From Glycomyces tenuis DSM 44171 (lineage in GTDB: Bacteria > Actinomycetota > Actinomycetes > Mycobacteriales > Micromonosporaceae), in assembly GCF_000427885.1 (NCBI RefSeq), contig NZ_ATYW01000014.1, positions 124,001 to 188,000 on the forward strand: a stretch of 64,000 bases of DNA, read 5' to 3'. Under the pieces are notes generated by a model. The model was not told the origin of the DNA. It made no database searches and saw only the letters and a program-made list of their open reading frames with translations. Below are positions 1 through 64,000 of this stretch, one piece after another. Both the position numbers and the translations under genes were made by a program. Positions within the stretch are counted from its first letter, which is position 1. Each line of letters begins with the position of its first letter.

Positions 1-456
1 CGGGTCGGCGGTGAACAGCACGCCGGCGACCGCGGCGTCGACCATGCGCTGGACGACGACGGCCATCTGGACGGCGTCGTGGGCGATGCCCGCGGTCTCG
101 CGGTAGGCCCTCGCGCGCTCGGCGTGCAGCGAGTCCCGGCAGCCGCGGATCGCCGCGAGCAGCTGCTCGGGGCCCTCGACCGCGAGGAAGGTGTCCTGCT
201 GGCCGGCGAAGCTCGCGTCCGGCAGGTCCTCGGCGGTGGCGCTCGAACGGACGGCGACCGGACCGCCGCCGAGCCGCTCGTAGGCGGCGAGGACGTCGGC
301 CTCGGGCACCTCGCCGCGGCCGTGCGACTCGGTCGTGACGCAGAACCCCTCGGGCACCAGCTCGCCCAGCCGGATCAGCGCGGCGAGCCCGGCGGCCTTG
401 CCGCCCACCAGTTCCCGCTGCCCCGGCTCGATCGCGGCCAGTTCGATGACGTCCAT
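1..456 (-). CDS. PEP synthase / PPDK-type ATP-binding domain protein (partial, N-terminus only)
   Basis: The 152 visible codons form the start of a PEP/pyruvate-binding ATP-grasp domain as found in PEP synthase, pyruvate phosphate dikinase and rifampin phosphotransferase. Visible landmarks are a VGGKAAGL glycine/lysine segment near residue 20, VRSSATAEDLPDASFAGQ near residue 70, and VVVQRMV..AGVLFTADP at the window edge. The ATG has a GGAGGG ribosome-binding site. The C-terminal part with the swivelling phosphohistidine domain lies outside the window, so the phosphoryl acceptor cannot be named. The inverted repeat known upstream of rifampin phosphotransferase genes is not visible. It is divergent from a TetR regulator whose likely operators lie between the two starts. 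Confidence 0.8.
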   Translation of the reverse strand, partial: MDVIELAAIEPGQRELVGGKAAGLAALIRLGELVPEGFCVTTESHGRGEVPEADVLAAYERLGGGPVAVRSSATAEDLPDASFAGQQDTFLAVEGPEQLLAAIRGCRDSLHAERARAYRETAGIAHDAVQMAVVVQRMVDAAVAGVLFTADP

Positions 457-476
457 GGCGACCCTCCTTTTTTCCA

Positions 477-521
477 ATACACTCGCAATGTATACGCCTA
501 TGCAATACGAGTGCAATGTAA
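477..521. promoter_or_regulatory. Twin TetR-type operators between the PEP synthase-like gene and tetR
   Basis: Two related interrupted palindromes sit 28 bp apart: ATACA-N7-TGTAT at 477-493 (perfect arms) and ATACG-N7-TGTAA at 505-521. Their spacers begin with mutually complementary tetramers (CTC/GAG type). They occupy the whole gap between two divergent starts, so the TetR protein encoded at 532 is the likely ligand, repressing itself and the neighbour. This is inferred from position and symmetry. Confidence 0.5.
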
Positions 522-531
522 AGTGGGTCAC

Positions 532-1107
532 GTGCCTCGCAGAGTCGATCATCGAGAACGCCGCGAACTGCTCGCCGACGCCCTGATGCGCCTTGCCGCC
601 ACGCGCGGCCTGGAAGGGGTGAGCCTGCGGCACGTCGCCGCCGAGGCCGGGGTCTCGACCGGGATGGTGCAGCACTACTTCCGGACCAAGGACGAGATGA
701 TGACCTTCGCCTTCGGCATGGTCATGGACCGGGTCGGCGAGCGGTCGCGGGCCGCGGCCGAGCCCGCTTCGCCCCGAGCGCTCGTCCGCGGCCTGCTGCT
801 GGAGATCCTGCCGCTCGACCAGACGCGCCGACTGGAGAACCACGTCGTGCTCGCCTTCCTCGCCTACGCCGCGGTGAAGCCGTCGATCGCCTCCGAGCTG
901 CGCGAGGTCGCCGCGCGGACGCGGGACTTCCTCGCCGAGCAGATCCGGACCGGCGGCGCCGCGGATCCCGAACGGGCGGCGGCCGGGCTGCTCGCGCTGG
1001 TCGACGGCCTCGGCCTGCAACTGCTGTCGCGGCAGTGCGAAGAGGACGACGCCGTCGCGGCGCTCGACGCCCAGCTCGCCCTGCTCTTCGGTGCGGAGCC
1101 GCGCTGA
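532..1107 (+). CDS. TetR/AcrR family transcriptional regulator
   Basis: The 191-aa protein has an N-terminal TetR helix-turn-helix (about residues 10-57; VSLRHVAAEAGVSTGMVQHYFRTKDEM is the recognition region) and a helical ligand-binding half of TetR_C_6 type. The reading frame is open far upstream, but the region before 532 is occupied by the operators, so GTG 532 is preferred; GTG 523 is an alternative. Its ligand is unknown. It probably controls the divergent PEP synthase-like gene and itself. Confidence 0.85.
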   Translation: MPRRVDHRERRELLADALMRLAATRGLEGVSLRHVAAEAGVSTGMVQHYFRTKDEMMTFAFGMVMDRVGERSRAAAEPASPRALVRGLLLEILPLDQTRRLENHVVLAFLAYAAVKPSIASELREVAARTRDFLAEQIRTGGAADPERAAAGLLALVDGLGLQLLSRQCEEDDAVAALDAQLALLFGAEPR

Positions 1108-1198
1108 CTCGCGGACCTTCGGACGCCCCTGCCACCCGCGCCGCGCGAGCACCGGCCCGCCGCACCGCTCTACGGCTGTGCCAGCGTGGCGCGAGTCC

Positions 1199-1816
1199 CT
1201 AGCCGTTCCACCGCACCGGCGGAGCGAGAGGCGAGGGGAGCCGCCGCAGCGGCTCGAAGGCCGCCGGAGGGAAGTCCGTCCATGCCCCGCTGGGGAACCG
1301 CCCGGCGTGCAGATGCCGGTCGATGAACCGCTGCCAGCGCCGGAGCCCGCTCACGGCCTGTTCGAGCGAGATGAGGCCGTCCTCGATCGCGTCGGCGAAC
1401 TCGTCGAGGTCCAGCATCCGGTAGTGGCGCCCGTCCGTCGGCACCCTGACGTCGATGAAGAGGTCGCGGAACACGTACTGCTCGCCGCGGCGGTCGACGG
1501 TGATGAGATCGACGTACCACGAGTGCGCTTCGCTCGCGGGGTTGTCGACGACCGTGCCGTCGGGGTTGTTCGCTCGCCGCCAGCACGGGTTCGACATGCT
1601 GACACCGAGATCGAGCAGCACGAAGACCCGTTCGAGGCGGGTGCGGCCCGGCCACGGCTCGATCCGCTCGGGCAGCTCGAACTCGTAGGCGACCACGTCT
1701 CCGATGCGGACGCCGGGCAAGGGGCCGAACAGGCCGGGGTCGTCGGCCTTGTGGCCGCCGCGCAGCACCTCGACCCGCTCGATCGAGTCCGCCCGCTCCG
1801 TCTCGGGTTCGTCCAT
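1199..1816 (-). CDS. DUF402 domain-containing protein
   Basis: The 205-aa protein matches the DUF402/FomD-like fold: a beta-rich core with the WYVDLITVDRRGEQYVFRDLFIDV segment and the downstream LDEFADAIEDGLISLEQA helix that typify the family. Characterised relatives hydrolyse nucleotide phosphates or CMP-phosphonates using divalent metal, but substrate cannot be predicted here. It starts 5 bp after the stop of the SRPBCC gene, suggesting a two-gene operon. It is convergent with the TetR gene. Confidence 0.75.
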   Translation of the reverse strand: MDEPETERADSIERVEVLRGGHKADDPGLFGPLPGVRIGDVVAYEFELPERIEPWPGRTRLERVFVLLDLGVSMSNPCWRRANNPDGTVVDNPASEAHSWYVDLITVDRRGEQYVFRDLFIDVRVPTDGRHYRMLDLDEFADAIEDGLISLEQAVSGLRRWQRFIDRHLHAGRFPSGAWTDFPPAAFEPLRRLPSPLAPPVRWNG

Positions 1817-1821
1817 CCGCC

Positions 1822-2283
1822 TCACCGCTCCAGATAGGACGCGAGATTCGCCAGCGAGGACGCCAGCCCGGCGGCGTGGTCCTCGGCGGAGACGCCCGTC
1901 GGCACGTCGGCGGCGCTGATCTCGACCCGCGACCCCGCGCCGCTGGGGGCGACGGTCCACGTCATGGTCATGGTCCCCGCGAAGGCCGGGTCCTCGGAGA
2001 CGAAGTCGACCGCCTGCACGAGCCGTTCGCCGGGGACGAGTTCGATGAAGCGCGCGTCGGCGATGTCGGTGTCGGCGCTCGCCTTCCCCGGCGAACCGGT
2101 GCCGTCGGCATAGGTCAGCACGAGGCGGTACGAGCCTCCGGGCCGGGCGTCGAACCATTCGAAGCGGCCGCTCATGCCCTCCGGCGGCAGCCACTCGGCG
2201 AGCGCCTCCGGGTCGACCAGCGCCGCATAGGTTCGCTCGGTCGACGCCGCTATGTCCCTGGATGCCTTGTCGATTCGCCCCAT
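1822..2283 (-). CDS. SRPBCC (AHSA1/START-like) domain protein
   Basis: The 153-aa protein has the Aha1-C-like SRPBCC pattern: an N-terminal RTYAALVDPEALAEWLPP strand-helix, a central GSYRLVLTYADG, and ERLVQAVDF..GTMTMTWTV strands closing a hydrophobic pocket. These proteins bind small hydrophobic ligands or act as stress-linked accessory factors; the ligand is unknown. It is first gene of a pair with the DUF402 gene. No signal peptide is visible, so it is probably cytoplasmic. Confidence 0.8.
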   Translation of the reverse strand: MGRIDKASRDIAASTERTYAALVDPEALAEWLPPEGMSGRFEWFDARPGGSYRLVLTYADGTGSPGKASADTDIADARFIELVPGERLVQAVDFVSEDPAFAGTMTMTWTVAPSGAGSRVEISAADVPTGVSAEDHAAGLASSLANLASYLER

Positions 2284-2358
2284 CGGCGTACCGTAGCACC
2301 CGCCCCCGACGGGACCGGCCGCTCGCGACCGGCCCCGACCTCCGGGAGCGGGACCCGC

Positions 2359-3198
2359 TCAGCGTGCGGTGAAGGCGTCCCGCTCGGCCTCGGCCCACGC
2401 CCGGAAGGACCGGGCCGGGTGGCCGGTGAGGCGCTCGACGTTGTTGTTGATCGTCGCGGGCGTGTCGCCCGCGGCCTCGGCGACGTCGAGCAGGGAGGCG
2501 AACACGGGCTCGGGGAACCATTCGGGCAGCCGTGCGGTGGCCTCCTCGCGGCTGAGCTCGTCGACGGCGATCGGCCTGCCGATCGCCTCGGCGAGCCGCG
2601 CGACGACCTCGCGCTGCGGCATCGACTCGGGGCCGGTGAGGACCAGCGTCCGGCCGCGGTGCTCGTCGCGGGTCAGCAGGCGCGCGGCGACCTCGGCGAT
2701 GTCGTCGATGTGGATCGGGTTGACCTGCCACCGGGGGTGGGCGATCCCGACCCTGCCGGTGGCGCGGATCGCCTCGGCCCAGTCGCGGATCGCGTTGGTG
2801 GCGAGCCAGCTGGGGTACAGGACCGTGTGGCTCAGGCCGGACTCGCGCAGGGACGCCTCGACGGCCTGGTGCGCCCGCCCGATGGGGCCGGCGTGCTCGA
2901 CCGGCTCGTACGAGGCGGGGGAGGACAGCAGCACGAGGTGCTCGACCCCGGCCTCGTCCGCGGCCTTGAGGAAGTCGTCGACCGGGCCGAAGACGGGGTA
3001 GAGGAAGACGGTGCGGACCCCTCGCAGGACGGCGGGATCGGGCGCGGTGACGTCGAGTTCGACGGCCTCGACGCCGCCCGGCGCCTCGAGGGCCGCCGCG
3101 TCGCGGGCCGAGGCGCGCACGCGGTGCCCGCCCGCGGCCAGGCGGGCGACGAGGCGGCCGCCGATGTTGCCGCGGGCGCCGGTCACTAGGACGGTCAT
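2359..3198 (-). CDS. NmrA-like NAD(P)-binding reductase
   Basis: The 279-aa protein begins with a Rossmann dinucleotide motif (TGARGNIGGRLVARL, residues 6-20) and continues as an NmrA/atypical SDR protein with LVLLSSPASYEP where the catalytic Ser region lies and the IHIDDIAEVAARLL segment typical of the family. Relatives include quinone oxidoreductases and redox sensors. It is divergent from a MarR regulator across a shared operator region, a common layout for drug- or quinone-responsive reductases. Confidence 0.8.
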   Translation of the reverse strand: MTVLVTGARGNIGGRLVARLAAGGHRVRASARDAAALEAPGGVEAVELDVTAPDPAVLRGVRTVFLYPVFGPVDDFLKAADEAGVEHLVLLSSPASYEPVEHAGPIGRAHQAVEASLRESGLSHTVLYPSWLATNAIRDWAEAIRATGRVGIAHPRWQVNPIHIDDIAEVAARLLTRDEHRGRTLVLTGPESMPQREVVARLAEAIGRPIAVDELSREEATARLPEWFPEPVFASLLDVAEAAGDTPATINNNVERLTGHPARSFRAWAEAERDAFTAR

Positions 3199-3272
3199 GG
3201 ATCACTCCTTGCCGATGGCATGCGACGCCAGGGCGCCGCGGGCGCCCTTCGGTAGCATGGTGGTTGAGATCT

Positions 3273-3310
3273 GTTTGCTTTGCAAACAAAGAATATTTGC
3301 TACCAAAGAT
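3273..3310. promoter_or_regulatory. Two MarR-type operators in the nmrA-like/marR intergenic region
   Basis: A perfect GTTTGC-TTT-GCAAAC palindrome lies at 3273-3287 and a second, one-mismatch inverted repeat ATATTTG-N4-CAAAGAT at 3293-3310. Both are in the divergent gap just before the marR ribosome-binding site (TTGGAGG, 3314-3320). MarR dimers bind such 15-18 bp palindromes, so autoregulation and control of the NmrA-like gene are likely. Confidence 0.55.
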
Positions 3311-3327
3311 ATATTGGAGGCGTCGGG

Positions 3328-3792
3328 ATGTCAACCGCGGACGGCCCGGACATCGACGACGCGGTCCGGGAGATGATCCTGCTGACGCCGCGCATCGTCG
3401 GGCGCGCCAAGCGCCTGCCGGTCCCCGAGGCGCTCGCCTCGCTCGAACTGAGCCCCCGGCACCTCTCGCTGCTGGCCTATCTGCTGTTCGACGGGCCGAT
3501 GACGGTCAACGAACTGGCCGCGCGCCTGGAGGTCGCGTCGACGACCGCGAGCCTGATGGTCGGCGACCTGAGCCGCAAGGGCGTGCTGGAGCGGCGCGAG
3601 GACGAGGCCGACCGGAGGCGCCGCATCATCAGCGTCCACCCGGAGGCGAGGCCCCGGATCGAGGCGTGGCTCGCGAGCGGCGCCTCGGCCTGGCGCCGGG
3701 CGCTCGCGCCGCTGACGCCCGAGCAGCGACGCCTGGTCATCGACACGCTCCTCGCCTACGAGCGCGCCGTCACCGCCGCCGCCGAACAGTGA
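3328..3792 (+). CDS. MarR family transcriptional regulator
   Basis: The 154-aa protein has a winged helix: MTVNELAARLEVASTTASLMVGDLSRKGVLERREDEADRRRR gives the recognition helix and the DxDRR wing (about residues 55-100), followed by a C-terminal dimerisation helix. ATG 3328 is chosen over upstream in-frame codons because it follows a good GGAGG site and because the upstream codons fall inside the operators. It probably represses itself and the divergent NmrA-like gene. Confidence 0.88.
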   Translation: MSTADGPDIDDAVREMILLTPRIVGRAKRLPVPEALASLELSPRHLSLLAYLLFDGPMTVNELAARLEVASTTASLMVGDLSRKGVLERREDEADRRRRIISVHPEARPRIEAWLASGASAWRRALAPLTPEQRRLVIDTLLAYERAVTAAAEQ

Positions 3793-3799
3793 CCGGCGC

Positions 3800-5032
3800 C
3801 TATGCGGCGGAGCCGCGCTCCGCTCGCGCCGTCTCGGGCGCGGCCCGCTCGCGGGCCGCCGCGAGCGCCGAGGCGACGAGCAGCGCCGCCGCCAGCGGCA
3901 GCACCAGCGCCCCGGCCAGGCCCGCGTATCCGGCGAGGGCCAGTCCCGCGCCGCCGAGCGCCGCGCCGCCGAACACGCCCAGGCTCATGCCCGCGGCGTT
4001 GAGGCTCAAGGCCGGGGCCGTGACCTCGCCGCCTCGGCGGACGATGAGGGAGGTGATCGCGGCGGCGGCCAAGGCGTGCCCGAACGACTGGACCGCGGCG
4101 CCCGCCAAGGCCACCGGCAGCGTCGGCGCCCAGAACAGCCCGGCGAGTCCCGCCAGCGCCGCCGCGAGGCCGCCGAGCAGGACCGCGTGCGCCCGCCCCG
4201 AGTGCCGCGAGCTCCCGATCCATCGCCCCGCCCCGTAGTTGCCCAGGAAGAACGACAGGCCGCTGAGCGTCCACACCAGCGTGAACACGGTGGCCTCCAA
4301 GGAGAAGCGGTGCTCGAACCACGCCGCCAGGTAGGCCAGGCACCCCATGAGGGCCACGGTGCGCAGCGCGGCGGCGGCGATGAGCCCGAGCAGGGACGGC
4401 CGGGCGGCGATCCGCCGGAACGCGTGCAGATAGGACGGCGGCGGCCCGCCGTCCCGATCCGGCGCCGCGCCGCCCCCGCGGGCGAAGCCGACGGCGAGCG
4501 CGCCCGCCACGGCGGCGGTGACGATCAGGCAGCCGCGCCAGCCGCCCTGCCAGGCGATGAGCCCGATGACCGGCCCGGCGGCGACCGCCGCGAGCGACTG
4601 GGCGGCGGTGACCAGCGTGGCGGCCCGCCCCGAGACGGCCTCGTCGTCATACCGCCCGGCCGCGGCGGACAGCAGCGCGGGCGTCAGCACCGCGGTGGCG
4701 GTGCCGACTCCGGCGCAGAAGACCACCAGGGCGGCATAGCTCCCGTGGAGGGCGGCGAGCGAGCTGGCGGCGAGCAGCGCCAGCGCGAGGGCGCCGAGCC
4801 GCCGCTCGGCGAAGCGCCCCATCAGCGGCGCGACCGCGACGCCGACGCCGAGCGCGCACACACCGCCGAGGCCGCGCAGCGCCCCGACCGCGGCCACGTC
4901 GCCGCCCGCGGCGCCGGCGATCGGCACCAGGAAGGTCGAGTAGACGGTGAAGGGGAACAGGCCCACGGCCGAGGCGAGCAGCAGCGGCCACAGCTCGCCC
5001 CACAGCCGGGCCTCTCCTCTGCTCATCCTCAT
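3800..5032 (-). CDS. MFS transporter (last gene of metal/siderophore operon)
   Basis: The 410-aa protein shows about twelve hydrophobic segments in two bundles and an MFS-type GRFAERRLG loop after TM2. Its ATG overlaps the stop of the substrate-binding protein gene by four bases (ATGA), so it is translated with the ABC uptake genes. MFS members in such loci often export siderophores or metals, which is inferred from context only. It is convergent with the MarR gene, with 7 bp between stops. Confidence 0.82.
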   Translation of the reverse strand: MRMSRGEARLWGELWPLLLASAVGLFPFTVYSTFLVPIAGAAGGDVAAVGALRGLGGVCALGVGVAVAPLMGRFAERRLGALALALLAASSLAALHGSYAALVVFCAGVGTATAVLTPALLSAAAGRYDDEAVSGRAATLVTAAQSLAAVAAGPVIGLIAWQGGWRGCLIVTAAVAGALAVGFARGGGAAPDRDGGPPPSYLHAFRRIAARPSLLGLIAAAALRTVALMGCLAYLAAWFEHRFSLEATVFTLVWTLSGLSFFLGNYGAGRWIGSSRHSGRAHAVLLGGLAAALAGLAGLFWAPTLPVALAGAAVQSFGHALAAAAITSLIVRRGGEVTAPALSLNAAGMSLGVFGGAALGGAGLALAGYAGLAGALVLPLAAALLVASALAAARERAAPETARAERGSAA

Positions 5033-6018
5033 CGGATGGTCTGGAGGTACTCGGAGAAGGCCTCCATGCCGTCGATGATCCGCGGGCCGCTGATGGCCTC
5101 GTTGTAGTCGAGGACGAAGAACCGGTCGTTCACGACCGCCGGGAGGTCGCGGGTGTTCGGATTGGACTTGAGGAACGCGATCTTCTCCTCGGCCGGCTGG
5201 TCCTGGTAGTCGAGGATCGCGATGACGTCGGGCTGCGCGTCCACCACGGACTCCCAGCCGACCTGCGTCCACCGCTCGTCGAGGTCGGCGAAGACGTTCA
5301 CCGCTCCGGCCTTCGCGAAGATGTCGTTGGGCGGCACCTGGTTCCCGGCGGTGTAGGGCTGGTCGGTGCCCGAGTCGTAGAGGAAGACCTTGAGCGGCTC
5401 CCCTTCGGGCGCCGCCGCCTCGACGGCCGCGACCCGCTCCTTGAAGCCCGCGACGACCTCGGCGGCCTCGTCTTCGACGCCGAAGATCGCCCCGAGGCGC
5501 TCGAGGTCGGTGTAGAGCCCTTCGAGCGGCGTGGTCTCCTCGGGGAACTCGGGGTAGTTGAAGCACGATTCGGTGTGCATGAAGCTCTGGATGCCGAGCT
5601 CGTCGAGGATCTCGGGGGTGATGCCGCGCTCCTCGCTGAAGCCGGAGTTCCAGCCGGCCACGACGAAGTCGGCGCCCGCGTCCACGACGAGTTCGCGGTT
5701 GAGCAGGTCGTCCGAGAGGAATTCGACGCCGGCGTAGTCGTCGGCGAACGGGGACTCCTCGACCGGCGGGTTGGCCGGCGGCATGACGTAGCCGTGGACG
5801 TGGTCGGCGAGGCCGAGCGCGAAGAGCTTGTCGGCGCTGCCGGCCTCGTACACCACGGCGCGTTGCGGCGTGGTGTACTCGACGGCCTCGCCGCACCGGT
5901 CGACGGTGACGGTCTGGGCGCCGTCGGCGGATTCGACCTCGGCTCCGCAGGCGGTCGTCGCGAGCAGGGCGGCGGCGAGTCCGGATCCGAGCGCCTGGGC
6001 GCGGCGGGTGGCGTTCAT
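5029..6018 (-). CDS. FecB-type ABC substrate-binding lipoprotein
   Basis: The 329-aa protein has a basic N-terminus, hydrophobic stretch and a Cys at residue 24 (ATTAC) that can serve as the lipid anchor. It continues as a periplasmic-binding-protein class III domain (VVYEAGSADKLFALGLADHVHGYV; ..DVIAILDY) used for siderophore, haem or cobalamin ligands. The start is supported by GGAAGGAAA. The ATG overlaps the ATPase stop (ATGA). It delivers ligand to the FecCD permease encoded upstream in the operon; ligand unknown. Confidence 0.85.
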   Translation of the reverse strand: MNATRRAQALGSGLAAALLATTACGAEVESADGAQTVTVDRCGEAVEYTTPQRAVVYEAGSADKLFALGLADHVHGYVMPPANPPVEESPFADDYAGVEFLSDDLLNRELVVDAGADFVVAGWNSGFSEERGITPEILDELGIQSFMHTESCFNYPEFPEETTPLEGLYTDLERLGAIFGVEDEAAEVVAGFKERVAAVEAAAPEGEPLKVFLYDSGTDQPYTAGNQVPPNDIFAKAGAVNVFADLDERWTQVGWESVVDAQPDVIAILDYQDQPAEEKIAFLKSNPNTRDLPAVVNDRFFVLDYNEAISGPRIIDGMEAFSEYLQTIR

Positions 6019-6809
6019 GGGCGGTTTCCTTCCATTTCGGACTGTTCGGGGATCGCGAACAGGATCTGCGGGCGGCCGGTGCGCGGATGGGGCATGACCT
6101 CGGCGTCCACGCCGAACACGGTCCGCAGCATCGCGGCGGTGAGCACCTCTTCGGGGCGGCCGACGGCGACGATCGCCCCTTCGGCGAGGACGGCGATCCG
6201 GTCGCACGCGGCCGCTGCGAGGTTGAGGTCGTGCAGGACCGTCAGGACGGTGAGGTCCGAGGCGGTGATGAGCGACAGCAGCCCGAGCTGGTGGCGCAGG
6301 TCGAGGTGGTTGGTGGGCTCGTCGAGCACGAGGATCCGCGGCTGCTGGACGAGCGCGCGGGCGACCAGGACCCGCTGGAGCTCGCCGCCGGAGAGGGTGA
6401 GCACTCCCTGGCCCGCGAGATGGGCGATGTCGACCCGCTCCATCGCCTCGCGGCACAGCCGGTGCTCGGCCTCGCTGAGCCGCCCGCCGTGCCGGTGGTG
6501 CGGGTGGCGTCCCATCGCGACGAGTTCGGCGACGGTGAAGTCGAGGTGGGCGCGGTGCTGCTGGGGGACCGCGGCGACGGTGCGAGCGGCCTCGCTCCTC
6601 GGCAGCCGCCACAGGTCCCGGTCGCCGGCCCAGACCACGCCGCCGTCCGGCTCCAGCGCACGGTAGACGCTGCGCAGCGCGGTGGTCTTGCCCGAGCCGT
6701 TGGGGCCGATGAGCCCCAGCACCGAACCCGAAGGGGCGCTGAGGGTCAGCTCGCGGACGATCGGCGTCCCGCCGATGGCCACGTCGAGCCGGTCGAGGCG
6801 CAGCTCCAT
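6015..6809 (-). CDS. FecE/FhuC-type ABC transporter ATPase
   Basis: The 264-aa ATPase has Walker A GPNGSGKTT (about residues 35-43), Q-loop VPQQHR, signature LSGGELQRV, Walker B ILVLDEPTNHLD and the switch HD in VLHDLNLA, i.e. the layout of iron-siderophore/cobalamin importers. It starts 1 bp after the permease stop and overlaps the binding-protein gene by 4 bp. It energises uptake through the FecCD permease. Confidence 0.9.
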   Translation of the reverse strand: MELRLDRLDVAIGGTPIVRELTLSAPSGSVLGLIGPNGSGKTTALRSVYRALEPDGGVVWAGDRDLWRLPRSEAARTVAAVPQQHRAHLDFTVAELVAMGRHPHHRHGGRLSEAEHRLCREAMERVDIAHLAGQGVLTLSGGELQRVLVARALVQQPRILVLDEPTNHLDLRHQLGLLSLITASDLTVLTVLHDLNLAAAACDRIAVLAEGAIVAVGRPEEVLTAAMLRTVFGVDAEVMPHPRTGRPQILFAIPEQSEMEGNRP

Positions 6810-6810
6810 G

Positions 6811-7902
6811 TCAGCTCCCTCCGAACAGGTAGCCGCGGCGGCGCAGCAGGTAGACGAAGACGGGGACGCCGATGAGCGCGGTGACCGCCCCGACCGGCAG
6901 CTCCCGCGGGGCGACCAGGGTCCGCGAGAGGAGGTCGATCCAGACCATGAGGACCGCCCCGGCGAGCGGCGCGACCGCCAGGACGCGGCCGTGGTCGGCG
7001 CCGACGACGATGCGCACCACGTGCGGCACGATGAGCCCGACGAAGCCGATGGCCCCGGCCGCGGCCACCATCACGCCGGTGACCAGCGAGGTCAGCACGA
7101 GCAGCCGGGCGAGCTGCCGTCCGGTGTCGACGCCGAGGCCGGCGGCGGTCTCCTCGCCGAGCGACAGGACGTCCAGGATCCGCGACCCGCGCGCCAGCAG
7201 GGCGATCCCGGCCAGCACCGCGACGGCGACGACCGGCAGCGTCGCCCAGCTCGCCGCGCCGAACCCGCCCATGGTCCAGAACAGGATCGTGCCGGCGGCC
7301 TCGGCGTTGGGCGCGAAGTAGACGATGACGCTCATCGCGGCCTGGAGCGCGAACGACATGGCGACGCCGACGAGGACCAGCCGCAGTGGACTGAGCCCGG
7401 TGGACTGGACGGCGGCGAGGTAGACGACGAGGGCGGCGGCCAGCGCGCCGAGGAAGGCGCCGCCGGAGACCGCGTAGACGCCGAGCGCGCCGAGACCGCC
7501 CCACACGCCGACGGCGACCGCGCCCGTCGAGGCGCCGGCCGAGATGCCGAGGAGGTAGGGCTCGGCGAGCGGGTTGCGCACCATCGCCTGGACCGCGATG
7601 CCCATCGCTCCGAGGCCGGCGCCGACGAGCGCGGCGAGCAGCACGCGGGGCGTGCGGATCTGCCACACGATCTGGTAGCGGCCGGCCTCCTCGATCGGGA
7701 CGTGGCCGCCGGTGAGCGCCGCCCAGAGGTGGGCCGCGGTGTCCGCCGGCGGGATCGAGGCCGAGCCGGCCCCGATCGCCACCAGCGCGGAGACGGCGAG
7801 CAGCGCCGCGAGCGCCGCGGCGGTGAGCGGGACGTTTGCGCGGCGGCCCGAGGCGGCGGCGACGCGCGGCGGCGGTGAGGTGGTGTCGGCGGGGGCTGGC
7901 AT
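6811..7902 (-). CDS. FecCD-type ABC transporter permease
   Basis: The 363-aa integral membrane protein of the BtuC/FecCD family has about ten TM segments with GAGLGAMGIAVQAMVRNPLAEPYLLGISAGAS, the family signature, in the first third, and a C-terminal GRVLAVAPLAGA..APRELPVGAVTALIGVPVFVYLL motif. A longer reading begins at 7950 but would overlap the Fur-like box; ATG 7902 follows GAAGGA and is preferred. It is the first gene of the operon with ATPase, binding protein and MFS carrier. Confidence 0.88.
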   Translation of the reverse strand: MPAPADTTSPPPRVAAASGRRANVPLTAAALAALLAVSALVAIGAGSASIPPADTAAHLWAALTGGHVPIEEAGRYQIVWQIRTPRVLLAALVGAGLGAMGIAVQAMVRNPLAEPYLLGISAGASTGAVAVGVWGGLGALGVYAVSGGAFLGALAAALVVYLAAVQSTGLSPLRLVLVGVAMSFALQAAMSVIVYFAPNAEAAGTILFWTMGGFGAASWATLPVVAVAVLAGIALLARGSRILDVLSLGEETAAGLGVDTGRQLARLLVLTSLVTGVMVAAAGAIGFVGLIVPHVVRIVVGADHGRVLAVAPLAGAVLMVWIDLLSRTLVAPRELPVGAVTALIGVPVFVYLLRRRGYLFGGS

Positions 7903-7938
7903 GCGGGCTGGTCCTTCACGGTCACGGGTCAACAGAAA

Positions 7939-7953
7939 TGATAATGACATTCA
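7939..7953 (-). promoter_or_regulatory. Fur-family (Zur-like) box upstream of the FecCD operon
   Basis: TGATAATGACATTCA is a 7-1-7 imperfect palindrome agreeing at 12 of 15 positions with the Fur/Zur-type TGAAAATGATTTTCA core. It lies 36 bp before the permease start in an AT-rich patch in otherwise very GC-rich DNA. Metal-responsive repression of the uptake operon by a Fur-family protein is inferred; it does not resemble a DtxR/IdeR box. Confidence 0.5.
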
Positions 7954-8059
7954 ATTCTGATAACTGTGAGGAGGCGCGAGCCGTTGTGATCCTCGCCGTA
8001 GTCGCCGGTGCCGAAACCGGCCGGGGCCCGTCGTCCGCTCGGCCCCGGCCGGCCCCTCA

Positions 8060-8084
8060 CCCCGCTCGCCGGAGGCGAGCGGGG
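8060..8084 (-). terminator. Hairpin terminator downstream of aroG
   Basis: A perfect 11-bp stem (CCCCGCTCGCC / GGCGAGCGGGG) with a 3-base loop lies 10 bp after the aroG stop. There is no U-tract, as is usual for actinobacterial hairpin terminators. It separates aroG from the FecCD operon promoter. Confidence 0.6.
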
Positions 8085-8094
8085 CGGAGGACCG

Positions 8095-9177
8095 TCAGCT
8101 CGCCCGTCCGGCGGCGCGGCGGCGGCCGACCGCGGCGGCGAGATCGCCGAGGAGCTCCTCGGTCCGGTCCCAGCCGATGCAGGCGTCGGTGACGCTCTGC
8201 CCGTACTCGAGCGTCTCCAGCGGCCCGGGCTCCTGGCGGCCCTCGGCGAGGAAGCTCTCCACCATCAGGCCCGCGATGCCAGGCTCTCCGGCGGCGATCC
8301 TGTCGGCGAGCTCGCGGACGACGCCCGTCTGGCGGACGTGGTCCTTGCCGCTGTTGGCATGGCTGGCGTCGATGACCAGGCGCTGCTCCATCTCGGCCTT
8401 GTCCAGCAGCGCGAGCGCGTCGCGGACGGATTCGGGGTCGTAGTTGGGGCCGCCGCGCCCGCCGCGCAGGATGATGTGGCAGTCGGGGTTGCCGCTGGTC
8501 GACACGATGGAGCCGCGGCCCTCCTCGTCGATGCCGAAGAACACGTGGCTGCCCGCGGCGGCGCGGCAGCCGTCTATGGCCGCCGTCGCGTCCCCGTCCG
8601 AGGAGTTCTTGAACCCGACCGGCATCGACAGGCCCGAGACGAGCTGGCGGTGCACCTGGCTCTCGGGCGTGCGCGCGCCGATGGCGCCCCAGGAGACCGC
8701 GTCGGCGATGTACTGCGGGCTCGTCGGCTCCAGGAACTCGCAGGCGACCGGCAGGCCCGCGTCGAGCACGTCCAGCAGGACCCGGCGGGCCAGCCGCAGC
8801 CCCAGCTCCACGTCGTGGGTGCCGTCCAGGTGCGGGTCGTTGATCAGGCCCTTCCATCCGAGGGTCGTGCGGGGCTTCTCGAAGTACACCCGCATGACGA
8901 CGCACAGCCGGTCGGCGAGCGGCGCGGCCGCCGCGGCCAGTCGGCGCGCGTAGTCCGCGGCGGCGGCCGGGTCGTGGACCGAGCAGGGGCCGACGATGAG
9001 GAGCAGCCGGTCGTCATCGCCGGCCATGATGTTCGTGACGGCCTCGCGGCCGCTGCGCACCAGGGCGGCCCGCTCGGGGCCCAGCGGAAGCTCGCCGCGG
9101 AGGACGGCCGGGGGGATCAGCGGCTGGAAGCCGAGGACGCGCAGGTCGTTGGTGTGCGGTGCGTTGGACGTTGCCAT
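8095..9177 (-). CDS. aroG: Class I 3-deoxy-D-arabino-heptulosonate-7-phosphate synthase
   Basis: The 360-aa enzyme condenses PEP and erythrose 4-phosphate in the first shikimate-pathway step. It is the AroF/G/H type: IVGPCSVHDPAAAADYARRL, MRVYFEKPRTTLGWKGL, GFKNSSDGD, VIDASHANSGKD and the metal-binding C, H, E and D residues are all visible, and length is typical. Many actinobacteria rely on the unrelated class II enzyme, so a class I gene may be a second, feedback-distinct isozyme. Its 5' region carries an attenuator-like leader rich in aromatic codons. Confidence 0.93.
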   Translation of the reverse strand: MATSNAPHTNDLRVLGFQPLIPPAVLRGELPLGPERAALVRSGREAVTNIMAGDDDRLLLIVGPCSVHDPAAAADYARRLAAAAAPLADRLCVVMRVYFEKPRTTLGWKGLINDPHLDGTHDVELGLRLARRVLLDVLDAGLPVACEFLEPTSPQYIADAVSWGAIGARTPESQVHRQLVSGLSMPVGFKNSSDGDATAAIDGCRAAAGSHVFFGIDEEGRGSIVSTSGNPDCHIILRGGRGGPNYDPESVRDALALLDKAEMEQRLVIDASHANSGKDHVRQTGVVRELADRIAAGEPGIAGLMVESFLAEGRQEPGPLETLEYGQSVTDACIGWDRTEELLGDLAAAVGRRRAAGRAS

Positions 9178-9261
9178 CGGGCGGGAATCCCATCTCCTTC
9201 AGGTGGCGGGCCCGCCTCCGCTCGTGGACGTCCACCCGGTGCCGGCCCGCCAAAACGACGA

Positions 9262-9346
9262 AAGGCAGAGACGGTCGTCTCTGCCTTGCTGGCTCCGGGT
9301 GTTCGGCTGGTCAGCGCATGCGACCACCGGCTCCACCCGGAGCCGG
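9262..9346 (-). promoter_or_regulatory. aroG transcription attenuator (alternative stem-loops plus terminator)
   Basis: On the minus strand a hairpin CCGGCTCC-4 nt-GGAGCCGG (9327-9346) lies just after the aromatic codons. Its GGCTCCGGGTG part (9334-9344) is also perfectly complementary to CACCCGGAGCC at 9291-9301. Next comes a 12-bp stem with a 2-nt loop (9262-9287) followed by TCGTCGTTTT, a rho-independent-like terminator reading towards aroG. These are the parts of ribosome-mediated attenuation. The second pairing abuts rather than overlaps the terminator stem, so the switching geometry is not settled. Confidence 0.6.
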
Positions 9347-9382
9347 CGTAAAGCGCTGATACCAGCGAACTGCCGTAGACAT
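9311..9382 (-). CDS. Putative aroG leader peptide (Trp-Tyr-Gln-Arg-Phe)
   Basis: A 23-codon reading frame, MSTAVRWYQRFTPAPGG.., places Trp, Tyr and Phe within five codons. It ends 133 bp before the aroG start and directly precedes stem-loops and a terminator-like hairpin. An in-frame ATG at 9394 could lengthen it by four residues. No good ribosome-binding site is seen; TATGGT at 9390-9395 could be a -10 box giving a leaderless message starting at ATG 9382. Its role as an aromatic amino-acid sensor is inferred from codon content and position. Confidence 0.6.
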   Translation of the reverse strand: MSTAVRWYQRFTPAPGGAGGRMR

Positions 9383-9437
9383 GCGGGAAACCATAGCACG
9401 GACGGTTCCCGAGGGCCGCCCGTGCGAGGCCGAGGTC

Positions 9438-10622
9438 TCAGCGGGCGTCGAGTTCGACGGACTCGGAGGCCTTGGACAGCTTCGTGCCGAACCTGCTCAG
9501 GACGGACAGGAGCGGACCGGCCTTGAGCGTGAGGTTGCGCGCGGCGATGCCCAGGCCGCTCTGCGGCGCGATGAACGCCAGCCCCGGGTCGGCGATCGCC
9601 TGGTTGGCCGCGACGTAGGGGCGCATGCGCCCCTCGTAGGCGGCGAGCGCGGGGCCCGGTTCGGTGTGCCGGGCCAGCTCGTCGGCGAGCACGTAGGCGC
9701 CGACCATGGCCAGCGTGGTGCCCTGGCCGGACATCGGCGAGGGGCAGTACCCGGCGTCGCCGAGCAGGGCGATCCGGCCGCTCGACCAGCGGTCCATGGC
9801 GATCTGGGTGACCGAGTCGAAGTAGAAGTCCGGCGCCTGGTCCATGTCGGACAGGATGCGGTCGGTCTCCCAGCCCATGCCGCCGAACATCGCCCGCAGG
9901 TGCCGCCGCTGCTCCTCGGCGGGACGGCGGTCGATGTCGGTCTCCTCGGGGGAGCGGTGGAGCAGGAGCGCCTTGGCGTCCGCGGCCCGGGGCGTCTGGT
10001 AGAGCACGAGCACCTTGCCGGGCGTGTTGAACAGGCGCACTTCACGGTCCAGGCCCCGGTGGTTCGGCACGGTGAAGATGCTGACGTAGCTCTCCAGGAA
10101 GCGGCGGTACGGCTGCTCGGGGCCGAAGGCGAGGCCGCGGACGTTGGAGTGCAGGCCGTCGGCACCGACGACGAGGTCGAAGGTCGCCGGCTCGGCGCGG
10201 TCGAACGAGACGCGGACGCCGTCGTCGCGCCGCTCCAGGGCGGTGATCGTGTCGCCGTAGCGGTACTCGGCCCCGCCGGCGGCGCCGAGGAGCAGGCTGA
10301 CGAGGTCGCCGCGCAGGATCTCCAGGGAGCGGTCGCCCGGGGCCAGGAGCGAGGAGTCGAGTTCGGCCTTGGTCCGGCCGCGGGCGTCGACCATCGCGAT
10401 CCGCGTGATGTCGGTGATCGCGGCGCGGATCTCGTCGAGGACGCCCATCCGCTCGGCGACGTCGATCGCCGCGCCTCGGAGGTCGATGGAGTAGCCGCCG
10501 GTCCGCGGCGCCGGGGCCTTCTCGACCAGCGTGGCGCGGATGCCGTGCTGGCCCAGCCAGTAGGCGAGCGCCGGTCCGGCGATGCTCGCTCCTGAGATGA
10601 GGACGTTCTGTACCGCTGTCAT
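9438..10622 (-). CDS. FAD-dependent monooxygenase (PHBH/TetX-like)
   Basis: The 394-aa group A flavoprotein hydroxylase has the GASIAGPALAYWLGQHG Rossmann motif (residues 10-26), the DG motif VVGADGLHSNVR near residue 155 and the second FAD motif GRIALLGDAGYCPSPMSGQGTTLAM near residue 285. Such enzymes hydroxylate aromatic or polyketide substrates, including antibiotics, using NAD(P)H. It is encoded 25 bp downstream of a TetR regulator and probably forms a regulated two-gene operon with it. Substrate unknown. Confidence 0.88.
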   Translation of the reverse strand: MTAVQNVLISGASIAGPALAYWLGQHGIRATLVEKAPAPRTGGYSIDLRGAAIDVAERMGVLDEIRAAITDITRIAMVDARGRTKAELDSSLLAPGDRSLEILRGDLVSLLLGAAGGAEYRYGDTITALERRDDGVRVSFDRAEPATFDLVVGADGLHSNVRGLAFGPEQPYRRFLESYVSIFTVPNHRGLDREVRLFNTPGKVLVLYQTPRAADAKALLLHRSPEETDIDRRPAEEQRRHLRAMFGGMGWETDRILSDMDQAPDFYFDSVTQIAMDRWSSGRIALLGDAGYCPSPMSGQGTTLAMVGAYVLADELARHTEPGPALAAYEGRMRPYVAANQAIADPGLAFIAPQSGLGIAARNLTLKAGPLLSVLSRFGTKLSKASESVELDAR

Positions 10623-10647
10623 GGTGTGCTCGCTTTCGTGTGCGGTG

Positions 10648-11238
10648 TCATCGCTCTGGGGGACTGAAGCCGTGTTCGAGCACGGTCAGCGCCCGGTCCA
10701 CGAGCTCGGAAAGGGGTGTGGCGAATCCGGAGAGATACCAGTGGCGCATGGCGCCGATGAGGCCGCTGATGAGGGCGTGGACGAAGACCTGGGCCTCGAA
10801 GTCGTCGCCGCGGGCGCTCGCCACGGCCGCCGCGATGCTGTGCGACTTCTCGGAGGCGTTGAGGAGGAGCGCGGTCTCGAGCGAGGGGCTGGAGTAGATG
10901 AGCCGCACCCGCCGCCGCATCAGCCGGAGCTCGTCCTCGCCGAGGGCGGCGAAGCCACCGCGCATGGCCCGCCGGAGGGCGCCGATCGGGTCGTCGCCGA
11001 TGAGCTGTTCCACGATCGGACTGACCGCGGGCTCGTCCTCCTCGTCCCAGATGACGAGCATCTCCTTGGTGCCGAAGTAGCGGTAGACCGTCCGGGGGGA
11101 GGCCTCCGCGGCCTCGGCCACCGCCTCGACGGTGACCGCGTCGAAGCCGTGCTCGTCGAACAGGTCCAGCGCGGCGTTCTGGATGCGGTGCATCGCCGCG
11201 AGCTTCTTGCGCGCTTGCAGCCCGGCGGGTTCAGCCAT
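10648..11238 (-). CDS. TetR family transcriptional regulator
   Basis: The 196-aa protein has the HTH AVTVEAVAEAAEASPRTVYRYFGTKEML near residues 30-60 and an all-helical C-terminal domain. ATG 11238 follows a GAGGCGG stretch; a longer form would read through the palindromic operator and is rejected. It precedes the flavin monooxygenase gene on the same strand. The large palindrome 50 bp upstream is the obvious binding site. Confidence 0.85.
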   Translation of the reverse strand: MAEPAGLQARKKLAAMHRIQNAALDLFDEHGFDAVTVEAVAEAAEASPRTVYRYFGTKEMLVIWDEEDEPAVSPIVEQLIGDDPIGALRRAMRGGFAALGEDELRLMRRRVRLIYSSPSLETALLLNASEKSHSIAAAVASARGDDFEAQVFVHALISGLIGAMRHWYLSGFATPLSELVDRALTVLEHGFSPPER

Positions 11239-11288
11239 GGCCGCCGCCTCGGGCTGCGGGAGGCTCGATTGCGGAAAGGTCCATGCGA

Positions 11289-11334
11289 ACAGTATAGGCA
11301 GTGACTGCCAATTGGCAGTCACTGCCTATACTGT
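11289..11334. promoter_or_regulatory. 46-bp perfect palindrome, nested double operator
   Basis: Every one of 23 base pairs is symmetric about the AATT centre at 11310-11313. Each half also contains its own 13-bp palindrome, GGCAGTGACTGCC (11297-11309) and GGCAGTCACTGCC (11314-11326). TATACT -10-like hexamers occur on both strands at the outer ends. It lies just upstream of the TetR gene at 11238, pointing to cooperative binding of two dimers. It could also form a cruciform or RNA hairpin. Confidence 0.7.
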
Positions 11335-11404
11335 GTGCTTCGCGACCGGTGAAGACGCGGGCGGTCCGGCGCCGGTGTCGATCCGGCGGACGCGGGCGGC
11401 CCGG

Positions 11405-12160
11405 TCACGGCGACACGGTCGCTTCGACGCCGTTGAGGATGATCTCGACGGCGTCGAGGAACTCGTCGTCGCCGGACGCGGGCGGTTCCCGCCGGTCGGC
11501 TTCGAGCGCGCGCAGCACGCGGGCGAAGTCCTCGCCCGCGCCGAGCCCGCGGAGCCGCTCGGCGAAGAAGCGGTCGGCCTCGGCCGGGGGGCGCCCTTCG
11601 GCGGCGCTCGCGAGCTCGGCGTCCTGCTCCACGTCGCCGCGGGTGTAGGTCCACAGCAGGGTGAGCACAGTGACCGCGCGTCCGCTCGGCAGGCCGAGCT
11701 CCTCGACGCACGCCAGCCCGGCCTCGAGCCGGCGCACGTACGAGGGCAGCAGCGGCTCGGTGCCCACCGGCACCGCCGTCAGCCACGGGTGCTCCTTGTA
11801 GGTGCGGCGCAGATCGAGCACCCACGCGCGCAGCCGCTCGCGCCACGTCCCGCCCTCGGGGACGGCGGGCGTGCCGAGCGCGCGGTCGGAGGCCAGGACG
11901 ACGAGGTCCTCTCTCGACTCGACGTAGCGGTACAGCGACATCGTGCCGCTGCCGAGGGCCTTGGCCAGGCCGCTCATGGTGATCGCCTCGATCCCGCCGC
12001 GGTCGCCGAGGTCCACCGCCGCCTCCAGGAGCCGCTCGAGCGTCCACCTCGGCTTCGGGCCCTTCGTCGTCGCCGGAGCGCGGTTCCACGCCAGCAGGAC
12101 GGCGTTCGGAACGCCGAGGACCTCGGCGCCCGCCGGTTCGCTGTCAGTGCCGCTTCGCAT
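11405..12160 (-). CDS. TetR family regulator (TetR_C type) of the adjacent ABC exporter
   Basis: The 251-aa protein has the HTH IEAITMSGLAKALGSGTMSLYRYVESREDLV (about residues 55-85) and a long C-terminal ligand domain like regulators next to drug-efflux ABC systems. It is divergent from the DrrAB-like operon with a 60-bp shared control region containing a near-perfect palindrome. It likely represses the exporter until a drug-like ligand is present. Confidence 0.86.
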   Translation of the reverse strand: MRSGTDSEPAGAEVLGVPNAVLLAWNRAPATTKGPKPRWTLERLLEAAVDLGDRGGIEAITMSGLAKALGSGTMSLYRYVESREDLVVLASDRALGTPAVPEGGTWRERLRAWVLDLRRTYKEHPWLTAVPVGTEPLLPSYVRRLEAGLACVEELGLPSGRAVTVLTLLWTYTRGDVEQDAELASAAEGRPPAEADRFFAERLRGLGAGEDFARVLRALEADRREPPASGDDEFLDAVEIILNGVEATVSP

Positions 12161-12170
12161 GCGGCCATGG

Positions 12171-12217
12171 TACTGCGTACCCCTTGCGCAGCTGTACTGC
12201 GTAAGTGTTACGCTGTA
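12171..12217. promoter_or_regulatory. Divergent operator/promoter of tetR and the DrrAB-like exporter
   Basis: An inverted repeat with arms TACTGCGTAA and TTACGCTGTA (one mismatch, GTG spacer) spans 12195-12217. A second TACTGCGTA copy sits at 12171-12179, 24 bp away. TACGCT (12209-12214) can act as a -10 with transcription starting at or next to ATG 12221, so the exporter mRNA may be leaderless and blocked directly by the repressor. Confidence 0.5.
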
Positions 12218-12220
12218 TCC

Positions 12221-13162
12221 ATGACGGTACGACTCACGAGAAACGAGCCACGACCCGGCTACGCCGACCGCCCCGCCGAAGCGGCGATATCGGTCTCCGG
12301 CGTCCGCAAGCGCTACGGCGACCGCGAGGTCCTGCGCGACGTCGGCTTCGACGTCCCCACCGGACAGGTCTTCGCCCTGCTGGGGCCCAACGGCGCGGGC
12401 AAGACCACGCTCATCCGCGTCCTCACCACGCTGATCCGGCCCGACGCGGGAACGGCCCGCGTCCTCGGGCACGACCTCCGCCGCGAAGCGCCGCGCGTCC
12501 GCGAGCTCATCAGCGTGACCGGCCAGTACGCCTCCGTCGACGAGGAGCTGACCGGCCTGGAGAACCTGGTGATGATCGGCCGCCTGCTGGGTCTGCGCAA
12601 GCGCGCGGCGACCGAGCGGGCCGGGGAACTGCTCGCCGAGTTCGACCTGGCCGACGCCGCCTCGAAGCGCGTGGCCCTCTACTCGGGAGGCATGCGCAGG
12701 CGGCTCGACCTGGCCGCCGGCCTCATCGGCTCGCCGCCGGTGATCTTCCTCGACGAGCCCACGACCGGGATGGACACCCGCAGCCGGGGAGCGCTCTGGA
12801 AGGTCGTGACCCGGCTCGCCGAGCAGGGGAGGACGATCTTCCTCACCACCCAGTACCTCGAAGAGGCCGACGCCCTGGCCGACCGCATCGCGGTCCTCGA
12901 CGGCGGGCGGATCGTCGCCTCCGGCACCGCGGACGAGCTCAAGCGGACCGTGGGCGGCGAGGCGATCGAACTGGTCCTGGAGGACGGGACCGTCACCCGC
13001 GAGACCACCGACGGCGACCCCGAGCTCCTCCGGGAGATCCTCAACCGCCACCACCGCGACGGCCGGGCCGTCCGGTCCTGCACCGTCCGCAAGCCCACGC
13101 TCGACGACGCGTTCCTGGCCCTGACCGGCCACGGCGCCACGACCCGGGAGGATGCGCGATGA
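12221..13162 (+). CDS. DrrA-like ABC transporter ATPase (drug/lipid export)
   Basis: The 313-aa ATPase has Walker A GPNGAGKTT, signature YSGGMRRRLDLAA, Walker B VIFLDEPTTGMD and the C-terminal DrrA/CcmA extension ending in the TLDDAFLALTG motif. It pairs with the ABC-2 permease whose ATG overlaps its stop (ATGA). Family members export antibiotics or other hydrophobic compounds. Regulated by the divergent TetR. Confidence 0.9.
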   Translation: MTVRLTRNEPRPGYADRPAEAAISVSGVRKRYGDREVLRDVGFDVPTGQVFALLGPNGAGKTTLIRVLTTLIRPDAGTARVLGHDLRREAPRVRELISVTGQYASVDEELTGLENLVMIGRLLGLRKRAATERAGELLAEFDLADAASKRVALYSGGMRRRLDLAAGLIGSPPVIFLDEPTTGMDTRSRGALWKVVTRLAEQGRTIFLTTQYLEEADALADRIAVLDGGRIVASGTADELKRTVGGEAIELVLEDGTVTRETTDGDPELLREILNRHHRDGRAVRSCTVRKPTLDDAFLALTGHGATTREDAR

Positions 13163-13920
13163 CCGCCGCCCCAGCCGAACTCGTCTTCACCAAGCGCAGC
13201 GTCACCCACTCGCTGCGCAATATCGACAGCCTCGTCACCGCGATCGTCGCCCCCGTGGCGATCATGCTGCTGTTCGTCACCGTCTTCGGCGCCGCGCTCG
13301 ACACCACCGTCGGCGGCGCGTACGCCGACTACGTCACGCCCGGCGTCATGCTGCTGTGCGCGGGCTTCGGCGCCGCGCTCACCGCGACCTCGATCCACAC
13401 CGACGTCTCCAAGGGCTTCATCGAGCGCCTGCGCACCATGCCGGTCCGGGCGTCCGGAGTGATCTTCGGCCACGTCTTTGCCAGCGTCCTGCGCAATCTC
13501 GCCTCCACGGCGGTCGTCATGCTCGTCGCGGTCGCGCTCGGCTTCCGCCCCACGGCCTCACCGGCCCAGTGGGCGGGCATCGCCGCGCTCCTCGCCGCGT
13601 ACATCCTGGTCTTCACCCTCATCGCGGCGGCGTGGGGACTGGCGGCCGCGTCCGTGGACTCGGCCGGGATGTTCAGCTTCATCGCGCTCTTCCTGCCGTA
13701 TCTGTCCACCGCGTTCATCCCCGTCGAGAACCTCCCCGACTTCCTCGAGGGCTTCGCGGCGCACCAGCCCGTCACGCTCGTCATCGAGTCCCTGCGCGGG
13801 CTGGCCACCGGGGACCCCGACGCCGGGACGACGCTGCGGGCGGCCCTGTGGCTCGCGGCCCTCGGGGCCGCCGCCACCGTCCTCACCGTCGCGCTGTTCC
13901 GGCGCGCGGCGAGGAGATAA
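13159..13920 (+). CDS. ABC-2 type (DrrB-like) transporter permease
   Basis: The 253-aa membrane protein has six hydrophobic segments and the ABC-2 signature KGFIERLRTMPVRASGVIFGHV after TM2, with LFLPYLSTAFIPVENLPDFLEGFAAHQPVT before TM6. It forms the membrane part of the exporter with the DrrA-like ATPase. A strong hairpin follows 10 bp after its stop. Confidence 0.9.
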   Translation: MTAAPAELVFTKRSVTHSLRNIDSLVTAIVAPVAIMLLFVTVFGAALDTTVGGAYADYVTPGVMLLCAGFGAALTATSIHTDVSKGFIERLRTMPVRASGVIFGHVFASVLRNLASTAVVMLVAVALGFRPTASPAQWAGIAALLAAYILVFTLIAAAWGLAAASVDSAGMFSFIALFLPYLSTAFIPVENLPDFLEGFAAHQPVTLVIESLRGLATGDPDAGTTLRAALWLAALGAAATVLTVALFRRAARR

Positions 13921-13930
13921 CGGGCCGGCT

Positions 13931-13970
13931 CCCGTGCGGCGGCCACCACCGGCGGTGGCCGCCGCACGGG
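13931..13970 (+). terminator. Hairpin terminator after the DrrAB-like operon
   Basis: A perfect 17-bp stem (13931-13947 with 13954-13970) encloses a 6-base loop, directly after the permease stop. No U-tract follows. Confidence 0.65.
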
Positions 13971-14056
13971 CATGGCCGCCCGGAACTCGAGGCGGTGGTC
14001 GGCCCGGCAGTCGGTGGCGCCCGCGCTGCCGCCGCAAGACCGACGAATACGAGGGA

Positions 14057-14116
14057 TTGACATGATTCAATGCGAAATGGTAAAAAGGAAACACAGTTAA
14101 GAGAGAGCGCTCTCTC
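14057..14116 (+). promoter_or_regulatory. GH16 promoter with LacI-type operator
   Basis: TTGACA (14057-14062), an 18-bp spacer and TAAAAA (14081-14086) form a sigma70-like promoter. The perfect palindrome GAGAGAGCGCTCTCTC (14101-14116) lies just downstream of the expected start point. GAGAGCGCTCTC-like sequences are typical of LacI/CebR-family sugar repressors, so induction by an oligosaccharide is likely. No LacI gene is in the window. Confidence 0.6.
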
Positions 14117-14186
14117 GAATGGCGGGCAGAGCCGGATCCGCCGCCGGGGAGCGCCCTCGACTCACCGCTACGTTAGGGACTCGACC

Positions 14187-15041
14187 GTGAGGCCACTTCG
14201 AAGACCACTCCGCCTTCTGGCCCTGGGCTGCGCGGCGATCGCCGTCGCGGCGACGGGCCTGACCTCGTTCACCGCGGCCAGCGCCGAATCGGAGGCCACC
14301 GTGCAGCAGCTCGTCTGGAGCGATGAATTCGACGCCCCGGCGGGCACGCCGCCCGACCCGTCCAAGTGGCGCTACGACATCGGCGGAGGCGGCTGGGGCA
14401 ACGCCGAGCACCAGTACTACACCGACAGCACCGCCAACTCCGCCCACGACGGCAACGGCAACCTGGTCATCACCGCCCGCCAGGAGGGCGGTCACGACTG
14501 CTGGTACGGGGCGTGCCAGTACACCTCGGCCCGCCTGCTCACCGCAGAGACCTTCACCCAGCAGTACGGCCGCTTCGAGGCCCGCATGCAGATCCCGCGC
14601 GGGCAGGGCATCTGGCCCGCCTTCTGGATGCTGGGCGACGACCTCGGCCAGGTCGGCTGGCCGCAGAGCGGCGAGATCGACATCATGGAGAACATCGGCA
14701 GCGAGCCGGGCACCGTCCACGGCACCGTCCACGGCCCCGGCTACTCCGGCGGCGCGAGCATCGGCAACGCCTACACCCTCCCCGGTGGACGGCAGTTCGC
14801 CGACGGCTTCCACACCTTCGCGGTCGACTGGGCGCCCGGATCCATCACCTGGTCGGTCGACGGCCACGTCTACTCGCAGCTGACGCCAGCCGACGTCGGC
14901 GGCAACCAGTGGGTCTTCGACCACCCGTTCTTCATGATCATGAACGTCGCCGTCGGCGGCCACTGGCCCGGCTACCCCGACCAGACCACCCAGTTCCCGC
15001 AGCAGCTCAGGGTCGATTACATCCGCGTCTACGCGGGCTAG
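14187..15041 (+). CDS. Secreted GH16 endo-beta-1,3-glucanase (laminarinase-like)
   Basis: The 284-aa precursor has a Sec signal peptide cleaved near A33 and a single GH16 jelly-roll domain. The catalytic EIDIME motif places the nucleophile at E163, the assisting Asp at D165 and the acid/base at E168. WSDEFD near the N-terminus and RVDYIRVY at the C-terminus are family hallmarks. GTG 14187 is chosen because the longer frame would run through the promoter and operator. It likely cuts beta-1,3- or mixed-linked glucans outside the cell. Confidence 0.9.
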   Translation: MRPLRRPLRLLALGCAAIAVAATGLTSFTAASAESEATVQQLVWSDEFDAPAGTPPDPSKWRYDIGGGGWGNAEHQYYTDSTANSAHDGNGNLVITARQEGGHDCWYGACQYTSARLLTAETFTQQYGRFEARMQIPRGQGIWPAFWMLGDDLGQVGWPQSGEIDIMENIGSEPGTVHGTVHGPGYSGGASIGNAYTLPGGRQFADGFHTFAVDWAPGSITWSVDGHVYSQLTPADVGGNQWVFDHPFFMIMNVAVGGHWPGYPDQTTQFPQQLRVDYIRVYAG

Positions 15042-15053
15042 GCAGGACCGGCA

Positions 15054-15788
15054 TCACTCCGCGCGGTCGGCCTTTCCGGTGCTGAGCACGTCCAGGTAGC
15101 CGCTGAGCCGAGCGGCCGCCTCGAGCATGGCCAGGCCCCGCTCGCTCAGCCTGCGCCGCCAGTCCTCCAGGGCACTGGACAGCGCCTCGGTGCCGCCCGC
15201 CGTCCGGATCTGCCGGACCACGGCGGCTATGTGGTCCAGCGGGTAACCGCCGCGCCGCAGGAGGTGGGCGAGCTCGGCGTCGCGGACGTCGTCGGCCGCG
15301 AAGCGCCGGTATCCGGTGGCCCGGTCCCGTTCGGGGGAGAGGATCCCGGCCTCCTCCCAGTTCCGCAGGGTCGCCGGGGTGAGGCGGAGCCGGTGCGCGA
15401 GTTCGCCGATGCCGTAGGGGACGGGGTCCGCCGGGCGGGCCGGGGCGGCCTCGGGCCCGCCCGTCAGGCGGTCGACCGCCGCCCGCACCGCCTCGAGCGT
15501 GCCCCGGTCGCGCAGCAGCTGCTCGTGGCCGCGGTCGACGATCATCAGTGCGCCGTCGAGATCGCCGTCGCCGAGCGCGTGCATGATCTCGCCGCCGGTC
15601 GCGTGCCCGTGGGCCCGGGCGAGCGCCAGGAAGGCGCGGAGCGCCGCGGCGTGCACCTCGGTGTAGACCCGGTAGCCGCTGCGGGTGCGCTCGGCGGGCG
15701 GGATGAAGCCGTCGCGCTCGTAGTTGCGCACCGCCTGGGTCGACAGGCCGTGCTCCCGCGCCAGATCCGAAGGCCGCAAGTTCACCAT
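15054..15788 (-). CDS. Tandem MerR regulator (two HTH_MerR domains)
   Basis: The 244-aa protein contains two MerR DNA-binding domains: residues 1-70 (LRPSDLAREHGLSTQAVRNYERDGFIPPAERTRSGYRVY) and about 125-195 (IGELAHRLRLTPATLRNWEEAGILSPERDRATGYRRF). Most MerR proteins have one and dimerise. The fused form resembles TioE-like regulators that may bind DNA as an internal pseudo-dimer. There is no obvious drug- or metal-binding domain. It is divergent from the erythromycin-esterase homologue, which it probably controls. Confidence 0.85.
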   Translation of the reverse strand: MVNLRPSDLAREHGLSTQAVRNYERDGFIPPAERTRSGYRVYTEVHAAALRAFLALARAHGHATGGEIMHALGDGDLDGALMIVDRGHEQLLRDRGTLEAVRAAVDRLTGGPEAAPARPADPVPYGIGELAHRLRLTPATLRNWEEAGILSPERDRATGYRRFAADDVRDAELAHLLRRGGYPLDHIAAVVRQIRTAGGTEALSSALEDWRRRLSERGLAMLEAAARLSGYLDVLSTGKADRAE

Positions 15789-15791
15789 CGA

Positions 15792-15861
15792 TTGAGACTT
15801 TACCGCGCAGGCTCAAGGCCAGATCCGATGCAAGTCTCAACTGAAGTTTCAACGATATGTT
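15792..15861. promoter_or_regulatory. Divergent MerR operator and esterase promoter
   Basis: TTGAGACTT (15792-15800) and AAGTCTCAA (15832-15840) are perfect inverted arms 31 bp apart, and further TTCAA repeats lie at 15848 and 15860. TATGTT (15856-15861) is a plausible -10 for the esterase with transcription starting at or beside ATG 15869. Widely spaced arms may suit the two HTH units of the neighbouring MerR protein. Confidence 0.45.
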
Positions 15862-15868
15862 CAAGGCC

Positions 15869-17017
15869 ATGACTCAGGACATTCGAGACTTCGTCGACGG
15901 CTCGCACGAGCTCGTCGGACTCGGCGAGCCCACGCACCGGGAACCGGCCTTCGGGCGGGTCCGCAACGAGCTGTTCGCCCAGTTGGTCGACCGCGGCTTC
16001 CGGTCCTTCGCGCTCGAGAGCGACCGAGTGGCCGCGTTCGCCGTGGACGACTTCGTCCGCGAAGGGGCCGGCACCCTCGACGCGGCGATGAGCGAAGGCT
16101 TCTCGCACGGCTTCGGCGCCTTCGACGCCAACCGGGAGCTGGTCGCCTGGATGCGCGAGTACAACGACGGCCGACCCGCCGAGGAGCGGCTGGCCTTCCA
16201 CGGCATCGACGCTCCCCTGGAGTTCACCGCGGCCAGTCCCCGCCCCGACCTCGAACACGCTCGCGACCACCTGGGGCTCGATCTCGACTTCGCGCCGCTG
16301 ATCGGCGACGACGAGCGGTGGAGCCGCACCGAGGCGGTCACGGACCCGGCCGCCTCGCCCGGCGACACGCCCGAGGCCCACCGGCTGCGGGCGATCGCCG
16401 ACGACATGCTCACCCTGCTCCACGCCCGCGCTCCCGAACTGATCGCCTCGACCTCCCTCGCCGCCTGGCACCGGGCCAAGGCCCACCTCACCTCCGCGCT
16501 CGGCCTGCTGCGCTACCACCGGCAGGCGGCGCAGCCCATCGAGGACCGGGAGCGGTGGACCCGCCTGTGCGCCGTCCGAGACGCGCTCATGGCCCAGAAC
16601 CTCCTCGACATCCGCGGCATCGAGGCCCGCCGAGGCCCGACCATGGTCTTCGCCAACAACGTCCACCTCCAGCGGAACCCGAGCCGCATGACCATCTGGC
16701 AGGGGGAGATCACCTGGCACGGCACGGGCGCCGTCATCGCGTCCCTGCTGGGGGAGCGGTACACCGTCGTCGCAGGCAGCCTGGGCCGCAGCGATGGCAT
16801 GGAGCTCGCCGAGCCCGAACCCGGCACCCTCGAGCATTCGCTGCAACGCCGCTTCCCCTCCTGGGGCCTGGTGGCGGCCGACGCGGTCGACCCGGCCGCG
16901 GCGCGCGCCGACGCCGCTCCCGAGCAGGGGTACTTCCCCCTCGATCAGGAGACGCTGGGCGGAGTCGACGCGGTCCTGCACATCAGCGCGGGCGTCGCGC
17001 CGAGTCTCAGAGGCTGA
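15869..17017 (+). CDS. Erythromycin esterase family protein
   Basis: The 382-aa protein belongs to the EreA/EreB/succinoglycan-esterase family, with the GLGEPTHREPAF motif (catalytic His region), FALESDRV, LAFHGIDAP and VFANNVHLQRNP segments. Ere enzymes open macrolide lactones, but many homologues have other ester substrates, so resistance is not proven. ATG 15857 is possible, but it overlaps the -10-like TATGTT, so ATG 15869 with a leaderless transcript is favoured. The 3' end overlaps the convergent GAP gene by 11 bp. Confidence 0.85.
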   Translation: MTQDIRDFVDGSHELVGLGEPTHREPAFGRVRNELFAQLVDRGFRSFALESDRVAAFAVDDFVREGAGTLDAAMSEGFSHGFGAFDANRELVAWMREYNDGRPAEERLAFHGIDAPLEFTAASPRPDLEHARDHLGLDLDFAPLIGDDERWSRTEAVTDPAASPGDTPEAHRLRAIADDMLTLLHARAPELIASTSLAAWHRAKAHLTSALGLLRYHRQAAQPIEDRERWTRLCAVRDALMAQNLLDIRGIEARRGPTMVFANNVHLQRNPSRMTIWQGEITWHGTGAVIASLLGERYTVVAGSLGRSDGMELAEPEPGTLEHSLQRRFPSWGLVAADAVDPAAARADAAPEQGYFPLDQETLGGVDAVLHISAGVAPSLRG

Positions 17018-17762
17018 TGTTGATGTCGAGCAGACCCAGCTTCCACGCCGCGTCGCGGGCGAGCAGGAAGCCGACGATGCCGAGGACCCAGCCGGTGGTG
17101 CTCGCGGCGTGCTTGGTCATCCAGTTGTTCATCTTGACCAGCAGCGGCTCGACCGCCTTGCGGGCGAACAGCCTCGCGGCGAGCAGGGCGAGCGCGGGCA
17201 GCACCATCACGGCGCAGTAGGCGGCCATCGTCAGCGTGATGCCGGCGGCGCCGATCCCGGCGGTGGTGATCAGGCCGATCGCCGCCAGGTAGGGGAGCAT
17301 CGTCGCGACCTCGACGGTGGCCGCCGCGAGGGCGAGCCCGGCCAGCGGCAGCGCCGAGCCCCGCCTGGTGCGCGTCGCGGTGCCGGCGGCGCCCTCGGCC
17401 TCTTCGACGCCGAGGGCGCGTTCGCGCCAGCGCATGAGCCTGCCGCCGCCCTCCTTCTTCCGCTTCGAGTCGAAGCGGAAGCTGAAGATGAACAGTCCGA
17501 CGCCGAGGGCCAGCTGGATCCAGCGCGCGGTCCCCGTCTCCAGGAACGCGGAGATGTCGCTCATGAACGTGTTGGCGCCCAAGGCGATGGCCATGCCGAC
17601 GGCGAAATAGAACGCGACGATGGTGCCCAGGTAGACCAGCATCCGGCCCACGCGGATCCGGCCGGGCGCGAGCAGCAGCCAGATCGGGATGAGCAGCGTG
17701 CCGAAGCTGGTCGAGTCGATCAGCGCGAGCACGACCAGCGAGGCGGCGAGTGCGAGGTCCAT
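17007..17762 (-). CDS. GAP family membrane protein (Sap / sulfolipid-addressing type)
   Basis: The 251-aa membrane protein has about six TM helices and a charged cytosolic loop (FDSKRKKEGGGRLMRWRERALG, residues near 98-120) as in the actinobacterial Sap/GAP family, linked in mycobacteria to export of surface glycolipids. It stands alone. Its stop lies inside the 3' end of the convergent esterase gene. Function here is unknown. Confidence 0.8.
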   Translation of the reverse strand: MDLALAASLVVLALIDSTSFGTLLIPIWLLLAPGRIRVGRMLVYLGTIVAFYFAVGMAIALGANTFMSDISAFLETGTARWIQLALGVGLFIFSFRFDSKRKKEGGGRLMRWRERALGVEEAEGAAGTATRTRRGSALPLAGLALAAATVEVATMLPYLAAIGLITTAGIGAAGITLTMAAYCAVMVLPALALLAARLFARKAVEPLLVKMNNWMTKHAASTTGWVLGIVGFLLARDAAWKLGLLDINISL

Positions 17763-17973
17763 ACCTGGAGCGTATGGAGCCGGAAGGGTGCGCCGCATCG
17801 GTCGCTGGATCGAAGTCGCGCTGCGCCACTGCACCTTTGGTGGCAAACCGAAGGGCGGACCTCCGCCCTCGCGCGGGCCCGCGCCCTGAGGCGCGCATGG
17901 TCTCCCGTGAACGGAGTGGCGCGGCACAAGCGATGGGGGCACCGGGACTCGCCCGCCTCGCGGGCGACTGACA

Positions 17974-17992
17974 TAAGGCCGGCCTAGCCTTG
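17974..17992. promoter_or_regulatory. Possible degenerate DtxR/IdeR-type iron box
   Basis: TAAGGCCGGCCTAGCCTTG agrees at 14 of 19 positions with the degenerate TWAGGTWAGSCTWACCTWA consensus, and it lies 24 bp before the small reading frame at 18016. The GC-rich centre departs from good boxes, so this is weak. Confidence 0.25.
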
Positions 17993-18015
17993 CAATCGCA
18001 TTGTCCGGAGCGGTC

Positions 18016-18213
18016 ATGCCTCGAACGTCTCGGCCCTTGCGGGTCTTCCCCATCGTGCTTCGCAACGCGGGGGTGGCTCGCGTCGCCGACATCGCACCCG
18101 ACCCGCGTCGCATCACCCTCACCGGCGAGGAACTGCGGGAAGGGCGGATGGGCGACGGCTTCGACACCCTCGACATGGTCGAACCGGCGCCCCAGGACAT
18201 GCGCGGGGCCTGA
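18016..18213 (+). CDS. Small protein of unknown function
   Basis: A 65-codon frame has a GGAG site 5 bp before its ATG and about 85% G/C in third positions, like real genes here. The acidic, polar product (MPRTSRPLRVFPIVLRNAGV.., no TM or signal) resembles no family I recognise. It lies in the gap between the GAP gene and clpC and ends just before their shared terminator hairpin. It could be a chance frame. Confidence 0.4.
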   Translation: MPRTSRPLRVFPIVLRNAGVARVADIAPDPRRITLTGEELREGRMGDGFDTLDMVEPAPQDMRGA

Positions 18214-18225
18214 GGTCCGACGGGT

Positions 18226-18249
18226 CCGGCCCGCCGCTCGGCGGGCCGG
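18226..18249. terminator. Bidirectional hairpin terminator after clpC and the small gene
   Basis: An 11-bp perfect GC stem (CCGGCCCGCCG / CGGCGGGCCGG) with a 2-base loop lies between two convergent stops, 13 bp from each end. Confidence 0.55.
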
Positions 18250-18262
18250 GCCCGGGCGTCGT

Positions 18263-20770
18263 TCACACCGCGGCCGGGTGGGGGTCCTCGGCGCGGAAGA
18301 CCAGCCCGCCGCCCCTGCGGTCGACGGTGACGCGCTGACCGGGGCTGAGCCGGCCGTGCAGCAGCATGGCCGACAACTCGTTGTCGATCTCCCGCTGGAT
18401 CGTGCGGCGCATCGGCCGCGCCCCGAACTCGGGTTCGTAGCCGTGCTCGGTGATCCAGTCCACCGCGGCCTGCGTGAACTCGACGTCGATGTCCTGGGCG
18501 TGGAGCCGCCGCTTGGTCTCCTCCAGCAGCAGCGCGGTGACCTGCCGGAGCTCCTCGGTCCCCAGCGGCCCGAAGATGACGATGTCGTCGATCCGGTTGA
18601 GGAACTCCGGGCGGAAGTGCTCGCGCAGCCTGGGCATCAGCCGGTCCCGCAGGCCGCCGCCCTGCTCGCCGGGGGCCGCGGTGAAGCCGACCGGCCCGGA
18701 GCGGAGCAGGTCCGAGCCCAGATTGCTGGTCATGATGAGCACGGTGTTCTTGAAGTTCACCGTGCGGCCCTGGGCGTCGGTGAGGCGGCCGTCGTCGAGG
18801 ACCTGGAGCAGGGCGTTGAACACGTCCGGGTGCGCCTTCTCGATCTCGTCGAGCAGCACCACCGAGTACGGCTGGCGCCGCACCCGCTCGGTGAGCTGCC
18901 CGGCCTCCTCGTATCCGACGTAGCCGGGCGGGGCGCCGATGAGCCGGCTGACGGTGTGGCGCTCCTGGTACTCGCTCATGTCCACGCGGATCATCCGGTC
19001 GGCGTCGCCGAACAGCGCCTCGGCCAGCGCCTTGGCCAGCTCCGTCTTGCCCACGCCGGTGGGGCCGAGGAACAGGAAGCTGCCGACCGGGCGGTTCGGG
19101 TCGCCCAGGCCCGCCCGCGAGCGGCGCACCGCCTCGGCCACCGCCCGCACCGCCTGGTCCTGCCCGATGATGCGCTGGTGCAGGTGCTCCTCCAACCGCA
19201 GCAGCCGGTCCTTCTCCTCCTCGGTCAGCTGGCTGGCCGGGATGCCGGTCGAGCGGGCGACGATCTCGGCTATGCCCTCCTCGTCCACCACCGGGAAGCC
19301 GCCCCGCTGCGCGCCCTCGCCGAGCCCGTCGATCCGCTCGCGCAGGGCGGCGATGTCGTCGCGCAGCGAGGTGGCCCGCTCGTACTGCTCGTCGGCGACG
19401 GCCTGGTCCTTGTCCCTGGTCAGCTGCTCCAGCCGCTGCTCGAGCTCGCGGCGTTCGCCGTCGGGGCGGCGGCTGTGCAGGCGGACGCGGGCCCCGGCCT
19501 GGTCGATCAGGTCGATCGCCTTGTCCGGCAGGAAGCGGTCGGTGATGTAGCGGTCGGCCAGCTCGGCGGCGGCGACGAGCGCCTCGTCGGTGAAGCGCAC
19601 CTGGTGGTGGGCCTCGTAGCGGTCGCGCAGGCCGCGCAGGATCGCGATCGTGTCCTCGACGGTCGGCTCGGGGGTCAGGATCGGCTGGAAGCGCCGCTCC
19701 AGCGCCGCGTCCTGCTCGATGTGCTTGCGGTACTCGTCGAGCGTGGTCGCCCCGATGGCGTGCAGCTCGCCCCGGGCCAGCGCGGGCTTGAGGATGTTGC
19801 CCGCGCCCGCCGCGCCCTCGGAGGCCCCCGCGGTGACGATGGTGTGCAGCTCGTCGATGAAGATGATGAGCTCGTCGCCGTGCTCGCGGATCTCGTCCAT
19901 GATCTTCTGGATCCGCTCCTCGAAGTCGCCGCGGTAGCGGGTGCCCGCGACCACGCCGGTGAGGTCGAGCTGCACCACGCGCCGCTCGGCCAGGACGTCG
20001 GGCACCTCGCCGTCGACGATGCGCTGCGCGATGCCCTCGACGATCGCGGTCTTGCCCACCCCAGCCTCGCCGATGAGCACCGGGTTGTTCTTGGTGCGGC
20101 GGGAGAGCACCTCGAGGGTCTGCTCGATCTCGTTCTCGCGGCCGATGACGGGGTCGATCTTGCCGGTCCGGGCCAGGTCGGTCAGGTCGACGCCGTACTG
20201 GTCCAGCGTCGGCGTGGCGCTGGGCGGCGTCTGCTCGGGGGGCGGGGTCCGGCCGGCCGCCGTCGAGCGCAGGGACTGCGGGGAGATGCGGTGGGCGCCG
20301 AGCATCCGGCCCGCCTCCGACTCCTGGTTCGCCGCCAGCGCCAGCAGCAGGTGCTCGGGGCCGATGTAGGACGAGCCGAGCGCGCGGGAGATCTGGTGGG
20401 CCTCCAGCAGCGCGCGTTTGGCGGCCGGGGTCAGCGCGGGCGGCTCGTCCCGCCGGTCTCCCCGGGGCACCCGCCGGGCGAGCTCCTCGGCCAGCGCCTC
20501 GGGGTCCGCCCCCGCTCGGGACAGCAGCTGCCGGGTCGGCTCGACCTGCGTGGCCGCCCACAGCAGGTGCTCGGTGTCGAGATCGGCGCCGCCCCACTCC
20601 ATGGCCTGCCTGACGGCGGCCCCGAGGAGCTCTCTGGCCTGGTCGCTCATCAAGGTGGTGATGTCCACCCGGCGCGCCGGGCGCTGCTGGCCGGGGCCGC
20701 CGAAGAAGCGCGCGAGGAACTCGTCGAGCGGGCTGTACTCGAATCCGCCGCGGCCGAAGAAGTCGGTCAT
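18263..20770 (-). CDS. clpC: ClpC-type AAA+ chaperone (Clp ATP-binding subunit)
   Basis: The 835-aa Hsp100 protein contains paired Clp N repeats (about residues 40-170), AAA1 (Walker A GEAGVGKT 234-241, Walker B IIFIDE 302-307), a short UVR-type coiled linker (450-482) instead of the long ClpB middle domain, AAA2 (GPTGVGKT 569-576, VVLLDE 637-642) and a VGF loop (694-696) matching the ClpP-docking loop of ClpC. An unusual F/G-rich N-terminal extension ([18 protein letters not shown]..) marks a variant different from housekeeping ClpC. GGAGG supports the start. It probably unfolds substrates for ClpP; no HspR/CtsR site is evident. Confidence 0.9.
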
Positions 20771-20895
20771 CGGTGCCTCCACAGTCGTCGAGAATGCACT
20801 GCCGTCGGGCATGGTTCGGCCGGCTCGCCGGCGCCGCCCCACGGCATTCCCGATCGGCGGGAGACGAAACCCCGTCCTCCTTCGGATCTTCGGGC

Positions 20896-20957
20896 TTGAC
20901 CTGTCGCGGTCATGCTTTGTAGGGTCTCCGTATAGATCGATATATTGAAACGATTCA
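20896..20957 (+). promoter_or_regulatory. Promoter and LacI-like operator of the rhamnose-type ABC operon
   Basis: TTGACC (20896-20901), 18-bp spacing and TAGGGT (20920-20925) form a promoter. TTGAAACGATTCA (20945-20957) just downstream is an imperfect palindrome with the central CG of LacI/GalR operators. It sits immediately before the ribosome-binding site of the ATPase gene. Repression by a sugar-responsive LacI-type protein encoded elsewhere is inferred. Confidence 0.5.
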
Positions 20958-20968
20958 TAGGGGGAGGC

Positions 20969-22498
20969 TTGGGCGCGACCGAACAGACCGGCCCCGAGGC
21001 GGCGCGGCCGATCGTGGCGCTGACCGGAGTCGCCAAGCGCTTCGGGGCCGTCCGGGCCCTGAGCGACGCCCGGCTCGAACTCCACGCCGGTGAGGCCCAC
21101 GCCCTGGTGGGGGAGAACGGCGCCGGCAAGTCCACGCTCATCAAGATCCTCGCCGGGCTCTACCGCCCCGACGCCGGGAGCGTCGAGATCGACGGGCGGC
21201 CCGTCGCCTTCGCGGGCACCGCCGAGGCCAAGGCCGCGGGCATCGCCGTCATCTACCAGGAGCCGGCCCTCTTCGGCGACCTCACCGTCGCCGAGAACCT
21301 CTTCGTCGGACGCCAGCCCAAGGGCCGCTTCGGACTGATCGACCGCGCCGAGATGAACCGCCGCGCCGCCGCCCTGCTCGAGCGGCTCGGCGTGCGCCTC
21401 GACCCCGACCGGCCCGCGGGGGGCCTGTCCATCGCCGACCAGCAGATCGTCGAGATCGCCGGGGCCATCGCCCTCGACGCCCGCGTCCTGGTCATGGACG
21501 AGCCGACCGCCGCGCTCTCCGGCGTCGAGGTCGAACGCCTCTTCGGCGTCGTCCGCTCGCTGCGCGACGACGGCGCGGCCGTCCTGTTCATCTCCCACCG
21601 CTTCGACGAGGTCGAGGCCCTGTGCCAGCGCGTCACCGTCATGCGCGACGGCGCCCACGTCTCCACCGACCGCATGGACGAGGTGACGGTCGAGCAGCTG
21701 GTGCGGCGCATGGTCGGCCGCGAGCTCGGTGCCATGTTCCCCAAGCGGGAGGTCGAACCCGGCGAGACCGTCCTCGAAGTCGAGGGCCTGAGTCGGGCCG
21801 GGATCTGCCGGGACGTCGGCTTCACCGTCCGCGCCGGAGAGATCGTCGCCCTCGCCGGACTGGTCGGCGCGGGCCGGTCCGAAGTGGTCCAGGCCGTCTT
21901 CGGGATCGAGCCGCGCGACACCGGAACGGTCCGCGTCGACGGCCGGACGCTGCCCTCGGGGAGCCCCCGCGCCGCCATGCGGGCCGGCGTCGCCCTCGTC
22001 CCCGAGGACCGCCGCCTGCAGGGCCTCCTGCTCGACCTGTCCGTCATGCGCAACGCCACCCTCGTCCGCCGCGGCCGCCTGTCCCGCTTCGGCTTCCTCA
22101 CCGGCGGCGCCGAACGGCGCGAGGCCGCCGAATGGACCGCCAGGCTCAGCACCAAGTACGGCCGCCTCACCGACCCCGCCGCCACCCTCTCGGGCGGGAA
22201 CCAGCAGAAGGTCGTCCTCGCCAAGTGGCTCGCCGCGAACCCCCGGCTCCTCATCGTCGACGAGCCGACCCGCGGCATCGACGTCGCGACCAAGGCCGAG
22301 GTCCACCGTCTGCTCTCCGAGCTCGCCGCCGACGGCGTCGCGATCCTCATGGTCTCCTCCGAGCTGCTCGAAGTGCTCGGCATGGCCGACCGCGTCCTGG
22401 TCATGCGCGAGGGCCGCATCGCCGGAGAGCTGAGCCGCGCCGAGGCCACCGAGGAGTCGGTCATGCTCCTGGCCACCGGGCAGGAGGCCGCCGCGTGA
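20969..22498 (+). CDS. rhaT: Rhamnose-type sugar ABC importer ATPase (two ATP-binding domains)
   Basis: The 509-aa RbsA-like protein fuses two ABC domains: Walker A GENGAGKST near residue 50, and a degenerate second site (LVGAGRSEV near 300) with intact SGGNQQKVVLAKWL and LLIVDEPTRGID. The TTG at 20969 is preferred because an AGGGGGAGG site precedes it and the upstream in-frame TTG (20945) lies in the operator. It powers the two permeases that follow; its stop overlaps the first permease start (GTGA). The sugar is assigned from the binding protein. Confidence 0.85.
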   Translation: MGATEQTGPEAARPIVALTGVAKRFGAVRALSDARLELHAGEAHALVGENGAGKSTLIKILAGLYRPDAGSVEIDGRPVAFAGTAEAKAAGIAVIYQEPALFGDLTVAENLFVGRQPKGRFGLIDRAEMNRRAAALLERLGVRLDPDRPAGGLSIADQQIVEIAGAIALDARVLVMDEPTAALSGVEVERLFGVVRSLRDDGAAVLFISHRFDEVEALCQRVTVMRDGAHVSTDRMDEVTVEQLVRRMVGRELGAMFPKREVEPGETVLEVEGLSRAGICRDVGFTVRAGEIVALAGLVGAGRSEVVQAVFGIEPRDTGTVRVDGRTLPSGSPRAAMRAGVALVPEDRRLQGLLLDLSVMRNATLVRRGRLSRFGFLTGGAERREAAEWTARLSTKYGRLTDPAATLSGGNQQKVVLAKWLAANPRLLIVDEPTRGIDVATKAEVHRLLSELAADGVAILMVSSELLEVLGMADRVLVMREGRIAGELSRAEATEESVMLLATGQEAAA

Positions 22499-23532
22499 CC
22501 GCACTCCTCAAGCGCCCCTCGCGCGGCACGGCCGCCGGCACCGGCTCGACCGCGCTCGACCTCGCCCTGCGCTTCCGCGCCCTCGGCCTGCTCATCGCCC
22601 TCGCCGTCCTCGTCGCCGCCACCGCCGCGGTGAACCCGCGCTTCCTCGGCCTCCAGTCCGTCCAGGACATGCTCTTCGCCGCCGCCATCACCGTCCTGCT
22701 CGCCTCGGGCATGACCGTGGTCGTCCTGACCCGCGGCATCGACCTGTCCGTCGGCTCGGTGCTCGGCCTGTCGGCCTACCTCACCGCGAGCCTGCTCAGC
22801 GAGACCGGCGCCCCCGTCGTCCTCGCCCTGCTCGCAGGCCTCGCCATCGGCGCGGCCTGCGGGGCGGCCAACGGCGCGATCATCCACTTCGGGAAGGTCC
22901 CACCGCTGGTGGCGACCCTCGGTACCCTCTACATCGTCCGCGGCCTCGTCTACTTCGCCGCCGGAGGCTCGCGCGTCAACGCCTCCGACCTGCCGCGGGG
23001 CTTCCTCGACTTCGGCAACGGCTCCGTCCTCGGCGTGCCGTACCTGTTCCTGATCTCCCTGGCGGTGCTCGTCGCCGTGGCGGTCTTCCTCGCCGGAACC
23101 CGGGCCGGACGCGACCTGTACGCCCTCGGCTCGAACCCCGAGGGCGCGCGCCTCGTCGGCGTCAGGGCCGGGCGCCGCCTCATGACCGCCTACGTCCTGT
23201 GCGGGGCGCTGGCGGGCCTCGGCGGCGTCCTCCACGCCGCCCGCTTCGGCACCGTCGACGCCTCCGCCGGCCACGGCCTCGAACTCACCGTCGTCGCGGC
23301 CGTCGTCGTCGGCGGCGTGGCGATCTTCGGCGGCTCCGGCACCGTCCTCGGCGCCGGGCTCGGCGCGCTGCTGCTGGCGGTCATCAACAATGCCCTGCCG
23401 GTACTGCGCATCGACCAGTTCTGGCAGCAGGCCATCGTCGGCGCGCTCATCCTCGCCGCGATCGCCCTCGACCGGCTCGTGGGCCTGCGCGCCGCCCGCG
23501 CACTGCGACGAAAGGGGTCCCATGTCGACTGA
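22495..23532 (+). CDS. Sugar ABC importer permease (RhaP-like)
   Basis: The 345-aa BPD_transp_2 (RbsC-type) permease has about ten TM segments, with TRGIDLSVGSVLGL and the family loop GSNPEGARLVGVRAGRRLM. The GTG start overlaps the ATPase stop and the 3' end overlaps the next permease by 11 bp. It forms a heterodimeric channel with the second permease. Confidence 0.87.
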   Translation: MTALLKRPSRGTAAGTGSTALDLALRFRALGLLIALAVLVAATAAVNPRFLGLQSVQDMLFAAAITVLLASGMTVVVLTRGIDLSVGSVLGLSAYLTASLLSETGAPVVLALLAGLAIGAACGAANGAIIHFGKVPPLVATLGTLYIVRGLVYFAAGGSRVNASDLPRGFLDFGNGSVLGVPYLFLISLAVLVAVAVFLAGTRAGRDLYALGSNPEGARLVGVRAGRRLMTAYVLCGALAGLGGVLHAARFGTVDASAGHGLELTVVAAVVVGGVAIFGGSGTVLGAGLGALLLAVINNALPVLRIDQFWQQAIVGALILAAIALDRLVGLRAARALRRKGSHVD

Positions 23533-24535
23533 GACGCTGACGGCCAGGCTCCGCGACTCGGCCGCCGTGCGGCACCTGGCCACCTGGGACGCGGCCATCA
23601 TCGCCGCGACGATCGCCTTCCTGGTCGTCGCCGCGCAGACCGTCGAGCACTTCGGCACGGCCCGCAATGCCGGGTACATCATCCTCGACCTCGCGCCGAT
23701 CCTCCTGCTCGCCTTGGCGATGACGCTCATCGTCACCACCGGCGAGATCGACCTGTCCGTCGCCAGCACCGTCGGCCTCACCAGCGCCGCCATGGGCGTG
23801 ATGTGGAACAGCGGAATCCCACTGGAGACGATTATGCCGCTCGCGGTCGTCCTCGGCGCGCTCCTCGGCGCGGTCAACGGCCTGTTCATCACCGGCTTCG
23901 GCCTGCCCTCGCTGGCCGTCACCATCGGCACCCTCGCCCTCTACCGAGGACTGTCCTACGTGCTCCTCGGCGACACGGCGGTGGCCGACTGGCCGCGGGC
24001 CTTCACCGGCTGGGTCCTCGGCACCATCGGCGAGACCCAGGTCCCCAACGTCCTCATCCCGCTGGCCGCGCTCGCCGCCGTCGTCGCGGTCGTCCTGCAC
24101 GCCACCACCGTCGGCCGCGCCGTCTACGCCGCCGGCGCGAACCCGATCGCCGCCGCCTACGCCGGGGTGCCGGTCCGCCGCCTCAAGTTCTGGCTCTACG
24201 TCGCCTCCGGCGCCATGGCCGGGCTCTGCGGCGTGTTCTGGACCCTGCGCTACTCCTCGGCCCGCGCCGACAACGCCTTCGGCCTCGAGCTCACCGTCGT
24301 CGCGGTCGTCCTGCTCGGCGGCGTCTCGATCTTCGGCGGCAAGGGGGCGCTCCCCGGCGTCCTCGCCGCGGTCGTGCTGCTGACCGCGCTCCAGAACGCG
24401 CTGCGCCTCGCCCACGTGTCCACTGAGGCCCTCACCGTCGTCACCGGCTCGCTCCTGATCGCGGCGGTCCTCGCCCCGAACACCGCGAGCGCCATCCGCG
24501 GCGCGCTCCGCCACCGCCAGCGCCGCACCGTATGA
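23522..24535 (+). CDS. Sugar ABC importer permease (RhaQ-like)
   Basis: The 337-aa second RbsC-type permease carries TTGEIDLSVASTVGLTSAAMG, GANPIAAAYAGVPVRRLKFWLYV and GGVSIFGGKG. Having two different permeases plus a fused ATPase and a lipoprotein matches rhamnose (RhaSTPQ) and autoinducer-2 (Lsr) systems rather than ribose systems with one permease. Confidence 0.87.
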   Translation: MSTETLTARLRDSAAVRHLATWDAAIIAATIAFLVVAAQTVEHFGTARNAGYIILDLAPILLLALAMTLIVTTGEIDLSVASTVGLTSAAMGVMWNSGIPLETIMPLAVVLGALLGAVNGLFITGFGLPSLAVTIGTLALYRGLSYVLLGDTAVADWPRAFTGWVLGTIGETQVPNVLIPLAALAAVVAVVLHATTVGRAVYAAGANPIAAAYAGVPVRRLKFWLYVASGAMAGLCGVFWTLRYSSARADNAFGLELTVVAVVLLGGVSIFGGKGALPGVLAAVVLLTALQNALRLAHVSTEALTVVTGSLLIAAVLAPNTASAIRGALRHRQRRTV

Positions 24536-24548
24536 GGAAGGAACGTCC

Positions 24549-25616
24549 ATGTCCCGCAAACGCATCCTCCGGCTCACCACCCCGCTGCTCGCGGCGGCCC
24601 TGCTCGCCGCCTGCGGCGGCACCACCCAAGGCGACGAGGACGAGGGCGGCGGCGCAGGCACCGGCGCCACCGCCGACCCCGACGCCGACTTCCAGACCGG
24701 CCTGTCGGTCGCCATGCTCCCCAAGTCGGTCAACAACCCCTACTTCGAATCCTCCAGCGCCGGAGCCGAATCCGTGGTCACCGGGCTGGAAGGGACCTTC
24801 GAGTACACCGGCCCCTCCGACGCCTCGGCCTCGTCCCAGGTCAGCTACATCGACACCCTCAGCCAGCAGGCCACCGACGTCATCCTGCTGTCCGCCAACG
24901 ACCCCAACGCCCTGTGCTCCTCGCTCGAGCAGGCCCGCGGCGCCGGGACGGTCGTGGTCACCTTCGACTCCGACGTCGACCCCGGGTGCCGCGACCTGTT
25001 CGTCAGCCAGGTCGACGGCGCCGAGGTCGGCCGGGCGCTGCTGGAGATGACCGCCGAGCAGATCGGCGGCTCGGGGCAGATCGCCGTCCTCTCGGCGACG
25101 GCCAACGCCACCAACCAGAACGCCTGGATCGCCGTCATGGAGGAGGAGCTGGAGTCCAATCCCGACTACGCCGACATCGAGCTGGTCGACGTCGTCTACG
25201 GCGACGACGAGGACGAGAAGTCCTTCTCCGAGACCCAGGGCCTCCTCCAGGCCCACCCGGACCTGAGCGCCATCGTCTCGCCCACCACGGTCGGCATCGC
25301 CGCCGCCGCGCGCTACCTCTCCGGCTCCCAGTACCAGGGCGAGGTGGCGCTGACCGGCCTCGGCACCCCGAACCAGATGCGCGAGTACATCGAGGACGGC
25401 ACCGTCACCGAGTTCGCCCTCTGGGACCCGACCGCGCTCGGCGAGCTCGCCGCCTGGACCGGGGCGGCCGCCGCCTCGGGCATCATCACCGGCGCCGAAG
25501 GCGAGACCTTCACCGCCGGTGAACTCGGCGAGTACACCGTCGGCGCCGACGGCGTGGTCACCCTGGGCCCGCCCACCCGCTTCAACGCCGACAACATCGA
25601 CGACTACGACTTCTAG
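24549..25616 (+). CDS. rhaS: Rhamnose-type ABC substrate-binding lipoprotein
   Basis: The 355-aa lipoprotein has a lipobox Cys at residue 22 (LLAAC) and a type I periplasmic-binding fold. VAMLPKSVNNPYFE, LSATANATNQNAWI, IVSPTTVGIAAAARYL, TGLGTPNQMREYIEDGTV and FALWDP closely follow rhamnose-binding RhaS; LsrB is the main alternative. It is last in the operon, before a strong hairpin. No rhamnose isomerase, kinase or aldolase genes are present in the window. Confidence 0.83.
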   Translation: MSRKRILRLTTPLLAAALLAACGGTTQGDEDEGGGAGTGATADPDADFQTGLSVAMLPKSVNNPYFESSSAGAESVVTGLEGTFEYTGPSDASASSQVSYIDTLSQQATDVILLSANDPNALCSSLEQARGAGTVVVTFDSDVDPGCRDLFVSQVDGAEVGRALLEMTAEQIGGSGQIAVLSATANATNQNAWIAVMEEELESNPDYADIELVDVVYGDDEDEKSFSETQGLLQAHPDLSAIVSPTTVGIAAAARYLSGSQYQGEVALTGLGTPNQMREYIEDGTVTEFALWDPTALGELAAWTGAAAASGIITGAEGETFTAGELGEYTVGADGVVTLGPPTRFNADNIDDYDF

Positions 25617-25623
25617 AGGATCG

Positions 25624-25653
25624 GCCGCCGCGGCCCGGCCGGGCCGCGGCGGC
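25624..25653 (+). terminator. Terminator of the rhamnose-type ABC operon
   Basis: A perfect 30-bp GC palindrome begins 8 bp after the substrate-binding protein stop and can fold into a very stable hairpin; no U-tract. Confidence 0.65.
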
Positions 25654-25750
25654 ATCGCAAGGCGGCGACCGCAACCGGAGACCCTGACGTCCCGTCCGTA
25701 TGATGCCTACAGATCCGGCAACTCCACCATCGCGAGAGGACCGACATCTC

Positions 25751-26950
25751 ATGGGCCGCACCACCCCCGCCCTGGCCATCGCCAACGCCGCCGCCTGGCC
25801 GCTGGCCCGATCCAAACGCAGGCCCCAGGCCGCCTGGGACCGGGCGGTCGACAAGGCCGCTGCCGCCGCCGGAGTCGAGCCCGACGAGGCCGACCGGCAG
25901 TGGATCGACGACTTCGGCTTCCTGCTCGGCTGCGTCGCCGAGGTCCCCGGCCTGACGCCGGTCGGCTGGGTCAGCTCCCTGTCCGACGCCCGGGACCGCC
26001 TGGCGAAGCGGCTGCACGTCCGCGATCTGCACCGCAAGCACCCCGAGATCGGCTCCGAGCCGATCGAGCGGCCGGTCTTCGTCGTCGGCCTGCCGCGCAC
26101 GGCCACCACGCTCGCCCACCGGGTCCTGGCGATGTCGCCGGCCCACCGCGGTCCGCTGCGCTGGGAGATGTACCACCCCGACCTCCAGCGCGCCCCCGAG
26201 ATCGAGGAGCGGCGCATCAACGAGGTCCGCAAGCAGGGCGCGGTTACCCGCTTCGCGCCGGACTTCGAGGTCATCCACCCGATCGAGGCCACCAAGCCCG
26301 AGGAGAGCATCCTCCTGCTGCCGCACGGGCTCTACCACGTCCTCTACCACGCGCCGATGCCCGACTACCGGGCCTGGCTGGCCGAACGCGACACCACGGT
26401 CGACTACCGGTACCTCAAGGAGGTCCTCCAGGTCCTCCAGCACGGCCGCGAACGGCGCCGCTGGGTGCTGAAGAACCCCCTCGACCTCGGGCAGATGTCC
26501 GCGATCCGGAAGGTGTTCCCCGACGCGACCTTCGTGTGGACCCACCGCGACCCGGCCACCGTCATGGGCTCGCTGTGCTCCCTGATGGACCTGTCCTACG
26601 CGCTGTTCCTGCGCCGCGTCGACCGGGCCGCCGTCGGCTCGCTGGCGCTGGAGGTGATGGCCGAGACCGTCGAGCGCGGCCGGAACTGGCGCCAGAAGCA
26701 CCCCGAGGCGGTCGTCGACGTGCCCTACCACCGCCTCGCCTCGGACCCCGGCCGGTATGTGCCCGAGCTGTACAAGGAGCTCGGAGCGAAGTGGAGCCTG
26801 AGCGACGGCGAGAACCTGAGCCAGGCCCTGGCCCGGAACATCCGCGACCGCAAGCACGAGTACTCCCTCGGGCACTACGGCCTCGACGAGTACCGGATCC
26901 AGCAGACCTTCGGCGACTACCTCAACTGGGTCGTCGCCCTCAACAGCTGA
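25751..26950 (+). CDS. Sulfotransferase family protein
   Basis: The 399-aa protein has the 5'-phosphosulfate loop RPVFVVGLPRTATTLAHRVL (residues near 110-130) and the 3'-phosphate-binding WTHRDPATVMGSLCSL segment, as in PAPS-dependent Sulfotransfer_3 enzymes of actinobacteria. There is no signal peptide. ATG 25751 is preferred over ATG 25700, which overlaps a TATGAT hexamer usable as a -10. The acceptor substrate is unknown. It stands alone. Confidence 0.85.
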   Translation: MGRTTPALAIANAAAWPLARSKRRPQAAWDRAVDKAAAAAGVEPDEADRQWIDDFGFLLGCVAEVPGLTPVGWVSSLSDARDRLAKRLHVRDLHRKHPEIGSEPIERPVFVVGLPRTATTLAHRVLAMSPAHRGPLRWEMYHPDLQRAPEIEERRINEVRKQGAVTRFAPDFEVIHPIEATKPEESILLLPHGLYHVLYHAPMPDYRAWLAERDTTVDYRYLKEVLQVLQHGRERRRWVLKNPLDLGQMSAIRKVFPDATFVWTHRDPATVMGSLCSLMDLSYALFLRRVDRAAVGSLALEVMAETVERGRNWRQKHPEAVVDVPYHRLASDPGRYVPELYKELGAKWSLSDGENLSQALARNIRDRKHEYSLGHYGLDEYRIQQTFGDYLNWVVALNS

Positions 26951-26956
26951 GAGCGC

Positions 26957-26973
26957 CCGGCGGGGGCCGCCGG
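26957..26973 (+). terminator. Small hairpin after the sulfotransferase gene
   Basis: CCGGCGG and CCGCCGG flank a GGG loop 7 bp after the stop. Stability is modest, so this is tentative. Confidence 0.35.
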
Positions 26974-27063
26974 CGCGTGCGTCACCGCCGTGGAGCAGGG
27001 CTTCGGCGGCCACTACCGGTCGCCACCCCGCCGTCCGCGCGGTCCCGCGGCGTCGGGCGGACG

Positions 27064-27180
27064 GTGATGCTCGGCTCCCTCGCCCACCTCGGCGACCTGC
27101 CGGTCGCGCTCACCTCCTCCAAGCCGGGACGGCCGCTGCACGAGTCCCTCGGCTTCACCGTCGCCTCGCCTTCGACCTGA
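27064..27180 (+). pseudogene. Remnant of a GNAT acetyltransferase C-terminus
   Basis: The frame ending at 27180 reads ..LPVALTSSKPGRPLHESLGFTVASPST, closely resembling the last strand-helix of GNAT N-acetyltransferases (VALxSSxxGxPLYExLGF). The acetyl-CoA-binding part is missing upstream, where only a short, unrelated-looking frame remains. It is probably a decayed gene fragment. Confidence 0.4.
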
Positions 27181-27485
27181 TGGTCCTCGGAGTCAGGGCT
27201 TTTCCGGGTATCGCCCGGTGAAATCCCTGGTGAACCCCAGGTTTCGAGCCGCTCTCGCAACAGTGATGTGTGATATGTTACTGTCGCCGACAGCGGAAGA
27301 ATGGGCGGGCGCACTGCGGCCGCCGAACTCCCGGACATCGGAGGCCCCACTACCCCGGGGCGTCCGGCTCGCGGCCGCATTCGCGGACGAGGGCAGGCGC
27401 GCGCCGCGCGCCGAGTCGCCACGGCGGTCCGGGAGCGGGCTTCATGCGAACCGCAGTGATATATCACGTGTCACATAGGAGAGCG
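27181..27485 (+). promoter_or_regulatory. Control region of the peptide/GH127 operon with two GntR-like sites
   Basis: No convincing gene is seen here. Two AT-rich sites stand out. CAGTGA..TTACTG arms at 27261-27283 enclose TGTGATATGTTAC with a TATGTT -10-like hexamer. At 27456-27477 the perfect palindrome GTGATATATCAC is followed by GTGTCACATA. The complement of the last element, TATGTGACA, is repeated at 39281 before the hydroxyproline genes, linking both to the FCD-GntR protein encoded at 38557. This is inferred from shared sequence. Confidence 0.45.
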
Positions 27486-27656
27486 ATGCAGAGGCGAACG
27501 GACTTCGGCCGGGAGGCGCGCGGCGCCGCGCCCCTGGCGCTCGGCCCGTCCTCGCCGCGGCACCGCCGCGCGAAGGCCCGCCGAACCGCCACAGTCAGCG
27601 GCCCCGGCGTCCCGCTCGGATCCCCGACGCGGCCGACCGGCGCGAAGAATCGATAG
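27486..27656 (+). CDS. Possible small leader ORF upstream of the peptide-binding lipoprotein
   Basis: A 56-codon frame begins with ATG after TAGGAGAG and ends 10 bp before the next gene, whose own GGAAG site overlaps its stop. The product (MQRRTDFGREARGAAP..) is basic, Pro/Ala/Gly-rich and matches nothing I know. It may be only untranslated leader. Confidence 0.25.
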   Translation: MQRRTDFGREARGAAPLALGPSSPRHRRAKARRTATVSGPGVPLGSPTRPTGAKNR

Positions 27657-27666
27657 GAAGTCCCTC

Positions 27667-29352
27667 ATGATCAAGAGATTGACCCGCGCCTCGGCCGCCA
27701 TCGCGGCCGCGACGCTGCTGCTCACGGCCTGTGCCGGCGGAGGGGATGACGGCTCCGGCGGCGGCGGGGGCGACCCCGTCGAAGGCGGGACCGTCCACAT
27801 GCTCCAGAACGCCGACTTCTCCTACCTCGACCCGGCGCGCGGCTTCGACGGCGGCGTGAACGCGTTCTACCGGCTGATCTACCGCGGCCTCACCATGCAG
27901 GCCGCCGGCGACGCCGAAGACCCGAACGCCATCGTCCCCGACATGGCCGAGAGCCTCGGGACGCCCTCGGAAGACGGGCTCACCTGGACCTACACCCTCA
28001 AAGACGGCCTGAAGTTCGACAACGGCGACCCCATCACCTCAGCCGAGGTCGCCTTCGGCATCTCCCGCGCCTGGGACCCGGAGATCGGCATCGGCTCGCC
28101 GTGGCTGAAGCAGACCATCGCCGCCCCCGAGGACTACCAGGGGCCCTACCTCTCGGGCGAGCACCCCGGCATCGAGACCCCCGACGAGAGCACCATCGTG
28201 TTCCACCTCATCGAGCCCTTCCCGGAGTTCGACAACGTGCTCGCGCAGCCGAACGCGGTGCCCTTCCCCGTCGGCAGCGGAGCCGGTGACGAGTTCATCA
28301 ACGACGTCATCGCCTCCGGCCCGTACACGCTCGAGACCTACACCCCCGGCAGCCTCATCGAGCTCGTCCGCAACGAGCACTGGGACCCCGAGACCGACGA
28401 GGTCCGCAAGGCGCACCCCGACGCCTGGGAGTTCGAGATCGGCCTCGAAGGGGCCACGATCGACGAACGGCTCATGGCCGGGCAGGGGTCCGACGTCAAC
28501 GCCATCTCCGGCGTCATCCAGCCGGCCACCCTGGCGCGCGTGCAGACCCCCGAGCTCCAGGACCGGCTGCTGACCTCGCCCGCCTACTGCACCACCTACA
28601 TGTCGATGAACATGACGAAGGCGCCGTTCGACCAGCTCGAGGTCCGCCAGGCGATCAACTGGGCCATCGACCGGACGTCCATCCAGACGGCCTCCGGCGG
28701 CAACCAGCTCGCCGACCCCGCCACCACGATCATCCCCGAGGCGGTGAACGGCCACAAGGACTTCGACCTGTACCCCAGCGAGGACCACGGCGGCGACCCC
28801 GCCAAGGCGCTGGAGCTCCTCTCCCAGGTGGGCCTCGAAGACGGCTTCTCCTTCGTCCTCGACATCCGCTCCCAGCCGAAGATGCAGGCGCAGGCCGAGG
28901 CCATCCAGCAGGCGCTCAAGGAGATCAACGTCGAGGTCGAGCTGAACGTCATCGACACCTCGACGTACTACGAGACGATCGGCACGCCCTCGCAGCAGAG
29001 CGACGCCGCCATCACCGGCTGGTGCCCCGACTGGGCCTCCAGCGCCAGCACGATGGTCCCGCCGCTGGTCGACGGGCGCCTCATCACCGACAAGGGCAAC
29101 ACCAACCTCGCCCAGATCGACGACGAGACGATCAACGCCCGCATCGACGAGATCAGCGCCATGACCGACCTCGAGGCGGCGAACGCCGAATGGGGCGAGC
29201 TCGACGAGGAGGTCATGGCCCTGGCGCCGATGGCCCCCCTCGTCTGGGAGAAGGGCATCTTCCTTCCCGGTGAGAACATCGCCGGCTACCACCCCAGCAC
29301 CAGTCTCACCGACCTGACGATCATCGGGCTGGAAGACCCGTCGCTGGGCTGA
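27667..29352 (+). CDS. Peptide ABC importer substrate-binding lipoprotein (SBP family 5)
   Basis: The 561-aa lipoprotein has a lipobox Cys at residue 22 (LLTAC) followed by a Gly-rich tether. It carries the OppA/DppA (SBP_bac_5) landmarks: YRGLT..DMAESLGTPSEDGLTWTYTLKDGLKFDNGDPITSAEVAFGISR and VRQAINWAIDR. Relatives bind oligopeptides, dipeptides, nickel or glycosides. Downstream genes code for proline-directed peptidases, GH127 and hydroxyproline catabolism, so hydroxyproline-rich (glyco)peptides are the inferred cargo. It is first gene of the operon. Confidence 0.9.
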   Translation: MIKRLTRASAAIAAATLLLTACAGGGDDGSGGGGGDPVEGGTVHMLQNADFSYLDPARGFDGGVNAFYRLIYRGLTMQAAGDAEDPNAIVPDMAESLGTPSEDGLTWTYTLKDGLKFDNGDPITSAEVAFGISRAWDPEIGIGSPWLKQTIAAPEDYQGPYLSGEHPGIETPDESTIVFHLIEPFPEFDNVLAQPNAVPFPVGSGAGDEFINDVIASGPYTLETYTPGSLIELVRNEHWDPETDEVRKAHPDAWEFEIGLEGATIDERLMAGQGSDVNAISGVIQPATLARVQTPELQDRLLTSPAYCTTYMSMNMTKAPFDQLEVRQAINWAIDRTSIQTASGGNQLADPATTIIPEAVNGHKDFDLYPSEDHGGDPAKALELLSQVGLEDGFSFVLDIRSQPKMQAQAEAIQQALKEINVEVELNVIDTSTYYETIGTPSQQSDAAITGWCPDWASSASTMVPPLVDGRLITDKGNTNLAQIDDETINARIDEISAMTDLEAANAEWGELDEEVMALAPMAPLVWEKGIFLPGENIAGYHPSTSLTDLTIIGLEDPSLG

Positions 29353-29357
29353 CACCG

Positions 29358-30332
29358 ATGACCTTCACTCCGACTGACCTCGAAGTCGAAGGCGCCGCGG
29401 GCGGCGGGACGGGGGGCGATCCCTCCCCGGCCCCGCCGCCCGCGCAGCGGCGACGCCTCGTCCGCGCCTTCCTCCGCGACCGCGTGGCCGTCGCCTGCGG
29501 CGTCTACATCCTGCTCGTCATCGTCATGGCCCTCGCCGCGCCGCTGCTGGTCAAGCTCAGCGGCTACGGGCCCCTGGAGTTCGACCAGAGCGCCGTCGAC
29601 CCGAACCTGGGCGGGCTCCCGATCGGCTGGGGCGGCGGGATCGGCGCCGAGCACTGGTTCGGCGTCGAGCCCGGGAACGGGCGCGACATCTTCGCCCGCA
29701 TCGTCTACGGCGCCAGGGTGTCGATGACGATCGCCCTCTCGGCGACCGTGCTGACGAGCGTCCTCGGCGTCGTCTTCGGACTGGTCGCCGGCTACTTCGG
29801 CGGGCGCGTCGACATGCTGATCTCCCGCGTCATGGAGTTCCTCATGGCCTTCCCGGCGCTCATCTTCATGATCGCCGTCCTCTCCGCGCTCCCCGCGGAG
29901 AACCGCCAGCTCCTGCTCGTCGTCGTGATCTCCTTCTTCGGGTGGCCGTACCTGGCCCGCATCGTCCGAGGCCAGACCATGTCGCTCAAGGAACGCGAGT
30001 TCGTGGAGTCCGCCAGGGCCTCGGGGGCCTCCAGCGCCCAGATCATCTTCAAGGAGATCCTCCCGAACCTCGCCTCGACCATCATCGTGATGACCACCCT
30101 CGCCGTGCCCGGCTACGTCGGCACCGAGGCGGGGCTGTCGTTCCTCGGCGTGGGCGTCGTCCCGCCGACACCGTCATGGGGGCAGATGATCGCCAGCTCC
30201 GTGCCCTGGTACGCCGTCGACCCGGCCTACTTCCTCATCCCGGGCTCCTTCCTGTTCCTGCTCGTGCTGTCGTTCACCGTGCTCGGCGACCGCGTCAAGA
30301 AGATCGCCGAATCAGGGGAGGGCAGGGCATGA
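29358..30332 (+). CDS. Peptide ABC importer permease (DppC/OppC-like)
   Basis: The 324-aa permease has an OppC_N-type first TM after a long low-complexity N-terminus, the extracellular EHWFGVEPGNGRDIFARIVYGAR segment and the EAA loop EFVESARASGASSAQIIFKEILPN. It is encoded before its DppB partner, the reverse of the usual order, and its stop overlaps the DppB start by 4 bp. Confidence 0.9.
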   Translation: MTFTPTDLEVEGAAGGGTGGDPSPAPPPAQRRRLVRAFLRDRVAVACGVYILLVIVMALAAPLLVKLSGYGPLEFDQSAVDPNLGGLPIGWGGGIGAEHWFGVEPGNGRDIFARIVYGARVSMTIALSATVLTSVLGVVFGLVAGYFGGRVDMLISRVMEFLMAFPALIFMIAVLSALPAENRQLLLVVVISFFGWPYLARIVRGQTMSLKEREFVESARASGASSAQIIFKEILPNLASTIIVMTTLAVPGYVGTEAGLSFLGVGVVPPTPSWGQMIASSVPWYAVDPAYFLIPGSFLFLLVLSFTVLGDRVKKIAESGEGRA

Positions 30333-31327
30333 GCCGCTTCCTCCTCAACCGGCTGCTCGGCATGGTCGTCGTGCTGTTCCTGGTGTGCCTGTTCACCTTC
30401 GTCGTCTTCTTCGTCCTCTCACCGGACCCCGCGGTGCAGATCTGCGGGAAGAACTGCACGCCGGAGGCGATCGACCAGATCCGGGAGAACCTCGGTCTCG
30501 ACCAGCCGTTCCTGACGCAGTTCTGGACCTTCATCAGCGGGCTCTTCGTCGGCCGCACCTACGGGACCGGCCCGAACGCCATCGACTGCGCCGCGCCGTG
30601 CCTGGGCTACTCGTTCCAGACGAGCCAGCCGGTCGCCGACATGATCATGCAGCGCCTGCCGGTCTCCGCGACCATCGCGATCGGCGCCGCGGTGCTCTGG
30701 CTGCTCGCCGGCATCGCCGGAGGGCTCATCAGCGCCGTGCGCGAAGGAAGGTTCGCCGACCGCTTCATCACCGGCCTCACCCTCACCGGCATGTCCATCC
30801 CCAACTACGTGCTGGCGCTCGCCTTGCAGTTCCTGCTCGTGGTCACGCTCGGATGGCTCCCGTTCCCGCAGGCGGTGCCCTTCGGGGACGACCCGGTGCA
30901 GTGGTTCATGAACTTCCTCATGCCCTGGATCGTGCTCGCCATCGGGGCGGCGGCCGTCTACACCCGGCTCACCCGGGCGAACGTCATCGAGTCGCTCCAG
31001 GAGAACTACGTGCGCACCGCGCGGGCGAAGGGGCTCAGCCCCGGCCTGGTCTGGCGGCGGCACGCGCTGCGCCCGGCCCTGACCCCGATCGTCACGATCT
31101 TCGGCATGGACTTCGCCAACCTGCTCGGCGGGGCCCTCATCACCGAGACCGTCTTCGGGCTCAACGGCATCGGCAAGCTCGCCGCCGACTCGATCACGAA
31201 GAACGACCAGCCGGTCATCATGGGCGTCACGCTGCTCGCGGCGTTCCTGGTCGTCGTCGGCGCCATGGTGGTCGACCTGCTGTACACCGCCATCGACCCG
31301 CGCGTGCGAGTGGGGAGCGCGAAATGA
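30329..31327 (+). CDS. Peptide ABC importer permease (DppB/OppB-like)
   Basis: The 332-aa permease has six TM helices and the EAA motif NYVRTARAKGLSPGLVWRRHALRPALTP. An inserted periplasmic loop with four Cys (ICGKNC and DCAAPC, about residues 38-95) is notable and could form disulfides outside the membrane. ATGA overlaps join it to both neighbours. Confidence 0.9.
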   Translation: MSRFLLNRLLGMVVVLFLVCLFTFVVFFVLSPDPAVQICGKNCTPEAIDQIRENLGLDQPFLTQFWTFISGLFVGRTYGTGPNAIDCAAPCLGYSFQTSQPVADMIMQRLPVSATIAIGAAVLWLLAGIAGGLISAVREGRFADRFITGLTLTGMSIPNYVLALALQFLLVVTLGWLPFPQAVPFGDDPVQWFMNFLMPWIVLAIGAAAVYTRLTRANVIESLQENYVRTARAKGLSPGLVWRRHALRPALTPIVTIFGMDFANLLGGALITETVFGLNGIGKLAADSITKNDQPVIMGVTLLAAFLVVVGAMVVDLLYTAIDPRVRVGSAK

Positions 31328-32181
31328 GCACGACGAGCGACACCGGCGGGCCGCTGCTGCGCGTCCGCGGCCTCACGGTCGGCTTCCCGACCGCCGCCGG
31401 GAGCGTCGAGGTGGTCAAGTCCCTCGACTTCGAGCTGGCCAGGGGCGGCGCGCTCGGCATCGTCGGCGAGTCCGGCTCGGGCAAGTCGATGACGAGCCTG
31501 GCGATCATGGGGCTCCTCCCCAAGGGCGCCAGGCGCACCGGCTCCATCGAGTTCGACGGGACCGAGCTGACCGCCCTGCGCGAGCGGGCGATGCGGGCGG
31601 TCCGCGGGGACCGCATCGCGATGATCTTCCAGGACCCGCTCTCCTCGCTCAACCCCTACTACACGGTGGGGACGCAGATCGCCGAGGCGTACCGCTCGCA
31701 CCGCAAGGGCGTGACCAGGCGGCAGGCGCGGGCCGTGGCGATCGAGGCGATGGAGCGCGTGCACATCCACGACGCCGCCCGCCGCGTCGACCACTACCCG
31801 CACCAGTTCTCCGGCGGCATGCGGCAGCGCGTGATGATCGCGATGATGCTCAGCATGGAGCCCGAGCTGCTCATCGCGGACGAGCCGACGACCGCGCTCG
31901 ACGTCACGGTGCAGGCGCAGATCCTCGACCTGCTCGCCGAGATCCGGGCCGACACCGGCGCGGGGCTCATCCTCATCACGCACGACCTCGCCGTCGTCAG
32001 CGAGGTCACCGACCACATCGTCGTCATGCGCGAGGGCGAACTGGTCGAACAGGGCCCGGTGGAGCGGATCTTCACCGACCCGCGGGAGGCGTACACGCGC
32101 ATGCTCCTCGACGCCGTGCCGCGCATCGACGACGAGATCGGACTGCTGAAGACCACCGCGAGCGCCGAGGAGGACCGATGA
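31324..32181 (+). CDS. Peptide ABC importer ATPase (DppD-like)
   Basis: The 285-aa ATPase shows Walker A GESGSGKSMT, Q-loop IFQDPLSSLNP, signature FSGGMRQRVMIAMML, Walker B LLIADEPTTALD and the H-loop ITHDLAVV. The oligopeptide-type C-terminal extension is short and I do not see the usual Cys cluster. It is translationally coupled on both sides (ATGA). Confidence 0.9.
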   Translation: MSTTSDTGGPLLRVRGLTVGFPTAAGSVEVVKSLDFELARGGALGIVGESGSGKSMTSLAIMGLLPKGARRTGSIEFDGTELTALRERAMRAVRGDRIAMIFQDPLSSLNPYYTVGTQIAEAYRSHRKGVTRRQARAVAIEAMERVHIHDAARRVDHYPHQFSGGMRQRVMIAMMLSMEPELLIADEPTTALDVTVQAQILDLLAEIRADTGAGLILITHDLAVVSEVTDHIVVMREGELVEQGPVERIFTDPREAYTRMLLDAVPRIDDEIGLLKTTASAEEDR

Positions 32182-33047
32182 GCGACGGATCCGAGCCCCT
32201 GCTGCGGGCCACGCACCTCGTCAAGGAGTTCGCCGTCGGCGGCGGACTGCTCGGCCGCGGCCGCCGCTTCACAGCGGTGGACGACGTCTCGCTCGAGGTC
32301 CGCACCGGCGAGACGCTCGCGCTCGTCGGCGAGTCCGGTTCGGGCAAGTCGACCACCGCGCGGCTCATCGCCCGGCTCCTCGACGTCACCGCCGGCGACA
32401 TCGAGTTCGCCGGCCGCCCGGTCCACGCCCTCACCGGCAAGGCGCTGCACGCGTACCGCGGCGAAGTGCAGGTCGTCTTCCAGGACCCGTACTCCTCGCT
32501 GAACCCCAAGCACACCGTCGAGCGGATCGTCACCGCGCCGCTGGTCTACCAGAAGCGGCCGATCCCCGGCGGCGCCCGCGCCTTCACCGGGGCGCTCATG
32601 GAGCGCGTCGGACTCAACCCCGACCACTCGGCCCGCTTCCCCGCCCAGTTCTCCGGCGGGCAGGCGCAGCGCATCGGCATCGCCCGCGCGCTGGCCGTCT
32701 CCCCGAAGCTGATCATCGCCGACGAAGCGGTGTCCGCATTGGACGTGTCGGTGCAGGCGCAGGTCATCAACCTGCTGCGCCGCCTCCAGGAGGAGGAGGG
32801 CTTCAGCTACCTGTTCATCGCGCACGACCTGGCGGTCGTGCGGCAGATCGCGACGCGCGTCGCGGTCATGAACGGCGGGCGCATCGTCGAGACCGGCGAC
32901 CGCGACCAGGTCTTCGACTCGCCCCGCGACGAGTACACCAGGAAGCTCCTCGCCGCCGTCCCCAGGATCAGACCCGAATGGGACGCTGAGCGGCGCCGGA
33001 ACGAGCAGGCCCGCAAGGACCGCGAACGAGAGGAGGCCGGACGGTGA
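32178..33047 (+). CDS. Peptide ABC importer ATPase (DppF-like)
   Basis: The 289-aa second ATPase has Walker A GESGSGKSTT, VFQDPYSSLNPKHTV, FSGGQAQRIGIARAL and LIIADEAVSALDVSVQ, with Val-Ser replacing the usual Pro-Thr in the Walker B tail. It pairs with the DppD-like subunit. The peptidase start GTG 33044 overlaps its stop, tying import to peptide cleavage. Confidence 0.9.
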   Translation: MSDGSEPLLRATHLVKEFAVGGGLLGRGRRFTAVDDVSLEVRTGETLALVGESGSGKSTTARLIARLLDVTAGDIEFAGRPVHALTGKALHAYRGEVQVVFQDPYSSLNPKHTVERIVTAPLVYQKRPIPGGARAFTGALMERVGLNPDHSARFPAQFSGGQAQRIGIARALAVSPKLIIADEAVSALDVSVQAQVINLLRRLQEEEGFSYLFIAHDLAVVRQIATRVAVMNGGRIVETGDRDQVFDSPRDEYTRKLLAAVPRIRPEWDAERRRNEQARKDREREEAGR

Positions 33048-34330
33048 TCGAGTACTCGATGCCCGGCATGTGGGTGAGCGAGCGCCATGTCGACGTCCCA
33101 CTGGACTGGTGGGACCCGGCCCGCGGCGAGATCGAGGTCTTCGTCCGCGAGATCGTCGACCCCGACAAGCGCGGCGACGGTTCGCTGCCGCTGCTCACCT
33201 ACCTCCAGGGCGGCCCCGGCGGGGACAACCCGCGCCCGACCGAGGTCTCCGGCTGGCTGGAGGAGGCCCTGAAGCACTACCGGGTCGTGCTGGTCGACCA
33301 GCGCGGCACCGGCCGCAGCACCCCGCTCGACGCCCGGATCGTCGCCGAACTCGGCGACGCGCAGGCGGGAGCCGACCACCTCGCCCGCTTCCGCGCCGAC
33401 TCCATCGTGCGCGACCTCGAGCACGTCCGCTCCACCGTCTATGAAGGACGGAAGTGGGCGACGCTCGCGCAGAGCTACGGCGGCTGGCTCACCCTCGCCT
33501 ACCTCTCGCACGCCCCCGAGGCGCTCAGCGCGAGCTACGTGTGCGGCGGCATCCCCGGCAACCCCATGAGCGCCGAGGAGGTCTACCGGCGCACCTTCGA
33601 CCGCGTCGCGGGCAAGACCGCCGAGTACTACCGGCGCTACCCGCAGGACGCCGAGCTCGTCGCGCGGATCGCCGACCGGCTCGCCGCCGAGCCCGTGCAC
33701 CTGCCCGACGGCGACGTGCTGACCGTGCGCCGCTTCCAGTCGCTCGGCATCGACTTCGGCATGAAACCGGGCTTCGAGCGGATGCACTGGCTCGTCGAGG
33801 ACGCCTTCATCACCGAAGGCCGCCTCTCCGAAGGCTTCCTCGCCGCCGTCCTCGCCCGCACCTCCTCGGCCGCCAACCCGCTCTTCTGGACCCTCCAGGA
33901 GTCGATCTACGGCGACGGCGCGAACGGGCCGACCGCTTGGGCGGCGCAGCGCGAACGCGACCGCCGCCCCGAGTTCGGCGAGGACGTCCGCCCGCTCCCG
34001 TTCACCGGCGAGATGGCCTTCCCGTGGATGTTCGACGAGGTCCGGCTGCTGCGTGGCTTCGCCCCCGCCGTCCACGCCCTCGCCGAGCGCCGCGAGTGGA
34101 GCCCGATCCTCGACCCCGAGCGGCTGGCGGCCAACGAGGTCCCGGTGGCCGCGGCCGTCTACTTCGACGACATGTACGTCGACTCCGGCCTCCAACTGGA
34201 CACCCTGAAGGGCCTCGGCAACGCCCAGGCCTGGGTGACGAACGAGTTCGAGCACGACGGGATCGGATCGGGGCGGGTGCTCACCCGCCTGCGCGAGATG
34301 GTCCGCGACCGAGGAGGAGAGCGGCGATGA
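33044..34330 (+). CDS. Alpha/beta hydrolase, proline iminopeptidase-like (S33)
   Basis: The 428-aa protein has the oxyanion motif QGGPGGDNP (55-63), DQRGTGRS (85-92) and the nucleophile elbow AQSYGG with S144, typical of S33 prolyl aminopeptidases, which remove N-terminal Pro or hydroxyproline from peptides. A large cap insertion follows. No signal peptide, so cytoplasmic. The GTG start overlaps the ATPase stop and the end overlaps the aminopeptidase start. Context suggests release of Pro/Hyp from imported peptides. Confidence 0.86.
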   Translation: MIEYSMPGMWVSERHVDVPLDWWDPARGEIEVFVREIVDPDKRGDGSLPLLTYLQGGPGGDNPRPTEVSGWLEEALKHYRVVLVDQRGTGRSTPLDARIVAELGDAQAGADHLARFRADSIVRDLEHVRSTVYEGRKWATLAQSYGGWLTLAYLSHAPEALSASYVCGGIPGNPMSAEEVYRRTFDRVAGKTAEYYRRYPQDAELVARIADRLAAEPVHLPDGDVLTVRRFQSLGIDFGMKPGFERMHWLVEDAFITEGRLSEGFLAAVLARTSSAANPLFWTLQESIYGDGANGPTAWAAQRERDRRPEFGEDVRPLPFTGEMAFPWMFDEVRLLRGFAPAVHALAERREWSPILDPERLAANEVPVAAAVYFDDMYVDSGLQLDTLKGLGNAQAWVTNEFEHDGIGSGRVLTRLREMVRDRGGERR

Positions 34331-35772
34331 GCGAGACGGCACGACCCCCGTACGCGGGCACCCGCTACCCGAAGCTGGCGGAGATCCCCGCGTTCGCCGA
34401 GCACATCGCGAAGGGCTGGAGCGACGAGCCGGTCCCCGCGGCGCCCGTCGACGGCGCCGCCGCCGCGGCGGCCGCGCACCGGGAGCGGCTGAGCGAACGC
34501 CTGCCCGAGGCGACGATCGTCGTCGCATCGGGCACCGCGCCGGTCCGCAACGACGACTGCGACTACCTCTTCCGCGCCGACAGCGACTTCGTGTGGCTCA
34601 CCGGATGCCAGGCCGAAGGGGCGACCCTGGTGATGACGCCCCGGCCCGGCGGCCACGACGCCAGGCTCTACCTGCCGCCGCCGTTCCGTCCCGGCGAGAC
34701 CGGCTTCTTCGCCGACGCCGCCCACGGCGAACTGTGGGTCGGCGCCTCACCGGGACTGCGCGAATGGTCCGAGGCCCTCCAGATCCCCGTCGAACCGGTC
34801 GCGGCCCTCGACGACCTCACCGGGCTCCAGGGCGCGCTCGCGAGCCGCTCGGTGGGCGCCGAGTTCGCCGCCCGCCACGGACTCGAGCCCTCCGCGGCGC
34901 TCGGGCGGCAGCTGTCCCGGCTGCGGATGGTCAAGGACGCCTGGGAGGTCGAGCAGATGCGCCTCGCGGTCGACGCGACCGTCGCCGGTTTCGGCGAGGT
35001 CGCCCGCGAAGTGCCGCGCGCCGTCCGGGACGGCCTCGGCGAGCGCTGGCTCCAGGGCACCTTCGACCGGCACGCCCGCACCTTCGGCAACGGCCCCGGC
35101 TACGCCACGATCGTCGGCTCCGGCCCGCACGCGCCCACCCTCCACTGGGTCCGCTGCGACGGCCCGGTCCTGCCCGAGGCCGTGCTGCTCCTCGACATGG
35201 GCGTGGAGGCGAAGAGCCTCTACACCGCCGACGTCACCAGGACGCTTCCCGCGGGCGGCGCCTTCAGCCCCGCCCAGCGCCAGGTCCACGACCTCGTCGA
35301 GCGGGCGCACCGCGCCGGACTGGCGCGGATCCGCCCCGGCACGGAGTACCTCGACTTCCACTTCGCCGCGATGGAGGTCGTCGCGCAGGGCCTGCACGAC
35401 TGGGGGCTGCTGCCCGTGTCCGTCGACGAGGCGCTCTCCCCGGCGGGGCAGCACCACCGGCGCTACCTCGCCTGCGGCATCGGCCACCACCTCGGGCTCG
35501 ACGTGCACGATTGCAGCCAGTCCGAATACGAGGACTACATGGGCGCCGAGCTCGAACCGGGCGTCGTCATGACGGTCGAGCCGGGACTCTACTTCCACGC
35601 GGGCGACCTCACCGTCCCGCCGGAGCTGCGCGGCATCGGGGTCCGCCTCGAGGACGACGTGCTCGTCACCGAGGGCGGCTCCGAGGTGCTCTCCGCCGCG
35701 CTCCCGATCGACGCCGACGGCGTCGAGGCGTGGACGCGCGCGCACGTCGCGCACGGGAAGGACGGCCTATGA
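34327..35772 (+). CDS. Xaa-Pro aminopeptidase (M24B)
   Basis: The 481-aa metallopeptidase has an AMP_N creatinase-like N-terminal domain (about 40-180) and a pita-bread M24 domain. The metal ligands lie in LLLDMGVEAKSLYTADVTRT (two Asp), GIGHHLGLDVHD (His), MTVEPGLYF (Glu) and GIGVRLEDDVLVTE (Glu). It cleaves the bond before proline, and related enzymes accept hydroxyproline. It has no signal peptide. The ATGA overlap with GH127 ties protein and glycan processing into one operon. Confidence 0.92.
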   Translation: MSETARPPYAGTRYPKLAEIPAFAEHIAKGWSDEPVPAAPVDGAAAAAAAHRERLSERLPEATIVVASGTAPVRNDDCDYLFRADSDFVWLTGCQAEGATLVMTPRPGGHDARLYLPPPFRPGETGFFADAAHGELWVGASPGLREWSEALQIPVEPVAALDDLTGLQGALASRSVGAEFAARHGLEPSAALGRQLSRLRMVKDAWEVEQMRLAVDATVAGFGEVAREVPRAVRDGLGERWLQGTFDRHARTFGNGPGYATIVGSGPHAPTLHWVRCDGPVLPEAVLLLDMGVEAKSLYTADVTRTLPAGGAFSPAQRQVHDLVERAHRAGLARIRPGTEYLDFHFAAMEVVAQGLHDWGLLPVSVDEALSPAGQHHRRYLACGIGHHLGLDVHDCSQSEYEDYMGAELEPGVVMTVEPGLYFHAGDLTVPPELRGIGVRLEDDVLVTEGGSEVLSAALPIDADGVEAWTRAHVAHGKDGL

Positions 35773-38462
35773 CGGCCCTTCAGGCGCCTCCGCTCCTGCG
35801 CCCCTTCGGACTCGACGCGGTGCGCGTGGACGACGGGTCCGTGTTCGCCCGCGCCCGAGACGAGATGCTGCACCTCGCCCGCGTCTACCCGGTCGACCGC
35901 CTCCTCGCGGTCTTCCGGCGCAACGCGGGGCTCGACACGCGCGGCGCCGTCCCGCCCGGCAACTGGGAGGACTTCGGGCACCCGGCCGAGCTCGCCTGGA
36001 GCGCGGACGACTACCCCGGGCGCGAGCGCGCCCAGACGGCCAACCTCCTGCGCGGCCACTACGCGGGCCACTTCCTGTCGATGCTCGCGACGGCCGCCGC
36101 CGCGGGGGACGAGCCGTCCCTGCGCGCGAAGGTCGACGAGTTCGTCGCGGGCCTCGGCGAGGTCCAGGCCGCGCTCGCGGCGACCGGCCGCTACTCGCAC
36201 CCCGGCTTCCTCGCCGCCTACGGCGAATGGCAGTTCTCGCGCCTGGAGGACTTCGCCCCCTACGGCGAGATCTGGGCCCCCTACTACACCTGCCACAAGA
36301 TCATGGCCGGGCTGCTCGACGCCTTCGAACTGACCGGCAGCGCACCGGCGCTCGCGATCGCCACCGCGATGGGCCACTGGGTCCACCACCGGCTCTCGCG
36401 CCTCGAACCGGAACGCCGCCAAAGGATGTGGTCGCTCTACATCGCCGGCGAGTTCGGCGGGATGAACGAGACCCTCGCCCGGCTCGCCACGGCCGCCGAC
36501 GAGCCGGCGTTCCTGGAGACGGCCTCGTTCTTCGACCAGGAGCACCTGCTCGCAGCGGGGGCCTCGCGCACCGACGTCCTCACCGACATGCACGCCAACC
36601 AGCACCTGCCGCAGCTCATCGGCTACGTCGAGCAGTACGAGCGCACCGGCGAGCGCCGCTACCTCGACGCCTCGGTCGGCATCTGGGAGCAGATCGTGCC
36701 CGGCCGCACCTACGCCCACGGCGGCACCGGCGAGAGCGAACTGTGGGGGCCGCCCGAGACCGTCGCGGGCGACGTCGGGCACCGCAACGCCGAGACCTGC
36801 GCGAGCCACAACCTGCTCAAGCTCGCCCGGAAGCTCTTCGCGCACACGCTGGACGCGCGCTACATGGACTACTACGAGCGCACCGTCCTCAACCACGTCC
36901 TCGGCTCCCGCAAAGCGGTCCGCTCCGACACGAGCCCCGAGGTCACCTACATGTTCCCGGTCCACCCGGGTGCGGTGCGCGAGTACGACAACGTCGGGAC
37001 CTGCTGCGGCGGCACCGGCCTGGAGAACCACGTCAAATACCAGGACACCGTCTACTTCGGATCGGATGACGGGCTCTGGGCGAACCTGCACACCGACGCC
37101 GAACTCGACTGGGCCGACGCCGGCCTGCGGGTCGCGCAGCGCTCGGGCTTCCCGCTCGGCGAGGCGACGACGCTCCGCTTCGACGCGCTCGACGACGCCG
37201 AAGCCGACGACACCGAACGCACGGTCCGCCTCCGCGTCCCCTCCTGGGCCGCGGGGAATCTCGAACTGCGGCTGAACGGCGAGGCGACCGGGGTCGAGCC
37301 GGTGCCCGGCGAGTACGCCTCGGTCACCCGCGCCTGGCGCGCGGGCGACGAGCTGACCCTCAGCGCCCCGGTGGCGCTGCGCGCCGAGGCGGCGATCGAC
37401 GACCCCCGCCAGTGCGCGCTCTTCCTCGGACCGACCCTGCTGCTGGCGCGCTCGGAGGCCACGACCGGGCTCGCCTTCGGACTGGGCGGCAGGCGGGCCT
37501 TCGACGGCGGCCTCATCACCGGGCGGACCGGCGCCGAGCTGCTGGCCGAGCTCGCCGAGCAGGGCGCGGTCGAGATCGACGGCGTCGCCTTCGAGCCCTG
37601 CTGGTCGGGCGGCGACGACAGATACCACATGTACGTGCGCTCGCACGACGCCGAGATCGCCTTCGGCGGCGTCGGCACCGGCGTGCCGAACCGGGTGCGG
37701 TCCGACGGCGGCACCTTCCTCGACGAGCTGTGGTCGGTCGGCGCCTTCCCCGACCGCGCGGCCTTCCTCGACCGCGTGGCGGCCGTCGCCGCGCGCGTGC
37801 GCGCCGAAGGACTCCTCGGCCGAGACGAACTCGCGACCGTGCTCGCCGCGGCCGCCGCGTTCGACGGCGCGACGGGACGGCCGATGGCGGTCGAGCCCGG
37901 CTCCGTGCCGGTCCCGGCCGAGACGGGCAGCGTGCCTCCCGCCGTCGCCATCGAGATCCTGGAGGAGCCCGCCCCCTCGGGCTGGTTCACCACCGCGCCG
38001 CGCGTCCGCCTGCGCGGCTTCGACGTGGACGAGTCCGGCTCCGCCGAGCGGCTCCGCCTGGAGCTGCGCCTCTCCGGCGGCGACTGGACCCCCTACACCG
38101 AGCCGGTGCGCATCGAACGCGAAGGCGTGCACCGCATCGAGGCGCGCGTCTTCGACGCGGCCGGCCGCACCGGCGCCACCAGCCGGGAGATCAGCGTGGA
38201 CACGACCCCGCCCGTCTCGCGCGCGACGGTCAAGGACCTCGGCGCCAGCGTCGAGATCACCCTGAGCGCCGAGGACGAGGTCTCGGGAGTCGAACGCGTC
38301 CAATGGGAAGGGCCCGGCACGTTCTGGGGGACCTTCCAAGAGGCCTTCGTCAGGGCGATCGACGACGAGCCGCAGGTGATCGAGTTCGCCGCCACCGACC
38401 GGGCGGGCAACGAGGAACCGCGCCGCAGGCTCGTGATCCCCGGGAAGGACGGCTCACGATGA
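35769..38462 (+). CDS. GH127 beta-L-arabinofuranosidase (HypBA1-like) with C-terminal Ig-like domain
   Basis: The 897-aa protein is a DUF1680/GH127 enzyme. The zinc/catalytic set of the characterised HypBA1 (E338, C340, C417, C418) maps to E342-T-C344 and C412-C413 here. HypBA1 releases L-arabinose from beta-1,2-arabinobiose, derived from the arabinosyl-hydroxyproline chains of plant extensin. Residues about 705-897 form an OmpL47/Ig-like region (DTTPPVS motif). No signal peptide is present, so it should act in the cytoplasm on imported substrate. Its ATG overlaps the aminopeptidase stop. Confidence 0.9.
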   Translation: MTALQAPPLLRPFGLDAVRVDDGSVFARARDEMLHLARVYPVDRLLAVFRRNAGLDTRGAVPPGNWEDFGHPAELAWSADDYPGRERAQTANLLRGHYAGHFLSMLATAAAAGDEPSLRAKVDEFVAGLGEVQAALAATGRYSHPGFLAAYGEWQFSRLEDFAPYGEIWAPYYTCHKIMAGLLDAFELTGSAPALAIATAMGHWVHHRLSRLEPERRQRMWSLYIAGEFGGMNETLARLATAADEPAFLETASFFDQEHLLAAGASRTDVLTDMHANQHLPQLIGYVEQYERTGERRYLDASVGIWEQIVPGRTYAHGGTGESELWGPPETVAGDVGHRNAETCASHNLLKLARKLFAHTLDARYMDYYERTVLNHVLGSRKAVRSDTSPEVTYMFPVHPGAVREYDNVGTCCGGTGLENHVKYQDTVYFGSDDGLWANLHTDAELDWADAGLRVAQRSGFPLGEATTLRFDALDDAEADDTERTVRLRVPSWAAGNLELRLNGEATGVEPVPGEYASVTRAWRAGDELTLSAPVALRAEAAIDDPRQCALFLGPTLLLARSEATTGLAFGLGGRRAFDGGLITGRTGAELLAELAEQGAVEIDGVAFEPCWSGGDDRYHMYVRSHDAEIAFGGVGTGVPNRVRSDGGTFLDELWSVGAFPDRAAFLDRVAAVAARVRAEGLLGRDELATVLAAAAAFDGATGRPMAVEPGSVPVPAETGSVPPAVAIEILEEPAPSGWFTTAPRVRLRGFDVDESGSAERLRLELRLSGGDWTPYTEPVRIEREGVHRIEARVFDAAGRTGATSREISVDTTPPVSRATVKDLGASVEITLSAEDEVSGVERVQWEGPGTFWGTFQEAFVRAIDDEPQVIEFAATDRAGNEEPRRRLVIPGKDGSR

Positions 38463-38560
38463 GGACACGAATCGGAGGCCGGGAAGACGGCGCGGTGTAC
38501 GCTGCCATGCGACGGCGTCAGTCCAGTACGCACGTTATCGAAGGGCGGGCGGGAGAGTGA
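38459..38560 (+). CDS. Possible 33-aa coupling ORF between GH127 and gntR
   Basis: This short frame begins with an ATGA overlap at the GH127 stop and ends with a GTGA overlap at the GntR start, so ribosomes could pass from one gene to the next. The product (MRTRIGGREDGAVYAAMRRRQ..) has no recognisable domain. Chance is a real possibility. Confidence 0.25.
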   Translation: MRTRIGGREDGAVYAAMRRRQSSTHVIEGRAGE

Positions 38561-39237
38561 CGTTGCCATCCATCCAACGACTAGAGCCGGGCGAGAGCCT
38601 GCGGGCGCGCGTGGAGCGGACGCTCGCGACCGCGATCATCTCCGGTGAGCTCGCCCCCGGGACGCTCTTGACCGTCCCCACGCTGGCCGAGCGCTTCGCG
38701 GTCTCGGCGACGCCCGTCCGCGAGGCGATGCTCGACCTCGACAAGCGCGGCTTCGTCGAACCGGTGCGCAACAAGGGCTTCCGCGTGACGGCGGTGAGCG
38801 ACGACCTGCTCCACGACATCGTCGAGATCCGCCTGCTGCTCGAGCCCCCCGCCATGGCGCGCCTCGCCGGGGCCTTCCCGGCCGACCGCCTGGAGGAGTT
38901 CCGATCCCAGGCCGACGCGATCGTCACCGGCGCCCGCGCCGGCGACCTCACCGCCTACCTGCTCGCCGACCGGCGCTTCCATCTCGAACTGACCGCGCTG
39001 CTCGGCAACGCCGTCCTGGTCGACACGATCGCCGAGCTGCGCGCCCGCACCAGGATGGTCGGGCTCGTCTCGCTGCTGGAGACGAGCATGCTCGACGTCT
39101 CGGCCGAAGAGCACCACCGGCTCCTCGACCACCTCGCCGCGGGCGACGCGGACGCGGCGGCCGAGGTCATGCGCCAGCACATCCGCCACGCCATCGGATG
39201 GTGGGCGGGCAAACCCGAAGCGAACGCGGGCGGGTAG
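38557..39237 (+). CDS. GntR family regulator, FCD subfamily
   Basis: The 226-aa protein has an N-terminal winged HTH (LTVPTLAERFAVSATPVREAMLDLDKRGFVEPVRNKGFRV, about residues 35-75) and a C-terminal FCD all-helical ligand domain with the metal/acid-binding D..H..H pattern (DRRFHLELTAL, EEHHRLLDHL, MRQHIRHAI). FCD-GntR proteins sense carboxylates or amino acids. It lies between the peptide/GH127 half and the hydroxyproline half, with similar candidate sites before each, so it is the likely local regulator. Confidence 0.88.
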   Translation: MTLPSIQRLEPGESLRARVERTLATAIISGELAPGTLLTVPTLAERFAVSATPVREAMLDLDKRGFVEPVRNKGFRVTAVSDDLLHDIVEIRLLLEPPAMARLAGAFPADRLEEFRSQADAIVTGARAGDLTAYLLADRRFHLELTALLGNAVLVDTIAELRARTRMVGLVSLLETSMLDVSAEEHHRLLDHLAAGDADAAAEVMRQHIRHAIGWWAGKPEANAGG

Positions 39238-39280
39238 ACCGCCCGGGGCGCGAGAGCGGAGCCGTTGCGCCTCTTCTAAA

Positions 39281-39291
39281 TATGTGACATA
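39281..39291. promoter_or_regulatory. GntR-like operator before the hydroxyproline catabolic genes
   Basis: TATGTGACATA is a perfect 11-bp palindrome 35 bp before the first catabolic gene, in an AT-rich patch. Nine bases of it recur in reverse complement at 27469-27477. The size fits an FCD-GntR operator. Confidence 0.5.
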
Positions 39292-39325
39292 CCACTGAGC
39301 GAGACACTGATTGAAGGAGGTGACC

Positions 39326-40516
39326 ATGCGAGCCGATGCGGTGATCGTCGGCGCCGGCATCGTCGGCGCCGCGTGCGCGCGCGCCCTGGCGCGCACCGGG
39401 ATGAGCGTCGTCGTCGTCGACCGCGGCGCCCCCGCCAGCGCGACGAGCGCGCGCGGCGAAGGCAACCTCCTGGTCTCCGACAAGGCGCCCGGGCCGGAGC
39501 TCGACCTCGCGCTCCTCGCCTCGGAGCACTGGCCCCGCCTCGCCGCCGAACTCGCCGACGAGCTCGGCGCCGCGTTCCCCGCCGTCGAGTACGAGCGCAA
39601 GGGCGGCATCGTCGTCGCCACGACCGAGGCCGGGGCGGGGCCGCTGCGCGATTTCGCGCGCGGTCAGGCCGAGGCCGGAGTCGAGGTCCGCGACCTCGCC
39701 GCCGCCGAGGCGCTCGAACTCGAACCCCACCTCAACCCCGAGATCACCGCCGCCGTCCACTACGGGCAGGACGCTCAGATCCAGCCGGTCGTCGCCACCG
39801 AGGCCCTGCTCGCCTCGGCGAGGCGGGCGGGCGCGCGCGTCCTGCCGCACCAGGAGGTCACCGGTGCGCTGCGGGACGCGACCGGGAGGGTCACCGGCGT
39901 CCGCACGGCCTCGGAGACGCTCCACGCCGACACCGTCGTCGTCGCGGCCGGGCCCTGGTCCGGCGCGGCGGCCGGCGCCCTCGGCGCCGATCTCCCCGTC
40001 CGCCCCCGCCGCGGCACGGTCCTGGTCACCGCCCGCATGCGCCAGAAGGTGTTCCACAAGGTCTACGACGGCGACTACTTCGGCGCGACCCAGTCCACCG
40101 ACGCCGCCCTGCAGACCTCGAGCGTCGTCGAGTCCACCCCCGGCGGCACCGTCCTGATCGGATCGAGCCGCCAGCAGATCGGCTTCGACGAGCGGCTGAG
40201 CGTCGAGGTGCTCGCCGCGATCGCGCGGAAGGCCCTGCGGCTCTTCCCCTTCCTCGAGACCACCCCGGTGATCCGCGCCTACGGCGGCTTCCGTCCCTAC
40301 ACGCCCGACCACCTCCCGGTCATCGGCGAAGACCACCGGCACCCCGGCCTCTGGTACGCCACCGGGCACGAGGGCGCCGGGATCGGCCTGGCGGGCGTCA
40401 CCGGCGAACTGATCGGCGCGCTCGTCACCGGCGCCGAACCGCCGCTCGACCCCGAGCCGTTCCGGCCCTCGCGGCCGAGCCTCGCGGCCCACCTGGCACC
40501 GGAAGGAGCGGCATGA
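39326..40516 (+). CDS. FAD-dependent D-hydroxyproline dehydrogenase, catalytic (beta-like) subunit
   Basis: The 396-aa DAO-family flavoprotein has AVIVGAGIVGAACARALARTG at the N-terminus and GFRPYTPDHLPVIGE..GLWYATGHEGAGIGLAGVTG at the C-terminus. A strong AAGGAGGTGA site supports ATG 39326. Together with the next two genes it matches the heteromeric, hcnABC-like D-hydroxyproline dehydrogenase, which oxidises cis-4-hydroxy-D-proline to pyrroline-4-hydroxy-2-carboxylate. Specificity is inferred from the complete pathway around it. Confidence 0.83.
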   Translation: MRADAVIVGAGIVGAACARALARTGMSVVVVDRGAPASATSARGEGNLLVSDKAPGPELDLALLASEHWPRLAAELADELGAAFPAVEYERKGGIVVATTEAGAGPLRDFARGQAEAGVEVRDLAAAEALELEPHLNPEITAAVHYGQDAQIQPVVATEALLASARRAGARVLPHQEVTGALRDATGRVTGVRTASETLHADTVVVAAGPWSGAAAGALGADLPVRPRRGTVLVTARMRQKVFHKVYDGDYFGATQSTDAALQTSSVVESTPGGTVLIGSSRQQIGFDERLSVEVLAAIARKALRLFPFLETTPVIRAYGGFRPYTPDHLPVIGEDHRHPGLWYATGHEGAGIGLAGVTGELIGALVTGAEPPLDPEPFRPSRPSLAAHLAPEGAA

Positions 40517-40842
40517 GCGCCATCGTCCCCTGGGAATCCGACCCGATCCGCCCCGCCGAGCCCCGGCCGCTGCGCATCAGCGTCGACGGCGCCCCGGTCG
40601 AAGGGCTGCGCGGGCAGTCGATCGCCGGCGTCCTCCTCGCCCGGGGCGAGACCGCCTGGCGCACCACCGTCGCGGGCCGCAGGCGCGGCGTGTTCTGCGG
40701 GATCGGCGTCTGCTTCGAGTGCGTCGCCACCGTCAACGGCGAGAGCGACGTCCGCCTGTGCCTGCGCCGCGTGCAGGACGGCGACGTCGTCGAGACACGG
40801 GACGACACCGCGCAAGACGACACAGTGGAGGATCGGTCATGA
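40513..40842 (+). CDS. (2Fe-2S)-binding subunit of D-hydroxyproline dehydrogenase
   Basis: The 109-aa plant-type ferredoxin-like subunit has cluster ligands C62, C67, C70 and C83 (CGIGVCFEC..CL). Such small subunits (gamma, HcnA-like) pass electrons between the two flavoprotein subunits. It overlaps both neighbours by 4 bp (ATGA), consistent with fixed stoichiometry. Confidence 0.87.
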   Translation: MSAIVPWESDPIRPAEPRPLRISVDGAPVEGLRGQSIAGVLLARGETAWRTTVAGRRRGVFCGIGVCFECVATVNGESDVRLCLRRVQDGDVVETRDDTAQDDTVEDRS

Positions 40843-42239
40843 GGCACGTCCTCGTCATCGGCGCCGGACCCGCCGGGCTCGCCGCCGCCCTGGCCGCGAG
40901 CGACGCCGGAGCGAGCGTCACCCTCCTCGACGCCGGCGACGGCCTCGGCGGACAGTACTGGCGGCACCTGCCGCCCCAGCGCCCCAGCCGCCGCGAATCC
41001 CGGCTCCACCACGGATGGGCCGCCTTCGAACGGCTCCAAGGCCGCATCGGCCGTGCCGACGCGATCGAGGTCCTCACCGAAGCCCAGGTCTGGGCGATCG
41101 AGACCGCCGACGCCGTGACGGCCCAGGTCCTCCTCGGACCCACCGACGCCGCGGGCCGCGAGGCGCGTGCCCTGACCGCCGACGCGATCGTGCTCGCCCC
41201 CGGCGCCCACGACCGCACGCTGCCGTTCCCCGGATGGCACCTCCCCGGCGTCTTCTCCGCGGGCGCCGCCCAGGCCCTCGCCAAGGGCGAGCGGATCGCC
41301 GTGGGGCGCCGCGCCGTCGTCGCCGGCGCCGGGCCCTTCCTGCTGCCGGTCGCCCAGTCGCTCACCGCCGCGGGCGCCACCGTCCTCGGCGTCTTCGAGG
41401 CCGCCCGCCCGCGAGCCCTCGCCAGGGGCTGGCTCCCGAAGCCGTGGAAACTGCTCGGCACGGCCCACAAGGGACGTGAGCTCGCCGGGTACCTGGCCCA
41501 CCACCTCGCCCACCGGGTGCCCTACCGCCCCGGCCGCGCCGTGGTCGAAGCGCGCGGCGACGGCCGCGTCGAGGAAGTCGTCATCGCGCGCCTCGACGCC
41601 GACTGGGCCCCCGTGCCCGGCACCGAGCGGACCCTCGCCGCCGACGCGGTCTGCGTCAGCCACGGCTTCACCCCGCGCCTCGAACTCCCCATCGCCGCCG
41701 GATGCGAGATCGGCCCGGACCGCTTCGTCCGTGTCGACCCCGACCAGCGCACGAGCGTCGAAGGCGTCTACGCGGCCGGCGAGATCACCGGCATCGGCGG
41801 CGTCGACGCGGCGCTCGTCGAGGGCCGCATCGCCGGGCACCGCGCCGCCGGAGGCGACCGCTCCGCGATGGGCTCGGCGCCGCGGCGCGCCCGGGCCGCC
41901 GCCGAGCTCACCCGGCGCATCGAGGCCGCCCACGGCATCCGCCCCGGCTGGACGTCCTGGCTGCGCGACGACACCGTCGTCTGCCGCTGCGAGGAGGTCC
42001 CCTACGGGCGGCTCCGGGCCGTCGCGGCCGCCACCGAGCAGCGCTCGCTGCGGTCGGTGAAACTCACGACGCGAGCGGGCCTGGGCATCTGCCAGGCGCG
42101 CATGTGCGGGCGCACCGTGGAATCGCTCATCGGAGCGGATCCGTCGAGCGGCGCCGACACCTCAGACCGGCGGCCCCTGGCCGCGCCCGTCCGACTCGGC
42201 GACCTCGCCGGACTCCCCACCGCGCCCGACGGCGCCTAG
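40839..42239 (+). CDS. NAD(P)/FAD oxidoreductase subunit (HcnB-like) of D-hydroxyproline dehydrogenase
   Basis: The 466-aa protein has an N-terminal GAGPAGLAAALAASDAG dinucleotide motif, a second Rossmann motif VVAGAGPFLLPVAQSL near residue 165, TSVEGVYAAGEITGIGG, and a C-terminal BFD-like iron-sulfur region with CRCEEV and GLGICQARMCG. This is the alpha-subunit design of amino-acid dehydrogenases of the opine/octopine, HCN-synthase and D-Hyp type. Starts inside the end of the Fe-S gene. Confidence 0.86.
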   Translation: MRHVLVIGAGPAGLAAALAASDAGASVTLLDAGDGLGGQYWRHLPPQRPSRRESRLHHGWAAFERLQGRIGRADAIEVLTEAQVWAIETADAVTAQVLLGPTDAAGREARALTADAIVLAPGAHDRTLPFPGWHLPGVFSAGAAQALAKGERIAVGRRAVVAGAGPFLLPVAQSLTAAGATVLGVFEAARPRALARGWLPKPWKLLGTAHKGRELAGYLAHHLAHRVPYRPGRAVVEARGDGRVEEVVIARLDADWAPVPGTERTLAADAVCVSHGFTPRLELPIAAGCEIGPDRFVRVDPDQRTSVEGVYAAGEITGIGGVDAALVEGRIAGHRAAGGDRSAMGSAPRRARAAAELTRRIEAAHGIRPGWTSWLRDDTVVCRCEEVPYGRLRAVAAATEQRSLRSVKLTTRAGLGICQARMCGRTVESLIGADPSSGADTSDRRPLAAPVRLGDLAGLPTAPDGA

Positions 42240-42254
42240 AAAGGTACGACACCC

Positions 42255-43193
42255 ATGACTGACAAGAACTTCGACCTCGGCGGCGTCATCGTCGCCACGA
42301 CGCTGGCGTTCAAGGAGGACCCGAAGGCCCCCGCCGGGCTCGCGGTCGACTACGACAAGTTCGCCGAGCACTGCGACTTCCTCATCCGCAGCGGCTGCCG
42401 CGGCGTCGGCCCCAACGGCTCGCTCGGCGAGTACTCCTCCCTGACCGACGAGGAGCGCCGCAAGGTCGTGCAGGTCGCCGTCGACACGGTCGCGGGCCGC
42501 GGCCTCGTCGTCGCCGGCGTCCACGGCGTCGGCTGGCACCAGGCGGTCCAGTGGGCCGAGCACGCCGCGGAGGACGGCGCCGACGGCGTCCTGCTGCTCC
42601 CGCCGACGATCTACCGCGCCAACCGCGGCGAGGTGCTCGAGCACTACGCCAAGGTCGACGAGGTCGGCCTGCCGATCATGGCCTACAACAACCCGATCGA
42701 CACGAAGGTCGACCTGACGCCCGAGCTCATCGCCGAACTCCACGAGCTCGAGAACGTCGTGGCCGTCAAGGAGTTCTCGACCGACGTCCGCCGCGTCCTG
42801 GAGATCAAGGAGCGCTGCGGCATCGACGTCATCGCCGGGGCCGACGACCTCCTCTTCGAGTCGCTCGTCGTCGGCGCGACCGGCTGGTTCGCCGGATACC
42901 CGAACGCCTTCCCCCGCGAGGCCGTCGAGATCTACGAGCTCGTCCGGGCCGGGAAGATCGAGCAGGCGCGCGAGCTGTACACCGGCCTGGTGCCGGTGTT
43001 CCGCTGGGACTCCAAGACGGAGTTCGTCCAGGCGATCAAGCTGTCCATGGACGTCGCGGGCAACACCTACGGCGGTCCGACCCGCCCGCCGCGCGGGCCG
43101 CTCTCGGAGTCCCAGCGCGAGCAGGTCGTCCGCGACACCCGCCGCGCCCTGGACCACGCCGAACGGGTCCACGCCGCCGCCGGTGCCAACTAG
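42255..43193 (+). CDS. Pyrroline-4-hydroxy-2-carboxylate deaminase (DHDPS family)
   Basis: The 312-aa TIM barrel of the dihydrodipicolinate synthase/NAL family has Schiff-base Lys at K172 (VAVKEFS) and Tyr at Y144 (MAYNNP). In this setting it should deaminate and dehydrate pyrroline-4-hydroxy-2-carboxylate to 2-oxoglutarate semialdehyde. A housekeeping dapA role is unlikely because the gene is surrounded by the other three hydroxyproline steps. It starts 15 bp after the oxidoreductase. Confidence 0.85.
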   Translation: MTDKNFDLGGVIVATTLAFKEDPKAPAGLAVDYDKFAEHCDFLIRSGCRGVGPNGSLGEYSSLTDEERRKVVQVAVDTVAGRGLVVAGVHGVGWHQAVQWAEHAAEDGADGVLLLPPTIYRANRGEVLEHYAKVDEVGLPIMAYNNPIDTKVDLTPELIAELHELENVVAVKEFSTDVRRVLEIKERCGIDVIAGADDLLFESLVVGATGWFAGYPNAFPREAVEIYELVRAGKIEQARELYTGLVPVFRWDSKTEFVQAIKLSMDVAGNTYGGPTRPPRGPLSESQREQVVRDTRRALDHAERVHAAAGAN

Positions 43194-43241
43194 CGGGCCG
43201 GGGTACCGTGCACCGCACGGGCCTCTCCCGATCGGAGGATC

Positions 43242-44243
43242 ATGAGAACGACACGGCTGATCAGCGCCGTCGACTCGCACACGGAGGGCATGCCGACCCG
43301 CGTGGTCACCGGCGGCGTCGGCCCCGTCCCCGGCGCGACGATGAACGAGCGGCGCCTGTACTTCATCGAGCACATGGACGAGCTGCGGCGCTTCCTGATG
43401 GACGAGCCGCGGGGCCATGCGGCGATGAGCGGCGCGATCCTCCAGCCGCCGAGCCGCCCCGACTGCGACTGGGGCGTGGTCTACATCGAGGTGTCCGGCT
43501 GCCTGCCGATGTGCGGGCACGGCACGATCGGCGTCGCGACCGTGCTCGTCGAGACCGGCATGGTCCCCGTCGTCGAGCCCGTCACCGAGATCCGGCTCGA
43601 CACGCCCGCCGGGCCGGTCACCGCCAGGGTCGCGGTCGCGGACGGGCACGCCGAGTCGGTCACCATCGAGAACGTGCCGAGCTACGTCGACGCGCTCGAC
43701 ACGAGCGTCGAGGTGCCCGGGCTGGGCACCGTCCCGTACTCGATGGCCTTCGGCGGCAACTTCTACGCCATGGTCCACCTCGACGACGTGGGCCTGCCGT
43801 TCGACCGCTCGCGCCAGCGGGAGATCCTCGCGGCGGGCCTGGCGATCATGGACGCGATCAACGAGACCGCCCCGCCGGTGCATCCGGAGATCGCCGGCCT
43901 GGACCACTGCCACCACGTCGAGTTCATCGCGCCGGGCTCGACCGCTGCGCACTCGCGGCACGCGATGGCCATCCACCCCGGCTGGTTCGACCGCTCGCCC
44001 TGCGGCACCGGCACCTCCGCCCGGATGGCCGAACTGTGGGCGCGCGGCGAGCTCGCGCTCGAGACCGACTTCGTCAACGAGTCGTTCATCGGCACCCGCT
44101 TCATCGGGCGGCTGGTCGGGGCGACCTCCGTGGGCGAGACGCCGGCCGTGATCCCCACGATCACCGGCCGCGCGTGGGTGACCGGCACCGCCCAGTACAT
44201 GCTCGACCCCGACGACCCCTTCCCTTCGGGATTCCAGTTCTAA
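43242..44243 (+). CDS. 4-hydroxyproline 2-epimerase (proline racemase family)
   Basis: The 333-aa enzyme has both acid/base cysteines, C91 in MCGHGTIG and C254 in SPCGTGTS. The two-Cys form marks true racemases/epimerases and not the Ser/Thr-containing dehydratases. It converts trans-4-hydroxy-L-proline to cis-4-hydroxy-D-proline, the substrate of the dehydrogenase encoded just upstream. It is the entry step of the pathway. Confidence 0.92.
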   Translation: MRTTRLISAVDSHTEGMPTRVVTGGVGPVPGATMNERRLYFIEHMDELRRFLMDEPRGHAAMSGAILQPPSRPDCDWGVVYIEVSGCLPMCGHGTIGVATVLVETGMVPVVEPVTEIRLDTPAGPVTARVAVADGHAESVTIENVPSYVDALDTSVEVPGLGTVPYSMAFGGNFYAMVHLDDVGLPFDRSRQREILAAGLAIMDAINETAPPVHPEIAGLDHCHHVEFIAPGSTAAHSRHAMAIHPGWFDRSPCGTGTSARMAELWARGELALETDFVNESFIGTRFIGRLVGATSVGETPAVIPTITGRAWVTGTAQYMLDPDDPFPSGFQF

Positions 44244-44254
44244 GAGGAGTGTTG

Positions 44255-45748
44255 ATGACGAAGCAGACGCCTGCAGACCGCCTCGAGGCGATCGCGAGCG
44301 CCGCCGACGAGGCGGCGCGCGCCCTCGCGCGGATCGACCCCGCGACCCGCGCCGCCGCGCTCGTCGCCGCGTCGGACGCGATCACGGCCGAGGCCGACGA
44401 CCTGGTGGCGCTCGCGATGAGCGAGACCGGCCTGGCCGAGGCCCGGCTGCGCGGCGAGCTGAAGCGGACCGCCGTCCAGCTGCGGCTCTTCGCCGACACG
44501 GTCGTCGACGGCGCCTACCTCGACGCCCGGATCGACCGCGCCGACCCCGACTTCGCGCTCGGGCCCCGGCCCGACGTGCGCCGCGTCAACGAGCCGGTCG
44601 GGCCCGTGCTGAACTTCGCCGCGAGCAACTTCCCGTTCGCGTTCTCCGTCGCCGGAGGCGACACCGCCGCGGCCCTCGCCGCGGGCAACCCCGTCATCGT
44701 CAAGGCCCATCCCGGCCATCCGCTCCTGTCCGAGCGCACCGCCGAGGTCGTCGCCGCCGCGCTCGAAGGCGCGGGTCTCCCTTCGGGGACGCTGCAGCTC
44801 ATCGCCGGGCAGGACGCCGGGACGGCGATGCTCCGGCACCCGCTGGTCAAGGCCGCCTCGTTCACCGGTTCGGTCCGCGGCGGCCGGGTGCTCGCCGACA
44901 TCGCCGCCGCCCGCCCGGACCCGATCCCGTTCTACGGCGAGCTCGGCAGCGTGAACCCCGTCTTCGTGACCGCCGGCGCCCTCGCCGCACGCGCGGGCGA
45001 GATCGCCGCCGGGCTCGTCGCGAGCGTCGGCGGCTCCGCCGGGCAGCTGTGCACCAAGCCCGGTTTCGTCTTCCTTCCCGCCGGCCACGGCCTCGACGAC
45101 GCGATCGCCGCGGCCTCGGCCGAGGTCGAGGAGCACCGGATGCTCAACCCGCGCATCGCCGAAGGCTACGTGCGGCGGCGCGAGGAGATCCTCGGCACCG
45201 CGGGCGTCCGCGTCGTCCACGCCGGATCGGTGCGCACCGACGAGGGCGGCCAGGGCTGGGTGACGCCCACGATCGTCGCCGTCGCCGTCGCCGACCTCCG
45301 CGTCGGCCTCGGCACGCTCCTCGACGAGTGCTTCGGCCCGCTCACGGTCCTCGTCGAGGTCCCCGACGGGACCGACTTCGCGGAGCTGCTGGGGGAGTTC
45401 TTCGAGGGCAACCTGACCGTCACCGTGCACCGCGCCGACGGCGACGACGTCGCGGGCCTGGTGCGCGCGGCGGCGCGCCACGCGGGCCGCGTGCTGTTCG
45501 ACGGATGGCCCACGGGCGTCGCGGTGACCCCCGCGATGCAGCACGGCGGGCCGTGGCCCGCGACGACCTCGGGCGGCACGAGCGTCGGGACGGCGGCCAT
45601 CGCGCGGTTCGTGCAGGGCGTGGCCTACCAGAACGCGCCGGCCGAGCTCCTTCCGCCGCCGCTGCGCGACGACAACCCGTGGGGCGTGCCGCAGCGGATC
45701 GCCCCGGCCGGGGAGTCGTCGGAGTGGGGCGGCCGAGCGGCGGCGTGA
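44255..45748 (+). CDS. 2,5-dioxovalerate (alpha-ketoglutarate semialdehyde) dehydrogenase
   Basis: The 497-aa aldehyde dehydrogenase has the AraE/KGSADH-like pattern NFAASNFPFAFSVAGGDTAAALAAGNPVIVKAHPGHP, general base E229 (GELGSVNP) and nucleophile C266 (GQLCTKPG). It makes 2-oxoglutarate from the semialdehyde, feeding the TCA cycle and ending the hydroxyproline route. AAGAGGAG precedes ATG 44255. It is last gene of the operon and is convergent with DUF2071. Confidence 0.92.
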   Translation: MTKQTPADRLEAIASAADEAARALARIDPATRAAALVAASDAITAEADDLVALAMSETGLAEARLRGELKRTAVQLRLFADTVVDGAYLDARIDRADPDFALGPRPDVRRVNEPVGPVLNFAASNFPFAFSVAGGDTAAALAAGNPVIVKAHPGHPLLSERTAEVVAAALEGAGLPSGTLQLIAGQDAGTAMLRHPLVKAASFTGSVRGGRVLADIAAARPDPIPFYGELGSVNPVFVTAGALAARAGEIAAGLVASVGGSAGQLCTKPGFVFLPAGHGLDDAIAAASAEVEEHRMLNPRIAEGYVRRREEILGTAGVRVVHAGSVRTDEGGQGWVTPTIVAVAVADLRVGLGTLLDECFGPLTVLVEVPDGTDFAELLGEFFEGNLTVTVHRADGDDVAGLVRAAARHAGRVLFDGWPTGVAVTPAMQHGGPWPATTSGGTSVGTAAIARFVQGVAYQNAPAELLPPPLRDDNPWGVPQRIAPAGESSEWGGRAAA

Positions 45749-45762
45749 CACCGCCGGCCCGG

Positions 45763-46530
45763 TCAGCCGCGGGCCCGCATCCTCGTCGGCCGGTGCACGG
45801 TGACGGCGGAGCCGTCGGCGAGGAACGCCGAAGCCGGCGCCGCGGCGAGCGGCGGTGCGAACTCGCGGCCGTAGACCGCCTCGACGTCGCATTCGAGGGC
45901 GGCGTCGTCGGCCCGCCGGACGTTCCAGCGGGGGTGGGTGACGTGGTACTCGACCGCGGCCCCGTGCCGCCGGGCCGTGTAACCCCAGTAGTGCTCGGTG
46001 ATGAACTCCTCGTGGGAGCCTTCGGCGGGCGTTTCGGCGGCGCCCGAGACGGTCGCCCTGACGCGCTGCGGGCCTGAACGCTCGTGCCACGAGTACTCGA
46101 CGAGGCCCTCCGGCGCGTCCGCGCCGGATCGGGCCTCGCCGGGGAGGTTGATCCGGTGGCGCATCGGCCGCGCGACGTAGCGTTCGCCGTAGGCGATGCG
46201 GGCCACCGCGGCCAGGGTCCGGCGGGGCACGATCTCCTTGACGAAGACGACCCCGCGCCTCCAGCCCTCGTCGGCGCGGCGCCGCACGTAGAACCGCAGG
46301 TTGATCTCGTCGAAGTCGCGGTGGAAGGGGACCGGCACGCCGAGCAGCCGGGTGTCGAGGAACTGGAAGGCGACCGCGCTGAGGAAGTGGCGGCCGTCGT
46401 GCGCGTCGAGCTCGACGCCGCGGGGGACGCGCGGCCGGAGCACCGCCGGGTCCACTTCGTAGTTGAGCATCACCAGTCGGCGCCACTGCGCGGTGAGGAG
46501 GGCCCCGGGACGCGTCACGGCTGCTGCCAT
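45763..46530 (-). CDS. DUF2071 (YqjF-like) protein
   Basis: The 255-aa protein matches DUF2071: AQWRRLVMLNYEVDPAVLRPRVPRGVELD, FLDTRLLGVPVPFHRDFDEINLRFYVRR and the KEIVPRRTLAAVARIAYGERY segment. The acetoacetate-decarboxylase-like fold is known but biochemical function is not. It is transcribed towards the hydroxyproline operon, with 14 bp between stops. Confidence 0.82.
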   Translation of the reverse strand: MAAAVTRPGALLTAQWRRLVMLNYEVDPAVLRPRVPRGVELDAHDGRHFLSAVAFQFLDTRLLGVPVPFHRDFDEINLRFYVRRRADEGWRRGVVFVKEIVPRRTLAAVARIAYGERYVARPMRHRINLPGEARSGADAPEGLVEYSWHERSGPQRVRATVSGAAETPAEGSHEEFITEHYWGYTARRHGAAVEYHVTHPRWNVRRADDAALECDVEAVYGREFAPPLAAAPASAFLADGSAVTVHRPTRMRARG

Positions 46531-46608
46531 GCCGGAAACGTACCAGGCGAGGCGGCGTCGAATCAGGGGCGGGCTCCTCCGGAGCGCCCGTCCACAGCGG
46601 ACGGGGCG

Positions 46609-46646
46609 GCCGATCGGGCGGCGGCCTCGGCCGCCGCCCGATCGGC
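46609..46646 (-). terminator. Hairpin terminator after the DUF2975/HTH operon
   Basis: A perfect 18-bp GC stem (46609-46626 with 46629-46646) and 2-base loop begins 16 bp after the HTH stop. No U-tract. Confidence 0.65.
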
Positions 46647-46661
46647 GTGCGCGCGGATGTC

Positions 46662-46874
46662 TCAGTCCTCGTCGGGCACCCGGCGGAGGATGTCGCCGGG
46701 CTGGCAGTCGAGGGTCCGGCAGATCGCGTCGAGCGTCGAGAACCGCACGGCCTTCGCCCGCCCGTTCTTCAGCACCGCGATGTTGGCGGGCGTGATGCCG
46801 ACGGCCGCGGCGAACTCGCCGACGCTCATGCCGCGCTTGGCGAGCTCGACGTCGATGTCGACGATGATCGCCAT
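46662..46874 (-). CDS. Small Cro/C1-type HTH regulator (YozG-like)
   Basis: The 70-aa XRE protein (HTH_26 type) has KRGMSVGEFAAAVGITPANIAVLKNGRAKAVRFSTLDAICRTLDCQPGDIL as a single domain. Its start overlaps the DUF2975 stop by one base (TGATG). Paired DUF2975-HTH genes are common, and the regulator may bind the palindrome upstream of the pair. Confidence 0.88.
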   Translation of the reverse strand: MAIIVDIDVELAKRGMSVGEFAAAVGITPANIAVLKNGRAKAVRFSTLDAICRTLDCQPGDILRRVPDED

Positions 46875-47371
46875 CAGACCACCTCGGCCATCTCGGCTTT
46901 CAGGTCCGTCGCCTTGCGCAGGAGGTTGCGCATGACGGCCATGAACATGATGAACGCGACCCCTCCGCCGACGCACGCGAGCGCGCCGCCGAAGGCGCCG
47001 AGGAGCTCCATGCCGTCGGCGGGGGAGGGGATGTCGTCCACGAACAGGTGCACGCAGACTCCCATCGCCAGCAGCGTCGCGGCGGCCGCGGCGCCGATGA
47101 CGGTGTCGACCCACCGGAAGGCCCGCGGGGTGAAGATCGTGCCGCGGCCGACCAGGCCGAGCAGCATCCACACGGCGACGAGCGCCACCTGGACGCAGGC
47201 GACGCCGAGGACGGCGATCGCCACATAGGGTGCGGCGTAGGGCTCGTACGGTGGGAAGCGCTCGACCTCCTCGGCGGCCATGCCGGGGATGACGACGATC
47301 TGACCGAAGAGCCCCAGGAGGATCGCCATGCCGACGGCAAGGCGGAGCATGTTGACGATGAAATGATGCAT
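46874..47371 (-). CDS. DUF2975 membrane protein
   Basis: The 165-aa protein has four predicted TM helices (near residues 8-30, 48-72, 85-105 and 125-148) and a charged C-terminus, as in DUF2975. It may work with the partner HTH protein in membrane-linked signalling, which is not established. No ribosome-binding site is visible before ATG 47371, so the message may be leaderless. Confidence 0.82.
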   Translation of the reverse strand: MHHFIVNMLRLAVGMAILLGLFGQIVVIPGMAAEEVERFPPYEPYAAPYVAIAVLGVACVQVALVAVWMLLGLVGRGTIFTPRAFRWVDTVIGAAAAATLLAMGVCVHLFVDDIPSPADGMELLGAFGGALACVGGGVAFIMFMAVMRNLLRKATDLKAEMAEVV

Positions 47372-47380
47372 GTATCTATT

Positions 47381-47400
47381 CTCGATCGAAATCGATCGAG
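47381..47400. promoter_or_regulatory. Palindromic operator upstream of the DUF2975/HTH pair
   Basis: CTCGATCGAAATCGATCGAG has 9-bp perfect arms around AA and ends 10 bp before the DUF2975 start, where a promoter should be. The small Cro/C1 regulator is the natural candidate ligand. Confidence 0.5.
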
Positions 47401-47596
47401 TTTCAATAGGTCCTTCGGGCTTGCGGCACGATCTGGGGAGTACACGCGGCAAACGTCGCCGAGAAGCGCGTTTCGCCCGGCGCGGGAGCTCCTGGCCGGG
47501 CGCCCGGCCGCCGGATCCGGCCGCGCCGCGTGAGCGCGCCGCCGGACGACGCCGTCGAGACGCCGCGCCGGGCGACGTCCTCGACGTCGCATTAGG

Positions 47597-47614
47597 TATT
47601 GATATAATTCAATA
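47597..47614 (+). promoter_or_regulatory. Operator overlapping the -10 box of the copper locus
   Basis: TATTGA and TCAATA perfectly flank a consensus TATAAT (47603-47608). A repressor bound here would block RNA polymerase directly. AT-rich interrupted palindromes like this are typical of ArsR- or Fur-like metal sensors, but the protein is not identified. It lies 19 bp before the GTG start of the first gene. Confidence 0.5.
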
Positions 47615-47632
47615 TTATGGGAGTATTGGGGC

Positions 47633-48562
47633 GTGTTCAGCTCCGCACCGCTCCGCAAGGCCCTCAAGACCGCCGTCTTCGCGCTGGTCTGCGTTCCCCT
47701 CGCGGCCCTGGCGCACCGCCTCGGCGGCGGGGCCGTGTCGCCCGAATCCCTCCTGCTGGGGGCCATGCCGATCGGCGCCGCCGCCTACCTGTGCGCCCTG
47801 CGGGGGCCCCGCGGAGCGGTGTGGCTGTTCGGCGTCTTCCTGGCCGCCCAGGCGAGTCTGCACAGCCTGTTCGCGGTGAGCTCCGCCGGCCACCACGCCG
47901 CCCACGGCTCCCGCCAGACCGCCGTCATGATGCTGCTCCACTTCGGCGCCACCGTGATCGCGGTGCTGTGGGTGGTGAAGGTCGAACCCGCCCTGCCCCG
48001 GCTCCGGACGCGCCTGTCCGCCGTCGCCAGGGGCCTGCTGAGCGGGCCCGCCGCCCCGCCGCCGCTCCGAGCGAACCGGCCGCGGACGGCGCCGCCGAGG
48101 CGCGAGGCGCCGCACGGCCTCCTCGAACCGGTCGGCGCCCTCGGGCGCCGCGGACCGCCGCGCCGCCGGGCCGAACCGTCAGCGCACACGTCCTCCGGCG
48201 GCCCCGGCGGGGCCGCCGCCCACCCGAGAAAGCAGAATCCACAATGCACAAGAATGTCGTCCGGCGCGCGCTCGCGCGCACCGCCGCCGTGGGCGCCGCC
48301 GCCGCGCTCGCCGCCCTGGGCCTCGCGAACCCGGCCGCCGCCCACGTCACCGTCTCGGCGGCGAACACCGTCGCCGGCTCCTACACCGTGCTCACCGTCT
48401 CCGTCCCCCACGGCTGCGACGGTGAGGCCACCACCGCCGTCGCCATCCAGATGCCCGAACCGCTCTACGCCGTCACCCCCACCGTCAACCCCGCCTGGGA
48501 CGTCGAGAAGGTCATGGCCGAGCTGCCCGAGCCGATCACCGACGCGCACGGCAACGAGGTGA
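47633..48562 (+). CDS. Four-TM membrane protein of the copper locus (3' end uncertain)
   Basis: The first ~120 residues (from GTG 47633) contain four hydrophobic segments, with histidines in SLHSLFAVSSAGHHAAHGSRQ that could bind metal. Afterwards the frame becomes Pro/Arg/Ser-rich and runs 319 bp into the ycnI gene in another frame, which is implausible for a real C-terminus. The natural end is probably near 48,200, so either a frameshift removed the stop or the overlap is real. Similar small membrane proteins sit before YcnI genes in actinobacteria. Confidence 0.55.
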   Translation: MFSSAPLRKALKTAVFALVCVPLAALAHRLGGGAVSPESLLLGAMPIGAAAYLCALRGPRGAVWLFGVFLAAQASLHSLFAVSSAGHHAAHGSRQTAVMMLLHFGATVIAVLWVVKVEPALPRLRTRLSAVARGLLSGPAAPPPLRANRPRTAPPRREAPHGLLEPVGALGRRGPPRRRAEPSAHTSSGGPGGAAAHPRKQNPQCTRMSSGARSRAPPPWAPPPRSPPWASRTRPPPTSPSRRRTPSPAPTPCSPSPSPTAATVRPPPPSPSRCPNRSTPSPPPSTPPGTSRRSWPSCPSRSPTRTATR

Positions 48563-48960
48563 CCGAGCGCGTCAGCGAGGTCGTCTACACCGCGCACACG
48601 CCGCTGCCCGACGATCTGCGCGACGTCTTCGAGCTGTCCTTGCAGCTGCCCGAGGAGACCGCCGGGCAGACCCTGCACTTCCCCGTCGTCCAGACCTGCG
48701 GCGCGAGCGAGCACCCCTGGATCGAGATCGCCGAGGAGGGCCAGAACCCCGACGAGCTCGAATCCCCGGCGCCGTTCATCGAGGTGACCGCCGCCGACGC
48801 CGCGGCGGCCGACGAGCCCCAAGCGACCGCCGCTGCAGACACCGGCGCCGCGGAGGACGAGGACGGGACCGACCCGCTCCTCTACGCCGCGCTGGCCTTG
48901 GGCGCCATCGGCGTCCTGCTCGGCGCCTTCGCGCTCGCCCGAGGGCGTCGTCGAGCGTGA
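48244..48960 (+). CDS. ycnI: YcnI-like (DUF1775) copper-associated protein
   Basis: The 238-aa precursor has a signal peptide cleaved before H34 (NPAAA-HVTVSAANT). The exposed N-terminal His is the copper ligand in studied YcnI domains. A DUF1775 beta-sandwich follows (VSVPHGCDG, PEETAGQTLHFPVVQTC), then an acidic linker and a C-terminal TM anchor with an RGRRRA tail. It likely handles Cu(II) on the outer face of the membrane for the CopC-CopD protein encoded next, whose GTG overlaps its stop. Confidence 0.87.
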   Translation: MHKNVVRRALARTAAVGAAAALAALGLANPAAAHVTVSAANTVAGSYTVLTVSVPHGCDGEATTAVAIQMPEPLYAVTPTVNPAWDVEKVMAELPEPITDAHGNEVTERVSEVVYTAHTPLPDDLRDVFELSLQLPEETAGQTLHFPVVQTCGASEHPWIEIAEEGQNPDELESPAPFIEVTAADAAAADEPQATAAADTGAAEDEDGTDPLLYAALALGAIGVLLGAFALARGRRRA

Positions 48961-50612
48961 TCGCGCGGCGCCTACGGCCGCCGGGGCGGGCCCTGCTGCT
49001 CGTCCTGGCGGCCCTCATCCTCTCGCTCGCGCCCGCGCAGTCGGCGCAGGCGCACGCCGCCCTGCTGGGCACCGACCCCGAGAACGGCATCGTGCTCGAC
49101 CGGGCCCCCGAAGCGGTCACGCTCAGCTTCAACGAACCGGTCCAGCCGGTCGCCGAGTCCATCCGCCTAGTCGACGGCCTCGGCCGAGAGCAGCCGCTCA
49201 CCGCCGAGGCCAGTGACGACGACGTCGTCGTCGAGCTGCCCGCGGACCTCGCCGACGGCCCCTACCACCTGAACTGGCGGGTCATCTCCGCCGACGGCCA
49301 CCCCATCGCGGGGGTCGTGTCCTTCGCCGTCGGCACCGAGACCCCGCCGCCCGCCCCCGCCGCGCCCGTCGAAGCGGACGCCGCGTGGCCCTGGGCGGTC
49401 CAGGCCGTCAACGTCCTGTACTACCTCGGCCTGCTCGTGTGCTGCGGCCTCGTGTTCTTCCGGATCGCGATCGCCCGGGAGCTGAGCCCGTCCCGCCCTC
49501 CGCGCCCGCTCCTGCTCGCCTCCGGCTCGCTCGCGGTCCTGGCCGCCGCGCTCGCCGTCCCGCTCGGCGCGCTGGAGCTGGCCGCGCAGCCGCTCGGTCG
49601 CGTCGTCGACGTCGACGCCTGGAGCGCCCTCGTCCGGACCGAGGCCGTCGCGGCACTGGCGCTCACCGCCGCCGGACTCTGCCTGGCCCTGTGGTGCGTC
49701 ACGCGCGGACGCGGCCCGGGGGCCGCCCCGGTGGCCCTGGCCGGCTGCGCGCTGGCGGTGTGCGGGCCGCTCCTGGTCGGCCACTCGATGTCCTTCGGCC
49801 CCCGCTGGCTCATGGTCGCCTCCGACGCGGTGCACGTGGGCACCGGGGCGATCTGGGCCGGGGGACTGGCCGGACTGGCGATCACGCTCGGGCGGCTGCG
49901 GCGCGGCGGTCGCGCCGAGGACGCGGCGGTCGTGGTGTCCCGCTTCTCGACCTGGGCCGGCGCCAGCGTGGCCGTGCTCGGCGTCAGCGGCCTGGGGATG
50001 GCGCTGATGATCCACCGCGAATGGGACGGCCTCTTCGGCTCCGACCACGGGCGGGCGCTGCTGATCAAGCTCGGCCTGGTCGCCGTGGCACTGGGGCTGG
50101 CGGGCTGGAACCGGTTCAGGCTCGTCCCGCTCGTCCGCGGCGCCGAGGACGCCCGCGCGGGCCTGACGCGGCTGCGCCGCGTCGTGCGGGTCGAGGCCGC
50201 CGTCGTCGCCGCGGTCATCGCGCTGACCGGCGTCCTGGTGAACCTGACCCCCACCGCCGAGGAGCCTCCGGAGGCGGCGGACGTCGCCGTCGAGGAGCAC
50301 CTCCACGACGACCTGGGCGAAGGCGCGGTCGAGGCGCACCTGGACCCGGGGACGATCGGCGAGAACACGCTGATGCTGACCCTGACCGACGCCCAAGGGG
50401 CGCCGCTGGCCCCGGAGGAGGCGCCGGTGGTCTCCGCTACGCTGCCGGAGCGGGACTTCGGTCCGGTCGAGGCCGAGGTCCACGAGCTCGGCCCCGGCGA
50501 GTACCACTGCGTGCTCGACCTGCCGCTGACCGGCACATGGGAGATCGACGTCCAGGTCCGCGTCTCGCGGTACGCCTCAGAGACCGCGAGCCTCACCGTC
50601 GCGGTGGAGTAG
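48957..50612 (+). CDS. CopC-CopD fusion with C-terminal YtkA/FixH-like domain
   Basis: The 551-aa protein has a signal peptide cleaved before H33 (AQA-HAALLGTDP) and an extracellular CopC domain keeping the Cu(II) set (N-terminal His plus ADGHPIAG). Eight or so TM helices of CopD follow (residues ~140-430) and then an extracellular YtkA-like beta domain (DPGTIGENTLMLTLTDAQG..GEYHCVLDLPLTGTWEIDV). The fusion suggests direct copper hand-off from CopC into the CopD membrane part. The role is copper uptake or delivery to cuproenzymes. Confidence 0.88.
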   Translation: MIARRLRPPGRALLLVLAALILSLAPAQSAQAHAALLGTDPENGIVLDRAPEAVTLSFNEPVQPVAESIRLVDGLGREQPLTAEASDDDVVVELPADLADGPYHLNWRVISADGHPIAGVVSFAVGTETPPPAPAAPVEADAAWPWAVQAVNVLYYLGLLVCCGLVFFRIAIARELSPSRPPRPLLLASGSLAVLAAALAVPLGALELAAQPLGRVVDVDAWSALVRTEAVAALALTAAGLCLALWCVTRGRGPGAAPVALAGCALAVCGPLLVGHSMSFGPRWLMVASDAVHVGTGAIWAGGLAGLAITLGRLRRGGRAEDAAVVVSRFSTWAGASVAVLGVSGLGMALMIHREWDGLFGSDHGRALLIKLGLVAVALGLAGWNRFRLVPLVRGAEDARAGLTRLRRVVRVEAAVVAAVIALTGVLVNLTPTAEEPPEAADVAVEEHLHDDLGEGAVEAHLDPGTIGENTLMLTLTDAQGAPLAPEEAPVVSATLPERDFGPVEAEVHELGPGEYHCVLDLPLTGTWEIDVQVRVSRYASETASLTVAVE

Positions 50613-50627
50613 CGGAGGGCCGGGCCT

Positions 50628-50648
50628 TATTGCAACTATCTTGCAATA
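50628..50648. promoter_or_regulatory. Nur-box-like palindrome upstream of the deformylase operon
   Basis: TATTGCAA-N5-TTGCAATA has perfect 8-bp arms. Its core fits the TTGCAA-N5-TTGCAA consensus reported for Nur, the nickel-sensing Fur-family repressor of Streptomyces. It ends 5 bp before the ATG of the small gene at 50654, a strongly repressing position. Other regulators with TTGCAA sites cannot be excluded. Confidence 0.55.
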
Positions 50649-50653
50649 GTAGG

Positions 50654-50764
50654 ATGCCAGCGGCAGTGCTCACCGAGGTGAAGGGTTCGGCTGTGGGTTC
50701 GACGGTGGAGACGCGTTCGGTTCGCGCCGCGGCGCGGCAGGCGCGTCGGGCGGTGGCCGAGTGA
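50654..50764 (+). CDS. Small 36-aa protein co-encoded with peptide deformylase
   Basis: The frame MPAAVLTEVKGSAVGSTVET.. ends in an Ala/Arg-rich amphipathic helix (RSVRAAARQARRAVAE) and overlaps the def start by GTGA. The ribosome-binding site is weak (AGG touching the ATG). It has no recognised family; it may be a small protein or a coupling leader for def. Confidence 0.4.
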   Translation: MPAAVLTEVKGSAVGSTVETRSVRAAARQARRAVAE

Positions 50765-51288
50765 GCGGCACCGCCAGGCCGATCGTCCGCTACGGCGATC
50801 CGATCCTGCACCGGCCCTGCAAGGCCGTCGAGTCCTTCGACGCCGAACTCGCCGAGCTCATCGACGACATGTTCGCGAGCATGCGCGCGGTCGACGGGGT
50901 CGGCTTGGCGGCCAACCAGATCGGCGTCGACGCCCGGGTGTTCGTCGTCGAATGCCGCGACGCGGACGGCCGCGTCACCGTCGCCGCCGTCGTCAACCCG
51001 GTCCTCGAGCTCCCGCCGCCGCCCCGAGAGCTCGACGTCGGCCGCGAGGGCTGCCTGTCGGTGCCCGGCCAGTTCACCGGCAGCGCCCGCGCCGCGACCG
51101 CCGCCGTCGACGGCTTCGACGCCGCCGGGAAGCCCGTCCGGATCGAGGGCACCGGGCTGCTCGCCCGCTGCCTCCAGCACGAGTTCGACCACCTGGGAGG
51201 CACCGTCTTCGTCGACCGCCTGCCCCGGAAGACCCGCAAGCGGGTGCTCGAGGCCGCCGGCCTGCCCACCGCCAGGCCCGGAGCCTGA
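50761..51288 (+). CDS. def: Peptide deformylase
   Basis: The 175-aa metallohydrolase removes the formyl group from nascent proteins. All three motifs are present: GVGLAANQIG (about residues 45-54), EGCLSVPG (about 98-105) and QHEFDHLGG (about 138-146), giving Cys and two His metal ligands and the catalytic Glu. The enzyme takes Fe(II) or Ni(II). With a nickel-box-like operator upstream it may be a condition-specific second deformylase rather than the housekeeping copy next to fmt. Confidence 0.93.
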   Translation: MSGTARPIVRYGDPILHRPCKAVESFDAELAELIDDMFASMRAVDGVGLAANQIGVDARVFVVECRDADGRVTVAAVVNPVLELPPPPRELDVGREGCLSVPGQFTGSARAATAAVDGFDAAGKPVRIEGTGLLARCLQHEFDHLGGTVFVDRLPRKTRKRVLEAAGLPTARPGA

Positions 51289-51470
51289 CATGCCCGAGCC
51301 ACTCGGCGCCCGCCGTCTCCCGAAGCCCGCCGCACCGGCGGCGGCGCTATGATCGCCGCGGTCGGGTCCGTGCCCGTCGAAGCGGGCGCGCCCTGGGCGC
51401 CGCCGGCCATGTCCGCCGATCCGTCCGCGCCGCTGACCGCGGCACCACCGCAAGCCGTGAAAGGGAGCCT

Positions 51471-52676
51471 GTGAACCGTTCGAGTGAGCTGACCGAGCTG
51501 GAAGAGCGATACGGCGCGCACAACTACCACCCGCTGCCGGTCGTCCTCACCCACGGCGAGGGCGCCTGGGTCACCGACACCGAGGGCCGCCGCTACCTCG
51601 ACTGGCTCTCGGCCTACTCGGCGGTCAACTTCGGGCACCGGCACCCGCGCCTGGTCGAGGCCGCCCGCGCCCAGCTCGACCGGCTCACCCTCGCCTCCCG
51701 CGCCTTCCACACCGATCAGCTCGGGCCCTTCTGCGCCGAGCTCGCCGCGCTGTGCGGGATGGACGCCGTCCTGCCGATGAACACCGGCGCCGAAGCGGTC
51801 GAGACCGCGATCAAGGCCGCCCGCAAATGGGGCTACACCCGCAAGGGCGTCCCCGCCGACCGCGCCCGCATCGTCGTCTTCGACGGCAACTTCCACGGCC
51901 GCACCACCACCATCGTCGGATTCTCCGGTGACGAGACCGCCCGGGCGGACTTCGGGCCCTTCGCGCCCGGCTTCGACCGCGTCCCCTACGGCGACGTCGA
52001 CGCGCTCGCCGCGGCCGTCGGACCCGACACCGTCGCGGTCCTGATCGAGCCCGTCCAGGGCGAGGCCGGCGTCGTCGTCCCGCCCGCGGGCTACCTCGCC
52101 GCGGTGCGCGCCGTCTGCGACGAGCACGGCGTCCTCATGATCGCCGACGAGATCCAGTCCGGACTCGCCCGCACCGGGCACACCTTCGCGTGCGAGCGCG
52201 AGCAGGTCCGCCCCGACCTCTACCTGCTCGGCAAGGCCCTCGGCGGCGGCATCGTGCCGGTCTCGGCCGTGGTCTGCGACAGGAAGGTCATGGACGTCTT
52301 CGCGCCCGGCACCCACGGCTCCACCTTCGGCGGCAACCCGCTCGCCGCCGCCGTCGGCCGCGAGGTCGTCGCCATGCTCGCCACCGGCGAATGGCAGCAG
52401 CGGGCCCGCGACCTCGGCAAGCACCTCGCGAAGGCCCTGGCCGGGCTCAACGAGTCGAAAGTGGAGGCCGTGCGGGTGTGCGGCCTGTGGGCGGGGGTCG
52501 ACCTCGCGCCCGGCGGGCCGACCGCCCGCGAGGTGTGCGAGCGCATGGCCCGCGACGGCGTGCTGTGCAAGGAGACCCACCACACGACCGTCCGCATCGC
52601 CCCGCCGCTCGTCATCGAACCCGCCGAGATCGACCACGGCATCGAGGTGCTCGCCCGCGCCATCGACGCCGCCTAG
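51471..52676 (+). CDS. rocD: Ornithine aminotransferase
   Basis: The 401-aa class III PLP aminotransferase has PLP Lys K255 (LLGKALGGG), ADEIQSGLARTG, NTGAEAVETAIKAARKWGY and a GNFHGRTTTIVGFS segment specific to ornithine-oxo-acid transaminases. It links ornithine to glutamate semialdehyde and proline. The GTG start has an AAAGGGAG site. TATGAT at 51348-51353 is a possible -10. It may complement the proline/hydroxyproline theme, but it is a separate transcription unit. Confidence 0.92.
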   Translation: MNRSSELTELEERYGAHNYHPLPVVLTHGEGAWVTDTEGRRYLDWLSAYSAVNFGHRHPRLVEAARAQLDRLTLASRAFHTDQLGPFCAELAALCGMDAVLPMNTGAEAVETAIKAARKWGYTRKGVPADRARIVVFDGNFHGRTTTIVGFSGDETARADFGPFAPGFDRVPYGDVDALAAAVGPDTVAVLIEPVQGEAGVVVPPAGYLAAVRAVCDEHGVLMIADEIQSGLARTGHTFACEREQVRPDLYLLGKALGGGIVPVSAVVCDRKVMDVFAPGTHGSTFGGNPLAAAVGREVVAMLATGEWQQRARDLGKHLAKALAGLNESKVEAVRVCGLWAGVDLAPGGPTAREVCERMARDGVLCKETHHTTVRIAPPLVIEPAEIDHGIEVLARAIDAA

Positions 52677-52706
52677 CGCTCCCATCGCCGGAACCGGCCC
52701 ACTCGA

Positions 52707-52779
52707 GGCGAAACGTCCAGGCCCGTAAGCGATTATCGGGTTCTCCCGAACGCCCGTCCGCCCTAGCGTCGGAGTTGCC
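52707..52779 (+). promoter_or_regulatory. Promoter of the secreted GH97 gene (copy 1 of a duplicated promoter)
   Basis: GGCGAAACGTCCAGGC (52707-52722) is followed after 18 bp by TTCTCC (52741-52746), 17 bp and TAGCGT (52764-52769), then CGGAGTTGCC. The same elements with identical spacing recur at 55519-55591. Conservation limited to these blocks indicates a functional promoter with a shared upstream regulator-binding element. Confidence 0.6.
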
Positions 52780-52821
52780 CGGCGCCGCTCGGCCCGGGAC
52801 GGACGAACCAGGGAGTTCCAC

Positions 52822-55458
52822 ATGAGAGGCAGCACGGGACGCCGGCGTCCCCTTGCCCTGCTCGTCGCGGCGGTGGCGGCCGTAGCCGCGCCGATCGTCG
52901 CGACCGCCGCGGGCTCGCCGGCCCTCGCCGCCGAGACCCACAGCGTGACCTCGCCGAACGGCGAGGTCACCTTCACCGTCGCCGAACAGCCCGACGGCGC
53001 GCTCACCTACACGGTCACCGCCAGATCCACAGTGATCTTCGAGGAGTCCCCGCTGGGGATCGCCACCGACGAGGCCGACTTCCGCTCGGGGCTCGCCTTC
53101 GCCTCCGAGTCGCGCTCCACGATCGACGAACGCTACACCCTCCCGGCCGGCACCGACCCGGCCTACCGGAACCACGCCGAAGAGCTCGTCCTCGAGTACA
53201 CCAAGGACGGGGCGGCCGTGCAGCTGATCGTCCGGGCCTATGACGACGGCGTCGCCTACCGCTACCGGCTGCCCGGCTCGGGCGAGGCGACGATCACCGG
53301 CGAGTCGAGCGGCTTCCGCCTGCCCCAGGGCACCGGCGGCTGGGCCGCCGACTGGAACGGCAACTACGAGCAGGACTACCTGTACCGGGATGCCGCCGAG
53401 CTGAACTCGGGCCACGACTACACGATGCCCCTGCTCGCCTCCGTCGACGACAACGCCTACTTCACCCTCATCTCCGAGGCCAACGTCTACAACGCGAACG
53501 CGAGCTACGCCCCGGCGATGCTCGAAGGCGACGGCGCGGGCGCCGGCCTGCTCCAGGTGGCGCGCACGCCCGACCAGGCCTTCCCCATCGAGAGCGCCTA
53601 CCCCTTCCAGACACCGTGGCGGGCCGCGGTCATCGCCCCCGACCTCGACGTCCTCTACAACACCGACCTGATGCAGCACCTCAACCCGCCCGCCGAGGAG
53701 GCGGCCGACTGGGTGGCCCCCGGCCGGGCGGGCTGGACCTGGTACACCGACGACGACAGCGCCGCCGACATGGACAAGCAGAAGCAGATGGTCGACTTCG
53801 CCGCCTCGATGGGCTGGGAGTACGTCACCGTCGACTGCTGCTACGACCCGGCGACCGACCTCCCCGAGATCAGCGAGTACGCCGCGCAGCGCGGCGTGAA
53901 GGTCTTCGCGTGGGTCACCGCCGAGCCCTTCGCCAACCCCGAACTGGCCGGCCCGCTCGTCGCCGAGCACAAGGCCTACGGCGTCGCCGGCCTCAAGGTC
54001 GACTTCTTCCTCGACGACTCCCAGGAGGTGCAGCAGTGGTACCAGTCCATCGGCGAGGCTGCCGGCGAGCACGAGCTGATGCTCAACCTCCACGGCAGCA
54101 CCAAGCCCGGCGGCGAGAACCGCACCTGGCCGTGGCTGGTCACCAGTGAGGCCGTCGCCGGCACCGAGCACTACAAGTACCCGCCGCCGACGACCGCGCG
54201 GCTCGACGCGACCCTGCCGTTCACGCGCGGTCCGCTCGGCGGCATGGACTACACCCCGGCGATGATCTCGCAGAACGACTCGATCCTGACCCAGGCGCAC
54301 ACGCTCGCCCAGTCGGTCGTCTTCACCTCCGCGATGGTCAACTACGCCGACTCGGCCGCCGCCTACGAGCAGTGGCCCGGCAGGCACCTGCTGCGCGCCC
54401 TGCCGACGGTCTGGGACGAGTCGCGCGTGGTCGAGGGCTTCCCCGGCGACCACATCACGGTCGCCCGCAGAAGCGGCGAGGACTGGTTCATCGGCGCGAT
54501 GACCGACCAGGCCCGCACCGCCACCGTCCCCCTCGACTTCCTCGGCGAGGGCACCTACACCGCGACGGTCTTCGCCGACGACGAGCACGGCCGCGTCGAA
54601 GTCAGCACGCAGGAGGTCGCCGGCGGCGACACACTCACACTGCCGATGATCGCCACCGGCGGCGTCTCGGTGCACCTGTCGACGACACCGCTCGAGCAGA
54701 TCGGCGCCGACGACACCCGCTACGAGGCCGAGGACCCCGGCAACACGCTCGCCGGCGGCGCGGTGGTCGACGCCTGCAAGGGCTGCTCCGAGGGCGCCAA
54801 GGTCGGCTACCTCGGCCAGGGCGGATCGGTCCAGTTCAACGACGTCACCGCGACAGCGACCGGCACGCACGAGATGACCTTCACCTACACCTCCGGCGAC
54901 CCGAGGAACGTGCGGATCACCGTCAACGGCGAGGAACTGCCGACCGAGGTCCTGTCGGACTCCGGCGGCTGGGAGTTCGTGAACAAGTGGAGCGTCGACG
55001 TCCCGCTCGAAGCCGGCTCGAACACGATCCGCTTCGACAACCCGTCCGAGTACGCGCCCGACATCGACGCGCTCACGATCAGCCGCTCCACCGAGGCCGA
55101 GGACCCCGGCAACATCCTCGCGGGCGGCGCGGCCGTCGCCCAGTGCGGCGAATGCTCGGGCGGCGAGCTCGTGAGCGGCCTCGACGGCGCCGCCTCGCTC
55201 ACCGTGAACGACCTGAGCGTCGCCGAGGACGGGAACCACACCATCGGGCTGCGCTACGCCGGCACCGAGGACGCGACCGTGCTGCTCAGCGTCGACGGAG
55301 GCGACCCGGTCGAGGTCGCGCTGACCGCCACCGGATCGAACGAGGCGGTCGCGGTCGAGACCGTCGGACTCGACCTCGTCTCGGCGGGGAGCACCGTGAC
55401 GGTGACCGGCGCGTCCTCCGCGGACCTCGGGATCGACGCGATCACCGTCATCCGCTGA
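52822..55458 (+). CDS. Secreted GH97 glycosidase with two CBM35-like modules
   Basis: The 878-aa precursor has a signal peptide (cleavage near residues 36-37), a GH97 N-terminal beta-sandwich (40-290), a catalytic barrel with GLKVDFF at D394, and a C-terminal GH97 domain to ~632. Two repeated CBM6/35-like modules follow (633-755 and 756-878), each starting YEAEDPGN/TEAEDPGN and holding a Cys pair. Asp at the KVDF position matches retaining GH97 members (alpha-galactosidase, beta-L-arabinopyranosidase) rather than inverting SusB-type glucosidases. It works outside the cell on galactosyl or arabinopyranosyl glycans. Confidence 0.88.
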   Translation: MRGSTGRRRPLALLVAAVAAVAAPIVATAAGSPALAAETHSVTSPNGEVTFTVAEQPDGALTYTVTARSTVIFEESPLGIATDEADFRSGLAFASESRSTIDERYTLPAGTDPAYRNHAEELVLEYTKDGAAVQLIVRAYDDGVAYRYRLPGSGEATITGESSGFRLPQGTGGWAADWNGNYEQDYLYRDAAELNSGHDYTMPLLASVDDNAYFTLISEANVYNANASYAPAMLEGDGAGAGLLQVARTPDQAFPIESAYPFQTPWRAAVIAPDLDVLYNTDLMQHLNPPAEEAADWVAPGRAGWTWYTDDDSAADMDKQKQMVDFAASMGWEYVTVDCCYDPATDLPEISEYAAQRGVKVFAWVTAEPFANPELAGPLVAEHKAYGVAGLKVDFFLDDSQEVQQWYQSIGEAAGEHELMLNLHGSTKPGGENRTWPWLVTSEAVAGTEHYKYPPPTTARLDATLPFTRGPLGGMDYTPAMISQNDSILTQAHTLAQSVVFTSAMVNYADSAAAYEQWPGRHLLRALPTVWDESRVVEGFPGDHITVARRSGEDWFIGAMTDQARTATVPLDFLGEGTYTATVFADDEHGRVEVSTQEVAGGDTLTLPMIATGGVSVHLSTTPLEQIGADDTRYEAEDPGNTLAGGAVVDACKGCSEGAKVGYLGQGGSVQFNDVTATATGTHEMTFTYTSGDPRNVRITVNGEELPTEVLSDSGGWEFVNKWSVDVPLEAGSNTIRFDNPSEYAPDIDALTISRSTEAEDPGNILAGGAAVAQCGECSGGELVSGLDGAASLTVNDLSVAEDGNHTIGLRYAGTEDATVLLSVDGGDPVEVALTATGSNEAVAVETVGLDLVSAGSTVTVTGASSADLGIDAITVIR

Positions 55459-55474
55459 TCGTCCCAGTCCGAGA

Positions 55475-55505
55475 GCCGGGGAGCAGGCACCCGCCGCTCC
55501 CCGGC
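55475..55505 (+). terminator. Terminator after the secreted GH97 gene
   Basis: Ten-bp arms GCCGGGGAGC and GCTCCCCGGC enclose an 11-base loop 16 bp after the stop. It separates the first GH97 unit from the promoter of the second. Confidence 0.55.
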
Positions 55506-55518
55506 GCTCCCGTGGAGC

Positions 55519-55591
55519 GGCGAATCGTCCAGGCGACTCGTGCGATCGGACATTCACGGCGCTCCCCTCGGCCACTAGCCTCGGAGATGCC
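55519..55591 (+). promoter_or_regulatory. Promoter of the intracellular GH97/ABC/GH36 operon (copy 2)
   Basis: GGCGAATCGTCCAGGC (55519-55534; 15 of 16 bases as in copy 1), 18 bp, TTCACG (55553-55558), 17 bp, TAGCCT (55576-55581), then CGGAGATGCC. The equal spacing to the promoter at 52707 indicates co-regulation of both GH97 units, with the upstream block positioned like an activator site. Confidence 0.6.
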
Positions 55592-55636
55592 GGTTCGCAC
55601 TGTGCCCACCGGTCACATCGGCAACACGGAGACGAA

Positions 55637-58123
55637 GTGGTCAACGAGAACAGCAGCGGGCCCGTGCGCGCCCCCCGCATCGACGTCCGCGCCGACCGCG
55701 TCGTCCTGGACACCGGGCGGCCCGGCCTCGAGGAGATCGGACTCGGCGTCCGGCTCGACGGCGTCGACCTCGGCGAAGGCTCGACGCTCATCGGCAGCGC
55801 CGAACGCGAGATCGCCGAGGAGTGGACCGCGCGCTCCGGGAAGGCCGCCGGGACCCACCGGTACGCCCACCTGGAGCAGGTCCACGAGCTGGCGCACCGC
55901 AGCGGCCTCGAATGGCAGGTCCACGTCCGCTCCGGCGCCGACGGGATAGCCGTCCGCTACGCCGCCGCGCGCCTCGAAGGGCACCGCCGCCTCGAAGGCG
56001 ACCGAACCCGCCTCCGCCTCGGCCGCTCGGCCCGCATCTGGGCCCTCGACTACCAGACCTGGTACGAGACGCCGCGTTTCGGAGCCGACCTCGCCGAGCT
56101 CGAAGCGGGCGACTACGGCCTCCCGCTCCTCGCCCGGACCGGCGAGGAGTACGTGCTCGTCACCGAATCCGGGATCGACGGCCGTTTCAGCGGCGCGCAC
56201 GCCGCGATCGCCGACGGCGCCCTCGCCTTCGCGTTCGCCGACGCCTCCACCGAGGTCACGCGCGGCCCGCTCACCCCCTGGCGGGTCTTCGTCACCGGCG
56301 ACCTCGCCTCGATCGTCGAGAGCCGCTTCGTCGACGAACTCGCGCCCGCGCCCCTCGACACCGCCCCCGCGGCCGACTGGGTGCGTCCCGGCCGCGCCGC
56401 CTGGTCGTGGTGGTCGGACTTCTACTCCGGCGCGCAGCTCCACCGCCAGCGGCACTTCGTCGACGCCGCCGCCCGCCTCGGCTGGGAGCACCTCCTCATC
56501 GACTGCGGCTGGGACGAGACCTGGGTGCCCGAGATCGTGTCCTACGCGAGCCGCCGCGGCGTCCAAGTCCACCTGTGGGCCGTCTGGCACGACCTCGACG
56601 GGCCCGAGAACCTCGCCAAGCTCGCGCTGTGGCGGTCCTGGGGCGTCGCCGGCATCAAGGTCGACTTCATGGAATCGGAGTCGAAGGACCGCTACCGCTG
56701 GTACGACGCGATCCTCGCCGAGACCGCCCGGCTCGGCCTCCACGTGAACTTCCACGGATCCGTCATCCCGCGCGGCTGGGCCAGGACCTGGCCGCAGGTC
56801 ATCGGCTACGAGGCGATCCGGGGCAGCGAGTACTACGTCTTCTACGACGACACGCCGCTGACCGCCGCCCACAACGTCGTCCAGCCCTTCACCCGCAACG
56901 TCGTCGGCGCGATGGACTACACGCCCGTCGCCTTCGGCGCACCCGGGCGGACGACCAGCGACGCGCACGAACTCGCGCTCGCCATCGTCTACGAATGCGG
57001 CATCACCCACTTCGCCGACGACGTCGACGCCTACCTCGCCCGGCCCGACGCCGCCCGCCTCCTCGCCGAACTCGCCCCCGCCTGGGACGAGACCCTGCTG
57101 CTCGCCGGCGACCCCGACCGCGAGGCCGTCATCGCCCGCCGCTGGGGCGAACGCTGGTTCGTCGGCGGCATCGCCACCGGCCCGGCCCGCCGCCTCACCG
57201 TCCCACTCGAGCGCCTCGGCCTCGGGCCGGCCGACGCCTGGATCGTCGGCGACGGCCCCGGCGGCGGCCTCACCGCCGAAGAGCGCCCCGTCGACGGCGA
57301 GCTCGCGGTCGACCTCGCCGAGCACGGCGGCTTCGCCGCCGTCATCGCGCCTCGCGGACGCCCGCTCTTCCGGGCCGCCGAACGCCCCCGCCTCACGGCG
57401 CCCCGCGTCGAACCGGCCGTCCAGTCGTCCACCGCCGACGGCGAGGCGATCATCCGGACCGAGCCGCGGGCGACCCTTCGGCTCGCCCCGGGCTGGTCGG
57501 CCGAGGAACTCGGCGAAGGCCGCTGGAAGATCCGCGCCCCGCGCGCGCTCGCCCCCGGCCGCGCCGGCGTGGTCACCGTCGAAACGCCCGGCCCCGACGG
57601 TGTGCCGCTCGTCGCCCACGCCCGAGTCCTGAAGCCGCTGTCGCCGGGGACGCACCGCGTCTCGGCGCTCTCCATGACCGCGTTCGCGAACGAGAGCGGC
57701 CCGATCGAACGCGACCAGAGCAACGGCGGCGGCAACCCCGGCGACGGGGGCCGCATGAGCATCGCCGGAGTGCGCTTCGACGACGGCTTCGGCGCCTCGA
57801 CGCCGTCGCGGATCGAGCTGTACCCCGGCGGCGCGGCGGCCCGCTTCACCACCGCCATCGGCGTCGACGACGAGACGCCGCGGGCCGCCGCCCGGATGAG
57901 CGTCCACGCCGACGGCGTCGAACTGTTCAGCGCCGAGGTCCGCTCCGGCGAGCCGCCGCTCGAGGTCGACATCGACCTGCGAGGGGCCCTCGCCCTGAGC
58001 CTGCGCTCGGACAGCGTCGATGACGAGACGGCGCCGGCCCACATCGACTGGGCCCGCGGCCGACTCCTGGTCGAACCGCCGACGCCGACCCCGCACCCGG
58101 GCGACGACGCCCGGACCCTATGA
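55637..58123 (+). CDS. Cytoplasmic GH97 glycosidase with C-terminal NPCBM domain
   Basis: The 828-aa protein shows a GH97 N-domain, a barrel with GIKVDFM at D343 (retaining-type position), the EAIRGSEYY acid/base region, and an NPCBM domain from about residue 670 (HRVSALSMTAFANESGP..). No signal peptide is present, unlike the secreted paralogue. GTG 55637 follows a GGAG site. It heads an operon with a sugar importer, GH36 and an aldose epimerase, so it should act on imported galactosides or arabinopyranosides. Confidence 0.86.
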   Translation: MVNENSSGPVRAPRIDVRADRVVLDTGRPGLEEIGLGVRLDGVDLGEGSTLIGSAEREIAEEWTARSGKAAGTHRYAHLEQVHELAHRSGLEWQVHVRSGADGIAVRYAAARLEGHRRLEGDRTRLRLGRSARIWALDYQTWYETPRFGADLAELEAGDYGLPLLARTGEEYVLVTESGIDGRFSGAHAAIADGALAFAFADASTEVTRGPLTPWRVFVTGDLASIVESRFVDELAPAPLDTAPAADWVRPGRAAWSWWSDFYSGAQLHRQRHFVDAAARLGWEHLLIDCGWDETWVPEIVSYASRRGVQVHLWAVWHDLDGPENLAKLALWRSWGVAGIKVDFMESESKDRYRWYDAILAETARLGLHVNFHGSVIPRGWARTWPQVIGYEAIRGSEYYVFYDDTPLTAAHNVVQPFTRNVVGAMDYTPVAFGAPGRTTSDAHELALAIVYECGITHFADDVDAYLARPDAARLLAELAPAWDETLLLAGDPDREAVIARRWGERWFVGGIATGPARRLTVPLERLGLGPADAWIVGDGPGGGLTAEERPVDGELAVDLAEHGGFAAVIAPRGRPLFRAAERPRLTAPRVEPAVQSSTADGEAIIRTEPRATLRLAPGWSAEELGEGRWKIRAPRALAPGRAGVVTVETPGPDGVPLVAHARVLKPLSPGTHRVSALSMTAFANESGPIERDQSNGGGNPGDGGRMSIAGVRFDDGFGASTPSRIELYPGGAAARFTTAIGVDDETPRAAARMSVHADGVELFSAEVRSGEPPLEVDIDLRGALALSLRSDSVDDETAPAHIDWARGRLLVEPPTPTPHPGDDARTL

Positions 58124-58133
58124 AGGAGAAACC

Positions 58134-59381
58134 ATGCGACACACCAAGCGATGGATCGCCGCGGCGGCAGCCTCGGCCTCGGCACTCGTCTTCGCCGGAT
58201 GCGGCTCCGGCGGCGACGGCGGCGATGTCGTCCTGACCTACGCCACCTGGAGCGAGGACCAGAAGCCCGCCATGGAGGGGATCGCCGAGGCATTCGAGGC
58301 CGAGCACCCCGATGTCGACGTCCAGGTGCAGGTCCTGCCGTGGCCCGAGTACTGGTCCACCCTCCAGGTCGGCGCGGCCGGCCGCACCGCGCCCGACGCC
58401 TTCTGGATGCTCGCCGACCAGTTCCCCGCCTACGCCGAAGGCGGCCAGCTGCTCGACATCGCGGACGCCGTCGCCGACGCCGACGTGGACCTCTCGGCCT
58501 ATCCCGAGTCCGTCATGGACCTCTACGACACCGGCGAGGCGATCTACGGCCTGCCCAAGGACTACGACACCAACGGCATCTGGTTCAACAAGGCCCTCTT
58601 CGACGACGCCGGGGTCCCCTACCCCGACGACACCTGGACCTGGGACGACGCCCACGCCGCCGCGCAGGCGCTCACCGACGCCGACGCCGGCGTGTGGGGC
58701 ATCGCCGCCCCGATCGACCGCCAAGGCGGCTACTACAACAGCATCTACCAGGCCGGCGGCCAGGTGATCGGCGACGACGGCACGGCCGCCATCGACAGCC
58801 CCGAGGCCGTCTCCGGCATCGAGTTCTGGACGCGGATGCAGGCCGACGGCCTCTCGCCCACGCTCCAGCAGCTCTCCGACACCGAAGCGGTGCAGATGTT
58901 CATGGACGGCAAGGTCGCCATGTACTTCTCCGGCTCCTTCTGGGCCCAGCGCCTCTACGGCGACGAGGAGTTCCGTCCGAACGTCGGTGTCGCGCCGCTC
59001 CCGACGGGGGAGCAGCGCGCCAGCATGATCAGCGGCATCCTCAACGCCGGGTACGCCGGCACCGAGCACCCCGAGGAGCTCGCCGAGTTCCTCGTCTTCG
59101 CCAGCGGCGAGGAGGCCGCGCGGATCCAGGCCGAGAGCGGAGCGGTGCTCCCCGCCTACGAAGGCACCCAGCAGGCCTGGCTCGACGCGATGCCCGAGTT
59201 CGACCTCCAGGTCTTCGTCGACGCCGTCGACTACTCGGTGCCGCTGCCGATCGCGGGCAACGCCGCCGAGTGGACCGGCCTGGAGACCGAGTACCTCACC
59301 CCCGCCTGGAACGGCGAGCAGTCCGCCGCCGAAGCCGCCGCGGCCTACAACGCGGCCATCGACGAGGTCCTCGCGGAATGA
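58134..59381 (+). CDS. Sugar ABC substrate-binding lipoprotein (CUT1, SBP family 1)
   Basis: The 415-aa lipoprotein has a lipobox Cys at residue 23 (FAGC), then a Gly/Asp tether and an SBP_bac_1 fold (TYATWSEDQKPAMEGIAEAFEAEHPDVDVQVQ; YGLPKDYDTNGIWFNKALFDDAGVPYP). It binds an oligosaccharide. Flanking GH97 and GH36 genes imply an alpha-galactoside or similar ligand. AAGGAGAAA overlaps the end of the GH97 gene. Confidence 0.9.
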   Translation: MRHTKRWIAAAAASASALVFAGCGSGGDGGDVVLTYATWSEDQKPAMEGIAEAFEAEHPDVDVQVQVLPWPEYWSTLQVGAAGRTAPDAFWMLADQFPAYAEGGQLLDIADAVADADVDLSAYPESVMDLYDTGEAIYGLPKDYDTNGIWFNKALFDDAGVPYPDDTWTWDDAHAAAQALTDADAGVWGIAAPIDRQGGYYNSIYQAGGQVIGDDGTAAIDSPEAVSGIEFWTRMQADGLSPTLQQLSDTEAVQMFMDGKVAMYFSGSFWAQRLYGDEEFRPNVGVAPLPTGEQRASMISGILNAGYAGTEHPEELAEFLVFASGEEAARIQAESGAVLPAYEGTQQAWLDAMPEFDLQVFVDAVDYSVPLPIAGNAAEWTGLETEYLTPAWNGEQSAAEAAAAYNAAIDEVLAE

Positions 59382-60322
59382 CGTCCGAGAGCACCGCGGC
59401 CGCCCGGGCCGCCGGGCCCCCCGCGCGGCGCCGCCGCCGCGCGGGCGGGCTCGGCCCGTCCCCGTGGTGGGGCTACGCGATGATCGCCCCGGCGTTCATC
59501 GGCCTCGCCGCGCTCTACCTGTGGCCGTTCCTGAAGACCTTCACCAAGAGCTTCATGGACACGCCCGCCTTCGGCCCCGGCACCTGGACCGGGCTCGACA
59601 ACTACACCGAGCTGCTCGGCGACGGCGAATTCTGGCAGGCCTTCGGGAACTCCGCGGTCTACACCGCGATCCTGCTGCTCGGCGTCCCGATCGCCATCGT
59701 CCTGGCCGCGCTCGTCCAGCAGCTCAGCCGCGGCCGGGCGGTCTACCGCGTCCTGTACTTCCTGCCCGTGGTCACGCTGCCGGTCGCGGTCAGCATGGTG
59801 TGGCGGTTCATCTACAACGGCGACTTCGGCCTGCTGAACTGGGCGCTCTCACTGGTCGGCATCCCGGGCCAGTACTGGGTGGCCGACGCGACCTACGCGA
59901 TCTACGCGATCGGCGTGGTCGGCATCTGGATGAGCCTCGGCATCAACCTCATCATCCTCGGCGCGGGCCTCCAGTCGATCCCGCCGGAGCTGTACGAGGC
60001 GTCCTCACTGGATGGCGCAGGCCGGGTCCGCCAGTTCTTCAGGATCACCCTGCCGCTGCTGTCCCCGAGCGTCTTCCTGGTGACCGTGCTGACCGTCATC
60101 TCGGCGCTCCAGATGTTCGACCTGGTCTTCGTCATGCTCCGCAGCGTCGACAACACCGCCCTCGACGACTCCAAGACCATCGTCTACCTGTTCTACGAGA
60201 AGGCCTTTGTCCAGTTCGACCAGGGCTACGGCGCCGCGATCGCGATCGTGCTGCTCGGCGTGATCATGATCGCCACCGCCCTCCAGTTCCGACTCCAGCG
60301 CCGGTGGGTGTTCTATGACTGA
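59378..60322 (+). CDS. Sugar ABC permease (CUT1, MalF/UgpA-like)
   Basis: The 314-aa permease has six TM helices after a basic N-terminus and the EAA loop ELYEASSLDGAGRVRQFFRITLPLLSP. The ATG overlaps the binding-protein stop. No ATPase gene is in the operon, as usual for actinobacterial CUT1 importers that share an MsiK-type ATPase encoded elsewhere. Confidence 0.9.
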   Translation: MTSESTAAARAAGPPARRRRRAGGLGPSPWWGYAMIAPAFIGLAALYLWPFLKTFTKSFMDTPAFGPGTWTGLDNYTELLGDGEFWQAFGNSAVYTAILLLGVPIAIVLAALVQQLSRGRAVYRVLYFLPVVTLPVAVSMVWRFIYNGDFGLLNWALSLVGIPGQYWVADATYAIYAIGVVGIWMSLGINLIILGAGLQSIPPELYEASSLDGAGRVRQFFRITLPLLSPSVFLVTVLTVISALQMFDLVFVMLRSVDNTALDDSKTIVYLFYEKAFVQFDQGYGAAIAIVLLGVIMIATALQFRLQRRWVFYD

Positions 60323-61178
60323 GCCGAGCCTCAAGCCGCGCAAGGCGGCCGGATCCAAAGCGACCCGGCGCGGCGAATGGATCCTGCACCTGGCGCTCGC
60401 CATCGCCGCGGCGGTCATGGTGGCGCCCTTCGCCTGGCAACTGCTCACCGCGTTCAAGACCACCGGCGAGGCCTCCGAGACGCCGCCGACGTTCTGGCCC
60501 GCCGAGCCGACCGCCGACGCCTTCGCGACGTTCTTCGACTCGGTGCCGGTCTGGAGCCAGTTCACCGTCTCGGTCTCGGCGCTCGTCCTGCGCGTGGTCG
60601 GCCAGCTCGCCGTCGCCGCGCTCGCCGGGTACGCCTTCGCGCGGTTGCGCTTCCCCGGCCGGAGCATCCTGTTCGGACTGTTCATCGCCATGCTCATGGT
60701 GCCCAGCCAGTTGTTCCTCATCGGGCAGTTCGAGCTGATCCGCGATCTCGAGCTGCTCGACACGATCCCCGCGCTCGCGATCCCCGGCATGTTCTCCGCC
60801 TTCGGCGTCTTCCTGATGCGGCAGGCGTTCATGTCGATCCCGGGCGCCTATGAGGAGGCCGCCCGCCTCGACGGGGCCGGACCGCTGCGCACGTTCTGGT
60901 CCGTGATGCTCCCGATGGTCCGGCCCACGCTCGGCGCGCTCGCGGTGCTCACCTCGCTGTACTCGTGGAACGACCTGCTGTGGCCGCTCATCGTGTCGCC
61001 GCGCGGCGACAACCGGCCGCTCACCGTGGGCCTCGCCGGCCTCCAAGGCCAGTACGGCACCGACTACCCGACCCTCATGGCGGGCGCGCTCGTCGCCTCG
61101 CTCCCGCTCATCGTCATCTTCCTCGTCCTCCAGCGGCAGTTCTTCAACGGGATCGCCAGCAGCGGCTTGAAAGGCTGA
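60315..61178 (+). CDS. Sugar ABC permease (CUT1, MalG/UgpE-like)
   Basis: The 287-aa second permease has the EAA motif GAYEEAARLDGAGPLRTFWSVMLPMVRP and ends in the family signature RQFFNGIASSGLKG. It overlaps the first permease by 8 bp and precedes the GH36 gene by 3 bp. Confidence 0.9.
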   Translation: MTEPSLKPRKAAGSKATRRGEWILHLALAIAAAVMVAPFAWQLLTAFKTTGEASETPPTFWPAEPTADAFATFFDSVPVWSQFTVSVSALVLRVVGQLAVAALAGYAFARLRFPGRSILFGLFIAMLMVPSQLFLIGQFELIRDLELLDTIPALAIPGMFSAFGVFLMRQAFMSIPGAYEEAARLDGAGPLRTFWSVMLPMVRPTLGALAVLTSLYSWNDLLWPLIVSPRGDNRPLTVGLAGLQGQYGTDYPTLMAGALVASLPLIVIFLVLQRQFFNGIASSGLKG

Positions 61179-61181
61179 ACC

Positions 61182-63317
61182 ATGACCCCGAGCACCACAC
61201 CGGTCGTCCACCTGCGGCGGGCCGGCACGAGCGTCGTCGTCTCGCTCACCGACGCGAGACTGCCCCGCATCCTGCACTGGGGCGCCGACCTCGGCGCGGT
61301 CGGCGACGACGAGCTCGCCGCGATCGAGCGCGCCACCGCGCCGACCATCGGCGACAGCGCCGTCACCTACCCCCAGCCCGTGCCGATCGTCCCGCAGCTC
61401 GCCGAGGGCTGGCTCGGGCGGCCCGGCGTCGCCGGGTCCCGAGACGGGCGGGCATGGGCCCCGCTGTTCCGGGCCGTCGGCGCCCGCGTCGACGACACCG
61501 CCGGGGCCGCCGTCCTCGAAGTCGACGGCGTCGACCCCGAGAGCGAACTGGCCCTCACCGTCGAGCTCCGACTCGAGCCGAGCGGTCTGCTGCGCACACG
61601 GGCGACGCTGCGCAACGACGGCGCGCCGTACCGCGTCGACGCGCTGGAGCTGACGCTGCCCGTCCCCGAGACCGCCGAGGAGCTCCTCGACCTCACCGGC
61701 CGCTGGGCCCACGAGCGCGTCCCCCAGCGGCACCCGTTCCCGATCGGCGCCTGGGTGCGCGAGAGCCGCGGCGGCAAACCGGGTCTGGACGCGCCCACGA
61801 TGCTCGTCGCCGGGCGCCCCGCCTTCGGATTCCGCGACGGCGAGGTCTGGGGCGTCCACCTCGGCTGGAGCGGCAACCAGATGCTCGCGGCCGAACGCAC
61901 TCCGGCCGGCACCCGCGTGCTGCGCGGCGGCGAGCTCCTCCTCCCCGCCGAGCTCGTCCTCGACTCCGGCGAGAAGTACCGGACGCCGTGGCTCTACGGC
62001 GCCTGCGGCACCGGCCTCGACGCGATGTCCGCGCAGGTCCACCGCTTCCTGCGCGCCAGGCCCGAGCACCCCGCCGCACCGCGCCCCGTCCTTGTCAACA
62101 CCTGGGAGGCCGTCTACTTCGACCACGACCCGGCCCGGCTCATCGCGCTCGCCGACCGCAGTGCCGAGCTCGGCGCCGAGCGCTTCGTCGTCGACGACGG
62201 CTGGTTCCTCGGCCGCCGCGACGACACCACCTCCCTCGGCGACTGGACTGTCGACCCCCGGGTCTGGCCCGACGGCCTCGAGCCGCTCGCCGAGCGCGTC
62301 CGCGAGCTCGGCATGCAGTTCGGGCTCTGGGTCGAACCCGAGATGGTCAACCTCGACTCCGAGCTCGCGCGCGCCCACCCCGAATGGGTCTTCGACGCCG
62401 GGCACGGTCCCGGCCTGCCCTCGCGCCACCAGCACGTCCTCGACCTCGGCCACGACGAGGCCTACCGGCACGTCTTCGAGCGCGTCTCCGCGCTCGTCGG
62501 CGCCCTGCGCGTCGACTACCTCAAGTGGGACCACAACCGCTTCCTCACCGACGCCGGGCACACCCCCGAGGGCCGCCCCGGCGTCCGCACCCAGACCCTC
62601 CGCGCCCATCGCATGATGCGCGAACTGCGCGAGGCCCACCCCGGCCTGGAGATCGAGTCCTGCGCCAGCGGCGGCGGCCGGATCGACCTCGGCGTCCTCG
62701 AGCACACCGACCGCGTCTGGCCCTCCGACTGCAACGACCCGCACGAGCGCATCGACATCCAGCGCTGGACCGGCCTGCTGCTCCCGCCCGAGCTCCAGGG
62801 CACCCACATCGGCGCCGAGACCTCGCACACCACCCGCCGCGTCGCGCCCCTGGCGTTCCGCGCCGCCACCGTCCTGTGGGGACATCTCGGCGTCGAGGCC
62901 GACCTCACCCGCGTCGACGAGCGCGAGTTCGCCGAGCTGCGCGCCTGGGTCGCCGCCCACCGCGAACTGCGCCCGCTTCTGCACTCCGGCGATGTCGTCC
63001 ACGCCGACACCGCACCGGAGGTCCGCCTCGAAGGCGTCGTGGCCGCCGACGGGAGCGAGGCGCTGTTCCAGTTCGCCGTGCTCGCGCGCCCCGCCGCCTG
63101 GCCGCCCGCGCGCCTGCGCTTCCCCGGCCTGGACCCCGAGCGCCGCTACCGCGTCGAGGAGCTCGCCGTCACCGCGGTCGTCCCCGACGACCAGCGTCCA
63201 CCGTGGATGGCGTCGCCGCTCGTGCTGCCCGGCCGCGTCCTGGCCGAGACCGGCATCGAGGCCCCGTCGCTCGACGTCGACCGGTCGGTGCTCCTGCGCC
63301 TCACCGGTGCCGCGTGA
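61182..63317 (+). CDS. GH36 alpha-galactosidase
   Basis: The 711-aa enzyme has the Melibiase_N sandwich, then a TIM barrel with nucleophile D450 (YLKWDHNR), acid/base D516 (WPSDCNDP), FVVDDGWFLGRRDD, GLWVEPEMVN and ESCASGGGRID, and a short beta C-domain. Length and motifs are those of bacterial tetrameric GH36 alpha-galactosidases. It lacks a signal peptide and acts on sugar imported by the upstream ABC system. Confidence 0.94.
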   Translation: MTPSTTPVVHLRRAGTSVVVSLTDARLPRILHWGADLGAVGDDELAAIERATAPTIGDSAVTYPQPVPIVPQLAEGWLGRPGVAGSRDGRAWAPLFRAVGARVDDTAGAAVLEVDGVDPESELALTVELRLEPSGLLRTRATLRNDGAPYRVDALELTLPVPETAEELLDLTGRWAHERVPQRHPFPIGAWVRESRGGKPGLDAPTMLVAGRPAFGFRDGEVWGVHLGWSGNQMLAAERTPAGTRVLRGGELLLPAELVLDSGEKYRTPWLYGACGTGLDAMSAQVHRFLRARPEHPAAPRPVLVNTWEAVYFDHDPARLIALADRSAELGAERFVVDDGWFLGRRDDTTSLGDWTVDPRVWPDGLEPLAERVRELGMQFGLWVEPEMVNLDSELARAHPEWVFDAGHGPGLPSRHQHVLDLGHDEAYRHVFERVSALVGALRVDYLKWDHNRFLTDAGHTPEGRPGVRTQTLRAHRMMRELREAHPGLEIESCASGGGRIDLGVLEHTDRVWPSDCNDPHERIDIQRWTGLLLPPELQGTHIGAETSHTTRRVAPLAFRAATVLWGHLGVEADLTRVDEREFAELRAWVAAHRELRPLLHSGDVVHADTAPEVRLEGVVAADGSEALFQFAVLARPAAWPPARLRFPGLDPERRYRVEELAVTAVVPDDQRPPWMASPLVLPGRVLAETGIEAPSLDVDRSVLLRLTGAA

Positions 63318-63318
63318 G

Positions 63319-64000
63319 ATGACGGCGCGGCGAGCCGCCGGCGCCGGCCACCTCATCGAGCTGGGCGGCCCCTCCGCGACGGCCACGGTGGCGATCTCGC
63401 CGCGGGCCGCCTCACTGCGGGCGCTCCGCGTCCGCGGTCTGGACCTCGTCGAGCCCACCACGGCATGGCGGTACCCGCCCGGCATGTCCGGCGCGGTGCT
63501 CGTGCCGTGGCCCAACCGCGTGGACTCCGCCCGCTGGGACTACGGCGGACGCGAGCAGCGCCTCGCCGTCACCGAACCGGAGCTGGGGCACGCCAACCAC
63601 GGGCTGCTCACCACGCACGACTTCCAGGTGCATGAGACGGGCGCGGACTCGGTCGCGCTCCGCGCCTTGATCAGCGGGCACCCCGGCTACCCCTTCGAGC
63701 TGCTGGTGACCGTCACCTACCGGCTCGGGGCCGACGGCGTCGACGTCGAGACCGCCGTCGACAACCTCGGCGACCGGCCCGCGCCGGTCGCCGTCGGCGC
63801 GCATCCGTACCTGCGGGTCGGATCAGTCCCCGCCGAGCGGCTCACCGTGCGGCTCGACGCGGACTCGGCGGGCCTTCCAGGGCCGACGCTCATCCCCAGG
63901 CAGCGCTTCGACGTGAGCGGCACCGAATTCGACCTGAGGGCGGGACGGCCCTTCCACCGCGTCCCACGCCACGCGACATATGAGCGCGCCGGAGCGCCCT
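63319..64000 (+). CDS. Aldose 1-epimerase family protein (partial)
   Basis: The 227 visible codons show the GalM-like fold: VLVPWPNRVDSARWDYGGRE (substrate Arg region), NHGLL (catalytic His), and VAVGAHPYLRVG (second His). It starts 1 bp after the GH36 stop, so it is in the same operon and would interconvert anomers of galactose released by GH36/GH97. The C-terminus, including the catalytic Glu, is beyond the window. Confidence 0.88.
   Translation, partial: MTARRAAGAGHLIELGGPSATATVAISPRAASLRALRVRGLDLVEPTTAWRYPPGMSGAVLVPWPNRVDSARWDYGGREQRLAVTEPELGHANHGLLTTHDFQVHETGADSVALRALISGHPGYPFELLVTVTYRLGADGVDVETAVDNLGDRPAPVAVGAHPYLRVGSVPAERLTVRLDADSAGLPGPTLIPRQRFDVSGTEFDLRAGRPFHRVPRHATYERAGAP

Follow-up and report, generated by a model that had tools for sequence, protein, structure and literature searches.

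A recurring actinobacterial gene set joins peptide import, imino-peptidases, a leaderless GH146-like glycosidase and hydroxyproline catabolism

The available data strongly support the view that genes for taking up peptides, for imino-peptidases, for hydroxyproline (Hyp) catabolism and for a leaderless beta-L-arabinofuranosidase belong to one recurring set, described here in a 64,000-nucleotide stretch of Glycomyces tenuis DSM 44171 (NZ_ATYW01000014.1; hereafter, the window). From the observed gene content, conservation, leaderless glycosidase and shared motif, it is likely that the whole locus forms one functional system for using Hyp peptides that bear arabinose and derive from the hydroxyproline-rich glycoproteins (HRGPs) of plants. 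Extensins and other HRGPs are a part of the plant wall rich in nitrogen and carbon. In the literature searched, few descriptions exist of bacterial routes that exploit both the protein and the sugar of HRGPs. As the first-pass annotation had claimed, all the named genes are present on the + strand and in the following order:

27667..29352, +, peptide-binding lipoprotein (SBP_bac_5; PF00496 E=4e-73; lipobox Cys22)
29358..30332, +, OppC-type permease (PF00528, PF12911)
30329..31327, +, OppB-type permease (PF19300, PF00528)
31324..32181, +, OppD-type ATPase (PF00005, PF08352)
32178..33047, +, OppF-type ATPase (PF00005, PF08352)
33044..34330, +, S33-like prolyl aminopeptidase (GGPG at 56, Ser144 in QSYGG; 8jgn E=7e-97)
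34327..35772, +, M24B aminopeptidase P (Xaa-Pro; PF00557, PF05195)
35769..38462, +, leaderless GH146-like beta-L-arabinofuranosidase, predicted, 897 aa (OmpL47-type domain C-terminal)
38557..39237, +, FCD-GntR regulator (PF07729, PF00392)
39311..40516, +, D-hydroxyproline dehydrogenase, DAO subunit (PF01266)
40513..40842, +, its 2Fe-2S subunit (Fer2_4; PF13510)
40839..42239, +, its FAD/BFD subunit (Pyr_redox_2, Fer2_BFD)
42255..43193, +, DHDPS-family pyrroline-4-hydroxy-2-carboxylate deaminase (PF00701)
43242..44243, +, proline racemase-family 4-hydroxyproline 2-epimerase (Cys91, Cys254)
44255..45748, +, 2-oxoglutarate semialdehyde dehydrogenase

Overlaps of 4 nt occur at six junctions, from OppC through the glycosidase; gaps of 94 nt and 73 nt separate the glycosidase from GntR and GntR from DAO, respectively. 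In the proposed system, for which we infer substrates, uptake in glycosylated form, enzyme activities and the pairing of regulator and operator, short peptides or glycopeptides would be imported via the lipoprotein and the Opp importer. Beta-L-arabinofuranose would be taken off Hyp in the cytoplasm by the GH146-like enzyme, and the released arabinose would feed an araA pathway with genes outside this locus; araA was indeed found in the genome. Aminopeptidase P would cleave before Pro or Hyp, and the S33 enzyme after an N-terminal Pro or Hyp; jointly, the two could dismantle Ser-Hyp-Hyp-type peptides. Free Hyp would then undergo epimerisation, oxidation by the three-subunit dehydrogenase, deamination and oxidation to 2-oxoglutarate. 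The GntR protein may govern both halves via a common operator.

All components of an Opp-type importer are encoded: an SBP_bac_5 lipoprotein, whose nearest solved structure is OppA2 (2wok, E=5e-85), a pair of permeases and a pair of oligo_HPY ATPases. This importer is the only one of the cluster and is of the peptide type; it would bind peptides or glycopeptides. The M24B protein carries PF05195 (AMP_N) and PF00557 (Peptidase_M24) above cut-off and has aminopeptidases P as nearest solved structures, while scoring below the strict NCBIfam model (186.2 vs 465 bits). The S33 protein had been described as prolyl iminopeptidase-like. It misses the NCBIfam proline iminopeptidase cut-offs (33.4 bits vs 259.75) and matches Arabidopsis AT3g61540 (8jgn), which we take to be an S33 peptidase; it also matches the related 8jgm (E=4e-97). 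In five Promicromonospora loci, an adjoining protein matches peptidase M6, under the Pfam cut-off. Peptidase families and ABC transporters have been noted close to trans-3-Hyp dehydratases in Bacilli (PMC4113996, excerpts).

The glycosidase had been labelled GH127, which is not borne out by sequence comparison, where the closest characterised relatives are GH146 enzymes. Membership of GH127 with HypBA1 is ruled out by sequence rank, fold rank and the absence of PF20737; this GH127 C-terminal domain was not reported by Pfam in the window glycosidase and was reported in the true GH127 encoded directly 3' of the GH146-like gene in Pseudoclavibacter (L036). Residues Glu342, Cys344, Cys412 and Cys413 are invariant in 14/14 aligned sequences and match the GH146 Glu-Cys3 zinc/nucleophile motifs (E723, C725, C804 and C805 in Bll3HypBA1; PMC10850190, excerpts); Glu324 is also conserved. 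The structure model is weak near the site loops (pLDDT <50 at 312-341 and 392-417). The enzyme is predicted to be a GH146-like beta-L-arabinofuranosidase. Its OmpL47-type C-terminal domain is unexpected for a cytoplasmic enzyme. In Xanthomonas euvesicatoria (XeHypBA1/XeHypBA2/XeHypAA), XeHypBA1 belongs to GH146, and further GH146 enzymes favour different beta-Araf bonds (PMC10850190, excerpts). XeHypBA1 prefers Ara-Hyp, cleaving Ara1-Hyp and being inactive on Ara3-Hyp and Ara4-Hyp (PMC6085000, excerpts). Given this precedent, the locus on its own may not ensure complete removal of the extensin tetra-arabinoside.

XeHypBA1 carries a signal peptide, whereas the window glycosidase is leaderless. 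The idea that the enzymes of the locus lack signal peptides holds for this one, the sole enzyme examined: translation would begin inside the end of the M24 gene, start and stop codons overlapping, and the N-terminus is non-hydrophobic. Such an overlap is found in 44 of 47 M24-adjacent loci, measuring 4 nt in 39 of them and 8 nt in 5. A Tat-like text pattern run on upstream translations flagged 28 of 29 sister-clade loci (the remaining one, L105, begins near a contig edge). It also flagged L051 and, among the 47 M24-adjacent loci, five. Since the pattern in these five is taken to be the M24 gene in the wrong frame, hydropathy from the coupled start was used instead. It ranges from 0.55 to 1.43 in the 45 of 47 M24-adjacent loci that have such a start, as compared with 28 values of 1.53-2.11 for the sister clade and -1.17 for L051. 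A single branch (SH-aLRT 100) separates the sister clade, of secreted type and with 0/29 members in this kind of cluster, from the M24-adjacent glycosidases.

These features bear on the possibility that the cell takes up sugar and peptide by separate routes, the locus being a Pro/Hyp peptide system, the glycosidase acting on arabino-oligosaccharides from another transporter and Opp carrying peptides de-arabinosylated outside. Bifidobacterium longum offers a precedent. Its HypAA-HypBA2-HypBA1 cluster, described as three glycosidases and a transporter, resembles the window in dealing with beta-L-Araf on Hyp of extensin-type proteins and in having an intracellular PF07944 enzyme and an ABC importer; there, however, cleavage is extracellular and the disaccharide beta-Ara2 (beta-arabinobiose), not a glycopeptide, is taken up via a sugar importer (PMC7263609, excerpts). 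Moreover, B. longum HypBA1 is a GH127 enzyme, whereas the window enzyme is nearest GH146. Separate import would also suit the five other PF07944 genes elsewhere in the window's genome, as well as the existence of an S33-M24-Hyp cluster without the glycosidase. On an Arthrobacter plasmid (NZ_CP012477.1; L159), S33, M24, DHDPS, epimerase, GntR, three-subunit dehydrogenase and KGSADH genes are together as in the window, but glycosidase and Opp importer are absent from the 25 kb examined. A Glycomyces locus (L141) has Hyp genes without the glycosidase and, of the peptidase pair, S33 only. Speaking against the single-system reading, G290 and G247 are genomes in which an epimerase like that of the window (85%, 77%) accompanies a full Hyp set, with neither glycosidase nor importer within 19.5 kb. 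Because the peptidase pair and Hyp genes are found without the glycosidase, the removal of sugar seems to be an add-on. Separate import is nevertheless rather unlikely, as the cluster's only importer is peptide-type, the glycosidase start is so regularly overlapped with the peptidase stop and a secreted sister clade exists outside the cluster.

Alternatively, free Hyp-arabinoside, an amino-acid glycoside, could be the substrate instead of a peptide, known GH146 and GH127 enzymes using Ara-Hyp as free glycoside (PMC10850190, PMC6085000, excerpts). This appears quite improbable, since two imino-peptidases and an Opp importer would be left unexplained, S33 and the full five-gene importer each being present in 43 of the 47 M24-adjacent loci. 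As for XeHypBA1, the available excerpts make no mention of an Opp importer or Hyp pathway in its context (PMC6085000, PMC10850190); an adjoining predicted prolyl oligopeptidase gene is reported as frameshifted in X. euvesicatoria.

If arabinosylated Hyp peptides are indeed the substrate, the amino acid would be consumed by the second half of the locus, where epimerase, three-subunit D-Hyp dehydrogenase, DHDPS-family deaminase and semialdehyde dehydrogenase are all together. Both cysteines previously attributed to the epimerase (Cys91, Cys254) are there. However, the NCBIfam 4-hydroxyproline epimerase cut-off is missed (PRK13971, 340.2 bits, cut-off 376), so that the protein is filed only in the proline racemase superfamily (PF05544, 425.1 bits, cut-off 27) and the Hyp assignment rests on the neighbour genes. 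Its best NCBIfam score is for proline racemase (PRK13969, 347.4 bits) and its nearest solved structure is AsProR, as would suit a pathway for proline itself, with a proline racemase, or for some other proline derivative in place of 4-Hyp. Such a pathway is very improbable, given that the PRK13969 cut-off (556) is missed too and that the gene kinds are those of a Streptomyces lividans TK24 set. In the latter, oxidase, dehydratase/deaminase and semialdehyde dehydrogenase adjoining the epimerase are up-regulated on trans-4-Hyp, and the operon comprises, like the window, epimerase, D-Hyp oxidase, deaminase and KGSA dehydrogenase (eLife 2014, PMC4113996, excerpts); the text of this paper has no mention of arabinosidase, glycosidase or oligopeptide. 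In 5 of 15 glycosidase-bearing Glycomyces genomes, the epimerase is encoded away from the glycosidase and is more distantly related (68-72% identical).

Conserved co-occurrence in relatives, a check proposed in the first-pass annotation, was clearly found. Judged beyond chance from a comparison of 80 loci, it links the epimerase to 38 of 47 M24-adjacent loci and to 0/29 sister-clade loci. The M24-glycosidase pair occurs in nine bacterial families, and the same gene content is kept under several gene orders. The epimerase tree has a clade (28 rows, support 99) of Glycomyces, Promicromonospora and Streptomyces-type loci, with Microbacterium outside. A first DHDPS tree contained a very long, probably non-orthologous row (L061); rebuilt without L061, L057 and the window's own row, it agrees with the epimerase tree (split 23/27, support 100). 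The glycosidase tree groups Microbacterium with Glycomyces (37 rows, support 98), apart from Promicromonospora and Streptomyces-type loci. Across a phylum sample, four of 295 genomes, not counting that of the window, match the glycosidase at E<=1e-100 (one frame with an internal TGA), and in 0/4 is it near the epimerase.

A shared palindrome marks the import half and the Hyp half:

27270..27281, no strand, operator-like palindrome GTGATATGTTAC, 386 bp 5' of the SBP start
27456..27467, no strand, operator-like perfect palindrome GTGATATATCAC, 200 bp 5' of the SBP start
39284..39295, no strand, operator-like palindrome GTGACATACCAC, 16 bp 5' of the DAO start

The site lies upstream of SBP in 12/12 Glycomyces loci and upstream of DAO in the 8/8 with DAO at that place. 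This palindrome and that of Microbacterium (below) were picked after the sites had been seen; a looser pattern gives 6 matches in the window vs 1.57 expected, equalled by 2/100 shuffles. Genome-wide, <=1 mismatch yields the three sites of the locus and one at C2:471189, and <=2 mismatches yields 67 strand-hits vs 30 for the reversed pattern, so that single sites are not interpretable. Among 51 related loci, 38 of 49 matches precede one of the genes SBP, DAO and GntR, the other 11 falling at different places, and 0/17 Microbacterium loci have a match in front of those genes; Kineococcus (L095) and one Streptomyces (L063), scanned for this palindrome only, have none. Microbacterium has a different palindrome, before DHDPS in 15/15 loci and before SBP in 7/16, in a scan of 24 loci with one region counted twice (L061, L157) and shuffles preserving single-base make-up only. 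A first scan for 14-bp palindromes had given nothing in 7/15 Microbacterium loci, and a 10-bp core was tried afterwards. Both palindromes are absent from Pseudoclavibacter (L036), Leucobacter (L037), L057, L060 and Microbacterium L050 and L094. The locus is probably one regulon. Chance neighbours or two unrelated operons, despite the regulator and 94-nt gap parting the halves and their separation in five Glycomyces genomes, are hardly credible in view of the pairs in nine families, the several gene orders, the two Hyp lineages and the two different palindromes marking both halves; chance adjacency is ruled out by the linkage counts and the glycosidase, epimerase and DHDPS trees.

CLV3/CLE- and PSY1-type plant peptide signals carry arabinosides on Hyp. 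Since importer type and peptidase pair suit short Hyp peptides, the system could conceivably import and destroy such intact arabinosylated signals besides wall fragments, which we regard as improbable; peptide signals are not favoured over wall protein fragments by present evidence. Were it so, plant-associated actinobacteria could reduce apoplastic or rhizosphere hormone by consuming signals. If the proposed system is correct, the locus would constitute a complete route from glycopeptide to 2-oxoglutarate, and a cytoplasmic role would be suggested for leaderless GH146-like enzymes. The binding protein would then be usable as a Hyp-arabinoside probe, and an M24 gene directly 5' of a leaderless GH146-like gene would be a marker for the trait in actinobacteria.

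The locus lies in a 5.7 Mb genome, which kinship of its proteins assigns to Glycomyces, and comprises fifteen genes, from 27667 to 45748, all on the + strand; the functions given here are putative throughout.

Genes of the locus, in order
27667..29352, + strand, peptide-binding lipoprotein (gene 1)
next, + strand, OppC, OppB, OppD, OppF (genes 2-5)
33044..34330, + strand, S33-like hydrolase (gene 6)
34327..35772, + strand, M24B aminopeptidase P (gene 7)
35769..38462, + strand, PF07944 glycosidase (gene 8)
after the glycosidase, + strand, FCD-GntR regulator (gene 9)
next, + strand, D-amino-acid dehydrogenase subunits DAO, Fer2_4, Pyr_redox/BFD (genes 10-12)
ending at 45748, + strand, DHDPS-family enzyme, proline racemase-family epimerase, aldehyde dehydrogenase KGSADH (genes 13-15)

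Genes overlap by 4 nt at all six junctions from OppC through the glycosidase, and gaps of 94 and 73 nt flank the GntR gene. This layout suggests two transcription units, or one interrupted by the regulator. Nearby, a RhaS-type ABC sugar importer (20945-25616; 361 bits with the NCBIfam rhamnose SBP model, cut-off 342.25) stops some 2 kb short of the locus; plant wall glycans also contain rhamnose. A Sulfotransfer_3 family protein (25700-26950) stands between this importer and the locus. Downstream, the stretch 52822-63317 encodes two GH97 proteins, a GH36 alpha-galactosidase and parts of a sugar ABC importer, which apparently form a carbohydrate locus of their own.

The GTDB genome set was scanned with the glycosidase alignment, and all fifteen proteins were mapped onto the loci of the best 80 of 94 relatives, which were then classed. 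Among these 80, M24 lies immediately upstream of the glycosidase in 47 loci, four are partial (L036, L037, L051, L060) and 29 contain no part of the locus. One branch of the glycosidase tree separates these 29 cluster-free loci from the others (SH-aLRT 100), and 28 of the 29 enzymes carry a hydrophobic, twin-arginine-like N-terminus. In the M24-adjacent loci, the glycosidase start overlaps the M24 stop by 4 nt (39/47) or 8 nt (5/47), or lies at +10 (1/47); no coupled start was found in the other two of the 47. None of the 45 proteins with such a start has a hydrophobic stretch comparable to those of the 29. The N-terminus type tracks gene neighbourhood across the two groups, and with it the probable cell location. 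The M24-glycosidase pair occurs in nine families. The C-terminal part of the window glycosidase (about residues 725-890) matches an OmpL47-type beta domain (NF047446), which we would expect on secreted proteins and which here sits on a leaderless one.

The epimerase is linked in 38/47 M24-adjacent loci versus 0/29 cluster-free loci, a count that takes in additionally fetched flanks and short loci. Outside the 38, L069 keeps DAO and GntR up to the end of its flank, L079, whose scaffold contains nine runs of N, retains DAO, GntR and KGSADH, and L070 and L094 are short contigs; the epimerase is truly unlinked from the pair in L030, L041, L042, L046 and L050. An epimerase was present in all 22 genomes searched, 19 of which had none in the first flank. 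The Glycomyces comparison (22 genomes; E<=1e-150 for the glycosidase, E<=1e-100 for the epimerase) gave the glycosidase in 15 and the epimerase in 19. Ten of the 15 glycosidase-bearing genomes have both genes no more than about 10 kb apart; leaving out the window's epimerase, the nine others of this group share 86-92% identity with it. The remaining five carry their epimerase elsewhere, at 68-72% identity. Of the 296 genomes in the phylum sample, 19 have an epimerase and 5, the window's own among them, a glycosidase at E<=1e-100; none of the four non-window glycosidases is near its genome's epimerase.

Signs of shared control were found in both halves, import/deglycosylation and hydroxyproline (Hyp). 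Three palindromes of the form GTGAYATRYYAC occur in the window, two upstream of the lipoprotein and one 16 bp upstream of DAO. The pattern GTGATATRTYAC, picked after the sites were seen, gives with one mismatch four strand-hits at these three sites versus 0.09 expected in the window, and 0 shuffles reach this; a looser pattern gives a less distinct result (6 matches versus 1.57 expected, reached by 2/100 shuffles). Because of this choice of pattern, relatives are the better test. In Glycomyces, a site precedes the lipoprotein in 12/12 loci and DAO in 8/8 loci having DAO there. The palindrome lies between the divergent units in 6/8 Promicromonospora loci, and upstream of the lipoprotein in Catenuloplanes, Actinosynnema, Symbioplanes and a Ruaniaceae bacterium. 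Across all 51 loci, 38/49 matches stand before the lipoprotein, DAO or GntR. It was not found at these positions in Microbacterium. There the Hyp half begins with the DHDPS match, and a different palindrome, TGCAATTGCA, lies 29-82 bp upstream of this match in 15/15 loci having one. This second palindrome also lies within 300 bp upstream of the lipoprotein match in 7/16 loci having one (7/14 with the Hyp half, 0/2 without it); in L055, one copy is 1.6 kb away. In the 24 loci scanned, 30/31 TGCAATTGCA matches fall outside recognised genes, with about 5 expected from single-base shuffles, and the motif is absent from the 12 Glycomyces loci scanned. Each group thus has a motif common to both halves, which in Microbacterium holds for part of the loci. 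We infer that the GntR protein binds the palindrome, a putative operator.

CLE and PSY1 are glycan-bearing peptide hormones. Beta-Araf carriers include peptide hormones (PMC7263609). Searches of an open-access PMC library brought up no paper recognised as describing a single locus in which Hyp catabolism is joined to an oligopeptide importer and a GH127/GH146 enzyme. The nearest known systems include the bifidobacterial sugar system (PMC7263609), Xanthomonas enzymes (PMC6085000), Hyp operons (PMC4113996), an in silico HRGP proposal for Latescibacteria (PMC4454575) and a Geobacillus plasmid Pro/Hyp cluster including peptidases (PMC4593210). A review raises the possibility that S33 enzymes break down collagen peptides rich in Pro/Hyp (PMC9147577). 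In Promicromonospora L058, a protein with a weak, below-cut-off M6-peptidase match (12725-14194) directly follows the glycosidase, and its kin lie close by in four further Promicromonospora loci (L064, L068, L069, L070). It is a possible extracellular protease supplying the importer.

Related systems occur without the glycosidase. An Arthrobacter plasmid (NZ_CP012477.1; L159, 9593-21812) carries an S33-M24-DHDPS-epimerase-GntR-dehydrogenase-KGSADH cluster lacking it; this cluster also holds a further, divergent gene of the proline racemase family, along with one of the ornithine cyclodeaminase family. In one Glycomyces (L141), S33 alone remains next to the Hyp genes; in two other genomes (L139, L140), a set of Hyp genes of the same kind as the window's is accompanied by no glycosidase or importer across 19.5 kb. 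There are thus plain Hyp systems as well as Hyp-peptide systems, and the arabinosidase looks like a module added to them.

The Hyp half follows the glycosidase in Glycomyces and Microbacterium, with differing internal orders, is divergent from the import half in Promicromonospora, and precedes the importer in Streptomyces, Actinosynnema, Catenuloplanes, Symbioplanes, Kineococcus and the Ruaniaceae bacterium. The epimerase tree unites Glycomyces, Promicromonospora and Streptomyces-type loci in a 28-row clade (support 99), with Microbacterium outside. A first DHDPS tree, distorted by a single very long row, agreed; removing that row leaves the split intact (23 versus 27 rows, support 100), and Microbacterium groups with several Hyp operons unlinked to any glycosidase. 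In the glycosidase tree, by contrast, Microbacterium joins Glycomyces (33 rows, support 92) within a 37-row clade (support 98) that excludes Promicromonospora and the Streptomyces-type loci. Given this conflict, either the import/deglycosylation half has paired up with two or more lineages of Hyp genes, or these genes were exchanged in place.
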